Assembly (NCBI GenBank): GCA_001464275.1
Contig: LNFL01000139.1
Coordinates: 1-64,000, forward strand
Source: Actinobacteria bacterium Ga0077560
GTDB lineage: Bacteria; Actinomycetota; Thermoleophilia; Miltoncostaeales; Miltoncostaeaceae
Direction of reading: 5' to 3'
Length of the DNA stretch: 64,000 nucleotides
Under the pieces are notes generated by a model. It searched no databases and was not told the origin of the DNA. It saw nothing but the letters and a program-made list of their open reading frames with translations. Both the position numbers and the translations under genes were made by a program. Shown here piece after piece: positions 1 through 64,000 of this stretch. The first letter of the stretch is position 1. Each line of letters opens with the position of its first letter.

Positions 1-270
1 CATGGTCTCCAGGGCGCGGCGCACGTCGTACAGCTCGGAGATCTCGCCGGGGTCGATCACCGGGGCGCTGTAGCCGTGGCGCGGGCGGTGCACCAGCAGA
101 CCCTCCTCGGCCAGCCGCCGGCAGGCCTCGCGAACCGGGGTGCGCGAGGCGTGGTAGTGGTCGGCGGCCCACTGCTCGGTCACCCGCGTGCCCGGACGGA
201 TGCGCCCGCGCAGCAGGTCGGTGCGGATGCGCCGGTACACGTTCTCTGCGAGCAGTCCTCGCGTGGCCAC
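1..270 (-). CDS. GntR-family transcriptional regulator, N-terminal part (truncated by window edge)
   Basis: Reading leftwards from GTG at 270 gives 90 residues that look like the winged helix-turn-helix DNA-binding domain of the GntR family, FadR-type subgroup. The segment ENVYRRIRTDLLRGRIRPG followed by an SRTPVREA recognition-helix motif is characteristic. The DNA-binding half is complete; the FCD-type effector domain would lie beyond the window edge, where only LYDVRRALETM is visible. The gene diverges from the matrixin gene. It is absent from the ORF track because it has no stop inside the window. Ligand and targets cannot be told. GTG is the only plausible start; no in-frame ATG lies upstream. 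Confidence 0.85.
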   Translation of the reverse strand, partial: MATRGLLAENVYRRIRTDLLRGRIRPGTRVTEQWAADHYHASRTPVREACRRLAEEGLLVHRPRHGYSAPVIDPGEISELYDVRRALETM

Positions 271-361
271 GTCGCGGTCTCCGGGGGTTGCCGCCAGCTG
301 CCGGATGAGGATAACGCCGCGCGGTGCGCCCGTGATGGGCGTGCTGTTAGGTTGGCCGCCG

Positions 362-1378
362 GTGAGCCAGCCCCGAGAGCCCATCCCGCACCGACGCGCG
401 GCCGTGGCCGTCACGGCCCTCCTCGCGGCGGCCGTCGTGGTGGTGGCCGTGGTGGTCGCCACGCGGGACGGCGGCGGCGGGACCTCCGCGTCCACCGCGG
501 CGAGCGTTCCCACGGCCACCGAACCGCTGCCGCCCCAGGTGCCCGCGCTGCCGGAGTGGGGTCCGGTGGCCGGCGTCCCGGACGCGTTCGCGGTGCCCGA
601 GGGCGGCGACGCCCAGGTGACGCCCACGCGGGACGGCTCCACCGTGGAGATCACCCGCGAGGACGGCACGATGTTCGCCTCCGCATCGATCGACGAGGAC
701 GGCAGGTATCGCGACGTGCAGTACTACGACGCCCGCGGGCGCCTGGAGCTGGCGATCGACCGCGTGGACCTGTTCACCGGGCCCGCCGGGGCGACCGCCG
801 CCGCCCGGTCGCGGGGGTGCCGCAACGCGCAGGCCCGCGGCGGCTTCCGCTGGACGGCCCGGCCCATCCCCTGGCGGCTCAACGTCCGCTCGGTTCCCCG
901 GCGTCTCGGCGCGTCCCGCGTCCTGACCGCCGCCAAGGGCGCCCGCAACGCGTGGCGCTTCAACGCGAACCGGTGCGGCGTGGCCGATGGTTCCTCGGTG
1001 GTCTTCGCATACCGCGGCGCCACGCGTCGCGGCATCGGGCGCAACGGGGTGAACAGCATCGGCTTCGGCGAGACCAACGAGCTGGGCGGGGTCTGCGTGC
1101 GCGCCGTGGCATGCACGTTCACCTGGACCCAGGGGGCCCGCGCGATCGAGAGCGACATCCGGGTCGACAAGAACCACCCGCGCGGCTACGCCGTCGGCGG
1201 ACGCATCGGCCGCCGCATCGACCTGCAGAGCGTGCTGGTGCACGAGACCGGGCACACCCTGGGCCTGGAGCACGTCAACGACGCGAGCAACGTGATGTTC
1301 CCGTTCGTCCGCGCCGGGACCACCACCTTCCGCCGGCTCGGGAGGGGCGATGCGCTGGCCAACAACGCGCTCTACTAG
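362..1378 (+). CDS. Matrixin-like zinc metalloprotease, membrane-anchored or secreted
   Basis: The protein is 338 residues from GTG 362. A basic N-terminus is followed by a hydrophobic segment of about 22 residues (roughly 12-33), then a low-complexity linker. The C-terminal domain carries the zinc-binding motif HETGHTLGLEH (about 294-304) and a Met-turn SNVMFPF a few residues on, as in metzincins of the matrixin type. It probably cleaves extracytoplasmic proteins; the substrate is unknown. The start is uncertain: ATG 335 is in frame, but a TTAGGT box about 10 nt before GTG 362 suggests a leaderless start there. The 3' end overlaps the next lipoprotein gene by 29 bp in another frame, so the two are probably co-transcribed. 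Confidence 0.8.
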   Translation: MSQPREPIPHRRAAVAVTALLAAAVVVVAVVVATRDGGGGTSASTAASVPTATEPLPPQVPALPEWGPVAGVPDAFAVPEGGDAQVTPTRDGSTVEITREDGTMFASASIDEDGRYRDVQYYDARGRLELAIDRVDLFTGPAGATAAARSRGCRNAQARGGFRWTARPIPWRLNVRSVPRRLGASRVLTAAKGARNAWRFNANRCGVADGSSVVFAYRGATRRGIGRNGVNSIGFGETNELGGVCVRAVACTFTWTQGARAIESDIRVDKNHPRGYAVGGRIGRRIDLQSVLVHETGHTLGLEHVNDASNVMFPFVRAGTTTFRRLGRGDALANNALY

Positions 1379-1883
1379 CCTCGCCGCCGGGCTCGCCGCC
1401 CTCGCCCTGCTGGCCGGCTGCGGTGGTGATGACGGGCGGGTGACCACCACCGGCACCGGCACCGGCACCGGCACCGGGCTGGAGCCCATCCCCACCGTCA
1501 CCGCCCCGCCGCCGGTGGCCGGCCCCCCGCCGCTGCGCGTGAAGACCGAGCTGGGCGACGCGCAGATGGTGTCCTTCGGCGGCTGCTGGACCACCCCCGG
1601 CGGCACGCAGGTGTGCGGCGACCCCGACTGGCCGTCCTGCCCCACCACAGGGCTACCCGACATCCCCGCCAACCCGGGCGACGAGCTCACCTTCGTGCTC
1701 CCCTCCCCCGCCGCCACCGAACTGGAGCTCTACACCGGGGACGGCAGCGAGCCCATCCCGCTCGAGCCCGCCGATGAGGTCGACTGGAACGTCGAGGTCG
1801 CGGAGGGCCCGATCGTCCTGCGCGCCGTCATCCCGGGCCGCGGGGACCCCTCCTGGGCCGCCTGCATCCTTCCCCTGGGGTGA
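1350..1883 (+). CDS. Putative lipoprotein, unknown function
   Basis: This 177-residue protein has a clear lipoprotein signal peptide: a basic N-terminus, a hydrophobic stretch and lipobox LLAGC with Cys24 as the expected lipidation site. A short Thr-Gly repeat tract follows (encoded by ACCGGC hexamers) and then a Pro-rich linker. The mature domain has four or more cysteines (GGCWTT, TQVCGD, SCPTTG, AACILP), consistent with disulfides outside the membrane. I do not recognise the fold. It overlaps the end of the matrixin gene, so the protease and lipoprotein may work together at the cell surface; that is inference from position only. Confidence 0.75.
   Translation: MRWPTTRSTSLAAGLAALALLAGCGGDDGRVTTTGTGTGTGTGLEPIPTVTAPPPVAGPPPLRVKTELGDAQMVSFGGCWTTPGGTQVCGDPDWPSCPTTGLPDIPANPGDELTFVLPSPAATELELYTGDGSEPIPLEPADEVDWNVEVAEGPIVLRAVIPGRGDPSWAACILPLG
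1449..1477 (+). repeat. ACCGGC hexanucleotide repeat (four copies plus partial)
   Basis: Four perfect tandem copies of ACCGGC and a partial fifth encode the Thr-Gly linker of the lipoprotein. In-frame slippage here would only change linker length. Confidence 0.85.
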
Positions 1884-2022
1884 CGACCTGCTGGTGGGAC
1901 CGTCGGTTCATCCCTGAGGAGCATTGACCGGCGCCGGCCCGCTGACCCAGGGTGGACAACGTGAACGGGAGCCCTCACGAGGCCGTCCACGACCAACCGG
2001 CGAGACGGCACAAGGGGTGGAG

Positions 2023-3348
2023 ATGGGCGATGTCCGAACGGTCGGCGGAGTTCATGCGCGGGCGCCGCGAGCGCGGCGGACCATGCGCGCGCTCGCGGTG
2101 ACGGCGGGCCTCGCTGCGTTGGCCGCGGGCTCCAGCGGCTGCGTGATCCTCCGGGAGCATTTCGTCTCCCAGCCCGATCTGATCGGGCCCGAGTTCCGCC
2201 TCGACGTGAGTGCGTGCGTCTCCAATGCGACCCCCTCGTGCCCCAGTGGGGGCACGTCCAACCTCTTCCCCACCCCGTCACCGGGCACGAACCTGCAGGT
2301 GCTCGGGGCGGTCCAGCTGCCCACCGGTTACTCCCTGCCGGAGGTCATCACCAAGACGGACCGCCCCGCAGACCCGGGGGCGCGGCTCACGCGGAGCGCC
2401 TCCTATGAGGCGGAGCTCACGAAGCTCCTGCCGCCGCCCGCGGGGAAACGCTGGTACGGCTACATCAGCGATCCCTTCTCCGACTACGTCCGTGGCGCCA
2501 CCTACTTCCAGGGCGTGGACATCGTCCGCGGTGCCGCCGCCGACGGCGAGCCCATCGCGGCCCTGACGGAGATCACCTACGTGGCCGGGGGGCGGCTGGT
2601 CACCCCCGAGGCCCCCGGCGGGCGACCGGTCGTCTGTGATGGCGACGCCACCGTCTGCGTCGACAGCCGCCTGGACCGGACCGGCTCGTTCCTGAACGAC
2701 CTGGCGCTCAAGGCGCCCGCCACGGTGACCGCCGAGCGCGGCACCACGGCCGTGATCCCGGTGACCGCCAGGTTCGCCGGCACCACCGGCCCCGCGTACG
2801 CGTTCGCGCTCACCGCGACCACCACGCTGCCGGGATCCAGCGCGACGCCGAACGTCCCCACCCTGACCCCGCCGAGCAACAGCACCAACTCGCTGAGCGT
2901 GTCGGTCCCGATCCCGGCGAACGCGGCGCCGGGCAACTACCCGGTGACGGTGACCGCCACGGTGGGCGGCGTGGGAACGTCCGCCTCCACGACGGCGACG
3001 ATCATCGTGCCCGCCGAGGCGCCGCCGGTGGCGGGGACCCTGCGCCCGTCGGTGTCCGCCGGAGGCGTCGGCGGCCTCACCGCGCGGATCGCCCGCCTGA
3101 GGGGACTCCCGGTGCGCATCACCACCGACACCGCGACCTCCGCGACCATCACCCTCAGCCAGACCCGGCGGGTCCGGAGCGGTCGGCGGTTCGTCCTCCG
3201 GAGCGTCCGTGTCGCCGTCCGCAGGGTCGACATTCCCGTGGGCACGACGATCGTCCGCGTCCGGAGCGCCGCGTTCCGCCCCGGCCGGGTGGCGATCCGT
3301 GTGACCGGCGACGCGTTCGACGCGCGCGCGGCGGTCGGGCTGCGGTGA
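2023..3348 (+). CDS. Putative lipoprotein with Ig-like domain, unknown function
   Basis: ATG 2023 is chosen because AAGGGG lies 5 nt before it; the ORF track start at TTG 1924 has no ribosome site. The 441-residue product starts with an arginine-rich stretch, then a hydrophobic segment and a lipobox-like AAGSSGC (Cys40). Residues about 40-230 form a domain with paired cysteines that I do not recognise. Residues about 230-350 are Thr/Val-rich with alternating beta pattern and the phrase NYPVTVTATVGG, typical of bacterial Ig-like/CARDB modules. The C-terminus is very Arg/Val rich. It probably sits on the outer face of the membrane. Confidence 0.7.
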   Translation: MGDVRTVGGVHARAPRARRTMRALAVTAGLAALAAGSSGCVILREHFVSQPDLIGPEFRLDVSACVSNATPSCPSGGTSNLFPTPSPGTNLQVLGAVQLPTGYSLPEVITKTDRPADPGARLTRSASYEAELTKLLPPPAGKRWYGYISDPFSDYVRGATYFQGVDIVRGAAADGEPIAALTEITYVAGGRLVTPEAPGGRPVVCDGDATVCVDSRLDRTGSFLNDLALKAPATVTAERGTTAVIPVTARFAGTTGPAYAFALTATTTLPGSSATPNVPTLTPPSNSTNSLSVSVPIPANAAPGNYPVTVTATVGGVGTSASTTATIIVPAEAPPVAGTLRPSVSAGGVGGLTARIARLRGLPVRITTDTATSATITLSQTRRVRSGRRFVLRSVRVAVRRVDIPVGTTIVRVRSAAFRPGRVAIRVTGDAFDARAAVGLR

Positions 3349-3417
3349 CCGCCCGACGGGCGACACGACCCGGGGTGCCCTGAGCGCGCGGAGGGCTTGC
3401 TAGGGTCACGTCCTGAC

Positions 3418-3491
3418 GCGGGAGTAGCTCAGTTGGCTAGAGCGTCAGCCTTCCAAGCTGAGGGTCGCGGGTTCGAGTCCCGTCTCCCGCT
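3418..3491 (+). tRNA. tRNA-Gly(TCC)
   Basis: A complete cloverleaf is readable: acceptor GCGGGAG pairs with CTCCCGC, the D-arm contains AGCTCAGTTGG, the anticodon stem TCAGC/GCTGA encloses loop CTTCCAA with anticodon TCC, and the T-loop is GGTTCGAGTCC. The 3' CCA is not encoded; the discriminator is T. A TAGGGT box about 12 nt upstream is a likely -10. Confidence 0.97.
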
Positions 3492-3496
3492 CTCAC

Positions 3497-3530
3497 CGAA
3501 GCCCCTCTCCGGAGGGGCTTCGTTCGTTTC
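3497..3530 (+). terminator. Rho-independent terminator after tRNA-Gly
   Basis: A 10-bp perfect stem (CGAAGCCCCT/AGGGGCTTCG) is followed by a T-rich tail. It ends the tRNA transcript and may also stop the convergent reductase transcript. Confidence 0.85.
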
Positions 3531-3559
3531 CCGCCGCACCGTCCCGAGCCCGGCCGGGA

Positions 3560-5112
3560 TCAGACGGCGGTGCGCGCCAGGTGCTCGTGGACGAGTCGCA
3601 CGACCATGGCGCCCTCGCCCACGGCGGTGGCGCACCGCTTGACCGAGCCCGCCCGAACGTCGCCCGCGGCGAACACGCCGGGGACGCTGGTCTCGAGCAG
3701 GTTGCCGGAGCCGGCGTCCTGGCCGGTCAGGACGAAGCCGTGCGCATCGGTGGCGAGCGTGCCCTCCAGCCAGTCGGTGCACGGGTCCGCCCCGAGGAAA
3801 CAGAACAGGAACTGCAGCGGCATCCGCTGCCCGTCCGCGAGCGTGACGGCCTCCAGGACGCCGTCCGTCCCGTGCAGCGCGGTGATCTCCCCGCGGTCCC
3901 GCACGGCGACGCCGTACCGGGCGAGATCGTGGATGAGGTACTCCGACATGGTCTCGGCGAGACTGGATCGCCTCCGCGGGCGAGCCAGATCGCCGCCTGA
4001 GCGGCGGAGTTCCCGCCCCCGATGACCGCGACATCGCTGCCGCCGCACAGCCGGCCCTCCTGCGGACCCGCGGCGTAGAAGACGCTGACGCCCTCGAATT
4101 CGGCGATGCGGTCCACCGGTAGGCGCCGGTACTCCGCACCCGTGGCCAGCACCACGGCGCGGGCCCGGACGCGGTGGCCGCCCTCCAGGTGCAGGACGTG
4201 GACCCCGTCCCCGGCCTCCAGCCCCACCGCCTTGTACGGGGTGGCGGTCCGGGCCCCGAACTTGCGGGCCTGAGTGATGGCACGCAGCGCCAGATCGGCA
4301 CCGCTGATGCCGGCGGGAAAACCCAGGTAGTTCTCGATGCGCCGCGATGTGCCCGCCTGGCCACCGAGCGCGTCTCCCTCCACCAGCAGCGTGTCGAGCC
4401 CCTCGGAGGCCCCGTAGACGGCCGCGCCGAGGCCCGCCGGCCCCCCGCCCACGATCACCAGGTCGACCTCTTCGACGGCGGCGAGCTGGCGTCCGATCCC
4501 GAGAGCGCGGGCGAGATCGCCGGGCGTCGGTGCCGTCAGCTCGGCTCCACCCGGAAGGCGCACCAGGGGAAGCTCGGTCTCCAGCCGTCCCGCGACCTGG
4601 GCCGCCGCTACGGGGTCGTCGTGCGTATCACGCCACGTCATCGCGAAGCGGGACCTGCGGGCGAACTCCACCAGCCGGCGCGTGGGCTCCGAGGACCTCG
4701 GTCCGATGATCTCGATGCCGGCGCCCCCGACACGCTGGAGTTCCTCCCGGCGGGCCATGAACGCCGAGAGCAGGACGTCGCCAAGTGGCGCGTTCTCGAA
4801 CAGCAGGCGCCGCAGCTCGTCTCGCTCCACGGCGAGGTACCGGACGTCGGTGGCGGCGACCGCCGAGACCTCGACGGTCTGCCCCGACAGGAGGTTGGTC
4901 TCACCCACGAATCCGGACGGGCCATGCCGCGCGAGCTCCCCGCCGGAGGGGTCCAGGATCGCGATCTCGCCCTCCAGCACCACCATGAACGGATAGCTCC
5001 GGGCGCCGACCTCGACGAGCACCGTGCCCGCCGTCGCGGCGAGCTCGCTGCCGTGGCGACGGAGCACCTCGATCTGGGGCGAGGACAGGGCGAATCCATC
5101 AGCGTGGGCCAC
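3560..5112 (-). pseudogene. Cyclic nucleotide-binding/thioredoxin reductase-like fusion, frameshifted
   Basis: The N-terminal about 140 residues form a cNMP-binding (Crp-type) sensor domain. A flavoprotein of the thioredoxin reductase fold follows: FAD motif VIVGGGPAGLGAA, NADPH motif VAVIGGGNSAAQAA and C-terminal FAD motif PGVFAAGDV. The usual redox CxxC is not present before the NADPH motif, as in this CNB-fused subfamily, so thioredoxin reduction is unlikely. The frame breaks near 3965: IWLARGG is read in one frame and RRSSLAETMSEYL in another. About 7 expected residues (the strand ending in LLV before the RR) are missing, so a short deletion of roughly 20 nt explains it. ORF-track lines 3727..5112 and 3560..4048 are the two halves. 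Confidence 0.85.
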
Positions 5113-5229
5113 CGACGCACCTCCCGTTCTTCAGTGCCGGAGCCGGAGCTCCGCCGTCGCCGCAGCAAAGCAGATGCGGGATGGCCCACGCCGCGGGCCC
5201 GGGATGTCACCCCAGCTCGCCGGCCGGCG

Positions 5230-5961
5230 TCAGCGGCGGACCGGCACCAGCCGGAACACCCGGTACGGGGCGCCCATGAGCGGCATGGCGACGTTGCGCA
5301 CGGGGACGCCCCCTGGGGTCTCACCCTCGTGCGGACCGCGGTGGGCGTGGCCGTGCACCACCAGGTCGGCACCGGCGCGGTCGACGGCGTCGGCGAGCTT
5401 CTGGGTGCCGAGGAACGGCTGGATCTCGGGGCGCTCGTCGGCCACGGTGCCCGGGATGGGCGCGTAGTGGAGCAGGGCCACACGGGCATCGCAGCCGCAG
5501 GCCGCGAGATCGGTGAGCGAGCGCCACAGGGCGCGGCCCGCCGTCTCGGCGCGCTCGACGAAGTGCTTGATCTCCGGCTCGCCGAACGCCGTCAGCGCGT
5601 TGTGGCCAAAGCCGCCGGCGAAGCCCTTCACCCCGGCGATGCCCAGCATCCACTCCCCCACCTCCAGCGTCACCGTATCCTGCTCGAGCACCGTCACGCC
5701 GTGCCCGCGCAGGATCTCGGAGACCTCCTCCGCGAAGCCGGCGTGGTGGTCGTGGTTGCCCAGCACCGCCACCTTGGGGACCGTCACCGCGGCGAGCTGA
5801 CGGCCCAGCGCCTCCGCCTCCTCCGGCATGCCGCGGCGGGTGAGGTCCCCGGCCAGCAGCAGCACGTCGGCGTGCTCGTCGACATCCGCGAACCCGGGGG
5901 CGAGATCGTCGAGGCGGTCGTCGGACGCGTGGACATCCCCCACCGCGGCCACCCGGATCAT
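5230..5961 (-). CDS. Calcineurin-like metallophosphoesterase
   Basis: This 243-residue protein has all five metal-ligand blocks of the calcineurin-like phosphoesterase fold in order: GDVHASDD, GDLTRRG, LGNHDHH, LHYAP and HGHAH near the C-terminus. It would hydrolyse a phosphomonoester or phosphodiester with two metal ions in the cytoplasm; the substrate cannot be inferred. Its start overlaps the stop of the upstream nucleotidyltransferase gene by ATGA, so the two are translationally coupled. Confidence 0.9.
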   Translation of the reverse strand: MIRVAAVGDVHASDDRLDDLAPGFADVDEHADVLLLAGDLTRRGMPEEAEALGRQLAAVTVPKVAVLGNHDHHAGFAEEVSEILRGHGVTVLEQDTVTLEVGEWMLGIAGVKGFAGGFGHNALTAFGEPEIKHFVERAETAGRALWRSLTDLAACGCDARVALLHYAPIPGTVADERPEIQPFLGTQKLADAVDRAGADLVVHGHAHRGPHEGETPGGVPVRNVAMPLMGAPYRVFRLVPVRR

Positions 5962-6542
5962 GCGACCTCCAGACGCGGCGCCGGCACCGGCCCGTCAACC
6001 AGCCGGAGGTCCCGCACCAGCGTGAAGAAGGTGCGGGCGAACGGGCTGTCGTGGGTGCGCTCCCACAGGTCGTCCCAGTCGATCTGCTCCCGCAGCGCCC
6101 GGGCGATCTGCAACGGCGGCCCCAGGTCGAGGTTGTGCTCGGTGAGCGCCAGCAGCTTGCTCGTCATGAGGTCCCCGATCCGCATCACCCGCATCTGCAC
6201 GGCGTACACCACCAATTCGTCGCAGCGCGCCAGCAGCTCGTCGTCCACGGGGAACCCGGTGGGGTGGTGGATGAGGTCGATCAGCACGTCGCCGTCCCAG
6301 GCCTTCACCAGCCAGCCCTCCGGCGGCACCTCCACGCGCAGGCCGGCGTCGCGGGCGAGGGCCTGCACCCGCTCGGAGTCCTCCTGGCGGATGAGGATGT
6401 CCACGTCCTTCTCGGTCGGCGGGCCGCCGCGCGCCCAGGCCGCGAGCCCGCCCGCCAGTGCGAACTCCACCTGCCCGTCGCGCAGGATCGCGGCGATGCG
6501 CTTGAGCACCTCCAGCAGCGGCTCGGACTGGATGGACGGCAT
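5958..6542 (-). CDS. Nucleotidyltransferase-superfamily protein
   Basis: From ATG 6542 the protein is 194 residues. The segment FALAGGLAAWARGG followed by KDVDILI matches the G-G and D-x-D core of the Pol-beta nucleotidyltransferase superfamily (AbiEii/MNT-like). The target is unknown. The longer ORF in the track starts within the divergent gene and has no coding support before MPSIQ. The predicted stress-sigma -10 box ends only about 9 nt before this ATG, so the transcript would be nearly leaderless. It forms an operon with the metallophosphoesterase. Confidence 0.8.
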   Translation of the reverse strand: MPSIQSEPLLEVLKRIAAILRDGQVEFALAGGLAAWARGGPPTEKDVDILIRQEDSERVQALARDAGLRVEVPPEGWLVKAWDGDVLIDLIHHPTGFPVDDELLARCDELVVYAVQMRVMRIGDLMTSKLLALTEHNLDLGPPLQIARALREQIDWDDLWERTHDSPFARTFFTLVRDLRLVDGPVPAPRLEVA

Positions 6543-6550
6543 GCGGGCCG

Positions 6551-6576
6551 GTACCCGCCGCCGGGAGGGTCCAACC
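6551..6576 (-). promoter_or_regulatory. Stress sigma-type promoter for the nucleotidyltransferase operon
   Basis: On the minus strand GGTTG, 15 nt, GGGTAC. It is back to back with the promoter at 6590. Confidence 0.6.
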
Positions 6577-6589
6577 ACCCGCCGCCCAT

Positions 6590-6614
6590 GGTTGGGCCCG
6601 GCGAGGGGGGGAAC
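6590..6614 (+). promoter_or_regulatory. Stress sigma-type promoter for the 6652 gene
   Basis: GGTTG, 14 nt, GGGAAC, about 38 nt before the ATG at 6652. Confidence 0.6.
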
Positions 6615-6651
6615 GGAAGCGACGACGTCAGCACCGCACCCAGGAGGCGCC

Positions 6652-6987
6652 ATGAGCACCGCCAACGGCATCGACCCGCCCGACCCCGCCGAGGTTCCGT
6701 CCGAGGACCTCACCCCGGAGGAACTGCGGGACGAGGCGTTCCGCACCGTCGACGGCGCCGGGTCCGGCGAACCGCTTGATCCGGCGATGGCACCCGTGAT
6801 CGAGGCCGGCGGAGGCGTGGCCGAGGGGTTCGAGCAGAGCGAGGCCCTGCTGGTCGATCACGCCGAGAGCGGCGAGGGCGGCACCGAGCGCATCCTCCGG
6901 GACGCGTTCACCCCCGAGGCCGACGAGGAGCGGGCCATCCACGGGGAGGCCGATGAGGAGGCCTCCAGCGAGCGCGCCGACCGCTAG
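6652..6987 (+). CDS. Small acidic hydrophilic protein, unknown function
   Basis: ATG 6652 follows a strong AGGAGG; the 937-residue ORF in the track is a readthrough of antisense frames. The 111-residue product is very rich in Glu, Asp, Gly and Ala, has no cysteines and no hydrophobic core segment, and looks mostly disordered. Its stop overlaps the convergent Nudix gene by a few bases. The upstream stress-type promoter and its composition resemble other small stress-promoter genes in the window, so a protective or hydrophilin-like role is possible; function is not established. Confidence 0.75.
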
Positions 6988-7427
6988 CGCAGCTCAGCCA
7001 GCCGCAGCCCGGCGTCCACCAGCGACACGCGCTCCAGCGCGGGCACCTGCGCGAGCGGGACCCACCGGGCCTCGTCGGTGGACCCACCCACCTCGTGGCG
7101 CAGCTCACCGGCCACGATGCGGGCCTCGAACACCACCCGGACGGCCTTCAGCGGACGCGGGGCGCCCTCGGTGAGCCGCTTCGCGGCGTCGATGACGTGG
7201 GTGTCCACGCCCAGCAGGCGACGTGGCTCGACGGTGAAGCCGGTCTCCTCCAGGACCTCCCGCACGACCGCCTGCTCGGGCGTCTCGTGCAGCTCCGCGC
7301 CACCGCCGGGCAGCGTCCACGCGCCCGGCCGGCGTCCCTCGCCGTTCCAGAAGGCCAGCAGGACGTCGGTGCCCTCACGGATGACCGCATAGGCGGCCAG
7401 GCGCGTGTCGAACGGGGGTGCGGCCAT
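6984..7427 (-). CDS. Nudix hydrolase
   Basis: The 147-residue protein contains a perfect Nudix box, [23 protein letters not shown] (seen as G-x5-E-x7-REVxEExGF), at about residues 43-65. It hydrolyses a nucleoside diphosphate linked to another moiety, with Mg2+ on the glutamates. N-terminal [13 protein letters not shown] and the preceding GAWTLPGGG are typical of MutT-like housekeeping members; the substrate is unknown. It is the last gene of a long minus-strand series starting at 11855. Confidence 0.92.
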
Positions 7428-7457
7428 CCGGCCACGATACGGGACCGCCCGGCGCGG

Positions 7458-7817
7458 TCAGCGGCGCTTGGCGGCCTTGCGCAGGCGCTTCCTGGTGCGC
7501 TTCTCGGCGTCCAGCTGCTCGTCGAGCACCGCGATGGCCTCGCGGATCTTGCCGATGCGGTGCTCCACGGCCTCCATCTCGCTGGCGGCCCCCTCACGCG
7601 CCCGTCGCACCGCCTCCTGCTCGGAGGCCGCGATCTGCGCCGAGGCCGAGCCCTCACCGACGATCCGGATCTCACCGTGCTCCACGAACGCGGCGCGGTC
7701 GAGCTCGAGCGCCTCGTCGCCCACGGCCACGTAGATCGTGGACGGGGTCACCGAGGTGACGGTGACGGGCCGGGGCTCGTCACCGACGAGCCAGAAACGT
7801 TCGGGAACCGCGGGCAT
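7458..7817 (-). CDS. Small protein with C-terminal coiled coil, unknown function
   Basis: A 119-residue protein. The N-terminal half (PERFWLVGDEPRPVTVTSV) looks like a small beta-domain; residues about 60-119 are Ala/Glu/Arg rich with heptad character and a strongly basic tail (RTRKRLRKAAKRR), so a coiled coil that may touch nucleic acid or membrane surfaces. No family is recognised. It lies 9 nt downstream of the GT2 gene in the same operon. Confidence 0.65.
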   Translation of the reverse strand: MPAVPERFWLVGDEPRPVTVTSVTPSTIYVAVGDEALELDRAAFVEHGEIRIVGEGSASAQIAASEQEAVRRAREGAASEMEAVEHRIGKIREAIAVLDEQLDAEKRTRKRLRKAAKRR

Positions 7818-7826
7818 GGGGACCTC

Positions 7827-8726
7827 CTACCCGTCCAGGCGGCGGCGCACACGCGGCCGCCGCCACCGCCACTGCCCCACCAGCCACCAGCCGGTGGCCA
7901 CCGGCGGGATGGCGACGCTGGTGGCCAGCATCGTCCCCACCTCGCGGCGGTCGGCCGGACCGGGGCCGATCCGGCGCGCCGCGAACCCCGCGGTGAGCGC
8001 CAGCCAGGCCGCCGCCGGGCCCGCCGCCAGGCGGGTGCGGCCCGCACCCAGCGCCGCGACCGCCAGCGCCCCGGCGGCGGTGGTGGCCAGGTGCCGGCGC
8101 AGGGCACCCGCCGGGGCGGCGGCGCGCGCCCGCCAGGCGCGGCCGTGACGGGCGAGCATGAGCACGTCGTCGGCGTTGCCGCGTTGCTTGGCGACGCTCA
8201 CCCACGGGCCCGCGGGTCCGACGGGGTGCAGCACCGCCCGCTCGCCCCGCACCAGCCGGAACCCGCGCGCCATGACGCGCAGCGCCAGGTCCGCGTCCTC
8301 GCGGTAGGCGCGCCGGAACCGCTCGTCGAACCCGCCCACCCAGTCCAGGACATCGCGGCGGTAGGCCATGTCGGCGGTCGCCCACGCGGCGTCCTCCAGC
8401 CCGCGGACGTTGCGCTCCCAGTCGGTGGGCAGGCGGTCCATCGGCACCGGCACCACGATTTGGCCCTGACACCCGGCGACGTCCTGCGGGAGCCCCTCCA
8501 GGTCACCGCGCAGCCGGTCCACCCAGCGCGGCTCGGGCACCACGTCGTCGTCCAGGAAGCACACCCAGTCCGCCGTCGAGGCGCGCCAGCCGATGTTGCG
8601 GGCCGCCGCCGGACCGATGCCGCGGCCGTCCACGGCGATGATCCGCCCGTCCAGGTCGCCCAGCGCCTCCCGCAGGCGGGCCAGGCCCTCCGGCCGGGTG
8701 GTGGGCACCACCACGTCCACCCTCAC
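7827..8726 (-). CDS. Family 2 glycosyltransferase (GT-A fold)
   Basis: GTG 8726 overlaps the stop of the carbamoyltransferase gene (GTGA), so I use it instead of the longer track start. Residues 1-200 are a GT2 catalytic domain: VDVVVPTTRPEG at the N-terminus, metal-binding FLDDDVVPEP, a DMAYRRDVLDWVGGFDERF acceptor region and a YREDADLALR segment for the base. After about residue 215 come one or two hydrophobic helices, so it is probably membrane-associated. It transfers a nucleotide-activated sugar to an unknown glycan, likely in the same pathway as the neighbouring GT9 and carbamoyltransferase. Confidence 0.85.
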   Translation of the reverse strand: MRVDVVVPTTRPEGLARLREALGDLDGRIIAVDGRGIGPAAARNIGWRASTADWVCFLDDDVVPEPRWVDRLRGDLEGLPQDVAGCQGQIVVPVPMDRLPTDWERNVRGLEDAAWATADMAYRRDVLDWVGGFDERFRRAYREDADLALRVMARGFRLVRGERAVLHPVGPAGPWVSVAKQRGNADDVLMLARHGRAWRARAAAPAGALRRHLATTAAGALAVAALGAGRTRLAAGPAAAWLALTAGFAARRIGPGPADRREVGTMLATSVAIPPVATGWWLVGQWRWRRPRVRRRLDG

Positions 8727-10345
8727 GGCCGGCGCACCGTGAACGGGCCGATCGCCAGCAGGTCGATCGGCGATGACCCGAAGCACTCCAGGGCGTCGCG
8801 GGGGCTGTCCACCATGGGACGGCCGGCGGTGTTGAAGCTGGTGTTCACCAGCACCGGCAGGCCGGTCCGCGCCTCGAACGCCGTGAGCACCCGCGCCATG
8901 AGCGGCAGCTCGAGCGGGTCGACGGTCTGGGCACGGGCCGTGCCATCGACGTGCACCACCGCGGGGATGCGGGACGCCCAGGCGGGGCGGACGCGATGCA
9001 CGAACAGCATGTACGGGCTGGGCAGCGGCCCGCCCGAGAACACCTCCGCGGCCCGGGAGGCCAGCACCATCGGCGCCACCGGGCGGAACTGCTCGCGGCC
9101 CTTGATGTCGTTCAGCCGCGCGGTGGTGCCGGCCGACGCGGGGCTCGCCAACAGGCTGCGCTGACCGAGCGCGCGCGGCCCGAACTCGCTGCGCCCCTGG
9201 AACCAGCCCACCACGCCGTCCTCGGCGAGCGTCTGCGCCACCGCCTCGGCGAGGTCGGCCGGGCGCTCGTACGGGATCCGGGCACGCCGCAGCTCATCCT
9301 CGATCTCCGCCTCGCTGAAGCCCCGGCCCAGCGCGGCGGTCCGCATGGGCCGCACCAGCTCCCGCTGCGCGGCCACGTGGAGCGCGGCGCCCAGGGCGGT
9401 GCCCGAGTCGCCCGCGGCGGGCTGCACCCAGATGCGCCGGAACGGCCCGCGTTCGATCAGCGCGGTGTTGGCCACGCAGTTCAGCGCCACCCCACCCGCC
9501 ATCGACAGCGACGACAAGCCGGTGGCACGGTGCAGCCAGTCGGCCAGATCCCCCACGGTCTCCTGCAGCACGCGCTGGACGCTCGCCGCCAGATCGGCGT
9601 GCACGCCGTCGAGCCGTCCACCGCGAGCGCGCGGGGCGAGGGTCTCCCAGTCCACCGGGTACGTCCGGAACCCGCCGTCGCCGTCCACGTGGACGTGCTC
9701 GCGCAGGATCTCGGTCATCACCGGCGACCCGTAGGACGCCAGCGCCATCACCTTGTACTCGTCGGAGGAACGCCGGAACCCCAGGTGCTCGGTGACCTCC
9801 TCGTAGAGCAGGCCCAGCGAATGCGGCAGCGCCTGGGTGGCCAGCACCTCCATGCGCCCTCCACGGGCCGCGCCGGCCAGGTACGAGGTGCGCTCGCCGC
9901 GCCCGTCCAGCACCATCACCGCCGAATCCCCGTACGGCGCGGCCAGGTGCGCCGACGCCGCATGGGCCACGTGGTGGGGCACGTACCGCAGCACGTCGTC
10001 CCGCAGCCCCGGCAGCACGCTGGACATGAAGCGCCCGGCCCGCTGCGCGTAGAGCGTGCGCAGCGCCTCCCACCCGTCGATGGTGATGTCACCGTCCGCG
10101 GGCGCCGCCAGCGACGGGTCGTACGAGTACGCCACCACGTCCAGATCCCGCGCCTCGATCCCCGCCTGCGACAGGCACCAGCGCGCCGACGCCTCGGGGA
10201 GCTCCCAGGTGGAGAACGGCACGGCGGGCTTGCCGTGCTTGCGCCGGCTGAACCGCTCCTCCTCGGCCGCCGCCACCACCACGCCGTCCACCACCAGCGC
10301 CGCCGCCGGGTCGTGGAACACCGCATTGACCCCCAGCACGTTCAT
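8723..10345 (-). CDS. NodU/CmcH-type O-carbamoyltransferase
   Basis: Start ATG 10345 (MNVLGVNAVFHDPAA) overlaps the GT9 stop as ATGA. The 540-residue protein has the family's two parts: an N-terminal Kae1-like ATPase domain with HHVAHAASAH and ALNCVAN motifs, and a C-terminal YrdC-like/NodU domain ending in SSPIDLLAIGPFTV. EFGPRALGQRS and VNTSFN are well conserved. Such enzymes move a carbamoyl group from carbamoyl phosphate to a sugar hydroxyl through carbamoyl-adenylate. Here the likely acceptor is a sugar of the glycan built by adjacent GT9 and GT2 enzymes; heptose is a reasonable but unproven guess. Confidence 0.92.
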   Translation of the reverse strand: MNVLGVNAVFHDPAAALVVDGVVVAAAEEERFSRRKHGKPAVPFSTWELPEASARWCLSQAGIEARDLDVVAYSYDPSLAAPADGDITIDGWEALRTLYAQRAGRFMSSVLPGLRDDVLRYVPHHVAHAASAHLAAPYGDSAVMVLDGRGERTSYLAGAARGGRMEVLATQALPHSLGLLYEEVTEHLGFRRSSDEYKVMALASYGSPVMTEILREHVHVDGDGGFRTYPVDWETLAPRARGGRLDGVHADLAASVQRVLQETVGDLADWLHRATGLSSLSMAGGVALNCVANTALIERGPFRRIWVQPAAGDSGTALGAALHVAAQRELVRPMRTAALGRGFSEAEIEDELRRARIPYERPADLAEAVAQTLAEDGVVGWFQGRSEFGPRALGQRSLLASPASAGTTARLNDIKGREQFRPVAPMVLASRAAEVFSGGPLPSPYMLFVHRVRPAWASRIPAVVHVDGTARAQTVDPLELPLMARVLTAFEARTGLPVLVNTSFNTAGRPMVDSPRDALECFGSSPIDLLAIGPFTVRRP

Positions 10346-11295
10346 CCGCGCACCTCCTCCAGCACACCGGGGACGACGTCCAGCTCCGCGAGCTCCCGCA
10401 CCACCCGCGGCACATCGATGCCGAGCAGCCCGGCGTCGGGGATCGCACCGTGCGGATCGCCCCGGCGGCCGGCCCAGACGACCCGGTGCCGCGGCCGCGA
10501 CGGCGGCCCCCACTCCGACGGGGGGACCGGGCCGAACAGGGTGAGGGAGGGGGTGCCGGTGGCCGCCGCCAGATGGGCGACGCCCGTGTCGCCGCTCACC
10601 ACCACGCGCGCCCCTGCCACGATCCGCGCGAGGTCGAGCACCCCCGTGCTCCCCGCCAGCACGGCAGCGTTGCCCGCCCCCGAGAGATCCGAAACCCGGT
10701 GGACCAGCTCGCGCTCATGCACACCGCCGGTCAGCACCACGCGGTGCCCGGCCCGCGCCAGCACACGCACCACCTCGGCGAACCGCTCCGGCGGCCACCT
10801 GCGCGCCGGCGACGCCGCGCCCGGGTGCACGACCACGGCCCCCGCGTACCGGGGGTCGGCATCCACCTCCAGGTCGATCCGCGCCGGATCGGCGGGGACC
10901 CCGTGCCAGGCCAGCATGCGGCACCACCGGTGCACCTCGTGCTCGCCGGGACGCCACGCCGGCCCCGGAACCAGCCCGGGGACGCCGAAGGCCAGCAGCC
11001 GGCCGGGCAGCGCGTCCAGCAGCAGGCGATGGCTGCGAGGGCCGCGACCGTGCAGGTTCACCGCCACGTCGGGCGGGGCCATCCCCACCGGAAGCGGCTG
11101 CAGCGGTCCCGCGGGCAGCACGGCGTCGACCGCCCCGCTCGCCACCGCGAGGGGAGCGAGCCGGGCGGGCCCGGCCAGCACCAGCCGGTGCTCCGGGAAG
11201 GCGTCCCGGAGCGCGCGGAGGGCGGGGAACCCGCACAGCAGGTCCCCCAGCCCCAGCGCACGGAGGGCCAGCAGCACCGGCCTCCGCTCCTCCAC
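10342..11295 (-). CDS. Family 9 glycosyltransferase (ADP-heptosyltransferase-like)
   Basis: The 317-residue GT-B protein starts at GTG 11295. It shows GT9 features: N-terminal ALRALGLGDLLCGFPALRAL for the acceptor side, HPGAASPARRWPPERFAEV and GDTGVAHLAAATGTPSLTLFGP for nucleotide-sugar binding. Family members mostly use ADP-heptose in LPS core synthesis. In an actinobacterium without LPS the acceptor must be different. Genes for ADP-heptose synthesis occur elsewhere in this window, so an ADP-heptose donor is plausible. Confidence 0.87.
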   Translation of the reverse strand: MEERRPVLLALRALGLGDLLCGFPALRALRDAFPEHRLVLAGPARLAPLAVASGAVDAVLPAGPLQPLPVGMAPPDVAVNLHGRGPRSHRLLLDALPGRLLAFGVPGLVPGPAWRPGEHEVHRWCRMLAWHGVPADPARIDLEVDADPRYAGAVVVHPGAASPARRWPPERFAEVVRVLARAGHRVVLTGGVHERELVHRVSDLSGAGNAAVLAGSTGVLDLARIVAGARVVVSGDTGVAHLAAATGTPSLTLFGPVPPSEWGPPSRPRHRVVWAGRRGDPHGAIPDAGLLGIDVPRVVRELAELDVVPGVLEEVRG

Positions 11296-11297
11296 CG

Positions 11298-11855
11298 TCA
11301 GCGCTCCAGGCGCCGCACGCGCGGTGCGTCGTTGCCGGCCTCGGCGTCGGCGGCCATCCGGCGGTCCATGTCCGCCACGGCCTCCGCCTCGGCGATCCGC
11401 GGGGTCGGCGCGGGGACGGTCTGCCGGTCGCGCACGGCCCGGCGGGTGTCCTCCCAGTAGCCGGCGCGGCGATAGTGCTCGTAGATCGCGTGCTCGCGCT
11501 CCGGCGTGAGCTCGTGGTCGTCGTCCAGCACCGGCGCCGCGGCGAGATGCTCCCGGCTGTACGGCACCATGATGTACGGGTCGCCCTCGTCGTCGACGTA
11601 GCGCACCTCGTCAACCGGAATCGCCCCCTTCGAGCGGCCCATCATCCCGGTGCCCACCACCAGATACCGCACGTAGCGGGCCTCCGCGTCGAGCAGGACG
11701 TCGCTGACCTTCCCGATCCGGTCACCCGCCTCGTCGCACACGTCCATGCCCTTGATGCGGCTCAGGGACGGCAACCGGGTGGTCTCCGGGTACTCCTCGG
11801 GCCCGATGCGGGCCTCGTCGTCGTCGGGCTCGTGGCGGTCGGTCACGTCACTCAT
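11298..11855 (-). CDS. PRC-barrel domain protein
   Basis: ATG 11855 follows GAGGGGAAG and replaces the slightly longer track start. Residues about 30-110 form a PRC-barrel domain (SRIKGMDVCDEAGDRIGKVSDVLL, then YLVVG and PVDEVRYV). Such domains bind RNA or protein surfaces and are common in actinobacterial stress proteins. A charged C-terminal tail of about 80 residues has no recognised domain. It is the first gene of the operon running to the Nudix gene and has a stress-type promoter upstream. Confidence 0.85.
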   Translation of the reverse strand: MSDVTDRHEPDDDEARIGPEEYPETTRLPSLSRIKGMDVCDEAGDRIGKVSDVLLDAEARYVRYLVVGTGMMGRSKGAIPVDEVRYVDDEGDPYIMVPYSREHLAAAPVLDDDHELTPEREHAIYEHYRRAGYWEDTRRAVRDRQTVPAPTPRIAEAEAVADMDRRMAADAEAGNDAPRVRRLER

Positions 11856-11871
11856 CTGACTTCCCCTCATC

Positions 11872-14800
11872 GTGGTCGGTCACGTGCGGGACCGGGTTCC
11901 CCGTCGGGCGCGGCGCAATCCCCGCTCGGTTCCCCCGGGCCCCTCGCCGCGGCGGTTTCGAGCGGCTACGCTCATCCGGCGCTGTACGTCCCCCGAGGCG
12001 AGGACGCCCCACCTGCGACGCTCGTCGCTCCTGTTCTGCGCGATCGCGGCGGCGTACGCGATCGGCTCCCAGCTCTCCGCATCGTGGTTCGGTGCGGACG
12101 GGCAGACCGCGTCGTTCTTCCCCGCCGCCGGCGTCACGCTCGCCGCGCTCATCCTGCTTCCCCGCGCACGGTGGCCGGTGGTGATCGCCGCGGCGTTCTT
12201 CGCCGAGGTCACCGTGGATCTCATCAACGGGATCGCCCTGGTGCCGTCGCTCGGCTACGGGGTGGCCAACACGGTGCAGCCGCTGGTGGCGGCGGCGCTG
12301 CTGGCGCGCCTGCGCCCGGCGCTGGACATCGGGCGCACCCGCGACCTGGCGGCCTTCCTGGTGGCGGGCGTCGGCCTGGGGCCGCTGGTGGGCGGCATCC
12401 TCGGCGCGTCGACGTTCGTCGTCCTGGACGGCGGCGACCGCTTCGCGCGCTTCGCGGGAGAGTGGTGGATCGGCGACGGGCTGGGCGTGCTCGTGGTGGG
12501 CGGAGCCATCCTCGGATTCCGCTCGGCCGCCGCCGGCACCGTCACCCGCAGGCGCCTGGCCGAGACCGCCGGGCTGGTCCTGGTGGCGGGCCTCGCGACC
12601 GCCGGCGTGTTCTGGCTCGGCGTCATCGGGCTGGCCTACGTGACGCTCATGGCGCTCCTGGCCAGCGGCTTCCGCGGCGGGACCCGCGGGGCGGCCCTCG
12701 CCGGGGCGGCGGTGGCCTTCATCTCCGCGCAGGCGGTGGCCTCGGGCCACGGCTACCTGGACGTCCTGGGCGTCTCCCCCGCCGACGGCCTGCTGTACGT
12801 CCAGCTGGCGATCGCCGTGTTCCTGGCGACCGCGCTGGCCGTGGCCGCCGAGGTGGCCGAGCGGGAGCGCAGCGCAGGCGAACGGCGCGCTGCGGAGCGG
12901 TTCCGCGTGATGGCGGACCACGCGCCGGCCATGCTGTGGGTCACCGACCGCAACGGCCGCTGCACGTACCTCAGCCGCGGCTGGTCCGACTTCACCGGGC
13001 AGCGGGAGGACCGGGGCCTGGGCGACGGGTGGCTGGAGGTGGTGGACCCGCGGGACGCCGAGCGCGTGCGCATGACCCACGAATGGGCGACCGACAGCCG
13101 TGAGCCGTTCACCCTGGACTACCGCCTGCGCCGGGCGGACGGCGAGTACCGCCGTGTGATCGACGCGGGGCGGCCGCTCCACGGCCCGGACGGGGACTGG
13201 GCGGGGTTCATCGGCTCGGTCATTGACGTGCACGAGCGCTCGGAGGCCGAGGACGCCCTGCGCACCAGCGACGCGCGCTTCAAGGCCCTGTTCGAGTCGA
13301 TCGACGAGGGCTACTGCCTGGCCGAGATCATCCTGGACGGCGACGGGACGCCCGTCGACTACCGCTTCCTGGAAGCCAACCACCTGTTCGGCGCGATGAC
13401 CGGCCTGCACGACGCCGTGGGCCGCCGGGTGCGCGATCTGGTCCCCGACCTGGAGGACCACTGGGTGCAGACCTACGCGCGCGTGGCCCTCGACGGCCAG
13501 ACCATGCGCTTCGAGAACGGGTCCGATGCCATGGGCCGCTGGTTCGACGTGTTCGCGACCCCGGTGGAGCCGCACGGGCGCTTCGCGCTGGTGTTCAAGG
13601 ACGTCACGCAGCGGCGGCTCGCCGAGATCGGCCTGCGCGAGAGCGAGCTGGAGCAGCGCCGCGCGCGGCGGCGGGCGGAGCTGCTGACCGAGGTGATCGG
13701 CGAGCTGGAGGCCGTGGACGGCGTGGCCGGCCGGGCCGGCCGCCTGGCGGAGCTGCTGGTTCCCCGGGTCGCGGACGCGGCCACCATCACCCTGGCGGGA
13801 CCGGACCCCGAGGTGCTGGCGCGGGCGCCCGGCCCCGCATCCGCGCCCGAACCGCACTCGCGGGCCCTGGCCGCCCTGGAGACCGGGGACCGGCACGAGA
13901 CCCTGCTCGAGCTCGCGCTCACCGACCCGGAGCGGCGGCCGTACACCGACGCAGACCGCGCGTTCTTCGCCGACCTGGCCGCCCGGGCCGGCCTGCTCAT
14001 CGCCAGCGCCAGGGTGCACGAGGAGGAGCACCGGGTGGCCCTGGCGCTGCAGCGTGCCCTGCTGCCGACCGTCGTGCAGGTGGACCCGGCGGTGGACGTC
14101 GCCGCCCGCTACGCGCCGGCGGCCGGGACGCTGGAGGTGGGCGGCGACTGGTACGACACCTTCCGCCTGCCGGACGGGCGGCTTGGCCTGGCGGTGGGCG
14201 ACGTGGTGGGGCACGGCCTGGAGTCGGCGGCCACCATGGGGCGTATGCGGACCGCGCTGGCCGCGCTCGCGCCGCACTCGGACGGGCCCGGGGACCTGCT
14301 GTCCCGCCTGCAGCAGTTCACCGACGGTCCCAGCGGCACCGGGTTCGCCACGGCCTGCTATGCGGTGCTGGACCCCGCGACCGGCGTCCTGCAGCACGCG
14401 TCGGCGGGGCACCCCCCGTGCCTGGTGGTCGCGCCGGACGGCGCGACCCGCTGGCTGGAGGACGGCCGGTCGGTGCCCCTGTGCCCGCTGGGCCGCCCCG
14501 GCCGCCCGCAGGCGACGACGGTGCTCGAATCCGGCGCGCTGCTGATCATGTTCACCGACGGCCTGGTGGAACGCCGGGGCGAGTCCCTGGCCATGGGGAT
14601 GGACCGGCTGGAGGCGGTGGCGCGGGAGCTGCGCGACGCGCCCGTCGAGGACGTCTGCGACGCCGTGCTCGCAGAGATGGTGGGCGGCCGCCACCGGGCC
14701 GACGACGTGGTGCTGGTGTGCATCCGGTTCGTTCCGGTGCCCGCCGCCGCATTCCGCCTGGACTTCCCCGCCGTGCCCGAGGAGCTGCGTCACGTGCGCA

Positions 14801-15132
14801 CCGCGGCGCGGTCGTGGCTCTCGGCCCGCGGCGTCCAGGAGCCCCATCGCACGCGCCTGCTGGTGGGCCTCGGCGAGGCCTGCTCGAACGCGGTGCTCCA
14901 CGGCCACCGGGACGGCAACGGCCTGGTGCACCTGGAGGTCGCCGACGACGGCGGGCGGTTCTCGGCCCTGGTCTCCGATGGGGGCACCTGGCGGACCCCC
15001 CGTGCGGACGACGCCGGGGGCGGTTACGGTCTGCGCGTGATGCGCGGACTCGGTGACGAGGTGATCGTGAGCAGCGGCGAGGACGGGACGACCGTGCGGT
15101 TCAAGATGGCGGTGCCGGCGCCCACGGCATGA
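11872..15132 (+). CDS. MASE1-PAS-PAS-PP2C (SpoIIE)-HATPase membrane stress sensor
   Basis: A 1086-residue multidomain regulator. Residues about 50-330 are hydrophobic with the MASE1 pattern (FFPAAGVTLAALILLPRARWP). Two PAS domains follow (starting near 343 and 468), then a linker resembling GAF (about 600-720), a SpoIIE-type PP2C phosphatase (about 720-950: VGGDWYDTF, VGDVVGHGLESA, FTDGLVERRG, HRADDVVLV) and a C-terminal RsbW-like HATPase (GLGEACSNAVLHGH, GYGLRVM). It can therefore both dephosphorylate and potentially phosphorylate STAS proteins. The next gene, overlapping by 4 nt, is a STAS protein. GTG 11872 is the only clear early start, and its position relative to the divergent promoter makes the true start uncertain. 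Confidence 0.88.
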   Translation: MVGHVRDRVPRRARRNPRSVPPGPSPRRFRAATLIRRCTSPEARTPHLRRSSLLFCAIAAAYAIGSQLSASWFGADGQTASFFPAAGVTLAALILLPRARWPVVIAAAFFAEVTVDLINGIALVPSLGYGVANTVQPLVAAALLARLRPALDIGRTRDLAAFLVAGVGLGPLVGGILGASTFVVLDGGDRFARFAGEWWIGDGLGVLVVGGAILGFRSAAAGTVTRRRLAETAGLVLVAGLATAGVFWLGVIGLAYVTLMALLASGFRGGTRGAALAGAAVAFISAQAVASGHGYLDVLGVSPADGLLYVQLAIAVFLATALAVAAEVAERERSAGERRAAERFRVMADHAPAMLWVTDRNGRCTYLSRGWSDFTGQREDRGLGDGWLEVVDPRDAERVRMTHEWATDSREPFTLDYRLRRADGEYRRVIDAGRPLHGPDGDWAGFIGSVIDVHERSEAEDALRTSDARFKALFESIDEGYCLAEIILDGDGTPVDYRFLEANHLFGAMTGLHDAVGRRVRDLVPDLEDHWVQTYARVALDGQTMRFENGSDAMGRWFDVFATPVEPHGRFALVFKDVTQRRLAEIGLRESELEQRRARRRAELLTEVIGELEAVDGVAGRAGRLAELLVPRVADAATITLAGPDPEVLARAPGPASAPEPHSRALAALETGDRHETLLELALTDPERRPYTDADRAFFADLAARAGLLIASARVHEEEHRVALALQRALLPTVVQVDPAVDVAARYAPAAGTLEVGGDWYDTFRLPDGRLGLAVGDVVGHGLESAATMGRMRTALAALAPHSDGPGDLLSRLQQFTDGPSGTGFATACYAVLDPATGVLQHASAGHPPCLVVAPDGATRWLEDGRSVPLCPLGRPGRPQATTVLESGALLIMFTDGLVERRGESLAMGMDRLEAVARELRDAPVEDVCDAVLAEMVGGRHRADDVVLVCIRFVPVPAAAFRLDFPAVPEELRHVRTAARSWLSARGVQEPHRTRLLVGLGEACSNAVLHGHRDGNGLVHLEVADDGGRFSALVSDGGTWRTPRADDAGGGYGLRVMRGLGDEVIVSSGEDGTTVRFKMAVPAPTA
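11896..11921 (-). promoter_or_regulatory. Stress sigma-type promoter for the PRC/GT9/carbamoyltransferase operon
   Basis: On the minus strand GGATTG, 14 nt, GGGAAC; about 40 nt before ATG 11855. It lies inside the 5' end assigned to the divergent MASE1 gene. Confidence 0.6.
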
Positions 15133-15461
15133 CCGATTCGCTTGCCAGCATCCGGGCCGCCCTCGACCGCGACGGGGACCTGACCCTGGCGATCACGGGC
15201 GAGATCGACGTCTCCAACGCGGAGGCGGTCCAGCGCGAGTGCGTGAAGCACATGGAAGACGCGCGCCGCACCACGCTGGATCTGGGCGACGTGCGCTACA
15301 TCGACAGCGCGGGCCTGCGCGTCGTGGTGGCGCTGTGGCAGCACGCGCACGCGGCCGGTGGGACGCTGCACGTGGCCGCCCCCGGGGACGGCTTCGTGGC
15401 AGAGCTGCTGGCGATCACCGGGCTGGGCGAGCAGCTGCTGGGTCCCGAACGCGCCGGCTGA
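15129..15461 (+). CDS. STAS-domain anti-sigma factor antagonist
   Basis: The 110-residue protein is a single STAS domain (DLTLAITGEIDVSNAE, LDLGDVRYIDSAGLRVVVAL). The serine in DSAGL is the conserved phosphorylation site of SpoIIAA/RsbV proteins. It would bind an RsbW-type anti-sigma kinase when unphosphorylated. ATGA overlap with the MASE1-PP2C-HATPase gene indicates that the phosphatase acts on it directly. Confidence 0.92.
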   Translation: MTDSLASIRAALDRDGDLTLAITGEIDVSNAEAVQRECVKHMEDARRTTLDLGDVRYIDSAGLRVVVALWQHAHAAGGTLHVAAPGDGFVAELLAITGLGEQLLGPERAG

Positions 15462-15559
15462 CCGCCCGTCCGGGAGCCATTGCCGACCGGGGGGCCCCGG
15501 TGATGCCCATGGCCATCACCATCTGCGGTTCCTCGTTATCAGATGCAGATAGCGTTTGG

Positions 15560-15569
15560 GCGATATCGC
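15560..15569. repeat. Palindrome GCGATATCGC in a locally AT-richer gap
   Basis: The gap from 15462 to 15568 is noticeably less GC rich than its surroundings towards its right end, has ATCTGC and GCAGAT as an interrupted inverted pair, and ends in a perfect 10-bp palindrome that runs into the stop codon of the 15569 gene. Function unknown; an operator or degraded terminator is possible. Confidence 0.35.
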
Positions 15570-15727
15570 TACACGCGCTCCGGATCCCCACCCGCGCGGG
15601 CCGCGCGGACGACGTACACCACCCACAGCACCGCGAGCACCGCCGCCGGGACCAGCAGCAGCGGCAGGAACAGACCGGCGGCGACCAGGCCGATGAGGGC
15701 GATCAGCCCCACGATCGCGATCGTCAC
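15569..15727 (-). CDS. Small two-helix membrane protein
   Basis: GTG 15727 overlaps the dehydrogenase stop as GTGA. The 52-residue product is nearly all hydrophobic (IAIVGLIALIGLVAAGLFLPLLL, then VLAVLWVVYVVRAARAG), giving two transmembrane helices and a short basic tail. It is too short for the ORF track in this form. Translational coupling to the dehydrogenase gene is the only clue to its role. Confidence 0.6.
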   Translation of the reverse strand: MTIAIVGLIALIGLVAAGLFLPLLLVPAAVLAVLWVVYVVRAARAGGDPERV

Positions 15728-16920
15728 GACGCCGCCTCCCCGTTCGCGGTGATGCGGGGGTCGAGCACGACCTTCACGCAGCCGTCGTCCTTGCGCTGGA
15801 ACATCTCGTAGGCAGCCGGCGCCACGTCCAGCGGCAGCCGGTGGGTGGTGAAGTCCAGCGTTCCCAGGGGGTCGTCCTCGGTGCACAGCGGCAGCAGCTC
15901 GGGGATCCAGCGCAGCACGTTTGCCTGGCCCATCCGGAGCTGGATCTGCATGTCGAACAGGTCGCCAAGGGGGAACATCTGCACCGGGCCGGCGTACACG
16001 CCGCTGAGCGACAGCGTCCCGCCGCGCCGAACCGCCTTCATGCACTGCCGCAGCGCGTACGTGCGGTCGAGCTGGATCTTCAGCGTCTGCACCACCTTGC
16101 CCACCACCGAGCCGTCGGCCTCCATGCCCACCGCGTCGATCACCGCGTCGGCACCGCGGCCACCGGTGCGGAATCGGACCTCTGCCGCGGCGTCGTCCAC
16201 GTCGCCGGGGTCGATGGTCTGCACGCCGTGCCGCTCCGCCATCGCCCGGCGCTCCGCGACCGGGTCCACGCCGAACACCGTGGCGCCGTCACGCACCGCG
16301 ATCCGCGCGGCCATCTGGCCGATGGGGCCCAGGCCCCACACCGCGAGGGTGCCGCCCTCCGGCACGTCCGCGTACCGGACGGCCTGCATGGCGGTGGGGA
16401 GCACATCGGTGAGGAACAGGTACCGCTCGTCCGGGCCGTCGTGCGGCACCGGCACCAGGCCCACGTGCGCCTCCGGCACGCGCAGCAGCTCCGCCTGGCC
16501 GCCGGGCACCGCGCCGTACAGGTGGGTGTAGCCGAACAGGCTGGCGCCCTTGCCGCGGCCCAGCAGGTTCGACTTGCGGGCCAGCAGCCCCTCGTCGCGG
16601 GTCCGCTCGCATTGTGAGAACAGGGCGTCCCCGCAGAACGCGCACGACCCGCAGGCGATGTTGAACGGGACGACGACCCGGTCGCCGGGCCGCACGTGCG
16701 TGACGCCCGGGCCGGTCTCCACCACGATCCCCATGGCCTCGTGCCCCAGGATGTCGCCGCGCCGCATGACCGGCCACAGCTTGGAATACAGGTGCAGGTC
16801 CGACCCGCAGATCGCGGTGGAGGTGATCCGCACGATCGCGTCGGTCTCTCGCTGGATCTGCGGATCGGGCACCTCGTCCACGCGGACGTCCTCCCTGCCG
16901 TGCCACACGACGGCCCTCAT
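15724..16920 (-). CDS. Zinc-dependent alcohol dehydrogenase, formaldehyde dehydrogenase-like
   Basis: A 398-residue medium-chain dehydrogenase. Catalytic zinc residues lie in STAICGSDLHLY and GHEAMGIV; the structural zinc lobe is CGSCAFCGDALFSQCE. The Rossmann motif GLGPIGQMAARIA binds NAD(P). Insertions and length place it near the glutathione-independent formaldehyde dehydrogenase/threonine dehydrogenase-like branch seen in stress clusters of other bacteria. The substrate is not certain. It starts at ATG 16920 inside the stop of the 58-residue gene upstream and so belongs to the stress-promoter operon. Confidence 0.9.
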   Translation of the reverse strand: MRAVVWHGREDVRVDEVPDPQIQRETDAIVRITSTAICGSDLHLYSKLWPVMRRGDILGHEAMGIVVETGPGVTHVRPGDRVVVPFNIACGSCAFCGDALFSQCERTRDEGLLARKSNLLGRGKGASLFGYTHLYGAVPGGQAELLRVPEAHVGLVPVPHDGPDERYLFLTDVLPTAMQAVRYADVPEGGTLAVWGLGPIGQMAARIAVRDGATVFGVDPVAERRAMAERHGVQTIDPGDVDDAAAEVRFRTGGRGADAVIDAVGMEADGSVVGKVVQTLKIQLDRTYALRQCMKAVRRGGTLSLSGVYAGPVQMFPLGDLFDMQIQLRMGQANVLRWIPELLPLCTEDDPLGTLDFTTHRLPLDVAPAAYEMFQRKDDGCVKVVLDPRITANGEAAS

Positions 16921-17093
16921 CGGTCGTCCTCCCGGTCCTCGGCCCCGGGCCGCTGCCCCTGGGTCGGCTCGACGGTCTCGGGGGCACCCGGGCCGGCGCC
17001 CGAGCCCTGCTCGGGGCTCACCTCGGGACGGCGCCGGATGAACTCCTCTCGACCGATCTCGGTCGGGTTCTCGCGCTCGCGCTCTTCGGACAT
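16917..17093 (-). CDS. Small charged protein, unknown function
   Basis: A 58-residue protein with AGGAGG before its ATG. It is composed mainly of Glu, Arg, Pro and Gly (SEERERENPTEIG, later PGAEDREDDR), has no hydrophobic segment and is probably disordered. First gene of the dehydrogenase operon behind a stress-type promoter; divergent from another 58-residue disordered protein gene. Confidence 0.7.
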   Translation of the reverse strand: MSEERERENPTEIGREEFIRRRPEVSPEQGSGAGPGAPETVEPTQGQRPGAEDREDDR

Positions 17094-17123
17094 GCCTGCC
17101 TCCTCGTGTGCGGAGGTCGCTGC

Positions 17124-17149
17124 GTTCCCGCCGGGGCACCATCGAAAAC
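17124..17149 (-). promoter_or_regulatory. Stress sigma-type promoter for the dehydrogenase operon
   Basis: On the minus strand GTTTTC, 14 nt, GGGAAC, about 30 nt before ATG 17093. Confidence 0.65.
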
Positions 17150-17163
17150 GGCACACATGCGGC

Positions 17164-17188
17164 GTTTCCGGCACGGCGGCACGGGAAC
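17164..17188 (+). promoter_or_regulatory. Stress sigma-type promoter for the 17222-SDR operon
   Basis: GTTTC, 14 nt, GGGAAC, about 33 nt before ATG 17222; divergent partner of the promoter at 17124. Confidence 0.65.
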
Positions 17189-17221
17189 GGGACGCGGGTG
17201 ACACCACGAGGAGGCGATCCC

Positions 17222-17398
17222 ATGACGGACGAACGTCAGGAGAAGGACCCGGTGCGCCCGCCGGGCGTGCCGCCGCACCAACCGGCCGCCGGTGAACGCA
17301 CCGAGAACGGCGTGGACGAGGCGTCCGAGGAGTCGTTCCCCAGCTCCGACCCGCCATCCTCCGGCACGCCGTCGGTGAGCGGCGGGAGCCGGTCGTGA
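17222..17398 (+). CDS. Small disordered protein with SFPxSDPP motif
   Basis: A 58-residue hydrophilic protein with GAGGAGG before ATG 17222. The centre has EASEESFPSSDPPS, a motif I recognise from many small uncharacterised proteins of soil bacteria; its function is unknown. No hydrophobic core is present. It overlaps the SDR gene by GTGA and is behind a stress-type promoter, so it is probably co-induced with that oxidoreductase. Confidence 0.75.
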   Translation: MTDERQEKDPVRPPGVPPHQPAAGERTENGVDEASEESFPSSDPPSSGTPSVSGGSRS

Positions 17399-18267
17399 GC
17401 CGGGACCCGCGCGTGGCCGGGCCGCGTCCCCCGCTGGGGCAGCACGAGATCGACGCACCGGGGCGGATCGGGGAGATGGACCCTCCCGCCGACCACGGCG
17501 AGGAGCGTTACGAGGGCTTCGGGCGGCTCGCGGGCCGGGCGGCGGTCATCACGGGCGGTGACAGCGGCATCGGCAGAGCGGTCGCGATCGCCTACGCCCG
17601 CGAGGGCGCCGACGTGGTGATCTCGTATCTGGAGGAGCACGGCGACGCCGAGGACACGGCCGAGCTGGTGCGCGAAGCCGGCGTCCGGGCGGCCATCGTG
17701 GCGGGCGACGTGGGCGACGAGGCCCACTGCCGTGAGCTGGTGCGGCGCGCCGTCGGGGAGATGGGGCGGCTGGACATCCTGGTGAACAACGCCGCCTTCC
17801 AGATGGAGCACGACAGCATCCTGGACATCCCGTCCGAGGAGATCGAGTACGTGATCCGGACGAACCTGCTGTCGCACTTCTGGATGAGCCGGGCCGCGAT
17901 CCCCCACATGCGGCCGGGTTCGTCGATCATCAACACCACCTCCATCCAGAGCTACAGCCCCAGCCCCACGCTGCTGCACTACGCCACCACCAAGGGCGCC
18001 ATCACCACGTTCACCAAGGCGCTGGCCCAGGAGCTCATCGAGCGGGGCATCCGCGTGAACGGCGTGGCCCCCGGCCCCGTGTGGACCCCGCTGGTGGCGA
18101 TGTCCTTCCCCGAAGGCAAGCTCGAGCGCTTCGGCGAGTCGTCGCCCATCGGCCGGCCGGCCCAGCCCGCCGAGCTCGCGCCGCTCTACGTGTTCCTGGC
18201 GTCCGACGAATCCCGCTACATCGTTGGCGAGATCATCGGGATCACCGGCGGCAGGCCCATCTCGTGA
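17395..18267 (+). CDS. Short-chain dehydrogenase, YghA/GSP39-like
   Basis: The 290-residue protein is a classical SDR with an extra N-terminal arm of about 45 residues (PPLGQHEIDAPGRIGEMDPP-type) typical of the YghA/general stress protein 39 group. Cofactor motif is GGDSGIGRAVA, NNAAFQ follows the central strand, and the catalytic residues are in the HYATTKGA segment. It reduces or oxidises an unknown carbonyl or alcohol with NAD(P). GTG 17395 overlaps the previous gene. The family is part of SigB regulons in Bacillus, consistent with its promoter here. Confidence 0.9.
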   Translation: MSRDPRVAGPRPPLGQHEIDAPGRIGEMDPPADHGEERYEGFGRLAGRAAVITGGDSGIGRAVAIAYAREGADVVISYLEEHGDAEDTAELVREAGVRAAIVAGDVGDEAHCRELVRRAVGEMGRLDILVNNAAFQMEHDSILDIPSEEIEYVIRTNLLSHFWMSRAAIPHMRPGSSIINTTSIQSYSPSPTLLHYATTKGAITTFTKALAQELIERGIRVNGVAPGPVWTPLVAMSFPEGKLERFGESSPIGRPAQPAELAPLYVFLASDESRYIVGEIIGITGGRPIS

Positions 18268-18271
18268 GCGC

Positions 18272-18835
18272 TCAGGCGGCGCCGGCCTCCGGCGCCGCCT
18301 CCTGGGCGGCGATCGCCGCCATGAACTCGGGGACGGCGGCGGCGAGCACCTCGGTGCGCGCATCGAGTCCCAGCCGCTCCCGCAGGCCGGGGAACACGAT
18401 GCCCAGCGCGGCGGCGGCCGCGTCGCCCACCGCGACCCACACGCACAGCTCCCCGCCGCCGACGTGCCCCACCACATCGCGCATCCCCTCCCACCGCGCA
18501 GGCGCCCAGCGCCGCGCCGGGCCGATGACCCGCGCGCGACGGCCGTCGTCGCTGGGCCACACCACGAACGCGTCGGTCCAGCCCATGGCCTCCAGGGCCC
18601 GCGCGTGTGCGGGGTCCAGCCGGGCCGGCGGCAGCGGGGCGCGCGGCGGCGCGGCCAGCACCACCAGGTGGCCGGTGATGTCGCCGTCCTCGATCTCCGC
18701 CACACCGCGCTGGAGAATCCGCATGCGCAGCGGCAGGCGTCCGCGCTCGTACCGCCACACCGCCTGCACGAACGGGCCGATGCCCGTCCGCGCGGTGGAC
18801 GCCGTCACATGGGCCGGGTGTTGGGGGTCCGTCAT
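18272..18835 (-). CDS. Conserved hypothetical protein
   Basis: ATG 18835 gives 187 residues; the longer track ORF has no support upstream. The protein is Ala/Arg rich with tryptophan-containing segments (AVWRYERGRLPLRM, MGWTDAFVVWPSDD, CVWVAVGDAAA) and no signal peptide. I do not recognise the family. A stress-type promoter faces it upstream, back to back with that of the DUF1360 gene. Confidence 0.65.
   Translation of the reverse strand: MTDPQHPAHVTASTARTGIGPFVQAVWRYERGRLPLRMRILQRGVAEIEDGDITGHLVVLAAPPRAPLPPARLDPAHARALEAMGWTDAFVVWPSDDGRRARVIGPARRWAPARWEGMRDVVGHVGGGELCVWVAVGDAAAAALGIVFPGLRERLGLDARTEVLAAAVPEFMAAIAAQEAAPEAGAA
18274..18300. terminator. Perfect 12-bp hairpin between convergent genes
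   Basis: AGGCGGCGCCGG and its complement enclose a 3-nt loop. It lies at the 3' end of the 18272 gene just after the SDR stop, lacks a T-tract, and may stop transcription from both sides. Confidence 0.5.
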
Positions 18836-18844
18836 GCGACACCC

Positions 18845-18869
18845 CTTCCCCGCCGTGACGACGGCAACC
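18845..18869 (-). promoter_or_regulatory. Stress sigma-type promoter for the 18272 gene
   Basis: On the minus strand GGTTG, 14 nt, GGGAAG, ending 9 nt before ATG 18835. Confidence 0.5.
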
Positions 18870-18882
18870 ACCGGCAGGGTGC

Positions 18883-18907
18883 GGTTGCCCGCGGGAAGCG
18901 GGGGTAC
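18883..18907 (+). promoter_or_regulatory. Stress sigma-type promoter for the DUF1360-ChaB operon
   Basis: GGTTG, 14 nt, GGGTAC, about 40 nt before ATG 18947. Confidence 0.6.
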
Positions 18908-18946
18908 CAGGGGCGCCGACCACCCGAACCGGAAGGACCGGTGCAG

Positions 18947-19477
18947 ATGACCCAGACAGCGACGGCGAGGACGACGGACACCGCGCCTCGCCGCGATTAC
19001 GCGGCGCTGAGCGCGGCGTTCGCCGTGGGAATGGCGGCACTGTCGGTGGCCGCCCGCGGCCGGGGCACGGCCGGGCGGGCCGAGACCACCGAACTGCCCG
19101 CCCTCGCGCTCGCCACCTTCGGGCTGAGCCGCATCCTGGTGCACGAGAAGGTGGCCGGCTGGGCGCGCACCCCCTTCGTGGCGGAGGGCGTTGATGGCCG
19201 GCCGCCGCGCGGCGATGGGCTGCGGCGCGTGGTCGGCGAGCTGCTCACCTGCACCCGGTGCACCGGGGTCTGGGTGGGCGCGGGCCTCGTGGGCACGCGC
19301 ATCCTGGTGCCGCCGCTGGGCCACGTGGCCACCGCGGCGTTCGCCGCCGCCGGGGCGAACGACCTGCTCCAGGCAGGGTTCACGGCGCTGCGGAGGACCG
19401 CCGGGCAGGCCGGAACGCGGGTTTGCGGCACCGCCGCGGCGGGCAGCAATGACCGGCATGCCAGCGAGAGGAGGTGA
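18947..19477 (+). CDS. DUF1360 membrane protein
   Basis: A 176-residue protein with weakly hydrophobic helices (LSAAFAVGMAALSVAA, ALALATFGLSRILV, VGAGLVGTRILVPP) and the DUF1360 signature GELLTCTRCTGVWVG, a CxxC pair just before a membrane helix. Members are membrane proteins of unknown function in Bacillus spores and actinobacteria. GGAAGG lies before ATG 18947. It is followed after 4 nt by a ChaB-like gene in the same operon. Confidence 0.82.
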   Translation: MTQTATARTTDTAPRRDYAALSAAFAVGMAALSVAARGRGTAGRAETTELPALALATFGLSRILVHEKVAGWARTPFVAEGVDGRPPRGDGLRRVVGELLTCTRCTGVWVGAGLVGTRILVPPLGHVATAAFAAAGANDLLQAGFTALRRTAGQAGTRVCGTAAAGSNDRHASERR

Positions 19478-19481
19478 CGCG

Positions 19482-19883
19482 ATGCCCGGATCCGACGAAC
19501 TCCCGTCCACCCTGCGCCGGTCGGGGGAGAAGGCCCGGCGGACGTGGGCCGAGGCCCACGACAGCGCCGTCAGGACCTATGGCGAGGGTGAGCGGGCCCA
19601 CCGCACCGCTTGGGCGGCCCTCAAGCACACCCACGAGCGCGTGGACGACCGGTGGGTCCCCAAGGACCGGCCGGGGCCCAGCGACCCCCAGGCGGCCCGG
19701 TCGGGCCGCGACGCCCGGCTGGGCGACGGAGAGACCTTCGGCGGGGTCGACTACGAGGGCAGCACCCGGCAGGAGCTCTACGAGCGGGCCCGGCGACTGG
19801 GCGTGTCGGGCCGCAGCCGCATGTCGAAGGCGGACCTGGCGCGGGCGATCGCCCGCGCACAGCAGAACGCATCACGCAGGTGA
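19482..19883 (+). CDS. ChaB-family protein with Rho N-terminal-like (SAP-type) tail
   Basis: GAGGAGGTGA precedes ATG 19482. Residues 1-65 match the ChaB fold (ELPSTLRRSGEKARRTWAEAHDSA, AHRTAWAALKHTHERVDDRWV). Residues about 95-133 (STRQELYERARRLGVSGRSRMSKADLARAI) look like a Rho-N/SAP helix-extended-helix that may bind nucleic acid. ChaB was named as a cation transport regulator but its role is poorly defined. The fusion is common in actinobacteria. Confidence 0.85.
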   Translation: MPGSDELPSTLRRSGEKARRTWAEAHDSAVRTYGEGERAHRTAWAALKHTHERVDDRWVPKDRPGPSDPQAARSGRDARLGDGETFGGVDYEGSTRQELYERARRLGVSGRSRMSKADLARAIARAQQNASRR

Positions 19884-19891
19884 GTGGCGGA

Positions 19892-19914
19892 CGCCCCGGG
19901 CGCCGCCCGGGGCG
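19892..19914. terminator. Hairpin after ChaB gene
   Basis: CGCCCCGGGC pairs perfectly with GCCCGGGGCG across a 3-nt loop; no T-tract. Between convergent genes. Confidence 0.5.
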
Positions 19915-19936
19915 GATCCCCGTCGGCCCCGCGCGG

Positions 19937-20260
19937 TCAGCGCGCGGGCGGAGAGAGGGTCCCGGTGAGGCCCACCAGCGCCAGCAGGTTGGCGACGTGC
20001 CGGGGGGCCGAGGGCGACGGCTCCGGGATCGACAGCTCGGCGCGGTCCATCGTGGCCCGCTGCCGGGCGTGCACCAGCGCCTCCAGGAGCGGGGAGGTGC
20101 AGATCTCGAGCCCGCTGAGCTCCACGGTCACGGACATCCCGATGTCCATGAGCAGGATGACCCGCTCCCCGAGACGGCGTGCCTGGTCGGCGGTGGGATG
20201 GCCACCAACGACCACCAGGGCGGACCGCCCACTCACCACGACCGACACCACTCCGCTCAC
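19937..20260 (-). CDS. Divergent STAS-like protein
   Basis: GTG 20260 overlaps the topoisomerase stop. The 107-residue product has the alternating pattern of a STAS domain (VVVGGHPTADQARRLGERVILL, then MSVTVELSGLEICTSPLLEAL). The normal D-S-x-G-L phosphorylation loop is replaced by C-T-S-P-L-L, so a serine remains but the context differs. It may be a non-canonical antagonist or a scaffold in the partner-switching network. The pairing with topoisomerase IB is unusual. Confidence 0.65.
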   Translation of the reverse strand: MSGVVSVVVSGRSALVVVGGHPTADQARRLGERVILLMDIGMSVTVELSGLEICTSPLLEALVHARQRATMDRAELSIPEPSPSAPRHVANLLALVGLTGTLSPPAR

Positions 20261-21387
20261 CGCACCCGCCCTCCGTCGTCTCCTCCCCGCTCTGTTCCCC
20301 GTGGACGTTGCGGAAAAACGTCGGTGGGCCGGTCGTCCGCGGTGGAGCTGCGCAGCAGGGCCACCACGGCGCGTTCCGCGGCGGACTGCCCGGGACGCCT
20401 TGGCAGGGCGTCGGCGACACCCGGCGAGGAGATGGTGCGGCCCGCCAGGTAGTGGTCGATGACCCGTGGATCGATGTAGCTGCGCCGGCACACGGCCGGG
20501 GTGTTGTTGAGCTGCTCGGCGACGAGCCGGCACGCGGTGGCCGCGGCGCGTTCCCGGCGGCGCCCCGGCGGCAGGTCGTCCATGCCGTCGAGGGTCACCG
20601 CCGCCGCCACGGTGGCCGCCCAGGTGCGGAAGTCCTTGGCCGTGTAGGCCACGCCCATGTACCGCTTGATGTACGCGTTGATGTCGGTGGAGCGCACGTC
20701 CACCAGGCCGCCGTCGGGTCCCCGATGCTTGAGCACCTCGTGCCCCGGCAGCGCGTCCATCTCCTCCAGCACACGTGCCAGCCGGGCGTCCTCCACCTCG
20801 GCGGTGTGCCGCTTCCCGCCCTTGGCCTCGAAGTCGATGATGATCGTGTCGTCCTCGATGGTGAGGTGACGGGACCGCAGCGTGGCGAGCCCGAAGGTCT
20901 TCGCGCCCTTCGCGTAGCGCTCCCCGCCCACGCGAATCCACGTGCGGTCGAGCAGGCGCACGCCGGCCGCGAGGGCGGTGTCGCGGTCCAGCTCGCGGGC
21001 GCGCAGGTGCCGGCCCACCGCCCGCCGCAGCTCCGGCAGGGCCTCCGCGAACTCCAGGATGCGGTCGTGCTTGGCGCGGTCCCGCTCCTCCCGCCAGGCC
21101 GGGTGGTACAGGTACTGCTTGCGGCCCGCGGCGTCGATGCCGGTGGCCTGCAGGTGTCCCCGCCGCGACCGGCACAGCCACACCTCCCGCCACGCCGGCG
21201 GCACGGCCAAGGCCCGCAGCCGCGCCAGCGTGCCGGCGTCGTCGATCGTGCGGCCGCGGTGGTCCAGGTACTGGAAGCCGCGGCCGCGCCGCAGCCGGGT
21301 GTATCCGGCTTCGCGGTCCGACGAGTGGCGCAGGCTCGGCACGCGGTGGCGGTACCCGGCGGGGCCCGCGCCAACCACCCGGGTCAT
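20257..21387 (-). CDS. DNA topoisomerase IB (poxvirus-type)
   Basis: The 376-residue protein, from ATG 21387, has the small topoisomerase IB architecture: an N-terminal domain with YTRLRRGRGFQYLDHRG and PPAWREVWLC, then the catalytic domain with RVGGERYAKGAKTFGLATLR, KHRGPDGGLVDVRSTDINAY and the active tyrosine in RRSYIDP (about residue 303). It relaxes supercoils by a 3'-phosphotyrosine intermediate and needs no ATP. Bacterial IB enzymes are optional and often found with stress genes. Track ORF 20257..21801 extends upstream without support. Confidence 0.93.
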   Translation of the reverse strand: MTRVVGAGPAGYRHRVPSLRHSSDREAGYTRLRRGRGFQYLDHRGRTIDDAGTLARLRALAVPPAWREVWLCRSRRGHLQATGIDAAGRKQYLYHPAWREERDRAKHDRILEFAEALPELRRAVGRHLRARELDRDTALAAGVRLLDRTWIRVGGERYAKGAKTFGLATLRSRHLTIEDDTIIIDFEAKGGKRHTAEVEDARLARVLEEMDALPGHEVLKHRGPDGGLVDVRSTDINAYIKRYMGVAYTAKDFRTWAATVAAAVTLDGMDDLPPGRRRERAAATACRLVAEQLNNTPAVCRRSYIDPRVIDHYLAGRTISSPGVADALPRRPGQSAAERAVVALLRSSTADDRPTDVFPQRPRGTERGGDDGGRVR

Positions 21388-21403
21388 GTGCGAGCGTATG
21401 CGG

Positions 21404-21964
21404 ATGCGGCGCGTCTCGGTGGTGGGCAACTCCGGCAGCGGCAAGTCGACGCTCGCGCGCCGCATCGCGGCGGCGCTGGACGCGCCGTACATCGAGCTGG
21501 ACGCCATCCACCACCTGCCGGGGTGGACGCCGATCCCGGTGGACCGGTTCCTCGCCGAGATGGACCGCCGCACCCGGGCCGACCGGTGGGTGGTGGACGG
21601 GAACTTCCGGCGGGTGGTGGTGGAGGGCCCGGTGTGGGAGCGCGCGGACACGGTCGTGTGGCTCGACCCGCCACGACACGTCGTGATGCGGCAGCTCATC
21701 GGGCGCACGCTGCGACGCGCCATCACGCGCGAGGAGCTGTGGAACGGCAACCGGGAGCCGGTGCTGCGCCAGTTCTCGCCCGACCCGCGCCGCTCGATCA
21801 TCGTCTGGGCCTGGACGCGCCACCGCGTGTACCGGCGGCGCTACGCCCAGGCGATGCGGGACCGACCCGACCTGGCGTTCGTCCGGCTGCGTTCCCACCG
21901 CGAGGCCGAGGCGTGGCTGCGCGGGCTCGGGACGGCCGCGGCTACCCCAGACGCACCGGCCTAA
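21404..21964 (+). CDS. P-loop NTPase, FlaR/adenylate kinase-like
   Basis: The N-terminus has a Walker A motif VVGNSGSGKSTLARRIA immediately after the start and a kinase-like LDAIHHLPGWTPI segment; VVDGNFR and TVVWLDPP correspond to the Walker B region. This matches the small AAA/adenylate kinase-like group often called DNA topology modulation protein (FlaR). The phosphate acceptor is unknown. Three in-frame ATGs (21386, 21398, 21404) are possible; I use the last because it leaves the usual short N-terminus. It diverges from topoisomerase IB. Confidence 0.8.
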   Translation: MRRVSVVGNSGSGKSTLARRIAAALDAPYIELDAIHHLPGWTPIPVDRFLAEMDRRTRADRWVVDGNFRRVVVEGPVWERADTVVWLDPPRHVVMRQLIGRTLRRAITREELWNGNREPVLRQFSPDPRRSIIVWAWTRHRVYRRRYAQAMRDRPDLAFVRLRSHREAEAWLRGLGTAAATPDAPA

Positions 21965-21973
21965 TCCCACAGC

Positions 21974-21998
21974 GACGCCCCCGCGGGACCGGGGCGTT
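21974..21998 (+). terminator. Terminator after the P-loop gene
   Basis: ACGCCCC pairs with GGGGCGT, followed by a short T-run. The T-run is also the start of the -35 of the next promoter. Confidence 0.6.
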
Positions 21999-22021
21999 TC
22001 TCCGTTCAGACCGTTGGGTAC
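21996..22021 (+). promoter_or_regulatory. Stress sigma-type promoter for the heptose/glycosyltransferase operon
   Basis: GTTTC, 15 nt, GGGTAC, about 42 nt before ATG 22063. Confidence 0.65.
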
Positions 22022-22062
22022 CTGCCGCGCGTTCCGGTTGGATCGACCGCGGGAGTCGGAGG

Positions 22063-22995
22063 ATGCGGATCCTGAGCTGGCACGTGCACGGTGCGTGGAG
22101 CACCGCGTTCGTGCACGGGGACCACGATCACGTGGTGCCGGTGGTGCCCGGTCGCGGGGCGGACGGCCGCGGCCGGGCGCGCACGTATGGCTGGCCCGAC
22201 CGGGTGCGGGAGGCGACGCCGGCGGAGATCGGCGACACGGCCTTCGACGTGGTGGTGCTCCAGCGCCCCGATGACGAGCGGCTGCTGCTGGAGTGGACCG
22301 GGCTGCGCGCGGGCCGCGACGTGCCGGCGGTCTACGTGGAGCACAACGCCCCGCAGGGCCGCATCACCGACATGCGCCACCCGGTCGCCGATCGCCGCGA
22401 CCTGACGCTGGTCCACGTGACGCACTTCAACGCCCTGTTCTGGGATGCCGGATCGACCCCCACGCGGGTCATCGAGCACGGCGTGCCGGACCCCGGCGCC
22501 CGGTACACCGGGACGCTCCCGCACGCCGTGGTGGTGGCCAACGAGGCGCCCCGCCGCGGGCGCGTGGTGGGCGCCGACCTGCTGGGCGCGCTCAACGGCG
22601 ACGTGGCGATCGACCTGTTCGGGATCGACTCCGAGCGGCTCGGCGGCCATGGGGATGTGCCACACGACCGGCTCCTCACCGAGATGGCGCGGCGGCGGAT
22701 GTACCTGCATCCGGTGCGATGGACGTCGCTGGGCCTCTCGCTCGTGGAGGCGATGCACCTGGGCATGCCGGTGGTCGCCCTCGCCACCACCGAGACCGCC
22801 GAGGCCGTGCCGGCGGCGGCCGGGGTTGTGTCCAACCGCGTCGACCGCCTGCGCGCCGCGATGGCGCGGTTCCGCGACGACCCGGTGGCGGCCGCCGACG
22901 CCGGGCGCGCCGCGCGCGCCCACGCGACGCACCGGTTCGGACTGCGGCGGTTCCTGGAGGACTGGGACCGGCTGCTCGAGGAGGTCGCGACATGA
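22063..22995 (+). CDS. Glycosyltransferase family 1/4-like (GT-B) protein
   Basis: GGAGG spans the start region of ATG 22063. The 310-residue protein lacks a long N-terminal GT4 domain but has the typical C-terminal half: a MYLHPVRWTSLGLSLVEAMHLGMPVVAL segment with the conserved glutamate, and VVSNRVDRLRAAM. VYVEHNAPQGRITDMRHP resembles acceptor-side loops of related proteins. Donor and acceptor are unknown. It is the first gene of a five-gene operon with GT4, GmhA, HldE and SDR and overlaps the next gene by ATGA. Confidence 0.8.
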   Translation: MRILSWHVHGAWSTAFVHGDHDHVVPVVPGRGADGRGRARTYGWPDRVREATPAEIGDTAFDVVVLQRPDDERLLLEWTGLRAGRDVPAVYVEHNAPQGRITDMRHPVADRRDLTLVHVTHFNALFWDAGSTPTRVIEHGVPDPGARYTGTLPHAVVVANEAPRRGRVVGADLLGALNGDVAIDLFGIDSERLGGHGDVPHDRLLTEMARRRMYLHPVRWTSLGLSLVEAMHLGMPVVALATTETAEAVPAAAGVVSNRVDRLRAAMARFRDDPVAAADAGRAARAHATHRFGLRRFLEDWDRLLEEVAT

Positions 22996-24209
22996 GGGTC
23001 GATCTGGTGTCCGAGCACGCGAGCCCGCTGGCCGCCATCCGAGGCGCCGACTCCGGCGGCCAGAACGTGCACGTCGCCGCCCTCGCGCAGGCGCTCGCAC
23101 GGCAGGGCGTGGAGGTGACCGTGCACACCCGGCGCGACGACCCGGACCTGCCGCGCCATGTGGCGATCGGTCACGGCGTGACCGTGCACCACGTCGATGC
23201 CGGGCCCGCGCGGGCGATCCCGAAGGACGCGCTGCTGCCGCACATGGGGACCTTCGCCCGCCGCCTGCTGGAGGACTGGGGCACCACCCCGCCGGACCTG
23301 GTGCACGCCCACTTCTGGATGAGCGGCATCGCGGCGATGGCCGCCGGCCGCGAGGCCGGCATCCCCGTGGTGCAGACCTTCCACGCCCTCGGCGTGGTGA
23401 AGCGCCGGCACCAGGGTGCCGCCGACACCTCGCCGGATGCCCGGGTGGCCCACGAGGCCCTGCTGATGCGCAGGGCCGACCGGGTGATCGCCACGTGCAG
23501 CGACGAGGTGTTCGAGCTGCTGCGGCAGGGCGCGGACCGGCGGCGGGTGTCGGTGGTGCCCTGCGGTGTGGACACCGACCGCTTCACCCCCCCCGGCCCG
23601 GTGGACCCCCGTGGGGACCGGCCGCGGGTCCTGGTGGTGGGGCGGCTCGTGCCGCGCAAGGGGGTGGACGACGCCATCCGGGCGATGGCCCTCGTACCGG
23701 GGGCCGAGCTGGTGGTGGCCGGAGGCCCGGAGGCGGCATGCATGCGCACCGACCCGGAGGTGCGCCGCCTGCGGCGCATCGCCCGGGGCGCCGGCGTGGC
23801 GGACCGGGTGGAGCTGCGGGGCGCGGTGGGTCGTGACGAGATGCCCGCCCTGCTGCGGTCCGCCGACGTCGTGGTGTGCGCACCCTGGTACGAGCCGTTC
23901 GGGATCGTGCCCCTGGAGGCCATGGCCTGCGGCGTGCCGGTGGTGGCCGCCCGGGTGGGCGGCCTGGTGGACACCGTGGTGCACGAGGTGACGGGTCTGC
24001 ACGTGCCGCCCCGCGACCCGCGGGCCATCGGGGCCGCCGTCCGCGCGCTCCTGGAGGACCCGCGGCGGCGGATCATGATGGGCAGCGCCGGAGTGCACCG
24101 GGCCAGGACGCGCTTCGACTGGTCCCGCGTGGCGGCCGGCACCCTGGAGGCGTACGCGCGGACGATGGCGCCCGCCGGCGCCGGGCGGCGGGTGGGGGTG
24201 GCGCCATGA
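22992..24209 (+). CDS. Family 4 glycosyltransferase
   Basis: A 405-residue GT-B enzyme with complete GT4 features: N-terminal ADSGGQNVHVAALAQALARQG, the VHAHFWMSG histidine region, PCGVDTDRFTP, LVVGRLVPRKGVDDAI and the EPFGIVPLEAMACGVPVVAARVGG EX7E-type motif. The opening SGGQNVHV is close to sucrose-phosphate synthase-like and mannosyl/glucosyl transferases. It retains donor configuration. In an operon with heptose-phosphate isomerase and ADP-heptose synthase, so it may build or extend a heptose-containing glycan. Confidence 0.9.
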   Translation: MRVDLVSEHASPLAAIRGADSGGQNVHVAALAQALARQGVEVTVHTRRDDPDLPRHVAIGHGVTVHHVDAGPARAIPKDALLPHMGTFARRLLEDWGTTPPDLVHAHFWMSGIAAMAAGREAGIPVVQTFHALGVVKRRHQGAADTSPDARVAHEALLMRRADRVIATCSDEVFELLRQGADRRRVSVVPCGVDTDRFTPPGPVDPRGDRPRVLVVGRLVPRKGVDDAIRAMALVPGAELVVAGGPEAACMRTDPEVRRLRRIARGAGVADRVELRGAVGRDEMPALLRSADVVVCAPWYEPFGIVPLEAMACGVPVVAARVGGLVDTVVHEVTGLHVPPRDPRAIGAAVRALLEDPRRRIMMGSAGVHRARTRFDWSRVAAGTLEAYARTMAPAGAGRRVGVAP

Positions 24210-24811
24210 GCACCGCCGCCGTCGAGCACGTCGAGCGGCTGCGCCGCGCGCTGGACGACTTCTCCCCGCAGGTGCCGGTGGCCGCAGGATGGGGCCGGCA
24301 CCTGGCCCGCGTGCTCACGGGCGGCGGGCGCCTGCTGGTGGCCGGCAACGGCGGCAGCGCCGCCCACGCCCAGCACCTCACCGGCGAGCTGGTGGGCCGC
24401 TACCGCGACGACCGGCGGCCCCTGAGCGCGCTTGCCCTGCACGCGGAGACCACCAGCCTCACCGCGATCGTCAACGACTACGGGGCCGACGAGGCGTTCG
24501 CCCGCCAGGTGCGCGCCCACGGCCGCGCCGGGGACGTCCTGCTGCTGGTCTCCACCTCGGGGCGCAGCACCAACCTGCTGCGCGCCGCCGAGGCGGGCCG
24601 GGAGACCGAGCTGACGGTGTGGGGCCTCACCGGCCCCCTGCCCAACCCCCTCGCGGCCCGCTGCGGCGCGGCCATCGGGGTCCCCGCCGACAGCACCGCC
24701 ACGATCCAGGAGGTCCACCAGGTGGTGGTGCACCTGGTGTGCGACGCGGTCGACGCGACCCTGGCCGCGCCCCGCCGGCGGCACATCCACCTCGTCCACG
24801 GAGGCCATTGA
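24206..24811 (+). CDS. gmhA: Sedoheptulose-7-phosphate isomerase (GmhA-like)
   Basis: The 201-residue SIS-domain protein carries AGNGGSAAHAQHLTGELVGRY, the signature of GmhA, and the C-terminal zinc/active-site histidine region IQEVHQVVVHLVCDAVD. It converts sedoheptulose 7-phosphate to D-glycero-D-manno-heptose 7-phosphate in the cytoplasm. STSGRSTNLLRA is the SIS phosphate-binding loop. ATGA and TGATG overlaps join it to GT4 upstream and HldE downstream, which fixes the pathway assignment. Confidence 0.92.
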   Translation: MSTAAVEHVERLRRALDDFSPQVPVAAGWGRHLARVLTGGGRLLVAGNGGSAAHAQHLTGELVGRYRDDRRPLSALALHAETTSLTAIVNDYGADEAFARQVRAHGRAGDVLLLVSTSGRSTNLLRAAEAGRETELTVWGLTGPLPNPLAARCGAAIGVPADSTATIQEVHQVVVHLVCDAVDATLAAPRRRHIHLVHGGH

Positions 24812-26160
24812 TGACGGCGGCGCTCCGCATCGCCGTGGTGGGGGACGTCATCCTGGACGCGGACCTCGACGGCAGCGCGAGCCGGCTGTGTCCCGACGCG
24901 CCCGCGCCCGTGGTGGAGCATCCGGTGGAGCACGCCCGGCCCGGCGGTGCGGGACTGGCCGCGTGGATGCTGGCCCGCGACGGACACGACGTGACGCTCG
25001 TGGCGGGGTTCGGCGCCGGCCCGTGCGGCCGCCGGCTGGGCGAGATGCTCGACCGCTGCGGCGTCACGATGGCCGACCTGGGCGGCGACGGACCGGGTGT
25101 CGAGAAGATCCGCGTGCGCGTGGGCGGTCAGGTGCTCCTGCGGCTCGACCGCGGCGCGCCCGCGGGCGTGGCCGGGGTGCCGGACGCCGTGCGGGCGGCG
25201 ATCGAGGGCGCCGACGCGGTGCTGGTCTCCGACTACGGGCTTGGCGTCTGCGCCGACGCGGGCGTCCGCCGGGCGCTGACCCGCGCCGGAGGCCCGGTGG
25301 TGTGGGATCCCCACCCGCGCGGCCCGGCACCGGTGCGCGGCGCCGCGCTGATCACGCCGAACGCCGCGGAGGCCACGGGCCTGGCCGGCGGTGGCGACGC
25401 GGCGCGCCTGCGCCGCGTGCTGGGCGCCGGCGCCGTCGCGGTCACCCGCGGCGCCGAGGGCGCGGAGCTCGCCGACGGCGCCGGGCCGGCGGTGCTGGTG
25501 CGCCCGCCGGTGGTGGCGACCGGGGACGCCCTGGGCGCCGGGGACCGCTTCGCGTCGGCCGCCGCGGCGGCCCTGGCGGGCGGGCGGGACGTGCAGGAGG
25601 CCGTGCGGTTCGCGGTCGCGGAGGCGTCGCGGTTCGTCGCGGACGGCGGCGTGGCGGTCCTGGGGGCGCCCGGACCACCCCCGCCCCCCGCCGGCGACGG
25701 CGAGGACGCCATCGCTCTGGCTCGCCGCGTCCGCGACAACGGCGGGACCGTCGTCGCGACCGGCGGGTGCTTCGACCTGCTGCACGCGGGCCACGTCACG
25801 TCGCTCGAGGCGGCCCGGTCGCTGGGGGACTGCCTGGTGGTGCTCCTGAACTCCGACGCCTCGGTGCGGCGGCTGAAGGGCCCCGACCGCCCGGTGGTGA
25901 GCCAGGACGACCGCGCCAGCGTGCTGCGCGCCCTGCGGGCCGTGGACGCGGTGATGGTGTTCGAGGAGGCCGACCCCGCCGCGGCGCTGGCGCGCCTGCG
26001 GCCGCACGTCTTCGCAAAGGGCGCGGACTACGACCCGGATCGCCTTCCCGAGGCGGCGGTGATGCGCCGTCTGGGGGGCCGTGTCGTGCCGCTGCCATTC
26101 GTCGCGGGTCGGTCCACGACCCGCCTGATCACGGAGGTGACCGCCCGTGCCCGCAGCTGA
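24811..26160 (+). CDS. hldE: Bifunctional heptose-7-phosphate kinase/heptose-1-phosphate adenylyltransferase
   Basis: Residues 1-300 are a PfkB-type kinase (VVGDVILDADLDG, PGGAGLAAWMLARDG, and the anion hole with catalytic Asp in TGDALGAGDRFASA). Residues about 310-449 are a nucleotidyltransferase of the cytidylyltransferase fold (GGCFDLLHAGHVTSLEAARSLGD, LNSDASVRRLKGPDRPV, FAKGADY). This is the HldE order. It phosphorylates heptose 7-phosphate at C1 and, after GmhB removes the 7-phosphate, adenylylates it to ADP-heptose. Both active sites look intact. The epimerase HldD is not in the window. Confidence 0.92.
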   Translation: MTAALRIAVVGDVILDADLDGSASRLCPDAPAPVVEHPVEHARPGGAGLAAWMLARDGHDVTLVAGFGAGPCGRRLGEMLDRCGVTMADLGGDGPGVEKIRVRVGGQVLLRLDRGAPAGVAGVPDAVRAAIEGADAVLVSDYGLGVCADAGVRRALTRAGGPVVWDPHPRGPAPVRGAALITPNAAEATGLAGGGDAARLRRVLGAGAVAVTRGAEGAELADGAGPAVLVRPPVVATGDALGAGDRFASAAAAALAGGRDVQEAVRFAVAEASRFVADGGVAVLGAPGPPPPPAGDGEDAIALARRVRDNGGTVVATGGCFDLLHAGHVTSLEAARSLGDCLVVLLNSDASVRRLKGPDRPVVSQDDRASVLRALRAVDAVMVFEEADPAAALARLRPHVFAKGADYDPDRLPEAAVMRRLGGRVVPLPFVAGRSTTRLITEVTARARS

Positions 26161-26839
26161 GACCGACGTCGTGATCGTGACCGGGGGCGCGTCCGGCCTG
26201 GGCCGGGCCGTCGCCGCCGCCCTGCTGGCCGGCGGCGCGCACCCGGTGGTGCTCGATCGCGCGCAACCCGATCTCGATGTGGAGTGGGAGCCGGTGGACC
26301 TGGCCGACGCCAGGGCCGCCGAGGCCGCGGTGCGCCGGGTGGCCGAACGCCATGGGCGCCTGGACGCGCTGGTGGCGGCCGCCGGAACCGACGCCTGCGG
26401 CGACATCCTCGACGTGTCGGGTGAGGACTGGGACCGAGTGGTGCTGGTGAACCTGGTGGGGGTCGCCGCCGTGGTGCGTGCCGCGCTGCCCCATCTGGAG
26501 CGCGCCCGGGGACGGGTGGTCACCATCGCCTCCACCCTCGGCCTGCGCGCGCTGCCCGCCGCGACCGCCTACTGCGCGAGCAAGTTCGGCCTGGTGGGCT
26601 TCACCCGGGCGCTGGCCGCGGAGACGGCCGGGCGGGTCGGGGTGACGATGCTCGTTCCCGGGGGAATGGACACCGCGTTCTTCGACGGCCGCGAGGAGCG
26701 GTTCCGCCCCGGGCCGGACGCCATGCTGAACGACCCCGCCGATGTGGCCGACGCCGTGCTGTTCGCGCTGCGCACGCCTCCGGGGGTGGAGGTGCGCGAG
26801 CTGGTCGTGTGCCCGGCCATGGAGCCCAGCTGGCCCTGA
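26147..26839 (+). CDS. Short-chain dehydrogenase/reductase
   Basis: A 230-residue classical SDR: cofactor motif TGGASGLGRAVAAAL, VAAAGTD after the fourth strand, catalytic Ser in TIASTLGLRA and YCASK. It is the last gene of the heptose operon and overlaps HldE by 14 nt. It is not HldD-like (too short and classical rather than extended). It could modify a sugar nucleotide or a lipid acceptor; the substrate is unknown. Confidence 0.87.
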   Translation: MPAAETDVVIVTGGASGLGRAVAAALLAGGAHPVVLDRAQPDLDVEWEPVDLADARAAEAAVRRVAERHGRLDALVAAAGTDACGDILDVSGEDWDRVVLVNLVGVAAVVRAALPHLERARGRVVTIASTLGLRALPAATAYCASKFGLVGFTRALAAETAGRVGVTMLVPGGMDTAFFDGREERFRPGPDAMLNDPADVADAVLFALRTPPGVEVRELVVCPAMEPSWP

Positions 26840-26852
26840 CGGCGGCCAGGGG

Positions 26853-26885
26853 CCGGGAGGGCGGCCGCGACGGCCGCCCTCCCGG
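26853..26885. terminator. Strong GC hairpin between convergent operons
   Basis: CCGGGAGGGCGGCCG pairs perfectly with CGGCCGCCCTCCCGG around a 3-nt loop (15 bp); no T-tract. It separates the heptose operon from the convergent membrane-protein operon. Confidence 0.55.
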
Positions 26886-26892
26886 GACCCCG

Positions 26893-27357
26893 TCAGGCGC
26901 GGCGCTCCCCGTGCACCGCCGCGTCCATCTGCTCCCTCGCGTGCTCGGTGACCTGCTGGCCCTCCTCGGCGGCCCGCGTGCGGGTCACCTCGGCCGCCTC
27001 GCCCAGCACGTCCTTGCCGCGTTCCAGGGCCTCGTGGGCCGTGTCGGCCGCGGCGGCGCGCACCTCGCCCGCCATACCGCCCATCTTCTGGCGCTCCATA
27101 TCGGTGGACGGCAGCAGGGCCCCCACGAGGAACCCCGCCGCGGCGGAGCCCAGCGCGATCGCCAGCGGCTTCACCGCCGACCCGCCCTGTCCGCCGTTCT
27201 CCTGCAGGCCGTCCGAGATCCGCTCAGCGCGGTCGCGGATGGCGCCCTTGGCCCGCTCGGGCAGGTTGGCCCGGTGGCCCAGCTCCTCCGCCGTGGCGCC
27301 GATGCGGTCGCGCACGGTGCTCAGCTGAGTCCCGACCTGGCTCGTGTGGTCAGCCAT
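26893..27357 (-). CDS. DUF3618/YtxH-like envelope stress protein
   Basis: The 154-residue protein has an amphipathic helical N-terminal half (TQLSTVRDRIGATAEELGHRANLPERAKGAIRDR), one hydrophobic glycine-zipper segment (PLAIALGSAAAGFLVGALLPST) and a helical Ala/Glu-rich tail. This resembles DUF3618/YtxH-type proteins that sit at the membrane in actinobacteria. It is last in an operon with a holin-like DUF1469 gene and another DUF3618-like gene. Confidence 0.75.
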   Translation of the reverse strand: MADHTSQVGTQLSTVRDRIGATAEELGHRANLPERAKGAIRDRAERISDGLQENGGQGGSAVKPLAIALGSAAAGFLVGALLPSTDMERQKMGGMAGEVRAAAADTAHEALERGKDVLGEAAEVTRTRAAEEGQQVTEHAREQMDAAVHGERRA

Positions 27358-27743
27358 GTCACGTCCTCCTTCACGTTGTCGATGGTCCGGCGGGGAATCG
27401 GCGTCCCCACCCGGTGCAGCTGTGCGCGTGCGGCGAGCGCCGCACCGATCGCGCCGATCACCAGGACGGCGCCCACGATGAGCGCCGCGGCCCAGGCCGG
27501 CAGCACGGTGTCGAGCCCGAGGATGGCGGCGGCGACCAGCGCGCCCAGGCCGCAGAGGGCCAGCAGGAGCGCGATGCCGCCCAGCGCCACGGCCGAGACG
27601 GCCCTGCGGCGCTTCTCGCCCAGCTCGTCGCGGAGGACATCCATCTCGACCCCGGCGAGCTCGGCGGCCTCGGCCCTGAAGCGCCGCAGCAGCTCAGCGA
27701 GTGGCAGGTGCCGGACCGCCCCGTTGATCTCGGCGGTGGTCAC
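27321..27743 (-). CDS. Phage holin family/DUF1469-like membrane protein
   Basis: A 140-residue protein with an N-terminal helical region and two adjacent transmembrane segments (AVALGGIALLLALCGLGALVAAAILGL and WAAALIVGAVLVIGAIGAALAA). This matches the Actinobacterial holin-X/DUF1469 family, which is not phage-derived in this context. GTG 27743 overlaps the upstream gene stop; its C-terminus overlaps the 26893 gene by 37 nt in another frame. Confidence 0.78.
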   Translation of the reverse strand: MTTAEINGAVRHLPLAELLRRFRAEAAELAGVEMDVLRDELGEKRRRAVSAVALGGIALLLALCGLGALVAAAILGLDTVLPAWAAALIVGAVLVIGAIGAALAARAQLHRVGTPIPRRTIDNVKEDVTWLTTRARSGLS

Positions 27744-28234
27744 GACGGGCTCCCCGCCGGTCGCACCGCGTCCCCCCGCCCGGCGGCGCCGGACGAGAGG
27801 GCCCCGGACTGCTGGGGATCCATGATCCCCTCACGGCGGCCGTCCCCCTGCGGCGAGCGCGGGGAGTGATCGCCGGCCTTGACGAACCGGGCGGCGGCGA
27901 GGCCCGCCGCGAAGCCCGCCATGGCGACGGCGGCCGGGTGACGCCGCCCGTACCGGGTCGCGTCCTCCATGATCGTCGATCCGTCCGAACATTCGAGGTA
28001 GTCGCTCATCCGCTCCACGCGGGATGCGGCGGCGTCCGCCAGGTCGGCGGCGCGGTCACGGCCGCGGCGGCGCAGTTCCTCCCCCACCGCGCCGGCGTCC
28101 TGCGCCATCCCGCGGGAGGACTCGGCGGCCCGGGTCGACCGGTCGCTGAGCATGTCGGCCATGCGGTCGCGGGCCTGGCGTGCGCCGCCGGACGCCGCCT
28201 CCTTGCCGCGCTGGGTGATCTCGGCTGTCTCCAT
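27740..28234 (-). CDS. DUF3618-like protein
   Basis: ATG 28234 has GGAGGG about 8 nt upstream and is preferred over GTG 28243. The 164-residue product is a long charged helix (GKEAASGGARQARDRMADMLSDRSTRAAES), followed by RYGRRHPAAVAMAGFAAGLAAARFVKA, a single hydrophobic segment typical of DUF3618 and related proteins, and a disordered tail. First gene of the operon and behind a stress-type promoter. Confidence 0.75.
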   Translation of the reverse strand: METAEITQRGKEAASGGARQARDRMADMLSDRSTRAAESSRGMAQDAGAVGEELRRRGRDRAADLADAAASRVERMSDYLECSDGSTIMEDATRYGRRHPAAVAMAGFAAGLAAARFVKAGDHSPRSPQGDGRREGIMDPQQSGALSSGAAGRGDAVRPAGSPS

Positions 28235-28299
28235 GTGACGCACCCTCCGAAGGTGTGGTCGTGTCGTGCGGGCGGCCGAAACGACGGCCGCGCCGGTTC

Positions 28300-28324
28300 C
28301 TTCCCCCGGTCACGGGGCGGAAAC
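28300..28324 (-). promoter_or_regulatory. Stress sigma-type promoter for the holin/DUF3618 operon
   Basis: On the minus strand GTTTC, 14 nt, GGGAAG, about 65 nt before ATG 28234. Confidence 0.55.
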
Positions 28325-28351
28325 GCGAGCCGCGAACCGGCGACACGGGCC

Positions 28352-28377
28352 GTTTCATCCGCCTCCCCAGCGGGAAC
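28352..28377 (+). promoter_or_regulatory. Stress sigma-type promoter for the 28444 gene
   Basis: GTTTC, 15 nt, GGGAAC, divergent from the promoter at 28300. Confidence 0.6.
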
Positions 28378-28443
28378 GCACGCTCGCGTCCGGTGGTTGG
28401 CAGCGGGAGGAGCGATGGCCGTTCAGGGAACCGGAGCCCGGCG

Positions 28444-28920
28444 ATGACGGCCGTCGGAGGCGTCGCGTCCGGCGGCTGGGAGCAGGTCGACCCCGGAGCG
28501 GGAGCGTCCGGTGCGGTGGCCGCCCGGGTGCTGGCCGTGGTGCTGCTCCTCCTGGTGCTGGCCGGCGGCGCCCTGCTCGTGCGCCGGCTCAGCCAGGACC
28601 CCCTGCGCCCCGGGAACGGGCTGATCCCCGCCGGCATCCCCGGGCGCGCCGGCCTGGATGCGGTGCGGGTGACCGTGGGCCCGTGGCCCGAGCCGGTGTG
28701 GCGCCCCACGGCCGACGTGGTCGTGGTGCTGCTGTCCGGTGGCCCCCTGCCGGTGGATGCCGACGGCGAGATCCGGTGGGTCACCGACGGCCAGATGCTG
28801 CACCTGGGGCCGGGATCACGGTGCATGCACCGTGTGCGGCCGCTGCGCACCTCGGGGGTGTGGATGAGCCTGGCCGCACCGGGGGCATCCCCGGTGCGGG
28901 ACACCGCGGTCAGGCCATGA
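28444..28920 (+). CDS. Single-pass membrane protein, unknown function
   Basis: A 158-residue protein with a short N-terminus, one transmembrane helix (VAARVLAVVLLLLVLAGGALLV) and a soluble domain of about 100 residues with Trp and Met-rich beta-like segments (VRVTVGPWPEPVWRPTADVVVVLL, WVTDGQMLHLGPG). No family is recognised. It ends inside the convergent GT4 gene by 11 nt. Upstream stress-type promoter suggests envelope stress function. Confidence 0.65.
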   Translation: MTAVGGVASGGWEQVDPGAGASGAVAARVLAVVLLLLVLAGGALLVRRLSQDPLRPGNGLIPAGIPGRAGLDAVRVTVGPWPEPVWRPTADVVVVLLSGGPLPVDADGEIRWVTDGQMLHLGPGSRCMHRVRPLRTSGVWMSLAAPGASPVRDTAVRP

Positions 28921-30070
28921 GCCCCAGCGCGCTCACGCGGGCCAGGACCCGCCTGCCGCGACCGGCGGCGGGCACGCCCGAGCCGGCGAGGGCGACCGCC
29001 ACGGCCTCGTAGCGGCGGGTCAGCGCCCGGGGGGAGAACCGCGCCGCGACGTGCGCGCGGCAGGTCTGGGGATCGATGCCGTCCAGCAGCGGGACGCAGC
29101 GGGCCAGCTCGTCCACCGTCCGCCGCACGATCCCGGTGGCGCCGTCGCGCACCACCTCCGGCACGGCGCCGCGGCCGGTGGCCAGCACCGGGGTGCCGGT
29201 GGCCATCGCCTCGATCATCACCATCCCGAACGGCTCGTCCCACGCGATCGGGAACACCAGCGCGCGGGCGCCCGCCAGCAGGGGCCACCGGTCGTCCTCG
29301 CCGAGCTCGCCCAGGTACTCGATGCCGTCGCCCAGGAACGGCTCGACGTGCTCGGCGAAGTAGGCGTGCTCGTTCGCCTCGCGGCATTTCGCCGCGATCC
29401 GCAGCGGCATACCCACCGAGCGGGCGAGCATGATCGCCTCGCGCACGCCCTTGTCGGCGCACATGCGCCCCACGAAGGCCAGGTATCCGTCGTGGTCATC
29501 CCGGAATGGCACCCCGCGAACGTCGATGGCGTTGGGACACACCGCCATGAACGGCAGTCCGGGCCCGGTCCTCGCCTGCGACTCGCTCAATGCGACGAGG
29601 CGAAGGCCCGGCATGTTGCGCGCCGCATCCGCCGCCTCGGCGGCCGCGCGCCGGTCGATGGCCCCGTGCACGACGTGCGCGGTGGAAAGCCCCGCCGACA
29701 ACAGCATGCAGGTCGACCGCAGGCTGGAGTGGTCGATCACCGCCTCGCAGTCCGCCAGCGCTTCGACGGCGCCCATCGTGTGGCGCCACTCCTCGTCGGG
29801 CAGGCCGATCTCGGCCGGCAGCTCGTCCAGCGGCGACTCCACGCGCACGCCCGGGACGGACGATCCGGGGGCCGCGACCAGGGTGACGTCGTGTCCGCGA
29901 GCGGCGAGGCCCTCGGCGATGAGGGCCACCACACGCTCGGTGCCCCCGTACGCGGGCGGCGGGGTGGGCACCCAGGGCGGCGCCACGAGGCCGATGCGCA
30001 GTGGCCGAGCGACCTGTCCGGTGTCCGTGACCCGCTCGTGGTTCCCGTTCCGGCGTCGACCGAAGATCAT
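28910..30070 (-). CDS. Family 4 glycosyltransferase
   Basis: ATG 30070 is preceded by AGGAGGAG; the longer track ORF is not used. The 386-residue protein is a GT4 enzyme: IGLVAPPWVPTPPPAYGGTERVV at the N-terminus, LAFVGRMCADKGVREAIMLA, and DEPFGMVMIEAMATGTPVLA with the EX7E-type motif. This subgroup (YGGTE at the N-terminus) is widespread in stress clusters of soil bacteria; its acceptor is unknown. It has its own stress-type promoter. Confidence 0.9.
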   Translation of the reverse strand: MIFGRRRNGNHERVTDTGQVARPLRIGLVAPPWVPTPPPAYGGTERVVALIAEGLAARGHDVTLVAAPGSSVPGVRVESPLDELPAEIGLPDEEWRHTMGAVEALADCEAVIDHSSLRSTCMLLSAGLSTAHVVHGAIDRRAAAEAADAARNMPGLRLVALSESQARTGPGLPFMAVCPNAIDVRGVPFRDDHDGYLAFVGRMCADKGVREAIMLARSVGMPLRIAAKCREANEHAYFAEHVEPFLGDGIEYLGELGEDDRWPLLAGARALVFPIAWDEPFGMVMIEAMATGTPVLATGRGAVPEVVRDGATGIVRRTVDELARCVPLLDGIDPQTCRAHVAARFSPRALTRRYEAVAVALAGSGVPAAGRGRRVLARVSALGLMA

Positions 30071-30097
30071 GCGCGCTCCTCCTGTGGGTCCGGGGTG

Positions 30098-30123
30098 GTT
30101 CCCCCAATGCGGGCCGGTCAACC
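30098..30123 (-). promoter_or_regulatory. Stress sigma-type promoter for the 28910 glycosyltransferase
   Basis: On the minus strand GGTTG, 15 nt, GGGAAC, about 28 nt before ATG 30070; it overlaps the 3' end of gmhB. Confidence 0.55.
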
Positions 30124-30687
30124 CACGTGCGTTCCCACGGGCCCGCCCAGACGCAGCGCCAGGGCGACCGCCTCGCACAGATCCGCGGCCACCGCCGGCG
30201 CGGCGCGGACCTCCTCGCGGCGGGTGACGGCGGTGGGCACCAGCACCGCCCGGGCGCCCGCCGCACGGGCCGCCTCCACGTCGGCGCCGATGTCCCCGAT
30301 CACCACGCACTCGGCGGGATCGACGCCCAGCAGCCCGGCGGCATGCAGGACCAGGCCGGGCCGCGGCTTGCGGCAGCGGCATCCTGCATCCGGGCCGTGG
30401 GGGCACACGCACCATGGCCCGAGGGGGCCCAGGATCTCCTCGACCCGGCGATTCACGGCGTCCACCTGCGCATGGGTGACGAGCCCTCGCGCCACCCCGC
30501 TCTGGTTGCTCACCACCGCCGTCCGCAGACCCGCCGCGCGCACCGCCCGCAGCGCCGCGGCGGCTCCCGGTATGGCCCGCACCAGCGCGGGGTCACCGTT
30601 GTACGGGACGTCCTCGATCAGCGTCCCGTCCCGGTCGAAGAGCACCGCCCGTACCCGTGTTCCGCCCGCTGCACCCGTTGGTCGCAT
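30118..30687 (-). CDS. gmhB: D-glycero-D-manno-heptose 1,7-bisphosphate phosphatase (GmhB-like)
   Basis: A 189-residue HAD phosphatase. Motif I is LFDRDGTLIEDVPY, motif II VVSNQSGVARG, and motif III/IV CRKPRPG with VIGDIGADVEAA. The zinc-binding insert CVCPHGPDAGCRC is diagnostic of GmhB/histidinol phosphatase-type enzymes. It would remove the 7-phosphate of heptose 1,7-bisphosphate between the two HldE steps. ATG 30687 is used. It lies apart from gmhA-hldE, on the other strand, directly divergent from the sigma factor gene. Confidence 0.87.
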   Translation of the reverse strand: MRPTGAAGGTRVRAVLFDRDGTLIEDVPYNGDPALVRAIPGAAAALRAVRAAGLRTAVVSNQSGVARGLVTHAQVDAVNRRVEEILGPLGPWCVCPHGPDAGCRCRKPRPGLVLHAAGLLGVDPAECVVIGDIGADVEAARAAGARAVLVPTAVTRREEVRAAPAVAADLCEAVALALRLGGPVGTHVG

Positions 30688-30701
30688 CGCTACCTCGTGA
30701 G

Positions 30702-30726
30702 GTTTCCTGCCGTCCGCCGGGGGTAC
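30702..30726 (+). promoter_or_regulatory. Stress sigma-type promoter in front of the sigma factor gene
   Basis: GTTTC (inside GGTTTC), 14 nt, GGGTAC. Transcription would start near 30733. Suggests that the sigma factor reads its own promoter. Confidence 0.7.
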
Positions 30727-30742
30727 GGCGGCTCGCGTGACG

Positions 30743-31471
30743 ATGATCTCCAGCGGCATGCGAACCGAAACACGTGCTCCGGTGACCTCCCGGGAGCGGG
30801 AGGAGCTCATCGTCGAGCACCTGCCCCTGGTGCGGGCCCTCGCCCGCCGGTACGCCAACCGCGGGGAGCCGCTCGACGACCTGGAGCAGGCCGGGACGAT
30901 CGGCCTCATCAAGGCGGTCGACCGCTTCGATCCCGCCAAGGGCACCGACTTCCGGTCGTTCGCCACGCCCACCATCCTCGGCGAGATCCGGCGGCACTTC
31001 CGCGATCGCACCTGGGCGGTGCGGGTGGCCCGCGGGCTCAAGGACGACTACTCCAAGGTGGTCACCACCTCCAGCGCGCTCACGTCCCGTTTGGGACGGA
31101 CGCCCAGCGTGGCGGAGATCGCGCAGGAGGCGGACCTGTCGGAGGAGGACGTCCTGGACGCCATCGCCGCCCACACCGCCTACCGGCCCCGGTCGCTGTC
31201 GCACCCGCCGCCGAGCCGCGAGGACGAGGCTCCCTTCGAGATCCCCGTGGAGGAGGACGGCTACGCCACCGCGGAGGGACGCCACACCCTGCAGAAGGGC
31301 CTCGCCTGCCTGCCGGCCCGCGAGCGCGTGATCCTGCACCTGCGCTTCGAGCGCGGGCTCATCCAGTCGGAGATCGCCGAGATCATCGGCATCTCACAGA
31401 TGCACGTCTCCCGCCTCATCTCACGAAGCCTCGAAACGTTGCGGCGCGTGGCCGAGGACGGAGCTCCGTGA
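30743..31471 (+). CDS. RNA polymerase sigma factor, SigB/SigF/SigG group
   Basis: A 242-residue group 3 sigma factor. Region 2 is VEHLPLVRALARRYANRG, DLEQAGTIGLIKAVDRFDPAKG, FRSFATPTILGEIRRHFRD; region 3 holds RLGRTPSVAEIAQEADL; region 4 is LPARERVILHLRFERGLIQSEIAEIIGISQMHVSRLI. The start is uncertain: ATG 30743 gives a 10-nt leader from the predicted start site, ATG 30758 a 25-nt leader, and GTG 30737 leaves almost none. An RsbW gene overlaps its end, so it is controlled by partner switching, and its own promoter is of the class it should recognise. Confidence 0.93.
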   Translation: MISSGMRTETRAPVTSREREELIVEHLPLVRALARRYANRGEPLDDLEQAGTIGLIKAVDRFDPAKGTDFRSFATPTILGEIRRHFRDRTWAVRVARGLKDDYSKVVTTSSALTSRLGRTPSVAEIAQEADLSEEDVLDAIAAHTAYRPRSLSHPPPSREDEAPFEIPVEEDGYATAEGRHTLQKGLACLPARERVILHLRFERGLIQSEIAEIIGISQMHVSRLISRSLETLRRVAEDGAP

Positions 31472-31893
31472 CCGGACGGGTGACGGCGCGTCCCGCGACG
31501 ACACCCGTCGACATGGTGCTCCCCGCGGAGGCCGCGAGCCTGGCCCCCATCCGGCGGGCCGTCTCGGCCCTCGCGGCCGCGCTGGGCCTCTCCGCCGAGC
31601 GGGTGGAGGACGTGCGGGTCGCACTCACCGAGGCGTGCGCCAACGTGGTGGTGCACGCGTACGGCGGCCTGCCGGGAATCATCCGGGTGCGGGCCGCCGC
31701 GGAGGACGGGTTCCTGCGCGTCACGGTCCGTGACGAGGGCCGGGGCCTGGTTCCCCGCCTGCGGGCCACCAGCCCTGGCCTGCGGCTGGGGTTGCAGATG
31801 ATCGCGGCCCTGGCCGACGAGGTGCGCTTCCTCGCCGAGGACGGCGGGGGAACGTCCGTCCACATGGCCTTCGCGATGCCGGCCCCCGCCTAG
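31468..31893 (+). CDS. RsbW-like anti-sigma factor (serine kinase)
   Basis: GTG 31468 overlaps the sigma factor stop (GTGA). The 141-residue protein has GHKL ATPase boxes: VRVALTEACANVVVHAYGG (N box), VRDEGRGL (G1) and GLRLGLQMIAALAD (G2-like). RsbW/SpoIIAB proteins bind and inhibit their sigma factor and phosphorylate a STAS antagonist with ATP. Gene pairing makes the neighbouring sigma factor its target. Confidence 0.9.
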   Translation: MTGRVTARPATTPVDMVLPAEAASLAPIRRAVSALAAALGLSAERVEDVRVALTEACANVVVHAYGGLPGIIRVRAAAEDGFLRVTVRDEGRGLVPRLRATSPGLRLGLQMIAALADEVRFLAEDGGGTSVHMAFAMPAPA

Positions 31894-31917
31894 CCCGCAC
31901 GCGGGGCCGAGCGGATC

Positions 31918-31953
31918 ACGTGGTGGCCCCGGACCGTTCCGGGGCCACCACGT
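31918..31953. terminator. Perfect 16-bp hairpin after rsbW
   Basis: ACGTGGTGGCCCCGGA pairs perfectly with its complement around a 4-nt loop, between convergent genes. No T-tract. Confidence 0.6.
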
Positions 31954-31959
31954 CCGCGA

Positions 31960-32766
31960 TCAGATGCGGTCGTCGCGCTCGCGGCGACGGATCTCGTCGT
32001 CCTCGAGCGCCTCGCGGGTCTCCGGCGTGGGGCCGTCGGTGACGTCCCGGTGCAGCCCGGAACGGCCCAGGTCCTCGCCCTCGGTGGCCCGCAGCGCGCC
32101 GCGGGTCTCCGGCGTGGGCCCCTCGGTGACGTCGTGGACCTCGGCGTCGTGGCCGTACCGCCCCGGCAGGTCCGGGTCGGTGTCCAGGCGGCCCTGAGCC
32201 GGCATGGGGTCGGTGATCTGCTCCCCCTCGCCGGGGTGCCCGGCCACCAGCGGCGCGCTGCGCTCCGTCGTGCCGGTGGTGCCCTCCGTCATCCCGGTGG
32301 TGCCGGTGGTCGAACCGCCGTGCACCTCTCCCTCCCAGCCGCCGGTGGGCGCGCCGCGCGTCTCGATCATCTCGCGGAACCGCTCCAGGTCGTTCTTGGC
32401 GCGCCGACCGGCGAGCCCGAGCCAGTCGCCCACCTTCTCGACCGCGCCCTCGGGCTCGTGGTCGAGCTGGAGGTGGATCTTGGTGCGGTCCCCGGCCACC
32501 GGCTCGAAATGCACGACGCCGGCGTTGCGGTACCCGCCCGTCGCCCGCCATGCGATGAGGCGCTCCGGGACCTGCTCGGTGATCTCGGCGTCCCACTCCT
32601 TGGTGTCGCCGGCCACGTTCGCCCGCCAGTGCAGGTGGGTGTCGTCGAGCTGGCGCACCTCCTCCACGCCCTCCATGAAGCGCGGGAACTCCTCGAACTG
32701 GGTCCACTGGTCGTACGCGGTCCGCACAGGGACCGCGACCTCGATGGTCTCTTCGATCGTCGACAT
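31960..32766 (-). CDS. SRPBCC (polyketide cyclase/START-like) protein with repetitive acidic tail
   Basis: ATG 32766 gives 268 residues. The first 145 are an SRPBCC domain of the cyclase/dehydrase type (IEVAVPVRTAYDQWTQFEEFPRFMEG, HLHWRANVAGDTKEWDAEI, GVVHFEP). The rest is low-complexity: a Thr-Gly repeat (TTGTTGMTEGTTGTTE) and two similar units VTEGPTPETRGAL and VTDGPTPETREAL. SRPBCC proteins bind hydrophobic ligands in a deep pocket; the ligand is unknown. A stress-type promoter precedes it. Confidence 0.85.
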   Translation of the reverse strand: MSTIEETIEVAVPVRTAYDQWTQFEEFPRFMEGVEEVRQLDDTHLHWRANVAGDTKEWDAEITEQVPERLIAWRATGGYRNAGVVHFEPVAGDRTKIHLQLDHEPEGAVEKVGDWLGLAGRRAKNDLERFREMIETRGAPTGGWEGEVHGGSTTGTTGMTEGTTGTTERSAPLVAGHPGEGEQITDPMPAQGRLDTDPDLPGRYGHDAEVHDVTEGPTPETRGALRATEGEDLGRSGLHRDVTDGPTPETREALEDDEIRRRERDDRI

Positions 32767-32801
32767 GCCGTACCTCCGAGTCGTGTGTGGAGGTCCGTGG
32801 T

Positions 32802-32826
32802 GTTCCCCGCGGCGGTGGCGGTAAAC
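32802..32826 (-). promoter_or_regulatory. Stress sigma-type promoter for the SRPBCC gene
   Basis: On the minus strand GTTTA, 14 nt, GGGAAC. The spacer and flank contain an inverted repeat (GGTGGCGGT/ACCGCCACC). Confidence 0.6.
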
Positions 32827-32855
32827 GACCGCCACCGCCACCATGCCGCACGACG

Positions 32856-33434
32856 TCAGCCGGCCGCCGGGTACCCGGACCCGGCCAGCAGCCGGGCCAG
32901 ATGCGCGGCGTTCACCGCCGCGGTCCGGGTGGTGCCCGCGGTGGTCTCCGGCGTCTGCGGGAGGTCCCGGTAGTCGACGCGGCCCATGGCCTCACCGACC
33001 CAGTACGTCACCCCGGACGCCGGGGCCTGGTACAGCTCCGCGCTGGTGTGGTGCGCCCCGTCCTCGTTGCCCACGACCGCGACGATGGCCACGCGCCCGT
33101 AGGAGACCATGCGCCCGGCGTCGTCGGTCTCGGCCAGGAAGGCGTCCATCCGCTCGAGCACACGCTTGCAGACGCTCGACGGCTGCCCCATCCAGATCGG
33201 CGTGCCCAGGACGAGGATGTCCGCGTCCAGCACCGCTCGCCGCAGCTCCGGCCACTCGTCGCCGTCGCCCAGGTCGGACTCCACCCCAGGTGGCACGTGA
33301 TGGTCCGCGACGCGGCGCATCTGCCCCTCTACCCCCAGCCCGCGCAGCTCGTCCAGCACCTGCGTGAGCAGCAGCTCACAGCTCGAGGGCGCCGGCGACG
33401 CCTTCAGCGTGCAATTCAGCGCGAGGGCCCTCAT
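32856..33434 (-). CDS. NADPH-dependent FMN reductase/flavodoxin-fold protein (in-frame gap)
   Basis: A 192-residue flavodoxin-fold protein: MRALALNCTLKASPAPSS (FMN phosphate loop), LGTPIWMGQPSS, and AIVAVVGNEDGAHHTSAELYQAP. Family members read on from the YQ with about eight more residues (a LNDVGF-like segment) before the PA..TYWVGEA part; here those residues are absent without frameshift. That looks like a 24-nt deletion, so the flavin site may be affected in this copy. It may act as a quinone or metal reductase; physiological substrate unknown. Behind a stress-type promoter. Confidence 0.8.
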   Translation of the reverse strand: MRALALNCTLKASPAPSSCELLLTQVLDELRGLGVEGQMRRVADHHVPPGVESDLGDGDEWPELRRAVLDADILVLGTPIWMGQPSSVCKRVLERMDAFLAETDDAGRMVSYGRVAIVAVVGNEDGAHHTSAELYQAPASGVTYWVGEAMGRVDYRDLPQTPETTAGTTRTAAVNAAHLARLLAGSGYPAAG

Positions 33435-33494
33435 CGGCTCGTCCCCGTCGCGGCGGTCATCCGCATCCCTACCTCCATGGTCGATGGCATGCGG

Positions 33495-33520
33495 TTTCCC
33501 GGGGCGTCCCCCGCCGAAAC
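33495..33520 (-). promoter_or_regulatory. Stress sigma-type promoter for the flavodoxin-fold gene
   Basis: On the minus strand GTTTC, 15 nt, GGGAAA, about 60 nt before ATG 33434. Confidence 0.55.
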
Positions 33521-33568
33521 CGGGCTCCGCACGGCGGCGGGTTCGCGACGGGCCGGGGACGGGTCCGG

Positions 33569-33594
33569 GTTTCCCGCGGCGGGTGGACGGGCAC
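33569..33594 (+). promoter_or_regulatory. Stress sigma-type promoter (variant -10) for the DUF378 operon
   Basis: GTTTC, 15 nt, GGGCAC; the T/A of the usual GGGWAC is replaced by C, so this is a weaker match. Confidence 0.4.
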
Positions 33595-33638
33595 ACGTCC
33601 GCATTCCGGTTGACCCCCAAACGAAGGCGAGACCTTCC

Positions 33639-33864
33639 ATGAAATACCTGGACCCCCTCACGCTGCTGCTCATCGTGGTCGGCGGCATCAACTGGGGCCT
33701 CGTGGGCCTCGCGGAGTTCGAGCGGCCTCGACTTCGGCGACACCAACGTGGCCTCGCGGATCATCTACGTGCTGGTCGGCATCGCGGCCATCTACTGGCT
33801 GGTGCGGCTGCCCACGATGTTCACCAGCCGTTCCACGCACCACCGCGAGGAGTCCCTCGCGTAA
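33639..33864 (+). pseudogene. DUF378 membrane protein, frameshifted
   Basis: The start MKYLDPLTLLLIVVGGINWGLVGLAEF is a DUF378 N-terminus (first membrane helix). In the other frame the sequence continues LDFGDTNVASRIIYVLVGIAAIYWLV, the second half of the same family, ending at TAA 33864. The connecting DLVAALTG-like residues are missing and the frame changes near 33720, so a deletion of about 20 nt is inferred. The ORF track fused the N-terminus with later frames. The intact protein would be a two-helix membrane protein; the next gene starts 11 nt later. Confidence 0.8.
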
Positions 33865-33875
33865 GGAGGCGGACC

Positions 33876-34241
33876 ATGGCGACGCCATATCGTGACGAGC
33901 CGGCTCAGCCGAAGGTGGAGGAGACCCGCGAGGAGGTGCTCGAACGGGTCGAGGGCGAACAGGCGGACGCCCTGGCGCGCAGCGGCCAGGACCTCGACCG
34001 CGACCCCAGCACGCGCCGCGGGTTCACCTGGCTGCTGCTGGGGGTGCTGGCCGCGGGCGCGATCGTGGGGTACGTCGTCACCTTCGTGGTGGTGGGCGTG
34101 ATCCGCGGCTGGGAGCAGGGGTTCCACGCCGGGTTCGCCGGCGCACTGGTGCTCGCCGTGATCGCCGCGCTGCTGCTCGCCGAGGGCGAGGATGGACGCA
34201 TCGCCCGCTGGGTCGACGCGCGCACGGGCCCCGGCCGGTGA
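33876..34241 (+). CDS. Small membrane protein
   Basis: AAGGAGG precedes ATG 33876. The 121-residue protein has a charged helical N-terminus (EETREEVLERVEGEQADALARSGQDLDRD) and two transmembrane helices (FTWLLLGVLAAGAIVGYVVTFVVVGVI and AGFAGALVLAVIAALLLAEG). No named family is recognised. Its stop overlaps the GT9 gene start (GTGA). Part of the DUF378 operon. Confidence 0.7.
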   Translation: MATPYRDEPAQPKVEETREEVLERVEGEQADALARSGQDLDRDPSTRRGFTWLLLGVLAAGAIVGYVVTFVVVGVIRGWEQGFHAGFAGALVLAVIAALLLAEGEDGRIARWVDARTGPGR

Positions 34242-35500
34242 GTCCCGAGGTCCCCGGGGGGCGGGTTCCCCCCGGGGGTCACACCCTCGTCGCCCGCCTG
34301 GACAACGACGGCGACGTGCTGCTCGCCGGTCCGGCGATCCGCGCGGCGGCGGCGGGCAGCGAGCGGCTGACGCTGCTCTGCGGACCGCGGGGCCGGGCCG
34401 CCGCGGCGATGCTGCCGGGGGTCGACCGGATCGAGGTCTTCCGGGCGCACTGGATCGATCCCGAGCCGGACCCGGTGGACCCCGCGGTGATCGAGGACCT
34501 GCGTGACCGCGTGACGAGCCTGCGTCCCGACCGGGCGCTGATCCTCACCTCGTTCCATCAGAGCGCGCTGCCGCTGGCGCTGGTGCTGCGACTGGCAGGC
34601 GTGCCGTGGATCGGGGCGATCAGCGACGACTACCCCGGTTCCCTGCTGGACCTGCGGCACCGCGTCCCCGACGACCTGCACGAGGTCGAACGCGGGCGCT
34701 CGCTCGCCGCGGCCGCGGGGTTCGCGCCCCCTCCCGGCGATGGGGGCCGCATGGAGGTCCTGCGTGATCCACGGCGCCTGCCCGCCGGGCTGCCGGACCG
34801 CTTCGTGGTGCTCCACCCCGGTGCCTCGGTGTCGGCGCGGCGCTGGCCGGCGGAGCGGTTCGCCGCCCTGGCGGCGCGGCTGATCCGGTCCGGCGAGCAG
34901 GTGGTCGTGACCGGCGGGCCGGGAGAGCGGGCGCTCACGGCGCGGGTCGCCGCGGGTGGGGGCACCGACATGGGGGGACGCACCGGCCTGCCGGAGCTCG
35001 CCGAGATCCTCGCGCGCGCCGAGGCCCTGGTGTCGGGCAACACGGGACCGGCTCACCTCGCGGCCGCAGTTGGGTGCCCGGTGGTGTGGATCGCGGCCCC
35101 CACGGTCCCCTCCGTGCGCTGGCACCCGTGGGCGGTCACGCACCGGGAGATCTCACGGGACGTGCCGTGCGCCGGATGCCGTGCCCGTGAGTGCCCCGTC
35201 CCCGGGCATCCGTGCATGACCGGCATCGGCGTCGACGAGGTCCTCGACGCGATCGCGGCGATCCGGCACGGGGCGGGATTGCGGCCGGACGTGCCGGGTA
35301 GGCGGCATGCACCACAACCCAGGAGGGCCCCCATGGCCGATCAGGAGCAGGACCCCAAGACCGGTTCGCAGCAGCAGCAGGAGCAGGAGAAGTGGTCCGA
35401 GAACCCCCAGCAGGGCGGCCCCTCGCAGGGCGCGAAGGACTCGGACGAGGGCATCGGCCCCGACGACGCCGACGAGATCGTCAACGCGGGCGAGGGCTGA
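34238..35500 (+). CDS. Family 9 glycosyltransferase, fused in frame to a small disordered protein
   Basis: Residues 1-350 are a complete GT9 protein: LVARLDNDGDVLLAGPAIRAA, LHPGASVSARRWPAERFAAL, GNTGPAHLAAAVGCPVVWI and a Cys-rich PCAGCRARECPVPGHPC end region found in actinobacterial members. The usual stop after the AAIRHGAG segment is missing, and the reading frame continues through 35333, where a second gene with its own AGGAGG and ATG begins. The protein product may therefore end in a 55-residue Gln/Asp-rich extension, or a stop may have been lost in the sequence. Donor probably ADP-heptose by family; acceptor unknown. Confidence 0.82.
   Translation: MSPEVPGGRVPPGGHTLVARLDNDGDVLLAGPAIRAAAAGSERLTLLCGPRGRAAAAMLPGVDRIEVFRAHWIDPEPDPVDPAVIEDLRDRVTSLRPDRALILTSFHQSALPLALVLRLAGVPWIGAISDDYPGSLLDLRHRVPDDLHEVERGRSLAAAAGFAPPPGDGGRMEVLRDPRRLPAGLPDRFVVLHPGASVSARRWPAERFAALAARLIRSGEQVVVTGGPGERALTARVAAGGGTDMGGRTGLPELAEILARAEALVSGNTGPAHLAAAVGCPVVWIAAPTVPSVRWHPWAVTHREISRDVPCAGCRARECPVPGHPCMTGIGVDEVLDAIAAIRHGAGLRPDVPGRRHAPQPRRAPMADQEQDPKTGSQQQQEQEKWSENPQQGGPSQGAKDSDEGIGPDDADEIVNAGEG
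35277..35301 (+). promoter_or_regulatory. Stress sigma-type promoter for the 35333 gene
   Basis: GATTG, 14 nt, GGGTAG, inside the 3' part of the GT9 reading frame. Confidence 0.5.
35333..35500 (+). CDS. Small disordered Gln/Asp-rich protein
   Basis: AGGAGG stands 8 nt before ATG 35333, which is in frame with the GT9 gene upstream. The 55 residues contain a Gln/Glu block and GPSQGAKDSDEGIGPDDADE; there are no hydrophobic clusters, and composition is hydrophilin-like. With a stress-type promoter in front, I read it as an independent gene, possibly also read through from GT9. Confidence 0.65.
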   Translation: MADQEQDPKTGSQQQQEQEKWSENPQQGGPSQGAKDSDEGIGPDDADEIVNAGEG

Positions 35501-35507
35501 TCGCGCA

Positions 35508-35539
35508 CCGGTTCCCGGGCCCCCGCGCTCGGGAACCGG
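35508..35539. terminator. Hairpin with embedded GGGAACC
   Basis: CCGGTTCCCG and CGGGAACCGG form a perfect 10-bp stem. The same bases spell GGTTC, 16 nt, GGGAAC, so it could double as a weak stress-type promoter for the next gene. Confidence 0.4.
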
Positions 35540-35609
35540 CGACGTTCGGCGGCGCGTTCTGTCATACCATCGGCGTGATGCCCGCTTCGTGCCCCGCGGC
35601 GGTCGTCCG

Positions 35610-35978
35610 GTGATCACCCGGCCGGCCGTGCTCGACCTGTCCCCCGGTCCCCTCCAGGACGCGGTGCTGCGTCGCGTGACGGGCGCGGTGGCCCTTCAGT
35701 CGGGCCTGTCCCCGGAGGAGATGGACGCCCTGGCCCTCGTGGCGCAGGCCCTGGCGACGGGTGCCACCGCCGCCGGATGCGCCGGCCCCCTGCGGGTGGA
35801 GCTGCATCCCGGCAACGGCACGGTGGCGGTCCGGCTGGGACCGCTCGGCGCCGGGCAGGGCCGTGCCGTGATCGCCGCCGCCGGCGGCCGTCCGGACGCA
35901 CCGCTCACGCATGCCCGGGTGGAGCGCGCCGGCCCGGACGAGTACGTGCATCTGATGGCGGGGCGCCCCGCGGCCTGA
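35610..35978 (+). CDS. RsbW-like protein without clear ATP boxes
   Basis: The 122-residue protein resembles RsbW-type anti-sigma factors in overall pattern (VLRRVTGAVALQSGLSPEEMDALALVAQAL, then LRVELHPGNGTVAVRLG), but the N-box asparagine and the glycine-rich G1 and G2 boxes are not visible. It could be a non-catalytic binding partner. A TACCAT -10 box sits about 40 nt upstream, before ATG 35578; the latter opens only an 11-residue frame that overlaps GTG 35610. GTG 35589 is an alternative start. Confidence 0.6.
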   Translation: MITRPAVLDLSPGPLQDAVLRRVTGAVALQSGLSPEEMDALALVAQALATGATAAGCAGPLRVELHPGNGTVAVRLGPLGAGQGRAVIAAAGGRPDAPLTHARVERAGPDEYVHLMAGRPAA

Positions 35979-35980
35979 GA

Positions 35981-36880
35981 TCAGGCCGCGGGCTCGTGGG
36001 CGTCCATGAGGTCGTGGGCGGAGGCCTCGGAGGCCATCGTGCGCAGGTGCTCGTCGCCGCGGATCCGCCCGAGGGCGGCGCGCTCCAGCTGGCGGGCCCG
36101 TTCCCGGGTGACCCCCAGCCGCCGGCCGATCGCCTCGAAGGTGGCGCCCTCGTCGCCGTTCAGCCCGTAGCGCAACATCAGGACCAGCCGCTCGCGCTCC
36201 GGCAGCGCGCCGAGCGCGTCGCGCAGCGCGCGCCGGGTCATCTCCCGGTCCACGTCCTCCCACGCCTCGCGCTGGTCCTCGTCCGCGAGCACGCCGCCGA
36301 GGGACTCGTCGCCGTCGTCTCCCAGGCGCCGGTCGAGGCTCATCACCTCGCCCAGCGTCCGGGCGCGACGCAGGTCCGCCAGCCGCTCCTGCGGCACGCG
36401 CGCCCGCGCCGCCACGTCGGCGTCGCTGGGCGCGCCGCCCCCGGTCTGGAACGCCAGCTCGGTCTCGGCGCCGGTGACCCGGCGCACCTCGTCGTTGACG
36501 TGCACCGGCAGGCGGATCGTGCGGCTCTGGTTCGCCAGCGCACGCGCGATGGCCTGCCGGATCCACCACACCGCGTACGTCGAGAACTTGAGCCTGCGGC
36601 GATGGTCGAACCGCTCTGCCGCCCGCATCAGGCCCAGCGTGCCCTCCTGGACCATGTCCGACAGGGGGAGTCCCGCCCCCTGGTACCTGGTGGCGATCGA
36701 CAGCACGAGCCGCAGGTTGCTCTCCACCAGCAGGTCCTTGGCCCGCGTGTCGCCCGCCTCGATGCGGCGGGCCAGCGCGATCTCCTCCTCGATGAACTCC
36801 CGCAGCCCCTCGTCCTCCGCGGCCCGCCCGCGTCCCCGGCCGGTGGCCGGCGCCAGGCCGTTGCGTCGTCTGTCGCTCAT
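35981..36880 (-). CDS. Sigma-70 family RNA polymerase sigma factor (group 2-like)
   Basis: A 299-residue sigma factor with regions 1.2 to 4: [78 protein letters not shown] (region 2), a region 3 with [19 protein letters not shown], and region 4 [37 protein letters not shown]. The lack of a long N-terminal region 1.1 suggests a nonessential principal-like factor. ATGA overlap with the SGNH gene. Promoter specificity probably close to the housekeeping -10. Confidence 0.9.
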
Positions 36881-37698
36881 CCCGTCCCCCCCGGCCTCGC
36901 GGCCTCCAGATGCCCCGCAAGTTCGGGGGCGCACTCGAGCACGGCCGCCGCGATCGCCCGCTGCCCGTCGGCGGTGGGGTGCAGGTGGTCGCGCGCGCTC
37001 ACCCACCGATCGCCCTCGGGCGCGCTCGATCCGTGCCCGTGGAACACCCGCTCCAGGTCCACCAGGCGCACCCCGGGCAGCCCGGTGGCCGCGGCGCGGA
37101 TCGCGGTGTTCACCGGCTCGATGAAGCGGGCGCGGACGATCTCGCTGTCGTCCACCGGGTAGTAGGTGGTCACCAGCACCGGGCCGGCGACGCGTTCGCC
37201 AAGCCAGCCCAGCAGGCCGCGCAGCCGGGCGCCCAGGCGGGCGATCGCCGGCTCGCACCACGCGGGCGGCGGGGCGAGGCGGTCGAGCACCGGCTGGGGA
37301 TCCACCGGCAGCGGCGCCGCGGCGGCGCGCAGCAGCATGGCCGCGGGGACGTACGCCGACCACTGGGCCATCAGGTCGTTCGCGCCCAGGGTGACCGTGG
37401 CGACGTCCACGCGCCGCCGCATGGCGTCGCGCAGCCCCGGGGTGGGTCCCGACCGCCAGAACGTCGACGTCCGCGCGCCCGAGCAGGTGAGCGACACGTC
37501 CAGCTCCACCGGCCGGCCCGCGGCCCGCAGGCCGTCGGCGACCAGCGCCGGGTATCCGCGGTCGGGCCGGTCGAACCAGCGCAGCATGCGGGCGGCGGGC
37601 GTGGTGCAGGCGCCGGCCGGGATGTGTCGTGGGCGGCCCATCAGGAAGCCCCGGGGGATCGAGTCGCCGATGGCCGCGTAGCGGAGGGTGTCGTGCAT
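36877..37698 (-). CDS. SGNH-family hydrolase
   Basis: The 273-residue protein has the four SGNH blocks: GDSIPRGF (nucleophile Ser), a Gly-containing [21 protein letters not shown], and [10 protein letters not shown]. It would hydrolyse esters such as acyl or lipid/carbohydrate esters. No signal peptide is visible. ATG 37698 is used. It sits upstream of the sigma-70 gene in a two-gene operon with a stress-type promoter, an unusual pairing. Confidence 0.88.
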
Positions 37699-37709
37699 GT
37701 GAGGGTGCG

Positions 37710-37734
37710 TTTCCCGGCCGGCCCGCGGTGAAAC
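37710..37734 (-). promoter_or_regulatory. Stress sigma-type promoter for the SGNH/sigma-70 operon
   Basis: On the minus strand GTTTC, 14 nt, GGGAAA, about 12 nt before ATG 37698. Confidence 0.6.
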
Positions 37735-37777
37735 ACGGGGGCGGGCGGCGGGCACCCGGGTGTGCCAGGGTCATGTG

Positions 37778-39920
37778 ATGACCCAGCACCCGCACATGCA
37801 CCGGCTCGCCCCGCCGGGAGGCATGCCCGAGATCCACTCCGGCCCGGGGACCGTGGTGGCCGTGTCGGGCCTGTCGTTTGCCATCAGCGACGAGCTGGGG
37901 GACATCTCCCACAGCACCGACGGGCTGCTGGTACGGGACACCCGCCACCTGTCGCGGCTGGAGCTGCGGTTCGACGGGGCGCCCATGCGATCACTGGGCG
38001 TGGGCCTGCTCTCGCCCGACGCGTGCGACTTCCGCGGCTACCTGCCGCCGGCCGCCGGGTCGGCGTCGCTGGACGCCCCGTGGGAGATCGAGCGGGACCG
38101 CACCATGCGTCCCGGCGGCCTGGAGGAGACCGTGACCGTCCACTCGCGCACGCCGGAGCCGGCGCGGGTGGCGGTCGAGCTCTCGGTGGCCGCCGACTTC
38201 GCCGACATCTTCGAGATCCGGCGGCTCCAGGACGACCGGGGCGACATCCCCGAGCGCCCGGTGGAGGTCGCCCCGGCCCGGGGTGAGATCCGGTTCACCG
38301 GCGCCGGCGGGCTCACCACCACCGTCGTGATGGACCCGCCGCCCGAGCGGATGAGCGGCGGCACCGCGTTCTGGACCGCCGGGGCCTCACGTGATCACCC
38401 GTGGGTGCTGCGCCTGCGCGTGAGCGCCGCCATGGAGGGGCTCACCGCCCCGCCCGACGGTCTCGGGTCCATCACGCCGCCGTCGGCCGCGCCGCCCGTG
38501 GTGGCCAGCAGCCCCGAGGACCTGGCGCGCGCCTGCCGCGCCTCGCTGGTGGACCTGGGCGCGCTCACGCTGCCGGACCCGCTGGACCCCGGCCGCCGCA
38601 TCATCACCGCCGGCATCCCGTGGTTCGTCGCCCTGTTCGGACGGGACAGCCTCATCGCCGCGCACGAGGCGCGGATCGCCGACCCGGGGCTGCTGGTGGA
38701 GACGCTTGCCGCCCTCGCCGCCCGGCAGGGCCGCGTGCTGGACGACAGCAACGACGAGGCCCCGGGCAAGATCCTCCACGAGGTCCGGCTGACGCCCCGG
38801 CCCTGGCTGGGCGAGGGCACCTCCGGGGGCGCCCGGCCGTACTTCGGGTCGATCGACTCGACGGCCCTGTTCCTGATCATGATGGGCGAGGCCCGGCGGT
38901 GGGGCGCGGACCGTGAGCGGCTGCGCCCGCTCCTGCCCGCCGCCGATGCCGCCATGGCCTGGCTGCGCGGGCCGCACGCCGACCCGGACGGCGACGGCCT
39001 GATCGAGTACGTGGCGACCGGTCCCAGGTCGCTCACCAACCAGGCGTGGAAGGACTCCGACAACTCGGTGCAGTTCGCGGACGGCACGCTGGCGCGGCCG
39101 CCCATCGCGATGTGCGAGGTCCAGGGATACGCGGTGCGGGCGCGCAAGCAGTACGCGGAGGTGCTGGCCTGGTTCGGGCGGGACGCCGAAGCCGCCGAGC
39201 TGGTGGCCGAGGCGGACGCGCTGCGCGACCTCGTGCGCCGGCGGTTCTGGATCCCCGCGACGCCCGGGCGCCGCGGGTACTTCGCGCTGGCGCTGGACGG
39301 CGACAAGCGCCCGGTGGACGGCGTGGCGTCCAACATGGGCCACCTGCTGTGGTGCGGCGTCCCGTCGAACGACGAGGCCGACGAGGTGGCGCACCATCTG
39401 GACGGGCCCGCCATGCGCAGCGGCTGGGGGCTGCGCACCCTGGCCTCCGACATGGGCGGCTTCAACCCCATCTCCTACCACGCCGGATCCGTGTGGCCAC
39501 GGCCTTCGCCGGTACGGCCATGACGCCGAGGCGATGCGGATGGCGGGCGGGCTCATCGACGCCTGCGCGGTGTTCGAGGACCGGCTGCCGGAGCTCTTCG
39601 GCGGGCACTCGCGCCGGGACACCGGCTTCCCCATCCCCTACCCCACCGCGTGCCGACCCCAGGCGTGGTCGGCGGGCGTCCCGCTCGCGCTGCTCGCCGT
39701 GCTGCTGGGGCTGGAGCCGGACGTCCCCGGCGGCGTCCTGTCGCTCGCGCCGGCGCTGCCGCCCGGGATGGAGCGGCTCGAGGTCCACGGCATCCGCTTT
39801 CCCGGCGGCGTGCTCTCGGTGGCCGTCACGCCGGCCGGCGCCCAGCTGCTGGCCCAGCCGCCGGGCCTGCGGATCGAGTTCCGGCCGGGTCCCGCCCGCA
39901 CGGAGGCGGGACCCGGCTGA
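37778..39920 (+). pseudogene. Glycogen debranching enzyme-like protein, frameshifted
   Basis: ATG 37778 begins a protein of the bacterial amylo-alpha-1,6-glucosidase/GDE family. The N-terminal domain has [20 protein letters not shown]; the (alpha/alpha)6 catalytic domain has GIPWFVALFGRDSLI, KILHEVR, NQAWKDSDNSV and GFNPISYHAGSVWP. At that point the frame breaks near 39500: GLRRYGHDAEAMRMAGGLIDA follows in another frame and ends at TGA 39920. The expected HDTAIAA segment is missing, giving a deletion of about 20 nt. Both halves are well conserved otherwise. It would act on glycogen or on trehalose-related oligosaccharides. Confidence 0.85.
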
Positions 39921-39923
39921 GGC

Positions 39924-40100
39924 TCAGTAGCCGGGCTGCGGCTCCGCCGGGGACGGGTCGGGTGGACCCGGTGCCGGATCGGGGGTCACCGGCGGATCGC
40001 CCCGGCCCGGATCGGCCGGCGCCGGGTGCGGCGTGGGCGGGCTCGGGATCTCCACGGGCCCCGTGGGGGGCGGCTGTGTCTGCAGGTCGGGTCCGGGCAT
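39924..40100 (-). CDS. Small proline-rich protein
   Basis: A 58-residue protein with GAGGAG before ATG 40100. It is one-third proline, with PGPDLQTQPPPTGPVEIPSPP and PDPAPGPPDPSPAEPQPGY, and no helix-forming core. It has a stress-type promoter. It is the third 58-residue low-complexity protein in the window under this promoter class; function unknown. Confidence 0.65.
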   Translation of the reverse strand: MPGPDLQTQPPPTGPVEIPSPPTPHPAPADPGRGDPPVTPDPAPGPPDPSPAEPQPGY

Positions 40101-40130
40101 GCGGGCGCTCCTCGCGTCGGGTCGCTGCGT

Positions 40131-40156
40131 GTTCCCGCTCCGTCCGTCCGGCAATC
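40131..40156 (-). promoter_or_regulatory. Stress sigma-type promoter for the proline-rich protein gene
   Basis: On the minus strand GATTG, 15 nt, GGGAAC. Confidence 0.5.
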
Positions 40157-40289
40157 CCGTCACCGGAGTCGCCCGGGACGGCAAGCGCGGGAAGCGCGGC
40201 ACCCCCGCGCGCCACGCCTCCCGCGTGTACCGGTGTTCCCCCGAGCCCGAACCCCAAACCTCACCGGGCGGGCGATGCCGTGAACGGTG

Positions 40290-40315
40290 GTTTCGGGTAC
40301 AGCCCCCGGGGGTAC
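40290..40315 (+). promoter_or_regulatory. Stress sigma-type promoter before a 26-residue ORF
   Basis: GTTTC (inside GGTTTC), 15 nt, GGGTAC, about 35 nt before ATG 40350. Confidence 0.55.
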
Positions 40316-40349
40316 GTCGTCGGTGCGTCGATTGCCCCGAGGAGGTCGG

Positions 40350-40430
40350 ATGGCCGTTCCACCGCAGCTGGTCGAGTACCCCCGCGCGTCACCCGCCGAT
40401 TCCGGCCGCGACCGCCCCGCCGGAGGCTGA
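40350..40430 (+). CDS. Possible 26-residue peptide
   Basis: GAGGAGG sits just before ATG 40350 and a stress-type promoter before that. The peptide MAVPPQLVEYPRASP... has no recognised family and is too short for the ORF track. It is kept because both signals are well placed; coding is not proven. Confidence 0.4.
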   Translation: MAVPPQLVEYPRASPADSGRDRPAGG

Positions 40431-40518
40431 GCGCATGCGCCCGGAGATCCCGGGGGGCCGCAGGGCCCCTGCTACGCTCGGCGACATCGCAGGCCACGAC
40501 GACAACGAGGTCGTTCAC

Positions 40519-40839
40519 ATGGAAATCGGCCGCGACCAACGCGCCAATGCGACCGTCATCCGGCTCGTGGGAGAGCTGGACCTGGCGACCGCTCCGGACG
40601 TGCTCGCCGCGGTGGAGGCGGAGGTCGGCAACGGGAAGCGCGTCCATCTGGTGCTGGACATGAGCGGCGTCAGTTTCATCGACTCCACCGGGGTCAGGAC
40701 GCTGCTGGAGGCCGCGCGCGCCGCCGACAGCTCCCTGTCGCTGCTGGCGCCGTCACCGGCCGTCACGCGCGTGCTGGAGCTCACCGAGCTGCGCGGTCAC
40801 CTGCCCGAGATCCCCGACCTCGACGCCGTGGGCGGCTGA
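40519..40839 (+). CDS. STAS-domain anti-sigma factor antagonist
   Basis: ATG 40519 is chosen for the compact domain; a TACGCT -10 lies about 40 nt upstream and GAGG before the start. The 106-residue protein is a single STAS domain (VIRLVGELDLATAPDVLAAVE, LDMSGVSFIDSTGVRTLLEA) with the phosphorylatable serine in DSTG. The PP2C phosphatase gene follows, and the pair should feed the partner-switching network around the sigma factor. Confidence 0.9.
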   Translation: MEIGRDQRANATVIRLVGELDLATAPDVLAAVEAEVGNGKRVHLVLDMSGVSFIDSTGVRTLLEAARAADSSLSLLAPSPAVTRVLELTELRGHLPEIPDLDAVGG

Positions 40840-40917
40840 GGGGTTTCGACGGCTGACGGGGACGCACCCGCCGGCCCGGACACCGCCGCCAGGGCGCGAC
40901 CCGGACGGCGCCTGCTG

Positions 40918-43611
40918 GTGCTCGTGGCGGCGCTCACCACCGCTGTGTTCGCGGTCGGCACCGTCCTGGCGGTCCGCAACTACCGGGACGACCGGCGCGA
41001 CGCGGAGCGGCTCGCACGGCTGACCGCCCAGGAGGCGGCCGTGCGCGTGGACATGGCCGTCGCGGACCGCATCGCGTTTCTCTCCGGCGTCGCCCGCCTG
41101 CAGGCCGTCGTCGAGAGCGACCGCGCCGGAATCCACGGGGCGCTCTCGCGTCTGGTGCGCGGGGGCCTGGCCGACCAGCTGGGCTGGGTCCGCCCGGACG
41201 GGCGCGTGGCCGTCCTCACCGGTGTGCCGTTGGGGCGAGTACCCGACGCACAGCCCGCCGAGCGCCCCATCATCCGTGAGGTGGTCCGCACCGGACGGCC
41301 CGATGTGAGCGGCGCGCTCAGCACCCCCGGAGATCCCCGGGGCGCGTACGTGGTGGTGACCGTCCCCACCACCGGCGCCGACGGCCGCACCTCGGGGGTG
41401 CTCACCGGGACCCTGCGGCTGGACGACCTCGCCGGGCCCCTTCGGATCGCCGAGGACCAACGCGACCTTCGGCTGCTGGACGCCGCGGGAGGGGTCATCG
41501 CGGGCCGCGGCCGCATCGGCGTCGCGCCCGTGGCGTCGGATCCGGGCACCGTCGCCCTGGTGCGTTCCGGAACGGGCGTCGTCACCGGGAGGCCCGGGCT
41601 CCTCGGTGAGCCCGACCAGATGGTCGCCTACGCCCCGGTGCCGAGCGCGGGCTGGGTGGCGGTGTATCAGCAGCCTCGACTGGAAGCGCTCAGCTCGGCA
41701 CGGCGGGAATTCGGCACCAGGGTGCTCGTGTGGCTGGGGCTCGCCGTCACGGGGATCGCGCTCGCGTGGTTCGTGGGCCGCCGGCTCGACCGGTCCGTGG
41801 CCGGCGAGCGGCTCGCGCGGGGACGTGTGGACCTGCTGCGCCGCACCGGGGCCGCCCTCGCCGCGGCCGTGACCGTCGATGAGGTGACCGCCGCCGCCAT
41901 CTCCGACCCCGAGCTCGGTGCAATCGCCGTGGCCATCTACCGCTGGCCGGACCGGCCCCCGGTCGCGGTGGCCGGCGGGCTCAGCCCCGACCAGGAGCGG
42001 CGGCTGCGCGACCAGGTCCCGCGTCCCGAGGGCCCGGTGGCCCACACGCTCCGCACCGAGACTGCCCACTTCCTGGGGCAGGCGCCCGAGGACGCCGCGG
42101 TCAGCCTCGCCGGCCTCACGAACGGCCCGCGGCCCGCCGCGGCCACCCTCCCCCTTCGCGTGTGGTCCCAGCCGACCGGCGTGATGCTGCTGGCGTTCCC
42201 CGGTCCCCGGCGGTTCTCGGCCGACCAGCAGGCCCTGTTGCGGACGCTGGCCGACCAGACCGCCCAGGCCCTGGACCGCGCCATCCAGCACGAGGCCGAG
42301 CGGGCCCGCCGCCGCCGTGCCGAGCTGCTGGAGCGCCTCTCGACCGCCCTGGAGCGCGAGATGACGGTGCGCGGGCGGGCGCAGCTGGCGACCGAGCTGC
42401 TGATCCCCGACGTCGCGGACTTCGCCAGCATCGAGCGCTTCGACCCTCAGGGGCCGGTGGTGCTGGGGCTCCACCACCGCGACCCGGCGCTGGAGCCGGT
42501 CCTGCGGAGCCTGCGCACCGAGCACCGGCTGTCCCCCGACGAGGAGCACTCGGTCGCGCATGCCGGCATCGAGGGCGGGACGATGCTCATCGAGCGGGTC
42601 ACGCCCGAGCTGATCGCGCAGGTCACGGACGATCCCGGCACGCGCGACCTGCTCCGCCGCCTGGCGCCCACCTCGCACCTCGCGGTACCGCTGCGCGCAC
42701 GCGGGCACCTGGCCGGCGTGCTCGTGCTGGGCCGCGGAGGGACCGGCGGCGGGCACTTCGACGCGGGGGACCTGCGGTTCGGCGAGGAGATCGCGATGCG
42801 CCTGGGCGTGGCCCTGGAGAACGCGCAGCTGTACGAGGAGCAGCGGGAGATCGCACTGGGCCTGCAGCTGTCGCTGCTGCCGGAGTCGGTGCCCGACCTC
42901 CCCGGCAACATCCTGGCCGTGCGGTACCGCCCGGGGCAGCACCACATGGAGGTGGGCGGGGACTGGTACGACGCGCTCGCCCTGCCGGACGGCCGGTTCG
43001 CGCTGGCGGTGGGCGACGTGGTGGGACGCGGGCTGTCGGCCGCGGCGGCCATGGGACGGCTGCGCACCGCCCTCGCCGCGCTCGCGCCGCGCACCTCGGG
43101 CCCCGCGGACCTCCTGCGCGAGCTGGACGCGTTCTCGGAGAGCGTGCCCGGCAGCCAGCTCACCACCCTCACCTACGCAGTGTTCTCACCGCGGACCGGC
43201 CACCTCACGTACGCGTCGGCGGGGCACCCCCCGGGGCTGGTGATCTACCCGGACGGCGTCACCCACTGGCTCCTCGGCGGCCGGTCGGTGCCGCTGCGTT
43301 CGGTCCCGCATCCGGCCCGCGCCCAGGCGGGCGCAGAGCTGCCGCCGGGCGCGAAGCTGCTGCTGTACTCCGACGGGCTGGTCGAGCGGCGGGGGGAGGG
43401 CATCGACGACGGTCTCGACCGCCTCGCCGCCGCAGCCCGCCGGCACCATCTGCTCGCGCCGGAGGACCTGATCGAGGCGCTCGTGAACGACCTGGACGAC
43501 CCGGGCGAGCTGGGCGACGACCTGGTGGTGCTGTGCCTGGAGCACGTCGGCCCGGCCGGCCCGCCGCGAACGGCGTCCCCCCGCCCGGAGGGCGCGCTCA
43601 CCGGGGCGTGA
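40918..43611 (+). CDS. dCache-GAF-GAF-PP2C (SpoIIE) membrane phosphatase
   Basis: An 897-residue sensor. A hydrophobic N-terminus and a second transmembrane segment near residue 270 (VLVWLGLAVTGIALAWFV) flank an extracytoplasmic dCache-like domain. GAF-like domains lie at about 305-465 and 475-640. The C-terminal PP2C/SpoIIE phosphatase (about 647-880) has GGDWYDAL, VGDVVGRGLSAA, SAGHPPGLVI, YSDGLVERRGEG and GDDLVVLCL. It would dephosphorylate STAS proteins, most likely that encoded just upstream. GTG 40918 lies well within the first hydrophobic segment, so the true start may be earlier (no ATG/GTG is in frame after the STAS stop). Confidence 0.87.
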   Translation: MLVAALTTAVFAVGTVLAVRNYRDDRRDAERLARLTAQEAAVRVDMAVADRIAFLSGVARLQAVVESDRAGIHGALSRLVRGGLADQLGWVRPDGRVAVLTGVPLGRVPDAQPAERPIIREVVRTGRPDVSGALSTPGDPRGAYVVVTVPTTGADGRTSGVLTGTLRLDDLAGPLRIAEDQRDLRLLDAAGGVIAGRGRIGVAPVASDPGTVALVRSGTGVVTGRPGLLGEPDQMVAYAPVPSAGWVAVYQQPRLEALSSARREFGTRVLVWLGLAVTGIALAWFVGRRLDRSVAGERLARGRVDLLRRTGAALAAAVTVDEVTAAAISDPELGAIAVAIYRWPDRPPVAVAGGLSPDQERRLRDQVPRPEGPVAHTLRTETAHFLGQAPEDAAVSLAGLTNGPRPAAATLPLRVWSQPTGVMLLAFPGPRRFSADQQALLRTLADQTAQALDRAIQHEAERARRRRAELLERLSTALEREMTVRGRAQLATELLIPDVADFASIERFDPQGPVVLGLHHRDPALEPVLRSLRTEHRLSPDEEHSVAHAGIEGGTMLIERVTPELIAQVTDDPGTRDLLRRLAPTSHLAVPLRARGHLAGVLVLGRGGTGGGHFDAGDLRFGEEIAMRLGVALENAQLYEEQREIALGLQLSLLPESVPDLPGNILAVRYRPGQHHMEVGGDWYDALALPDGRFALAVGDVVGRGLSAAAAMGRLRTALAALAPRTSGPADLLRELDAFSESVPGSQLTTLTYAVFSPRTGHLTYASAGHPPGLVIYPDGVTHWLLGGRSVPLRSVPHPARAQAGAELPPGAKLLLYSDGLVERRGEGIDDGLDRLAAAARRHHLLAPEDLIEALVNDLDDPGELGDDLVVLCLEHVGPAGPPRTASPRPEGALTGA

Positions 43612-44887
43612 CCGCCCGGACCGGCGGCTGCACCACGACGGGGATGGTCATCGTGTGCCCGCCCGCGGTTGCGCGCAGGCGGTAGTGACCCGCCCGGGGG
43701 GCCCGGAGCGTCATGGTGACGTGCCCGGGGCCGGCGGCACGCCGGACGGTCCGCAGCGCCGCGGCGCGCCCGGAGGGCAGCAGCCGCAGTGTCACCACGC
43801 CCCGTCCGCGCATCCGGATGCCCACCCGCATCGGCGTGCCGGCGCGGGGGGCGCCCAGCACGCGCAGGCCCGTCACCCGGGGCAGCGCGGCGGTGGCGCC
43901 CGGCGTGCCGACGGTGACCGTGGTGGTGGCCGTCCCCGCCAGGCCCGCCCGGTCGCGGACGCGCAGGGTCACCGTGCGCACGCCCGCCGACGCCCAGGCG
44001 TGGGTGGCGGTGGCGCCGGTCGCCGTGGCGCCGTCCCCGAAGTCCCATTCCATCTCATCCGAGAGCCCGGAGTCGGTGGGCCCCTCCACCCCGTCGATGC
44101 TGCCGGCCGAGTCGAAGCGCACCGGGACGCCGGGCGCCACGGCGGCCGCCGAAGCGGTGAGACGGGCGGTGGGCGCCCGGCGGTCCAGGAAGATCGTGTC
44201 GGTGACGATCTGGGAGACGTTGCCGTCCACCTCCGAGGGCCCCTTCCCGGCCCGCACGGCGGTGTCGTAGAACCGGGCGCTGATCGTCCGGATGCCGTCG
44301 GGCCCGGCCGCCAGGTACTTCTGCACGCCGGTCACGTACGAGCGGTGGCAGGCAAGCGGGTCGGCGCACGGGAAGTCGCCCTCCGTGAAATCGATGGCCC
44401 CGACCTCGCCGGCGCCGGGCGTGGGGTCCGTGGCCGCGAAGTGCAGCGTCACCGTGAGCCCCGTGGTGTACGGGGCGCCGGCGTCGATGCGCACGGTTCC
44501 CGTCGGCGGGCGAGCGTCGTAGAGGAACGGCGTGGAGGCCGCGGCGGTGCTCGACGCCTCGTTCGCGGTGGCCCGCACCGACAGCGTGTAGGTGGCGCCG
44601 TCGACCGCCGTCCCGGGAACGGCGAACGACGAGGTGCCCGCGCCCGCCAGGTCGGCGCCCAGGGCCGGCGCGGTGGGGCTGGCGAGGTCCACGCGGTACC
44701 CCGGCCCGGTGAGCCCGGGCGCGAAGGTGACCGGTGTCCAGCCCAGGCCCGATCCGGCGGCGACCACCGGCGGGACGGGGACCAGCACCGGTGCGGGGGG
44801 CGGCGCGACCACCGCGTGGGCGGCCGCCGGGACGGCCAGGATCGCCGCCGAGCCGAGGGGGATGAGGTGACGTCGGGTGATCCGCAT
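43598..44887 (-). CDS. Secreted protein with PKD domain
   Basis: ATG 44887 starts a 429-residue protein with a signal peptide (ITRRHLIPLGSAAILAVPAAAHA). Residues about 25-130 are fibronectin-like, residues 130-240 contain ARFYDTAVR and Cys-containing segments, and about 235-325 form a PKD domain (VRFDSAGS, EWDFGDGATATG, THAWASAGVRTVTLRVRD). The C-terminus is another beta-rich domain. It probably binds surface ligands or supports an exported enzyme. It overlaps the convergent phosphatase gene by 14 nt. A GACACT box before the ATG suggests a leaderless transcript. Confidence 0.8.
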   Translation of the reverse strand: MRITRRHLIPLGSAAILAVPAAAHAVVAPPPAPVLVPVPPVVAAGSGLGWTPVTFAPGLTGPGYRVDLASPTAPALGADLAGAGTSSFAVPGTAVDGATYTLSVRATANEASSTAAASTPFLYDARPPTGTVRIDAGAPYTTGLTVTLHFAATDPTPGAGEVGAIDFTEGDFPCADPLACHRSYVTGVQKYLAAGPDGIRTISARFYDTAVRAGKGPSEVDGNVSQIVTDTIFLDRRAPTARLTASAAAVAPGVPVRFDSAGSIDGVEGPTDSGLSDEMEWDFGDGATATGATATHAWASAGVRTVTLRVRDRAGLAGTATTTVTVGTPGATAALPRVTGLRVLGAPRAGTPMRVGIRMRGRGVVTLRLLPSGRAAALRTVRRAAGPGHVTMTLRAPRAGHYRLRATAGGHTMTIPVVVQPPVRAVTPR

Positions 44888-44905
44888 GGCACGAGTGTCC
44901 GCACC

Positions 44906-44922
44906 GCGTGACGGCGTCACGC
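44906..44922. repeat. Inverted repeat GCGTGACG-G-CGTCACGC
   Basis: An 8-bp perfect inverted repeat with one central base in the 216-nt gap between divergent genes (44888-45103). It could be an operator; otherwise I see little else in this gap. Confidence 0.4.
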
Positions 44923-45103
44923 CCCCCGTTCGGACAGGGCCGCGCGGGTCGTGTCGAACGCCCCCGTCCACCCCGGGACATCCGGGGTCACCGGCCGCCG
45001 AAGGCTGCGCACGACCCGCATGCCGGCCACGGGAAACCACCCTTGACCGCCCGCCCGGGGCACCGGCGGGCATGCGCCGGGCGTCCGCTGGGAGAATGGC
45101 GCG

Positions 45104-46290
45104 GTGACCGTGCTCCGTCGTGTCCCCGAGCGTGAGCGCCGCGCCCGGCTGGTGCGGCGGCATCTGCTGGCGCCGTCGGCCCGCACCGACGACGTCGCCG
45201 GGATCGCCGACGCGCTCGTGGCCCTGCACGCGACCTGTCGGCCGCGGCGCGCATGGTGAGCCCATCGCTCGCGCCGGTGGAGGCCGCCCTCCACGAGCGC
45301 CGGTCGGTGGTGCGCCACCACGCAATGCGGCGCACCGTGTGGGTGATGACCCCGCCGGTTGCCCGCGCCGCGCACGCGGCCTGCACCGTTAAGCTCGCCG
45401 CGGTGGAGTGGCGCCTGCTGGAGCGGATGGTCGCCGAGAGCGGCATCGCCGAGGACGCCGCCGCATGGGTCGAGGGCGCGAAGGCCCACACCCTCGCCGC
45501 CCTGCACGAGCTCGGCACGGCCGGCGCCCGTGAGCTCGGGCGGCACGTGCCGGAGCTCACCGCCAAGCTGCTGCTGTCGGTGGGCAAGCCCTACGCCGGC
45601 ACGCAGGGCGCGCATTCGCGGATCCTGCAGAACCTGGGCTTCGACGGGGCGATCATCCGAGGCCGCCCCACCGGCTCGTGGATCGGCGGCGAGTACACCT
45701 GGTCGGTGGCCGGCGACTGGCTGCCGGGCGGGCTCACGGGCGCCGACCCGCGCGAGGCCGCGCGCGAGCTCGCCGATCGGTACCTGCGCGCATTCGGGCC
45801 GGTCACCTCCGCCGACCTGCGGTGGTGGGCCGGATGGACGGCCACCATGGCCGACCGGGCGCTGGCGGACGTGGGCGCCGTGCCCGTGGCGGTCGACGAG
45901 GGCCCGGCATGGCTCCACCCCGGCGACACCGACCCGGTGGACGACGCGGAGCCGTCCGTGGCCCTGCTGCCGTCGCTGGACCCCACGACCATGGGCTGGA
46001 AGCAGCGGACCTGGACCCTCGGCGATCACGGGGCGTTCGCCGGGCCGCTGTTCGACCGCAACGGCAACGCGGGGCCCACGGTGTGGGTGGACGGCCGGGT
46101 GGTGGGCGCATGGGCGCAGCGCCCCGACGGCACGGTGGTGCACCACCTGCTCACGGCGGTGCCCGCACGGCGCGCCGCGCAGGTGGCCCGCGCGGCGGAG
46201 CGGCTCACCGCGTTCCTGGACGGCCAGGTGGTGCGGCCGCGGTACCCCACCGCGCTGCAGGTCGCGCTGACGAACGGGACGGCGCCATGA
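45104..46290 (+). pseudogene. Winged-helix DNA-binding protein (AlkZ-like/HTH_42), frameshifted
   Basis: The N-terminal part RRVPERERRARLVRRHLL...DALVALHAT reads from GTG 45104; LSAAARMVSPSLAPVEAALHERRSVVRHHAMRRTVWV continues in another frame from near 45236. Six or so residues (a DPATVH-like segment) are missing, so a deletion of 17-20 nt is inferred. The rest has YLRAFGPVTSADLRWWAGW and HHLLTAVPAR, typical of the winged-helix family that includes DNA glycosylase AlkZ. A GAGAAT box 7 nt before GTG suggests a leaderless start. The ORF track shows the second half as 45253..46290. Confidence 0.82.
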
Positions 46291-46571
46291 CCGCCGACCC
46301 GGACGCCCCGTCGATCTGGGTGCGGGTGATCGCCGACGACCGCTTCCGCGCGGCGCTGGTGGAGGACCCGCTGCGCGCCCTCGCCGACGTGGGCCCCACC
46401 ACCGTCTCGGCCGAGCAGGTGCGCCGGCTGGAGGAGATGAGCGCCGACGAGCGCCTGGAGCTGGTGACCGCGATCGTGCGGGAGGCGCACTGGCGCGGCG
46501 GGCAGGCGCGGTTCGGGCGGCTGGGCTCCGACGGGCGCCTGGGCGGACCGGACAACCCGGACATCGCCTGA
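46287..46571 (+). CDS. Small protein resembling nitrile-hydratase-type leader domains
   Basis: A 94-residue protein overlapping the winged-helix gene by ATGA. The segment VIADDRFRAALVEDPLRALADVGPTTVS resembles the repeated helical unit of NHLP/Nif11-type leaders and small LigA-like helical proteins. Helices continue to WRGGQARFG, and the end is GSDGRLGGPDNPDIA. It might be a RiPP-type precursor or simply a helical adaptor; no maturation enzyme is adjacent. Function not established. Confidence 0.55.
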   Translation: MTADPDAPSIWVRVIADDRFRAALVEDPLRALADVGPTTVSAEQVRRLEEMSADERLELVTAIVREAHWRGGQARFGRLGSDGRLGGPDNPDIA

Positions 46572-46627
46572 TCCGCACCCGGGCCGGCCACCATGCGCGG
46601 CGGGCGGGCGTGCGTCATGCTGCCGGC

Positions 46628-47038
46628 ATGCGCGGTCTGCTCATGGTCCTGGGGTTCGGCGCGCTCATCACCGCGGGTCTCGCGATGGTGGCGGCGCTGC
46701 TGGTGCTGGCGCTGCTGATCGCCCCGGCCCTGGTGGCCGTCGCCTGGAACCTGCTGGACTTCGGGCAGGCCATCGGCCTGGGACCCCTCGGGTTCTGGGG
46801 CTGCGTGCTGCTGGGCTGGTTCCTGGCCGCGCCCATGGCGATCCGGCTGATCATGGTGCTCATCGTGTTCATCGCCGACCCCGCATGGCTCGGCGACGCC
46901 GCGCGCGTCCAGTGGCCGGAGCCGACGCTTCGCAACCTCCTGGCCATCGTGATCCTGCTGGTGGTGGCGTCCATGAGCCACGGGCAGTCGACCAAGACGG
47001 CGAAGCGTCGTCCCGCGGCCGAGGCCCCCGGGCCTTGA
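46628..47038 (+). CDS. Multi-pass membrane protein, unknown function
   Basis: ATG 46628 gives 136 residues with about three or four membrane helices (LITAGLAMVAALLVLALLIAPALVAVAW, LGFWGCVLLGWFLAAPMAIRLIMVLIVFI, NLLAIVILLVVASM). A short charged tail follows. I recognise no family. The track start at GTG 46610 is close and not decisive. Confidence 0.6.
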   Translation: MRGLLMVLGFGALITAGLAMVAALLVLALLIAPALVAVAWNLLDFGQAIGLGPLGFWGCVLLGWFLAAPMAIRLIMVLIVFIADPAWLGDAARVQWPEPTLRNLLAIVILLVVASMSHGQSTKTAKRRPAAEAPGP

Positions 47039-47062
47039 CCCGGGCGGCGGATGGTCGATGAT
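47035..47062 (+). promoter_or_regulatory. Housekeeping-type promoter for the Cys-rich gene
   Basis: TTGACC, 16 nt, GATGAT; the expected start site falls at ATG 47069, i.e. a leaderless mRNA. Confidence 0.45.
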
Positions 47063-47068
47063 CGTGTG

Positions 47069-47303
47069 ATGGCAACACGCGTCCGCCCACTGGAGCTCGT
47101 CGAGGTCGCTCATCGCCGAGCTGGAGCGCCCCCGCGGGCGCCCGCGGCCCAAGCTGTGCGCGTGCCCCGAGCCCGAGAAGGTGCGGCCCTCCACCCGCCC
47201 ACGGGTGTGCGTGAGCTGCAGCACCGTGCTGAGCCGCTACAACAACAACGTGCAGTGCAACGCCTGCCGCATGGCCGGAAGGTCCTGGGCGCCCGAGGGC
47301 TGA
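47069..47303 (+). pseudogene. Small zinc-ribbon-like protein, frameshifted
   Basis: ATG 47069 opens MATRVRPLELVEV in one frame. The well-structured C-terminal part LIAELERPRGRPRPKLCACPEP, VCVSCSTVLSRYNNN, CNACRMAGRS with C-x-C and two CxxC pairs is in another frame and has no start codon after the preceding stop. I infer a short deletion near 47115. The complete protein would be about 80-85 residues, with zinc-binding cysteine pairs, perhaps a nucleic-acid-binding ribbon. The ORF track reads only the wrong frame. Confidence 0.55.
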
Positions 47304-47331
47304 CGCGGCCGCCGGGGTAGGCTGCGCCGCG

Positions 47332-48264
47332 ATGCGGATGCCCGACGAGGAGCCCGGCCGCACCACGGGGCTCGGCGAGCTCGCCGGGGCCCCCGTCGGC
47401 GAGGGGCGGATCGCACGACTGCGGACGCGGGGGCTGGCGCTCGCGGAGCGGGCCACCACGTGGGGCCCGGTGGGGCCCGTCGCCGAGGTGGGCTGGCGGA
47501 CCTTCCGCCGGGACCAGGCCATCGCGGGCAGCGTGCTGGCCTCGGCGATCGCCTACCGCCTGTTCATCTGGCTGCTGCCGCTCACCCTGGTGCTCATCGC
47601 GGCCCTCGGGGTGGTCGCCGATGTCCAGGGCGAGCGCGCCGCCTCCTACGTCGCGGGCGCCGGCATCGGAGACGTCTTCGCCGACTCGGTGGGCGCCGCG
47701 GCCGACACCACGGGGAGGTGGGGCCGCGTCGCGGTGATGCTGAGCGCCGGGGTGGTGCTGCTCTACCAGACCTACGTGCTGCTGCGGGCGCTGCGCGCCG
47801 TGTCGGCGTTCGCGTGGGGCGTTCCGCTGCGGGCCATCCGGCGCCCCCTCACCGCCACGCTGGTGCTGCTGGGACTGCTGCTGGGAACCGTCGCGGTGAC
47901 CGGGCTCACCGGGCGCATCGCGGAGGCCGCCGACGGACCCGCCGGCTGGGTCGTCTCGCTCGCCTCACTGGCGGTGCTCCCCGCGTTCTTCGTGCTGCTG
48001 AGCGTGCTCCTGCTGCCCACCGCGGCCACGCGCTGGACCGACCACTTGCCGGGCGCCGCGGTGTTCTACGTGGCCCTCTCGGCGATCCACCTGTTCAACG
48101 CCCTGGTGCTGTTCCCGTGGATCGCCCGCCAGCAGGAGGCCTACGGCGTGCTGGGCGTCGCGGCGGGCGTGCTGCTGTCGCTGTTCATCCTCGGGCGGGC
48201 CCTGGGGATCTGCGCGGCCCTCAACGCGGTCCTGCACGAGGACCGGAGCGCCCGCCGGGCGTAG
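47332..48264 (+). CDS. YihY/BrkB-family membrane protein
   Basis: A 310-residue protein with six hydrophobic segments. The first cytoplasmic stretch VGWRTFRRDQAIAGSVLASAIAYRLFIWLLPL is the family hallmark, followed by TYVLLRALRAV and the last helix YGVLGVAAGVLLSLFILGRALGICAALNA. YihY/BrkB members are integral membrane proteins of unclear transport role (formerly called ribonuclease BN). A TAGGCT box 9 nt before ATG 47332 suggests a leaderless start. Confidence 0.88.
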   Translation: MRMPDEEPGRTTGLGELAGAPVGEGRIARLRTRGLALAERATTWGPVGPVAEVGWRTFRRDQAIAGSVLASAIAYRLFIWLLPLTLVLIAALGVVADVQGERAASYVAGAGIGDVFADSVGAAADTTGRWGRVAVMLSAGVVLLYQTYVLLRALRAVSAFAWGVPLRAIRRPLTATLVLLGLLLGTVAVTGLTGRIAEAADGPAGWVVSLASLAVLPAFFVLLSVLLLPTAATRWTDHLPGAAVFYVALSAIHLFNALVLFPWIARQQEAYGVLGVAAGVLLSLFILGRALGICAALNAVLHEDRSARRA

Positions 48265-48290
48265 CGAGGGGGTGTGCCAGGCCCCCTCGC
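48264..48290. terminator. Hairpin between convergent genes
   Basis: GCGAGGGGG pairs with CCCCCTCGC around a 9-nt loop, next to the yihY-like stop. No T-tract. Confidence 0.5.
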
Positions 48291-48302
48291 CCGCCCCGCG
48301 CG

Positions 48303-48929
48303 CTACTTGGCGGCGCCGGTGCCGCAGTCCGGGAGGTCGTCCACGTCGATCTCGATCACCACGCCGTCCTGCGGGGGCAGCGCGGCACCCGTGCCGGTGT
48401 CCTTCGCGCCCGGCGGCACGAGCCCGGACGTCACGATCCCCGCCTTCCCCGGGACCGCCGAATACGTGAACTGCGGCGCCTTCGTCGGCGCGGTCCAGCT
48501 GCCGCCGCCCCGCACGGTCACCGTGCCGTCCGGCCCGATCGTGGCCGTCGCGGTCAGGTCCTTGCCGCCCTTCACCGGCCGGGCGGCGACCGGCGCCCCG
48601 TCGGCCGGCGTGGCCGTGATGGTCTGCTCCGGCGCGCCCTCGGGGGCCACCACGCTGCCGCCGTCACCGGCGACGGCCTTCCCGGAGATGATCTTCGCGC
48701 CCTTGGGAAGCGGCATGGCCACGGCCTCCACCGGGACCGCCGTCCCGTCGCCGGCGATCGCGCAGCCCAGGACGGTGACGTCGCCCTCCTTGGGGGCGGG
48801 GCTGTTCCCGGCGAATGCGGGCAGGGCGAACGCCGCGGCGGCGGCGATGGAGCATCCGGCGACGAGCGCCATGGCGCGGCGGCGGGGGCGGCGGGACCTC
48901 ACGGGGTGGTCGGAACCGATCGTGTGCAT
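48303..48929 (-). CDS. Secreted protein, unknown function
   Basis: ATG 48929 with AGGAG upstream gives 208 residues. It begins with a twin-arginine-like RRPRRRAMALVAG stretch and a Sec-type signal ending AFALPAFAG. The mature part is Gly/Val/Lys rich with two cysteines (LGCAIAGDG, DDLPDCGTG), likely a beta-rich disulfide-bonded domain. No family is recognised. The gene diverges from the two-component system; the regulatory repeats at 49002 may affect it. Confidence 0.7.
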   Translation of the reverse strand: MHTIGSDHPVRSRRPRRRAMALVAGCSIAAAAAFALPAFAGNSPAPKEGDVTVLGCAIAGDGTAVPVEAVAMPLPKGAKIISGKAVAGDGGSVVAPEGAPEQTITATPADGAPVAARPVKGGKDLTATATIGPDGTVTVRGGGSWTAPTKAPQFTYSAVPGKAGIVTSGLVPPGAKDTGTGAALPPQDGVVIEIDVDDLPDCGTGAAK

Positions 48930-49001
48930 GTGGACTCCTGAGGTGGCGTCGCGGGGGATTCCGCGTCCGCCTCCCCAGACTCGGCGGGGAACCTGGAGCC
49001 C

Positions 49002-49048
49002 ACCTGAAGACCCGGCGGGCTTCAGGAGATCTTCAGGTGTGCCGACAA
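49002..49048 (+). promoter_or_regulatory. Direct-repeat operator and -10 before the response regulator
   Basis: CTTCAGG occurs twice exactly 11 bp apart (49020 and 49031), and CCTGAAG lies at 49003 in inverted orientation. The arrangement is typical of OmpR/PhoB-type sites. GACAAT follows at 49043 as a -10, 10 nt before the ATG, so autoregulation is likely. Confidence 0.55.
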
Positions 49049-49058
49049 TGCTCGGGCC

Positions 49059-49703
49059 ATGGAACCGAGCATCCTCGTCGTGGACGACGAACCCGCCATC
49101 CGCGACGCCATCCGCGAGGCGCTGCGCGGCCGCGACATCGACGCGCTGCTCGCCCGGGCACGGCCCGACCTGGCGATCCTGGACGTCATGCTCCCGGGTG
49201 CCAACGGCTTCCAGCTCGCCCGGCGCGTGCGCGGGCACGCCGACATCCCGGTCATCTTCCTCACGGCGCGCGACGACCCCGCCTCGCGCCTGCGCGGCTT
49301 CGGCGAGGGCGCGGACGACTACGTGGTGAAGCCGTTCCTCCTGGAGGAGCTGGTGGCCCGCGTCGTGGCGCTGCTGCGGCGATCCGGGCGGCTCACCGGC
49401 GGCGCCATCCAGGTGGACGACCTGATGGTGGACGAGGGCGCCGGCGTCGCCGCCCGCGACGGGCGACCCATCGAGCTCACCGCAACGGAGTTCCGCCTGC
49501 TGGTCCAGCTCGCACGGGGGCGCGGCCGCGTGATCAGCAAGACCCAGCTGCTCACCCAGGTGTGGGGGTACGACCAGTTCGACCCGAACCTGGTGGAGGT
49601 GCACGTGAGCTCGCTCCGGCGCAAGACCGAGGCCGGCGGGATGCGCCGGCTCATCCACACGGTCCGCGGCATGGGCTACGCCCTGCGGCCGGTGGACGGG
49701 TGA
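49059..49703 (+). CDS. OmpR-family response regulator (receiver shortened)
   Basis: A 214-residue protein with receiver (ILVVDDEPAIRDA, LDVMLPGANGFQ, LTARDD, VVKPF) and a winged-helix output domain (LTATEFRLLVQLARGRGRVISKTQLL, VEVHVSSLRRKTE, TVRGMGYALR). The phosphorylatable Asp is residue 42, whereas canonical spacing from the DD pair predicts about ten more residues. The missing part is helix 1/strand 2/helix 2. The frame is kept, so this could be an in-frame 30-nt loss. If real, the receiver would not fold normally. Confidence 0.85.
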   Translation: MEPSILVVDDEPAIRDAIREALRGRDIDALLARARPDLAILDVMLPGANGFQLARRVRGHADIPVIFLTARDDPASRLRGFGEGADDYVVKPFLLEELVARVVALLRRSGRLTGGAIQVDDLMVDEGAGVAARDGRPIELTATEFRLLVQLARGRGRVISKTQLLTQVWGYDQFDPNLVEVHVSSLRRKTEAGGMRRLIHTVRGMGYALRPVDG

Positions 49704-51157
49704 CCGAGGCCCCGCTCAGGACCCGCGGCCTGCGGCGCCGGGTCGTGGGCACCGCCCTGGCGCTCACCGGCGTGTCGATGGCGGCGGTGGCCGTGGTCCT
49801 GATGCTGACCCTGGGCGACCGCCTGCGGGACGGCATCCGGGCCGACCTGGAGGACCGGGCGCAGACCGCGATGGTCCTCGACGGGAGCATCCCCGCCCGG
49901 GAGATCCTGCGGCGCGTCGCCGGTGACGGCGTCTCCGCCCGCATCGACCCGACGGGACCGGTCCGGATGCCGGAGCCGGGGATCGGCGAGACCCCCGCGC
50001 CGGTCCCCCAGGGCACGATCATCGTCGATGCGACGGGCGTCGAGGCCGCCGTGCCCACCGCCCCGGGCGGCCCGGCGCAGGGCATCACGGTGGTGGGTGC
50101 CGTCACCCCCACCACCTCCGACGACGGGGACGGGCGCATCCGGGTGCGGCAGGTCCTGCCGGCCAGCGGCGACACGCTCACGTTGTCGGCGTCGACGTCG
50201 CTGGTGGGGACCGCGACCACCGACGTGCTGCGGATCCTCGCGATGGTGGGCCTCGCGGTGATGGCCCTGGGGGCCCTGGTGATGTCCCGGCTGGTGGGGC
50301 TCACGCTGGCGCCCCTGGACGGCATGACGCGCCTGGCCACCTCCATCGCCCGGGGCGAGCGCGGCCGGCGGCTGCGGCCGGACCGCACCGACACCGAGAT
50401 GGGGCGTGCCGCGCAGGCGTTCGACGGGATGCTCGACGCGCTGGAGTCGGCCGTCGCCGACGCCGAGGCGGCCGAGGGCCGCCTGCGCCGGTTCCTCGCC
50501 GACGCGTCCCACGAGCTGCGCACCCCCCTGGCGACCATGGCGGCCACGGCCGAGACGCTGCTGCGCGCCGACCACGACCGCGAGCGCGTGGAGGAGCTGA
50601 GCGTGCGGCTGGTGCGCGAGAGCCGGCGGGCGGCCCGGCTGGTGGAGGACCTCACCACCGCGGCCCGGCTGGACGACGGCACCGCGGCCGCCGCGCTGCG
50701 CAGCATGCCGGTGGACCTGGGCGCACTGGCGGCCGAGGCCGTCACCCGCGCGGAGGGGCACCTGGGCCGGTCCGTCGCCGTCACCGCGCCGTCACCGGCC
50801 GTGGTCGTGACCGCCGACCACGAGCGGATCCTGCAGGTGCTGGCCAACCTGCTGGAGAACGCGAGCCGGTGGAGCCCGGACGCCCCGGTCAGCATCACCG
50901 TCCTGCGGGACGGCGCGACCGGGGTGCTGCACGTGGACGACCACGGGCCCGGCGTTCCGGAGCCCGAGCGGGAGCGGATCTTCGAGCGCCTGGTGCGCCT
51001 GCAGGACGACCGGGCCCGGGACTCCGGCGGATCGGGGCTGGGCCTGGCGATCAGCCGTGAGCTGGCCCGCGCGCACGGCGGGGAGCTGGTGTGCGGGGAT
51101 GGTCCGCACGGAGCGCGATTCACCCTCACGCTGCCGCTGGCACCGGAGGCCGGATAG
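49700..51157 (+). CDS. Sensor histidine kinase, HAMP-HisKA-HATPase
   Basis: GTG 49700 overlaps the regulator stop. The 485-residue protein has an N-terminal helix ([22 protein letters not shown]), a periplasmic region of about 140 residues, a second helix ([20 protein letters not shown]), HAMP, the HisKA site [17 protein letters not shown] (His at about residue 270), N box [11 protein letters not shown], and G boxes in [12 protein letters not shown] and [11 protein letters not shown]. It is the cognate kinase of the upstream OmpR-type regulator; ligand unknown. Confidence 0.92.
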
Positions 51158-51195
51158 CCGGGACCGCTGCTACGGTTCCGTCACCGATCGCCCGC

Positions 51196-51372
51196 TGTGG
51201 GAGAGCCCGGCCACGAGCCGGCGCCGAAGGAGCAACCGCCCCGGAATCTCTCAGGCAAACGGACCGTGGTGGGCGCGGTGGCGCTGGAGAGTGGATGCTC
51301 AGACATCCCGCCGATGGGGAAAGCCCGGGTCACCGGGGGTAACTCTCAGGCACCGGGACAGCGGGGGCGAGC
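51196..51372 (+). ncRNA. Tandem glycine riboswitch
   Basis: Two consecutive aptamers are readable. The first has GGGAGAG, GGCGCCGAAGGAGCAA and CTCTCAGGCAAACGGACCG; the second has TGGAGAG, CATCCCGCCGATGGGGAAAG and AACTCTCAGGCACCGGGACAG. These are the conserved core elements of glycine riboswitches. The regulated gene is gcvP, and glycine should turn expression on. A TACGGT -10 at 51171 is a likely promoter. Confidence 0.93.
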
Positions 51373-51404
51373 GTGATCCGCCTGCCGTCAGACCGGGAGT
51401 CCCC

Positions 51405-54257
<2,853 letters not shown>

Positions 54258-54263
54258 CGCACC

Positions 54264-54298
54264 GGTGAACGGCGGGGCGCCGTGCCCCGCCGTTCACC
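54264..54298. terminator. Perfect 15-bp hairpin after gcvP
   Basis: GGTGAACGGCGGGGC and GCCCCGCCGTTCACC pair fully around a 5-nt loop, between convergent genes. Confidence 0.6.
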
Positions 54299-54306
54299 GC
54301 GTCGGA

Positions 54307-55625
54307 TCAGGGGCAGCGCACGATCGCGTCGCCCGGCGTGAACTCCTGGAACCGCAGGCCGGCGTCCTCGGTGCCCACCTGCACACCCGTGCCGTCGGGG
54401 GCGAACGCCGGGGGCGGGCCCTCGCGGAAGAAGCCGTCCTGGCCCTGGCCGCGCCAGTTGTTCCTGGAGCGGTCGCCCGCGAGCCGGCTGGCGCCGCCGG
54501 CCGCCGCGCCCTCCGCGCGGGCCCACGCCAGGTAGGCGATCCCCGTGCGGCCCAGCACGCCCGCGGCCGCCAGGCGCAGCGCCTTGGTCTCGTCGCCGCC
54601 GGTGCCGATCTCGGTGGCCTCGGTGAACAGGCCGTCGGTGCCCTGGGCGGTGGCGCCCTTCACCAGCACCCTCGGCGTGCCGGGCTCCACCCACCCCGCC
54701 ACGATGCTGCCCTCGCAGGCGACGCCCACGCGCGGCGCGCCCGATCCCGGCGGGCGGCCGATGCGCCGCGCGATCCGCCAGCCGGCATCGCCGCGCAGGC
54801 GCACGCTCACGCCCACCCCGTTGCCGTTGGTGGCCCACCCCACCGCGGACTCCCCGGTGGCGCCCACGTCCACGCTCAGCGGGCCGGTGGCGTCCCCGGC
54901 GGGCACGCGCAGCGGCCTCGCGGGCCACGCGCGGTCGCGCGGGCCCAGCGTGGCGGCGTTCACCTTCGAGCCCTGGCGCCACGCGATGACCGCGTGCCCG
55001 CCGGATCCCAGCGACCAGCCGGTGCTCGGGGCACTGCCGCGCGGGGTGCGCTGGGCACCGACGACGGCCCATTTCCCGGTCGCGGGCCGGTGGCAAGCAC
55101 CTGCAGCGAGCAGCCTCCGCCACCGCACGACAGGATCCCGATGCGGGCGCGCCGGTCGGCGCCGATGGCCACCTTGATGGCATCGTCGGCGTTGCCGTTG
55201 CGCAGCCCCGGGACCTTGCCGCCGGTGTCGACCGGCGCGCTCCAGCTGCCGCCGAACCGCACGGCGGCGTTGAGCCGCCCGCCGACGGCGCCCCACACGG
55301 CGACCGCGTCACCGCGGCCGTTGCGGGCCACCAGGGGACCGAAGTCCACCCTGCCGGCGGGTCCCAGGCGCACCGGGGCACCCCACGTGGGGCCCGTGCC
55401 GGATCGCTCGATGACCGCCGGGACGCGGCCGGTGGGGGTGTCGGCCCCCAGGCCCGCCGTTGCCGCGAAGCCGTTGCCGGCCGCGACGTCCTCCACGGTG
55501 AACTCCCCGGCGGCGGGGAGGGCCTGCGTCGCGGTGCGCGACCATTCCGGCGGGACGGCCCCCGCCACGGGCGCGGCGGCCAAGAGCGCCGCGGCGGCGA
55601 GCGCCGCCCGTCTGGTGTTCGTCAT
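54307..55625 (-). pseudogene. Secreted repeat protein, frameshifted
   Basis: ATG 55625 begins a signal peptide (RRAALAAAALLAAAPVAGAVPP). Beta-propeller-like repeats follow, for example VARNGRGDAVAVWGAVGGRLNAAVRFGG and ADDAIKVAIGADRRARIGIL. Near 55095 the frame changes: RPATGKWAVVG continues in another frame with more such units (HAVIAWRQGSKVNAATLG, ESAVGWATNGNG) to the stop at 54307. The combined protein of about 440 residues is probably exported. A short deletion is the simplest explanation; how many bases are gone cannot be told. Confidence 0.7.
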
Positions 55626-55675
55626 GTTGGGCACCCCATTCCTCACACCGGTATCGACTGGAACGGGACGCTACA

Positions 55676-56191
55676 TCAGGTCTCCTCGGCGTAACCGTGA
55701 ACCCGGGCGAGCTCGTCCGCGATGCCCTGGGCCCATGCGTCCACGGCGGGCCAGTCTCGGAAGTCGCCCTCCGCCGCGTGCACGGCGGTCATGAGCGCCC
55801 GCTCCACGAAGCCCAGGCGGTGCCGTTCCAGGCGCCCCGGGAACACCCGGTGGTCCAGCGCGCGGAGCCGCCCCGGCAGGTCGCCCAGGTCGACGGCCGC
55901 GTCGCCGGCCGGCAGCGGCGGGTCGCCCACGGGTCCGCTGCTGAACATCCACACCGGGCGCGCCCGCAGCGCGTCGGCGTGCAGCTCCGCCCAGTCGGTG
56001 GCCTCCGGCATCCAGTGCCCGGTGTAGACGGCGCTGCCCAGCACCACCGCGCCGAACCGGGCCGGGGGCGGCGCCGCCCCCGCCCGGAACACGCCCGCCT
56101 CGATGCCCCGCGAGCGCAGCACGTCCGCGATGGCCTCACCGATCCCGACGGTGGAGCCGTGCTTGCTGGCCACCACCACCAGCACCCGCAT
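55676..56191 (-). CDS. Flavodoxin-domain protein
   Basis: ATG 56191 is preferred; the track starts six codons upstream without a ribosome site. The 171-residue protein starts VLVVVASKHGSTVGIGEAIADVL, a flavodoxin FMN phosphate loop, and has VVLGSAVYTGHWMPEATDW and FSSGPVGDPPLP, as in the HemG/menaquinone-dependent protoporphyrinogen oxidase-like and BrfA flavodoxin group. It probably shuttles electrons; partner unknown. Confidence 0.85.
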   Translation of the reverse strand: MRVLVVVASKHGSTVGIGEAIADVLRSRGIEAGVFRAGAAPPPARFGAVVLGSAVYTGHWMPEATDWAELHADALRARPVWMFSSGPVGDPPLPAGDAAVDLGDLPGRLRALDHRVFPGRLERHRLGFVERALMTAVHAAEGDFRDWPAVDAWAQGIADELARVHGYAEET

Positions 56192-56202
56192 CCGGGGCGC
56201 TC

Positions 56203-56514
56203 CTACCTCGGCCACGGCCTGCGCCCGTCCGGGCGGTCGGGCACCGACTCACGGGGCACGGGAGGGGTGGCCGCCGGCAGCTCCGGCGCGGCGGCGCCGT
56301 GGTGCAGGTGCGCCGCCCAGCCGGCCCGCACCTCGGGGTCGTCCACCAGGGCGAGGATGCGCCGTTCGGCGTGCTCCTCGGCGTCGCGCAGCTCCCGCAC
56401 CAGGCGACGGCGCGCCCGGCCGCCCGCCGGCGCGCGCCGATGCTCCTCGCGCAGATGGCGGAACCGTCCGACCAGCTCATCCAGCTCATGGCGTGGGTCG
56501 ATCTGTGCCGTCAT
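56203..56514 (-). CDS. Small helical protein, unknown function
   Basis: A 103-residue protein, strongly charged (DELVGRFRHLREEHRRAPAGGRARRRLVRELRDAEEHAERR). It is a long helix with a Pro-rich tail. No family is recognised. It lies 11 nt before the flavodoxin gene start and is probably co-transcribed. Confidence 0.55.
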   Translation of the reverse strand: MTAQIDPRHELDELVGRFRHLREEHRRAPAGGRARRRLVRELRDAEEHAERRILALVDDPEVRAGWAAHLHHGAAAPELPAATPPVPRESVPDRPDGRRPWPR

Positions 56515-56631
56515 GGCCCCTCCCCTCGATGCGTCCTCCACAAGGATGCCCTGTTCGGGCCGCCGGGGCATCCGCGACGGCCCGCATCGCACGGGTACCA
56601 TCGCAAGAACCGACCGGCGGAGGGGACCAGC

Positions 56632-57030
56632 ATGGCAAACGCGTTCCGGGTGAGCATCGACATCGACGCGCCGCCGGAGGCGGTGTGGGAGGTGCTGGGC
56701 GCGCCCGACGGGGTGATCCGCTGGTATCCCCTGTACGTGGGCTGCGTCACCGAGGGCGATGTGCGCACGCTCACCCGCGCCGACGGCACGGTCGTGGTGG
56801 AGCGTCTGCTGGAGCGTGACGAGCCCCGCCGGTACTACAGCTACAGCGTGGTGTCCGGCGTGCCTCTGAAATCGCACCGGGCCAGCTTCGAGGTGGTGGC
56901 GCGGGGCGAGGGCAGCACCGTGCTGTGGAACACCGAGGGCGAGCCGCTGGAGGAGGGCGCCGACCTGGAGGCGCGCCTGGCCGCCCGCCAGCACGACGCG
57001 CTGGAGGGCCTGAAGGCCCTGTTCGTCTAG
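56632..57030 (+). CDS. SRPBCC-family protein
   Basis: ATG 56632 with GGAGGGG upstream. The 132-residue protein is a single START-like domain (RVSIDIDAPPEAVWEVLGAPDGVIRWYPLYVGC, YSVVSGVPLKSHRASFEVV, NTEGEPLEEG). Such proteins bind small hydrophobic ligands or act as cyclases. TACCAT at 56596 is a likely -10. Its stop overlaps the convergent potassium-channel gene stop. Confidence 0.85.
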   Translation: MANAFRVSIDIDAPPEAVWEVLGAPDGVIRWYPLYVGCVTEGDVRTLTRADGTVVVERLLERDEPRRYYSYSVVSGVPLKSHRASFEVVARGEGSTVLWNTEGEPLEEGADLEARLAARQHDALEGLKALFV

Positions 57031-57713
57031 GAGATCGCCCGGCGGGCCATCTCGCGGCCAGAGAGCTCGTACGGTGAGACCACCGAGTTGGCGCCCGCGC
57101 GCATGAGTTTGGGCACCGACTCCGGGTCGGCCGCTCGGGCCACGATGGTGAGGTCCGCGTTGAGCCCCCGCGCCGTGAGCGCGATGAAGACGTTCACGGC
57201 GTCGCTGTCCACCGCGCAGACAAGGCCCTTGGCGCGGTCGATGCCGGCCTTCACCAGGACACGGTCGTGGGTGGGGTCGTCCATCACGTATGGGATCCCC
57301 AGCTCCTCGAGCTCCTCGACGTAGCGCTCGTCGATCTCGGCGACCACGAAGGGCGTGCCCTCGCGGGTGAGCTCGTCCGCGACGGCACGGCCCACGCGCC
57401 CAAACCCGCAGATGACGTAGTGGTCGCTCATGCGGTCGATCATCCTGGTCGTCCTCCGTTCACGGTGCAGGCGGCCCACCTCGCCGGAGGCCAGCATGTC
57501 GGCCGCGACGCCCGCGGTGGAGGCGACGCCCACCACGAGCAGCACGATGAGCGAGATCGAGAAGAGCTCGGCGATGTGGCCCACCGGCTCGGTGTCACGG
57601 AACCCGACCCCGCCGATGGTGAGGAACGTCCAGTAGAGGGCGTCCAGCGGGTCGGCGTCGTCCACGAGCGCCGTGTACCCCACCACCCCGTAGATGATGG
57701 TCCCGATGAGCAT
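57027..57713 (-). CDS. Ion channel/TrkA-N domain protein, ends truncated
   Basis: A 228-residue protein: part of a two-helix pore module (ALYWTFLTIGGVGFRDTEPVG, where the selectivity filter reads GVGF instead of GYG) and a TrkA-N/RCK domain (HYVICGFGRVGRAVADELTREG, VMDDPTHDRVLVKAGI). A normal RCK channel has an N-terminal cytoplasmic start and a longer C-terminal tail. Here the only start is ATG 57713, inside the first helix, and the stop comes right after REMARRAIS, overlapping the convergent stop. Either end could have been lost. Confidence 0.75.
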   Translation of the reverse strand: MLIGTIIYGVVGYTALVDDADPLDALYWTFLTIGGVGFRDTEPVGHIAELFSISLIVLLVVGVASTAGVAADMLASGEVGRLHRERRTTRMIDRMSDHYVICGFGRVGRAVADELTREGTPFVVAEIDERYVEELEELGIPYVMDDPTHDRVLVKAGIDRAKGLVCAVDSDAVNVFIALTARGLNADLTIVARAADPESVPKLMRAGANSVVSPYELSGREMARRAIS

Positions 57714-57776
57714 CCCCGCGGGGATGCGGAAGCGCCTGAGCAGGAGGGAGAGCGATGCGGGTCCCTCCTCGGGCCG

Positions 57777-59186
57777 CTACCCGGCCAGCCGGTTGACGCC
57801 GTCGAACGCGGCGGTCTTGTAGCACTCGGCGAGCGTCGGGTAATTGAACACGGAGTTCACGAAGTAGTCGATGGTGCCCCCCAGGGTGAGCACCGCCTGG
57901 CCGATGTGCACCAGCTCGGTGGCCCCCTCGCCCAGGATGTGGACGCCCAGCAGGGCGCGCGTGTCCCGGTGGAAGATGAGCTTGAGGATGCCGGTGGTGT
58001 CCCCGGCGATCATCCCACGCGCGATCTCCCGGTAGCGGGCCTTGCCCACCTCGTACGGGATGCCGGCGGAGGTGAGCTCCTCCTCGGTGCGGCCCACCAT
58101 CGAGATCTCCGGGATGGCGTAGATCCCGTACGGCAGCACGTCGTGCACCATCGGCGTGGTGATGCCGAAGGCGTGGCAGGCGGCCAGCCGGCCCTGCTCC
58201 ATGCTGGTGGACGCCAGGCTCGGGAAGCCGATCACGTCGCCCACCGCGTAGACGTGCGGGGCCTGGGTCTGGAAGTGCTCGTTCACGCTCAGCAGCCCGC
58301 GCTCGCCGGCGGTGATCCCCGCGGCCTCCAGGTTCAGCGACCCGGTCGCCCCCGTGCGGCCGATGGAGTAGAGCACGCACTCGGCGAGCACCTCCTTGCC
58401 GCTGCCCAGCTTGATGCACACGCGCTCGCCGTTGGCGCCGTCGTGGTGCTCGATGCTGTCGACGTCCTCGCCCAGCCATGCCGTCATCCGGCGCTCGCGC
58501 AGGTGGTACATCAGCGCGTCCACGATCTCGCCGTCCACGAACGGCAGGATCCGGGGCCGGCGGTCGATCAGCGTGACCCGCACGCCCAGCGCCGCGAAGA
58601 TGCTGGCGTACTCGATGCCGATGACCCCGGCGCCGATCACCGCCATGGTGCGCGGCAGGCGGTCCAGGGTGAGCACGTCGTCGCTGGTGAGCACCCACCG
58701 GCCGTCGAACGGGATCTTCGGGTTCGTGGTGGCCGAGGTGCCGGTCGCGATGATGACGTGCGACGCGGTGACCACGCGCTCGCCCCGCCCCTCGGGATGC
58801 GTGATGCGCAGCTCGTGCGGGCCGGTGAACTCGGCGTGGCCGGTGATGATCTCCACGTCGTTGCGCATGAGGTGGCTGCGCGTGACGTCGATCTCGGCCT
58901 GCACCACCCGGTCGGCCCGGAACAGCAGGTCGTTCACGGTGATGTGCTGCTTGGCCTGGTAGGAGGCGCCGTAGTTGGCCTGCTCCCGCCACCCGCCCAG
59001 GTACATCACCGCCTCCCGCAGCGTCTTGCTGGGGATGGTGCCGGTGTTCACGCACACGCCGCCCACCACCGCCGCCCGCTCGCAGATGGCGACGCGCCGC
59101 CCGAGCTTGGCGGCCTGGATTGCCGCGTGCTTCCCGGCGGGGCCTGAGCCGATCACCAGCAGGTCGAAATCATGGACGGGGGACAC
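57777..59186 (-). CDS. sthA: Si-specific NAD(P)+ transhydrogenase (soluble)
   Basis: A 469-residue flavoprotein from GTG 59186. FAD motif LLVIGSGPAGKHAAIQAA, then VCVNTGTIPSKT, in which the second redox cysteine of dihydrolipoyl dehydrogenases is replaced by Thr; this is diagnostic of SthA. NAD motif is VIGAGVIGIEYASIFAALG and C-terminal HILGEGATELVHIGQ completes the dimer domain. It transfers hydride between NADH and NADP+. A TAGGAT box about 9 nt before GTG suggests a leaderless start. Confidence 0.93.
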   Translation of the reverse strand: MSPVHDFDLLVIGSGPAGKHAAIQAAKLGRRVAICERAAVVGGVCVNTGTIPSKTLREAVMYLGGWREQANYGASYQAKQHITVNDLLFRADRVVQAEIDVTRSHLMRNDVEIITGHAEFTGPHELRITHPEGRGERVVTASHVIIATGTSATTNPKIPFDGRWVLTSDDVLTLDRLPRTMAVIGAGVIGIEYASIFAALGVRVTLIDRRPRILPFVDGEIVDALMYHLRERRMTAWLGEDVDSIEHHDGANGERVCIKLGSGKEVLAECVLYSIGRTGATGSLNLEAAGITAGERGLLSVNEHFQTQAPHVYAVGDVIGFPSLASTSMEQGRLAACHAFGITTPMVHDVLPYGIYAIPEISMVGRTEEELTSAGIPYEVGKARYREIARGMIAGDTTGILKLIFHRDTRALLGVHILGEGATELVHIGQAVLTLGGTIDYFVNSVFNYPTLAECYKTAAFDGVNRLAG

Positions 59187-59332
59187 CGGCAGCGATCCTA
59201 GGTGGGAGGGGTGGGGGTGCCGTACCGGCCCGGCGGCCGAGAGTTCAGCGGCGCCGTATGGCCGTCCGGCGATGAGTTCCGGGGCGCATCGCCGTCGTTC
59301 ATCCGGGGTACGACAACCGAGGGAGGTCGGCG

Positions 59333-59977
59333 ATGGCGGTACGGCTCAGCATGTCGGTGTCACTCGACGGGTACGCGGCGGGACTTGAGCAGCGCGCCGA
59401 TGCCCCGCTGGGGACCGGCGGTGAGGCGTTGCACCGGTGGGTGCTCGGCACCCGCACGTTCCGCGCCACCCACGGCGCGGGCGACGGGGGCACCACGGGT
59501 CTGGATGACGACGTGGCGCGGGAGATCGCGGACGGGATCGGCGCGAGCATCCTGGGGCGCAGGATGTTCGGCGGCGGTGACGGCGGCCCGTGGGACCCCG
59601 CCTGGCGGGGCTGGTGGGGTGACGACCCGCCGTTCCACACGCCGGTGTTCGTGCTCACCCACCACCCGCGCGAGCCGCTGGAGATGCTCGGCGGCACGAC
59701 GTTCCACTTCGTGACCGGCGGTGCCGCCGAGGCGCTGGAGCGCGCCACGGTGGCGGCCGGGGACCTCGACGTCCGCATCGGCGGCGGGGCGGCCACGGCC
59801 CGCCGGTACCTGGCGATGGGGGTCGTGGACCGGATCGACCTGCAGGTCGTGCCCGTGCTGCTGGGCGCCGGCGAGCGACTGCTGGGCGACCTGGGCGACG
59901 GGCTGCCCGCCTACCGCGTGGACGCCGTGCGGCCGTCGGACGCGGCCGTCCACTACCGGCTCCTGCGCGACGGCTGA
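59333..59977 (+). CDS. RibD C-terminal/dihydrofolate reductase-like protein
   Basis: The 214-residue protein has the DHFR-like fold: VRLSMSVSLDGYAAG at the N-terminus, ILGRRMFGGG, PVFVLTHHPREPL, and GGGAATARRYLAMGVVDRIDLQVVPVLLGAGERLL. It would reduce an unknown substrate with NADPH. A weak stress-type promoter match (GCATC, 15 nt, GGGTAC) precedes it. Not adjacent to riboflavin genes. Confidence 0.88.
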   Translation: MAVRLSMSVSLDGYAAGLEQRADAPLGTGGEALHRWVLGTRTFRATHGAGDGGTTGLDDDVAREIADGIGASILGRRMFGGGDGGPWDPAWRGWWGDDPPFHTPVFVLTHHPREPLEMLGGTTFHFVTGGAAEALERATVAAGDLDVRIGGGAATARRYLAMGVVDRIDLQVVPVLLGAGERLLGDLGDGLPAYRVDAVRPSDAAVHYRLLRDG

Positions 59978-60080
59978 CGCGGCGCGGCGTCCGCGTGAGG
60001 CGCGTTCCGCAGTTGTCCGCAGCGCGGCGGCCGGGCATCCCGGATGTGCCGTCACCCGGCCCGCGTGAGGATGCCGGACC

Positions 60081-61216
60081 ATGATCAACGTCTCCTCGCT
60101 CCTGGGCGTGCGCCAGTCGGCCTCCGACGCCCTCCGCTACGGACGCCACCGCAGCGGCGAGCACACACCCCGCTCGTCCACCGACCGCCGCCCGGTCGTG
60201 GTGTGGAACGTCACCCGCGCGTGCAACCTGGCGTGCACCCACTGCTACGCCAGCGCGAAGCGCACCCCGGCCGCCGACGAGCTCACCGGCGACGAGGCCC
60301 GGGCGTTCCTGGACGACCTGGCGCGGTACGGCGTGCCGGCCGTCCTCATCTCCGGCGGCGAGCCGCTGGCGCGACCGGACCTGCTGGACCTCATGACCTA
60401 CGGGGTCGAGCGCGGCCTGCGGTTCACGCTGTCCACCAACGGCACGCTCATCGACGACATCACGGCCCGCCGCCTGAAGACCGCGGGGCTCATCTACGCC
60501 GGCGTGTCCATCGACGGCCCCGAGGAGCTCCACGACCGGCAGCGCTGGGCCTGCGGCATCTGGGCGAGGCCGGCGTGCGGCGCGGGGTGCGGTTCACCGT
60601 GACCCCCGGCAACCACGACGGCCTGGACGAGGTGCTCGACCTGGTGGTGCGCGAGGGCATCGAGCGGTTCTGCCTCTACCACCTGGTCCCCTCAGGCCGC
60701 GGCGGGTACCTGCGGGACATCACGGCCCAGCAGCGGCGCGGGGTGCTGGCACGGGTGTTCCGGTTCGCCGAGGACCACCCCGAGGTGGAGGTCCTCACCG
60801 TCGACAACCCCTCCGACGGGCCGGCGCTGGTGCACTGGCTGGAGGAGCGCGACCCGGACCGCGCGGTGCGCTGCCGGGAGATGCTGAGCTGGAACGCCGG
60901 ATCCAAGGGCGGCCCGGGCATCGGCATCGGCTGCGTCGACGAGCGCGGCCTGGTGCACCCCGACCAGTTCTCCCGGCACCGCGTGCTGGGAGACATCCGG
61001 GAGGAGCCCTTCTCGGTGATCTGGACCGAGGCGAAGGACCCCTGGCTCGCCGAGTTGCGCTCCAGCGAGCGGCCCCTGGCCTCCGTGTGCGGCGCCTGCC
61101 CCGACCTGGCGATGTGCGGCGGCGGCAACCGCGCGCGGGCCGAGCTCGCCACCGGCGATCCGTGGGCCCTCGACCCCAGCTGCAGCCGCACGGACATCGC
61201 GGCCGTGCCGCACTAG
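60081..61216 (+). pseudogene. AhbC/NirJ-like radical SAM/SPASM protein, frameshifted
   Basis: The N-terminus (MINVSSLLGVRQSASDALRYGRH) and RPVVVWNVTRACNLACTHCYASAKR with the CxxxCxxC cluster-binding motif match the AhbC/AhbD/NirJ group that modifies haem precursors. SGGEPLARPDLLDL follows. After VSIDGPEELHDRQR the frame breaks near 60545; GLRHLGEAGVRRGVRFTVTPG continues in the third frame. About 11 expected residues are missing. The C-terminal SPASM cysteines (CVDERG, CGACPDLAMCGGG, PSCSRTD) are present. Whether the working enzyme acts on didecarboxysirohaem cannot be told; no other haem genes are near. Confidence 0.85.
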
Positions 61217-61232
61217 GTCCCCGCGCCCCGAG

Positions 61233-61262
61233 GCTCCCTGAGACCCCCGCGTCTCAGGGAGC
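61233..61262 (+). terminator. Hairpin after the radical SAM gene
   Basis: GCTCCCTGAGA and TCTCAGGGAGC form an 11-bp stem; a second copy of GCTCAGGGAGC follows. No T-tract. Confidence 0.55.
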
Positions 61263-61339
61263 GCTCAGGGAGCCCGGCCGGCATCCCGCCCGGTGAACCG
61301 CGGCAGGCCGCTCGGGCGGCGAACTGACACAATTCGCCC

Positions 61340-62389
61340 GTGACGCCACCGCTTCGCGTGCTGCTCGCCGGGTACGGCCTCGCCGGCGAGGTCTTCCACG
61401 CACCCCTCATCGCCGCCGCCCCCGGCCTGCGGCTGTCCACCATCGTGACCCGCGACCCGCAGCGCGCCGAGCGGGCGCGCGCCGCGTGCCCGGACGTCGA
61501 GATCGCCGAGGCCGCCGAGACCGCGTTCCCCGGCCACGACCTGCTGGTGGTCGCCACGGTGAACCGGGTCCACGTCGCGCTCGCAGACGCCGCCCTGCGC
61601 GCCGGCCTGCACGTGGTGGTCGACAAGCCGCTGGCCGTGACCGCCGCGGAGGCCGCGGACCTTGCGGCCCTGGCCCGGTGCCACGACCGTCTGCTGGTGC
61701 CGTTCCACAACCGCCGCTGGGACGCCGAGTTCCTGACGCTGCGCCGGGTGCTGGCCGAGGGCGAGATCGGCGAGCTGGTGCGGCTGGAGTCACGCTTCTG
61801 CCGCTGGCGCCCCGAGCCGCGGGCCGGCGCGTGGCGCGAGAGCGCGGACCCCGCCGACGGCGGCGGCCTCCTGCTCGACCTGGGCACGCACCTGGTGGAC
61901 CAGTGCGTCGCGCTGCTGGGCGCCCCCGTGAGCGTCTACGCCGAGGTGGACCGCCGGCGCACGGGCGGCGGGCCCGATGACGACGTGTTCATCGCGCTGG
62001 GCTACCACGGCGGGGTGCGGGCCCACCTGTGGGCCAGCGCCATCGCCGCCGACCCGGGTCCGCGGCTGCGGGCCCTGGGCACGCGCGGCGCGTACGTGAA
62101 CCCGCACCTGGACGGCCAGGAGGACGCCCTGCGCGACGGCCGGCGTCCCGGCGACGGGCGTCCGTGGGGTGCGGAGCCCGAGTCGCGGTGGGGTGAGATC
62201 GTGCGCGGCGAGGAGCGGACCCCGCGGCCGTCGGAGCCCGGCGCCTGGCCGGAGTTCTACGCCGGCGTGGCGGCGGCGGTGCGCGAGGGCGCACCGCCGC
62301 CGGTGGACGCCGTGGACGCGGTGACCGTGCTGCGGATCCTGGAGGCCGCGCGCACCAGCGCCGCTCAGTCCGCGATCGTCCGGTTGTAG
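61340..62389 (+). CDS. Gfo/Idh/MocA-family oxidoreductase
   Basis: From GTG 61340 the protein is 349 residues: Rossmann VLLAGYGLAGEVFHAPLI, VVATVNRVHVALADAALRAGLHVVVDKPLAVT with the conserved DKPLA, and the catalytic LLDLGTHLVDQ region. It acts on a sugar or sugar derivative with NAD(P). An ACACAAT box about 10 nt before GTG suggests a leaderless start. It ends inside the convergent ABC permease gene by 25 nt. Confidence 0.9.
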   Translation: MTPPLRVLLAGYGLAGEVFHAPLIAAAPGLRLSTIVTRDPQRAERARAACPDVEIAEAAETAFPGHDLLVVATVNRVHVALADAALRAGLHVVVDKPLAVTAAEAADLAALARCHDRLLVPFHNRRWDAEFLTLRRVLAEGEIGELVRLESRFCRWRPEPRAGAWRESADPADGGGLLLDLGTHLVDQCVALLGAPVSVYAEVDRRRTGGGPDDDVFIALGYHGGVRAHLWASAIAADPGPRLRALGTRGAYVNPHLDGQEDALRDGRRPGDGRPWGAEPESRWGEIVRGEERTPRPSEPGAWPEFYAGVAAAVREGAPPPVDAVDAVTVLRILEAARTSAAQSAIVRL

Positions 62390-63171
62390 GCCCGCACCGC
62401 CAGGGGCGCGCAGACCCCGATGATCCCCACCATCCAGATGAGCGAGTAGATCACCGGGTGCTGGATCGACCAGGGCGCGTCCGGCCCCTGGATGGCGCTG
62501 GGGTTGCCGAACAGCGTGGTGACCGGGTTCCACTCCGCGAACGTGCGCAGCACGCCCGGCAGCGTCTCCACCGGCACGAACGTGCTGGCGATGAACGTGA
62601 TCGGGAAGATCGCGGTGAACGCCACGCCCTGCACGGCCTCGGGTGAGGGCAGCAGGCTGCCCATGAGGACGCCCACCCAGATGATCGCGAACGAGAACCC
62701 GATCATCAGGGCGTAGGCCGCCACCGCGTCCGCCAGGCCGGTGTTGATCCGCCAGCCCACCACGAGCCCGCAGAGCGACATGAGGATGATGGGCAGGAGG
62801 GCGCGCAGCAGGCTGGCCACCGCGTGGCCGGCCAGCACCGATCCCCGGGCCAGCGGCAGCGACCGGAAGCGGTCGATCGCCCCGTTGGATCGGTCGTACG
62901 CGAGGCTGATGGCCACCCCGAACGCCCCGAACACGATGGTCTGGGCGAAGATGCCGCCCATCAGGAACTCGCGGTAGCTGCCGCCCTGCACGTCGATCGC
63001 CCCGCCGAAGACGTAGGCGAACAGCAGCACGAACATGATGGGCTGCAGCGTCACGTCCGACAGCGCCTCGGGCTGGCGGCGGATGTGCTGCAGGCCGCGC
63101 TTGGCGACCACCCACGTGTCGCCGAACAGGCTGCCGCGACGGGCATCGGCGGGCGGGACCTGGACGCTCAT
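62365..63171 (-). CDS. DrrB-type ABC-2 transporter permease
   Basis: A 268-residue membrane protein with six hydrophobic segments and the ABC-2 signature SFAIIWVGVLMGSLLPSPEAVQG, plus VFTLLFAYVFGGAID-like FVLLFAYVFGGAIDVQGG. Members of this group export drugs or lipids together with DrrA-type ATPases. ATGA overlap with the ATPase gene. Confidence 0.92.
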   Translation of the reverse strand: MSVQVPPADARRGSLFGDTWVVAKRGLQHIRRQPEALSDVTLQPIMFVLLFAYVFGGAIDVQGGSYREFLMGGIFAQTIVFGAFGVAISLAYDRSNGAIDRFRSLPLARGSVLAGHAVASLLRALLPIILMSLCGLVVGWRINTGLADAVAAYALMIGFSFAIIWVGVLMGSLLPSPEAVQGVAFTAIFPITFIASTFVPVETLPGVLRTFAEWNPVTTLFGNPSAIQGPDAPWSIQHPVIYSLIWMVGIIGVCAPLAVRAYNRTIAD

Positions 63172-64000
63172 CGGGCCACCTCCACGGACTCGTCGTCGGC
63201 GACCGGCGCGCCGGTGAGCGTGAGGAACACGTCGTCCAGCGTCGGCTGGCGCAGGCCGATGTCGTCCACCGCGATCCGCGCGTCGGCCAGCGCGTCCGCG
63301 AGCCGTGCCACCACGTGGGGGCCGCCGTCGGTGGACGCGTGGACCAGCCGCGACGCGGCGTCGATCCCGGGCTCGCAGCCGGTGATGGTCCCCACCATCC
63401 CGGCCACGCGCTCCAGGTCGGCGGCGTTGCTGGGCGTCGCGAACAGCTGGGCGCCGCCCACCTGCTGCTTGAGCGCCCGCGCGTCGCCGCGCGCGATCAC
63501 CCGCCCGTGGTCGACCACCACGATGTCGTCAGCCAGGCGGTCGGCCTCCTCCAGGTACTGGGTGGTGAGCAGGATGGTCGTGCCCTCACCCACCAGGGTG
63601 TCCAGGACGTCCCACAGCTCGTTGCGCGCGCGGGGGTCGAGGCCCGTGGTGGGCTCGTCCAGGAACAGCACCTCCGGCCGGGCCACCAGCGTCGCCGCCA
63701 GGTCGAGGCGCCGCCGCATGCCGCCGGAGTACGTCTTGGCCAGCCGGCCGCCGGCGTCGGTGAGGGAGAACTGCTCCAGCAGCTCGTCCGCCCGCGCGGT
63801 GGCGATCGCCCGGCCCAGGTGGTGCAGCTCGCCGATCATGATGAGGTTCTCGCGGCCCGTGAGCAGCTGGTCGACGGTCGCGTCCTGCGCGGCGAGCCCG
63901 ATGCGGGCCCGCACCTCGCGGGCGTTGGCGGCCACGTCGAGGCCCGCCACCGTGGCGGTGCCCTCGTCCGCCTTGGCCAGGGTCGTGAGGATGCGGACCG
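63168..64000 (-). CDS. DrrA-type ABC transporter ATP-binding protein (5' end outside window)
   Basis: The C-terminal about 275 residues are present. The Q-loop IGLAAQDATVDQLLTGREN, signature YSGGMRRRLDLAATL, Walker B EVLFLDEPTTGLDP and the DUF4162-like tail (DIGLRQPTLDDVFLTLTG) are visible. The Walker A is upstream of the window edge. It powers the adjacent DrrB permease. Confidence 0.92.
   Translation of the reverse strand, partial: VRILTTLAKADEGTATVAGLDVAANAREVRARIGLAAQDATVDQLLTGRENLIMIGELHHLGRAIATARADELLEQFSLTDAGGRLAKTYSGGMRRRLDLAATLVARPEVLFLDEPTTGLDPRARNELWDVLDTLVGEGTTILLTTQYLEEADRLADDIVVVDHGRVIARGDARALKQQVGGAQLFATPSNAADLERVAGMVGTITGCEPGIDAASRLVHASTDGGPHVVARLADALADARIAVDDIGLRQPTLDDVFLTLTGAPVADDESVEVAR

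Follow-up and report, generated by a model that had tools for sequence, protein, structure and literature searches.

A 34 kb region of the Thermoleophilia genome Ga0077560 very probably constitutes a self-contained general stress regulon of the SigB/SigF kind, as far as can be read from its sequence. It spans 6.5-40.4 kb of the window, i.e., the whole 64,000 nucleotide stretch of contig LNFL01000139.1 that was analysed, and holds about 20 putative promoters of the form GNTT-N14..16-GGGWAC, a sigma factor gene of the SigB/SigF/SigG family, predicted partner-switch components and candidate output genes. Almost all of its genes, those for an uncommon sugar coat among them, would thereby respond to a single stress signal. 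Such a locus would be a ready-made regulon, with promoters, sigma factor, switch and outputs.

The initial annotation had listed stress-type promoters before almost every operon start in this region. All 18 of its strong coordinates carry a G-N-TT (or GTTT) box followed after 14-16 nt by GGG[A/T]A, and the site at 33569 (+), which it called weaker, is weak indeed (GGGCAC). Its list was nevertheless incomplete, with minus-strand sites starting at 20295 and 40236 overlooked. Within the window the motif is nearly confined to the island: the window outside 6.5-40.4 kb has one match (61351 (+), at a CDS start), and there are none in the 13.4 kb beyond the window. A genome-wide scan and a motif matrix, both proposed in that annotation, gave the same picture. 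Of 36 genomic occurrences of GTTT-N13..16-GGGWA, 12 fall within the island, which makes up 0.9% of the 3.8 Mb (binomial P 2.5e-16); the reversed pattern, used as a control, gave nine across the entire genome. Motif density is ~6.5 per 10 kb in the island compared with 0.53 per 10 kb in 377 kb of other DNA from the same genome. The matrix was trained only on a sister species of the same genus (G001), with a pass mark of 12 bits; 17 of 22 island leader genes reached at least this score versus 16 of 241 other leaders (Fisher P about 1e-13), with the matrix partly dependent on the window as many of its sites are orthologous. Using no prior motif, a dyad search placed GTT-N15..17-GGAA first and GTT-N15..17-GGGA second among 65,536 dyads. 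These results bear on the possibility that the boxes are chance matches in GC-rich intergenic DNA. While GGG runs are common at 75% GC and the looser GGTT form is mildly enriched genome-wide (56 matches vs 35 in the control), the reversed pattern, the 241 background leaders, footprints and the unbiased dyad search leave this reading a negligible probability, and for the island taken together it is refuted. Individual sites may be chance, and the matches at 21353 (−) and 21943 (−) are probably chance or unclear.

Defined by a GTTT-like −35 box, 12-17 nt and a GGGWA −10 box upstream of genes, SigB/SigF-type promoters are what the island sites resemble in box form, spacing and placement. The original reading of them as such agrees in form and spacing with measured promoters, namely those of Mycobacterium smegmatis SigF (GTTT-N14..19-GGGTA and GGWWT-N16..17-GGGTAY; PMC4694148, PMC7693655) and of Streptomyces coelicolor SigB homologues (−35 GTTT or GNNT, −10 GGGTAC/GGGAAA; PMC8346170).

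Predicted promoters stand at 6552-6576 (−) before a nucleotidyltransferase-like gene (5958-6542) and 5230-5961, at 6590-6613 (+), 38 bp upstream of a 111-aa ORF at 6652 with a ribosome-binding site, and at 11897-11920 (−) before a PRC-barrel gene (11298-11855) followed by glycan genes. The site at 17125-17149 (−; 21.3 bits) precedes 16917-17093 and a Zn-alcohol dehydrogenase (15724-16920), while those at 17164-17187 (+) and 18883-18906 (+) precede 17222-17398 with an SDR gene (17395-18267) and DUF1360 (18947-19477) with ChaB (19482-19883), respectively. At 18846-18869 (−) a site lies 10 bp upstream of the start codon of 18272-18835, and another (20295-20319 (−)), within the topoisomerase IB (TopIB) gene, lies 34 bp upstream of a STAS gene (19937-20260); topoisomerase IB has no clear motif directly upstream of its own start. 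The heptose operon (22063-26839) would be read from 21996-22020 (+), the trio 27740-28234, holin-X (27321-27743) and 26893-27357 from 28301-28324 (−), 28516-28920 from 28352-28376 (+), a glycosyltransferase (28910-30070) from 30099-30123 (−) and the sigma gene at 30782 from 30701-30725 (+). Further sites precede an SRPBCC-domain gene (31960-32766; site 32803-32826 (−)), an FMN reductase (32856-33434; 33496-33520 (−)) and, by 32 bp, a 55-aa ORF at 35333 (35277-35300 (+)), with the weak site (33569-33595 (+)) upstream of a DUF378 gene, 33876-34241 and the GT9 gene at 34238. A near-palindromic site at 37711-37734 (−) precedes a GDSL gene (36877-37698) and a second sigma gene, its opposite strand facing 37778-39523. 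The 58-aa proline-rich ORF (40100 to 39924) has one site 31 bp upstream (40132-40156 (−)) and an additional one at 40236-40260 (−), and 40290-40314 (+) precedes a STAS gene (40435-40839), then a GAF-PP2C phosphatase.

The −35 box is in part the reverse complement of the −10 box (GTTTCC...GGGAAC), and with near-symmetric sites at 37711 and at 42577/42580 in the sister species they could be taken for near-palindromic repressor or activator sites and not promoters. We consider this highly improbable. An own-strand start codon lies within 150 bp of 21 of the 22 motif matches, against 11 of 22 with the orientation reversed; this count is biased towards promoters, since five entries of the gene list (four small ORFs and a shortened one) were made after the sites were known. 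The sites lie 9-141 bp upstream of starts with spacing fixed at 14-16, and a sigma factor of exactly the SigB/SigF promoter specificity is encoded within the island. A palindromic-site or hairpin reading was rejected, the spacers having no mirror complementarity beyond that of shuffles (0.358 vs 0.355).

The promoters recur in the sister species, where about 14 sites are spread over 22 kb of the counterpart region and none occur in the adjacent 40 kb; between the two species the boxes persist and the spacers drift. The motif also precedes the orthologues of the nucleotidyltransferase-like and SRPBCC-domain genes, the boxes at 11897 and the site at 18846 are kept, the site before the sigma gene is almost completely conserved, and the orthologue of the STAS gene at 19937 likewise has a motif 34 bp upstream (L082:14811+). 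For two leaders, the FMN reductase and the ChaB operon, it is absent upstream of the sister-species orthologues. Elsewhere, the counterpart of the holin-X trio in G019:C216 is also behind the motif, and smaller motif clusters surround a SigB-type sigma gene there and, in family f31, sigF-like loci. The word island, used from the outset for this region, holds in the sense of a promoter cluster but not of a mobile element, of which there was no sign. A mobile genomic island carrying its own sigma factor would be in line with the tRNA-Gly near the left edge (3418-3492) and with cargo that differs between the two species. It is nonetheless very unlikely, given that no integrase or transposase was found among the annotated genes, that GC is the same as in the flanks, that the core genes are syntenic in the sister species (54-95% identity) and that the edge there is without a tRNA.

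The SigB-type sigma gene that the initial annotation placed inside the region (30782-31471 (+), 229 aa) exceeds the cut-off of the SigB/SigF/SigG family model TIGR02980 (246.7 over 234.35 bits) and falls below the narrower models for mycobacterial SigF (PRK07122; 219.6 under 372) and the Bacillus SigB equivalog (174.8 under 315). Its nearest solved relative is Staphylococcus aureus SigB (8x6g), and the SQMHVSRL −35 helix and region 2.4 are conserved in alignments with that protein and 11 relatives. A second sigma factor, RpoD/RpoS-like (group 2 type; 35981-36880 (−)) according to Pfam and NCBIfam, is in an operon with the GDSL gene and, as is the first, behind a SigB-type promoter; it is 81% identical in the sister species, with an unchanged arrangement.

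The genome has another SigB-type sigma factor, at G000:C56, and real promoters in the island could be read by this paralogue, or by both, with the island sigma factor having another or overlapping role. We regard this as a possible but clearly less probable reading. The paralogue is 70% identical to the island protein, passes TIGR02980, has the same helices and, with the motif upstream of its own operon, presumably equal specificity; S. coelicolor SigB homologues can recognise one another's promoters (PMC8346170). Against this, the island sigma factor is 95% identical in the sister species, and in both species its gene has the motif at its start and is surrounded by the promoter cluster. We favour the island sigma factor as the probable driver. 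The paralogous sigma-RsbW operons (G000:C56, G001:C24) each have a SigB-type motif and a third gene, a relative of which lies detached in the island (35610-35978 (+)); it encodes a divergent small protein with 38-47% identity and no Pfam match, and is probably an anti-sigma-like partner.

By gene content, the island encodes what appears to be a complete Rsb partner-switching module, comprising STAS proteins with phosphorylatable Ser, a HATPase kinase and PP2C phosphatases. An RsbW-like anti-sigma kinase (HATPase_c_2; 31513-31893 (+); PF13581, 1.1e-24) with readable N and G boxes adjoins the sigma gene. STAS anti-anti-sigma proteins are encoded at 15129-15461 (+; DSAG phosphorylation motif) and 40435-40839 (+; DSTG), and a degenerate one (weak PF13466) at 19937-20260 (−). 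The main sensor (12178-15132 (+)) has the domain order MASE1-PAS-PP2C(SpoIIE)-HATPase_c_2; its true start is probably slightly upstream of that annotated, and no motif lies directly upstream. The second sensor (40918-43611 (+)) is dCache-like, with GAF-GAF-PP2C(SpoIIE). We propose that stress would act on these two sensors, whose phosphatases would dephosphorylate the STAS proteins 15129 and 40435. These would then bind the RsbW-like kinase 31513 and the kinase domain that forms part of 12178, freeing sigma 30782, which with RNA polymerase would read the roughly 20 island promoters. Among these would be its own promoter, giving positive feedback, the one before the RpoD/RpoS-like sigma gene, giving a cascade, and the one serving an antagonist/sensor operon. 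The outputs would include envelope and DNA protection genes (ChaB, PRC, SRPBCC, the holin-X trio, dehydrogenases and perhaps topoisomerase IB) as well as a set of enzymes making an ADP-heptose, carbamoylated glycan.

The glycan genes form about four pieces of a single conserved ADP-heptose/carbamoyl glycan cluster: the main one with two GT4 genes, a GmhA-like isomerase, an HldE-like ADP-heptose synthase and an SDR (22063-26839 (+)); a GT2 (7827-8714), carbamoyltransferase (8723-10345) and GT9 (10342-11295) on the minus strand; a HAD phosphatase (30118-30645 (−)), fused to GT2 in G012/G038; and a GT9 (34238-35500 (+)) with an ORF ~75 aa longer than its relatives. The cluster is intact in G012, and homologues of the main piece are contiguous with the remaining glycan genes in G012, G038 and further genomes. 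All pieces except the HAD gene are behind a SigB-type promoter, one of them weak. The isomerase (164 under 276, 146.8 under 209) and the HldE-like protein (250 under 521; domain II 173.5 under 181.5) fall under NCBIfam equivalog cut-offs. In Thermoleophilia, for which most of the genomes considered come from uncultured organisms, five of seven glycan clusters are near SigB-type sigma genes, and in a Mycobacterium-like family the cluster lies beside sigF. A prediction set beforehand for four unseen Thermoleophilia clusters had a mixed outcome, with a SigB-type sigma gene within 15 kb in two (G519, G542) and a motif right upstream of the first glycan gene in one (G542). It is conceivable, at somewhat short of an even chance, that the SigB/SigF stress response drives this pathway in deep branches of Actinomycetota (Thermoleophilia and the Mycobacterium-like family), the island operon having been shattered with its pieces still under sigma control. 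Both groups would then produce a heptose-containing glycan under stress. Across the phylum, placement of the heptose cluster behind a SigB-type promoter was not borne out (5/35 cluster leaders vs 10/170 neighbours at ≥13 bits, P 0.09). Plasmid records held no heptose gene. Searches of a literature library found nothing direct on actinobacterial heptose clusters or on clustered stress regulons, and no description of a SigB/SigF regulon in Thermoleophilia. For the ADP-heptose glycan cluster, itself uncharacterised, the locus points to a function and a regulator that can be tested.

In Bacillus subtilis, SigB is controlled through partner switching by RsbU, RsbV and RsbW and reads GTTT...GGGWA promoters. 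The island shares the sigma family, STAS, HATPase kinase and PP2C phosphatase components and promoter form, but its PP2C domains form fusions with MASE1/PAS or Cache/GAF sensors, one also with a kinase domain, and no RsbR/S/T were seen. The Gram-negative LPS ADP-heptose pathway likewise has a GmhA-like isomerase, a bifunctional HldE-like kinase/adenylyltransferase and GT9 heptosyltransferase-like enzymes, whereas the island proteins score below equivalog cut-offs, with a carbamoyltransferase alongside and an actinobacterial host. The S. coelicolor SigB homologues resemble the island in boxes, spacing and several paralogous sigma factors; the promoters described are those of individual genes or operons (PMC8346170). 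A precedent is the M. smegmatis block MSMEG_1766-1804 around sigF, where deletion of sigF showed many neighbouring genes to be SigF-dependent, and where promoters are GTTT-N15..16-GGGTA/GGGAA, many of them 8-69 bp upstream of starts (PMC4694148). Common to both are a type I topoisomerase, ChaB, dehydrogenases, RsbW and the promoter type (PMC4694148), with the sigma gene amid genes behind its own type of promoter. The island differs in coming from another class, in a sigma factor under the SigF-model cut-off, and in its two PP2C sensors, second sigma factor and heptose glycan genes; neither UsfY nor cytochrome P450 was seen in it. The clustering of promoters around sigF in M. smegmatis, compared with the present locus, suggests an old actinobacterial arrangement.

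All 18 strong promoter sites that the initial annotation had placed over the island were found in the window sequence, and the pattern G-N-TT-N14..16-GGG[AT]A gave 22 matches within 6.5-40.4 kb, one match in the rest of the window and none in the 13.4 kb following it. The window (C139:1-64000) belongs to a genome of 3.8 Mb in 193 contigs, 84% complete and with 75% GC, whose closest named relatives are MAGs from the Thermoleophilia. A genome-wide pattern scan bore out the enrichment, as 12 of the 36 matches to the GTTT form lay inside the island, i.e., in 0.9% of the genome (binomial P 2.5e-16), and the reversed-pattern control gave 9 matches over the whole genome. The looser GGTT form was weakly enriched genome-wide (56 vs 35 in the control), therefore the claim rests on the local cluster and not on the pattern alone. 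A matrix built from sites of the same-genus genome G001 only, with a threshold of 12 bits, gave a match before 17 of 22 island leader genes and 16 of 241 other leaders (P ~1e-13), and a search of all 3+4 dyads, made without naming a motif, ranked GTT-N15..17-GGAA first and GTT-N15..17-GGGA second. The observation of a promoter-motif cluster over the island is thus confirmed. The regulon probably reaches past the island, given strong sites before an ABC transporter ATPase (L111:14818-16044), a BrkB-family protein (L115:15195-16148) and a PAP2 phosphatase (L100:14657-15397). Elsewhere in the window, 46287-46571 weakly matches Frankia_peptide (RiPP precursor-like), under the family cut-off, beside an AlkZ-like DNA glycosylase.

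In 21 of the 22 matches the -10 box lies 9 to 141 bp from the start codon. The gap is 9-13 bp at 6552-, 18846- and 37711-, at counterparts in G001 and the Mycobacterium-like family f31, and at sites in L178, L180 and L191, which suggests leaderless or nearly leaderless messages from several regulon promoters. No hairpin tendency was found in the spacers between boxes. Near-palindromic sites, with the motif or a near-motif on both strands, lie between divergent genes at 37711-37734 and in other stretches (L082:2577-2603, L097:15545-15570, L127:10107-10133), and may be overlapping bidirectional SigB-type promoters. Short proline-rich proteins are encoded downstream of SigB-type promoters in two genera (window 40100-39924; L129:6165-6398).

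The orthologous contig of G001 carries about 14 motif matches at 41.9 to 63 kb and none in its first 40 kb. The boxes are kept but the spacers differ upstream of its orthologues of the PRC gene, 18272, the sigma gene, the GDSL/second sigma genes and STAS 40435; the motif recurs at a similar or shifted distance for the nucleotidyltransferase and SRPBCC genes, the 20295- site, which precedes STAS 19937-20260, is matched in G001 by one lying 34 bp upstream of the orthologous gene, and the motif is absent upstream of the G001 FMN reductase and ChaB operon. The common core comprises the sigma (95%), ChaB (86%), the second sigma (81%), topoisomerase (76%) and both PP2C sensors (65-68%). That contig of G001 lacks the island sugar genes, and nothing closely related to the heptose synthase turned up when the whole G001 genome was searched.

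A SigB-type sigma gene does lie inside the island, as had been annotated: 30782-31471 scores above the SigB/F/G family cut-off and below the cut-offs of the more specific SigF and SigB models, and the segments with which it would recognise promoters match S. aureus SigB and vary little or not at all among relatives. At sequence level the island holds a complete set of switch parts, namely an RsbW-like gene (31513), STAS genes with the Ser motif (15129 and 40435), a MASE1-PAS-PP2C-kinase (12178) and a GAF-PP2C (40918). A second sigma of RpoD/RpoS type (35981-36880) lies downstream of the GDSL gene with the conserved promoter 37711-, an arrangement that suggests a sigma cascade under this SigB-type promoter. 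The SigB/SigF-type interpretation of the promoters is supported, with the reservation that the acting sigma may be the island one or its paralogue (70% identity), whose operon on contig C56 has the motif too. In another Thermoleophilia genome, a stretch of about 30 kb within G519:C1:3975001-4011000 (L204+L205) holds three SigB-type sigma genes, a second-sigma homologue (49%), two RsbW-like and three STAS genes, topoisomerase IB and a heptose cluster.

Glycan genes are spread across 27 kb of the window (7827-11295, 22063-26839, 30118-30645 and 34238-35500), encoding a carbamoyltransferase, GT2, HAD, two GT9, two GT4, GmhA-like, HldE-like and SDR proteins. The GT9 ORF 34238-35500 is ~75 aa longer than its relatives, running over promoter 35277+ and a 55-aa ORF, possibly through a frameshift or lost stop. 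This ADP-heptose/carbamoyltransferase cluster of Actinomycetota, shattered here, is conserved and whole in most genomes checked (L084, L123, L165-L184, L204-L211), its gene order being shared by most of 20 other actinobacterial genomes. It forms one cluster, with a SigB-type sigma nearby and the motif ~60 or 16 bp upstream of the carbamoyltransferase, in G012, which belongs to the same family as the window's genome, and in G038 from a different family. Of seven close clusters in the class, five lie no more than about 10 kb from a SigB-type sigma (those of the window's own genome G000, G012, G038, G519 and G542) and those of G513 and G495 do not. The phylum-wide association of the cluster with a SigB-type promoter was not significant, so recurrence is claimed for particular lineages and not as a rule. 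A stress-controlled heptose glycan is one new lead.

In f31 the glycan cluster adjoins topoisomerase IB, a SigB/SigF-type sigma lies in the same stretch in three of four genomes (the two of these sigmas that were tested exceed the SigF model cut-off, 440 against 372 bits), and GTTT-N15..16-GGGTA stands 11-39 bp upstream of the first GT4 gene in all four. One f31 genome has an acyl-CoA carboxylase gene on the sigF side, as does M. smegmatis (MSMEG_1807), hence f31 is probably Mycobacteriaceae.

The best precedent for the island is M. smegmatis MSMEG_1766-1804 around sigF, where expression falls in a sigF mutant and GTTT-N15..16-GGGTA/GGGAA sites precede many units, including those of type I topoisomerase, ChaB, dehydrogenases and RsbW (PMC4694148). 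A stress regulon packed around its own sigma gene was therefore already known. Compared with that block, the island is found in a different class, also includes two sensors and a second sigma, and has the heptose glycan genes; it is known in kind and unusual in completeness.
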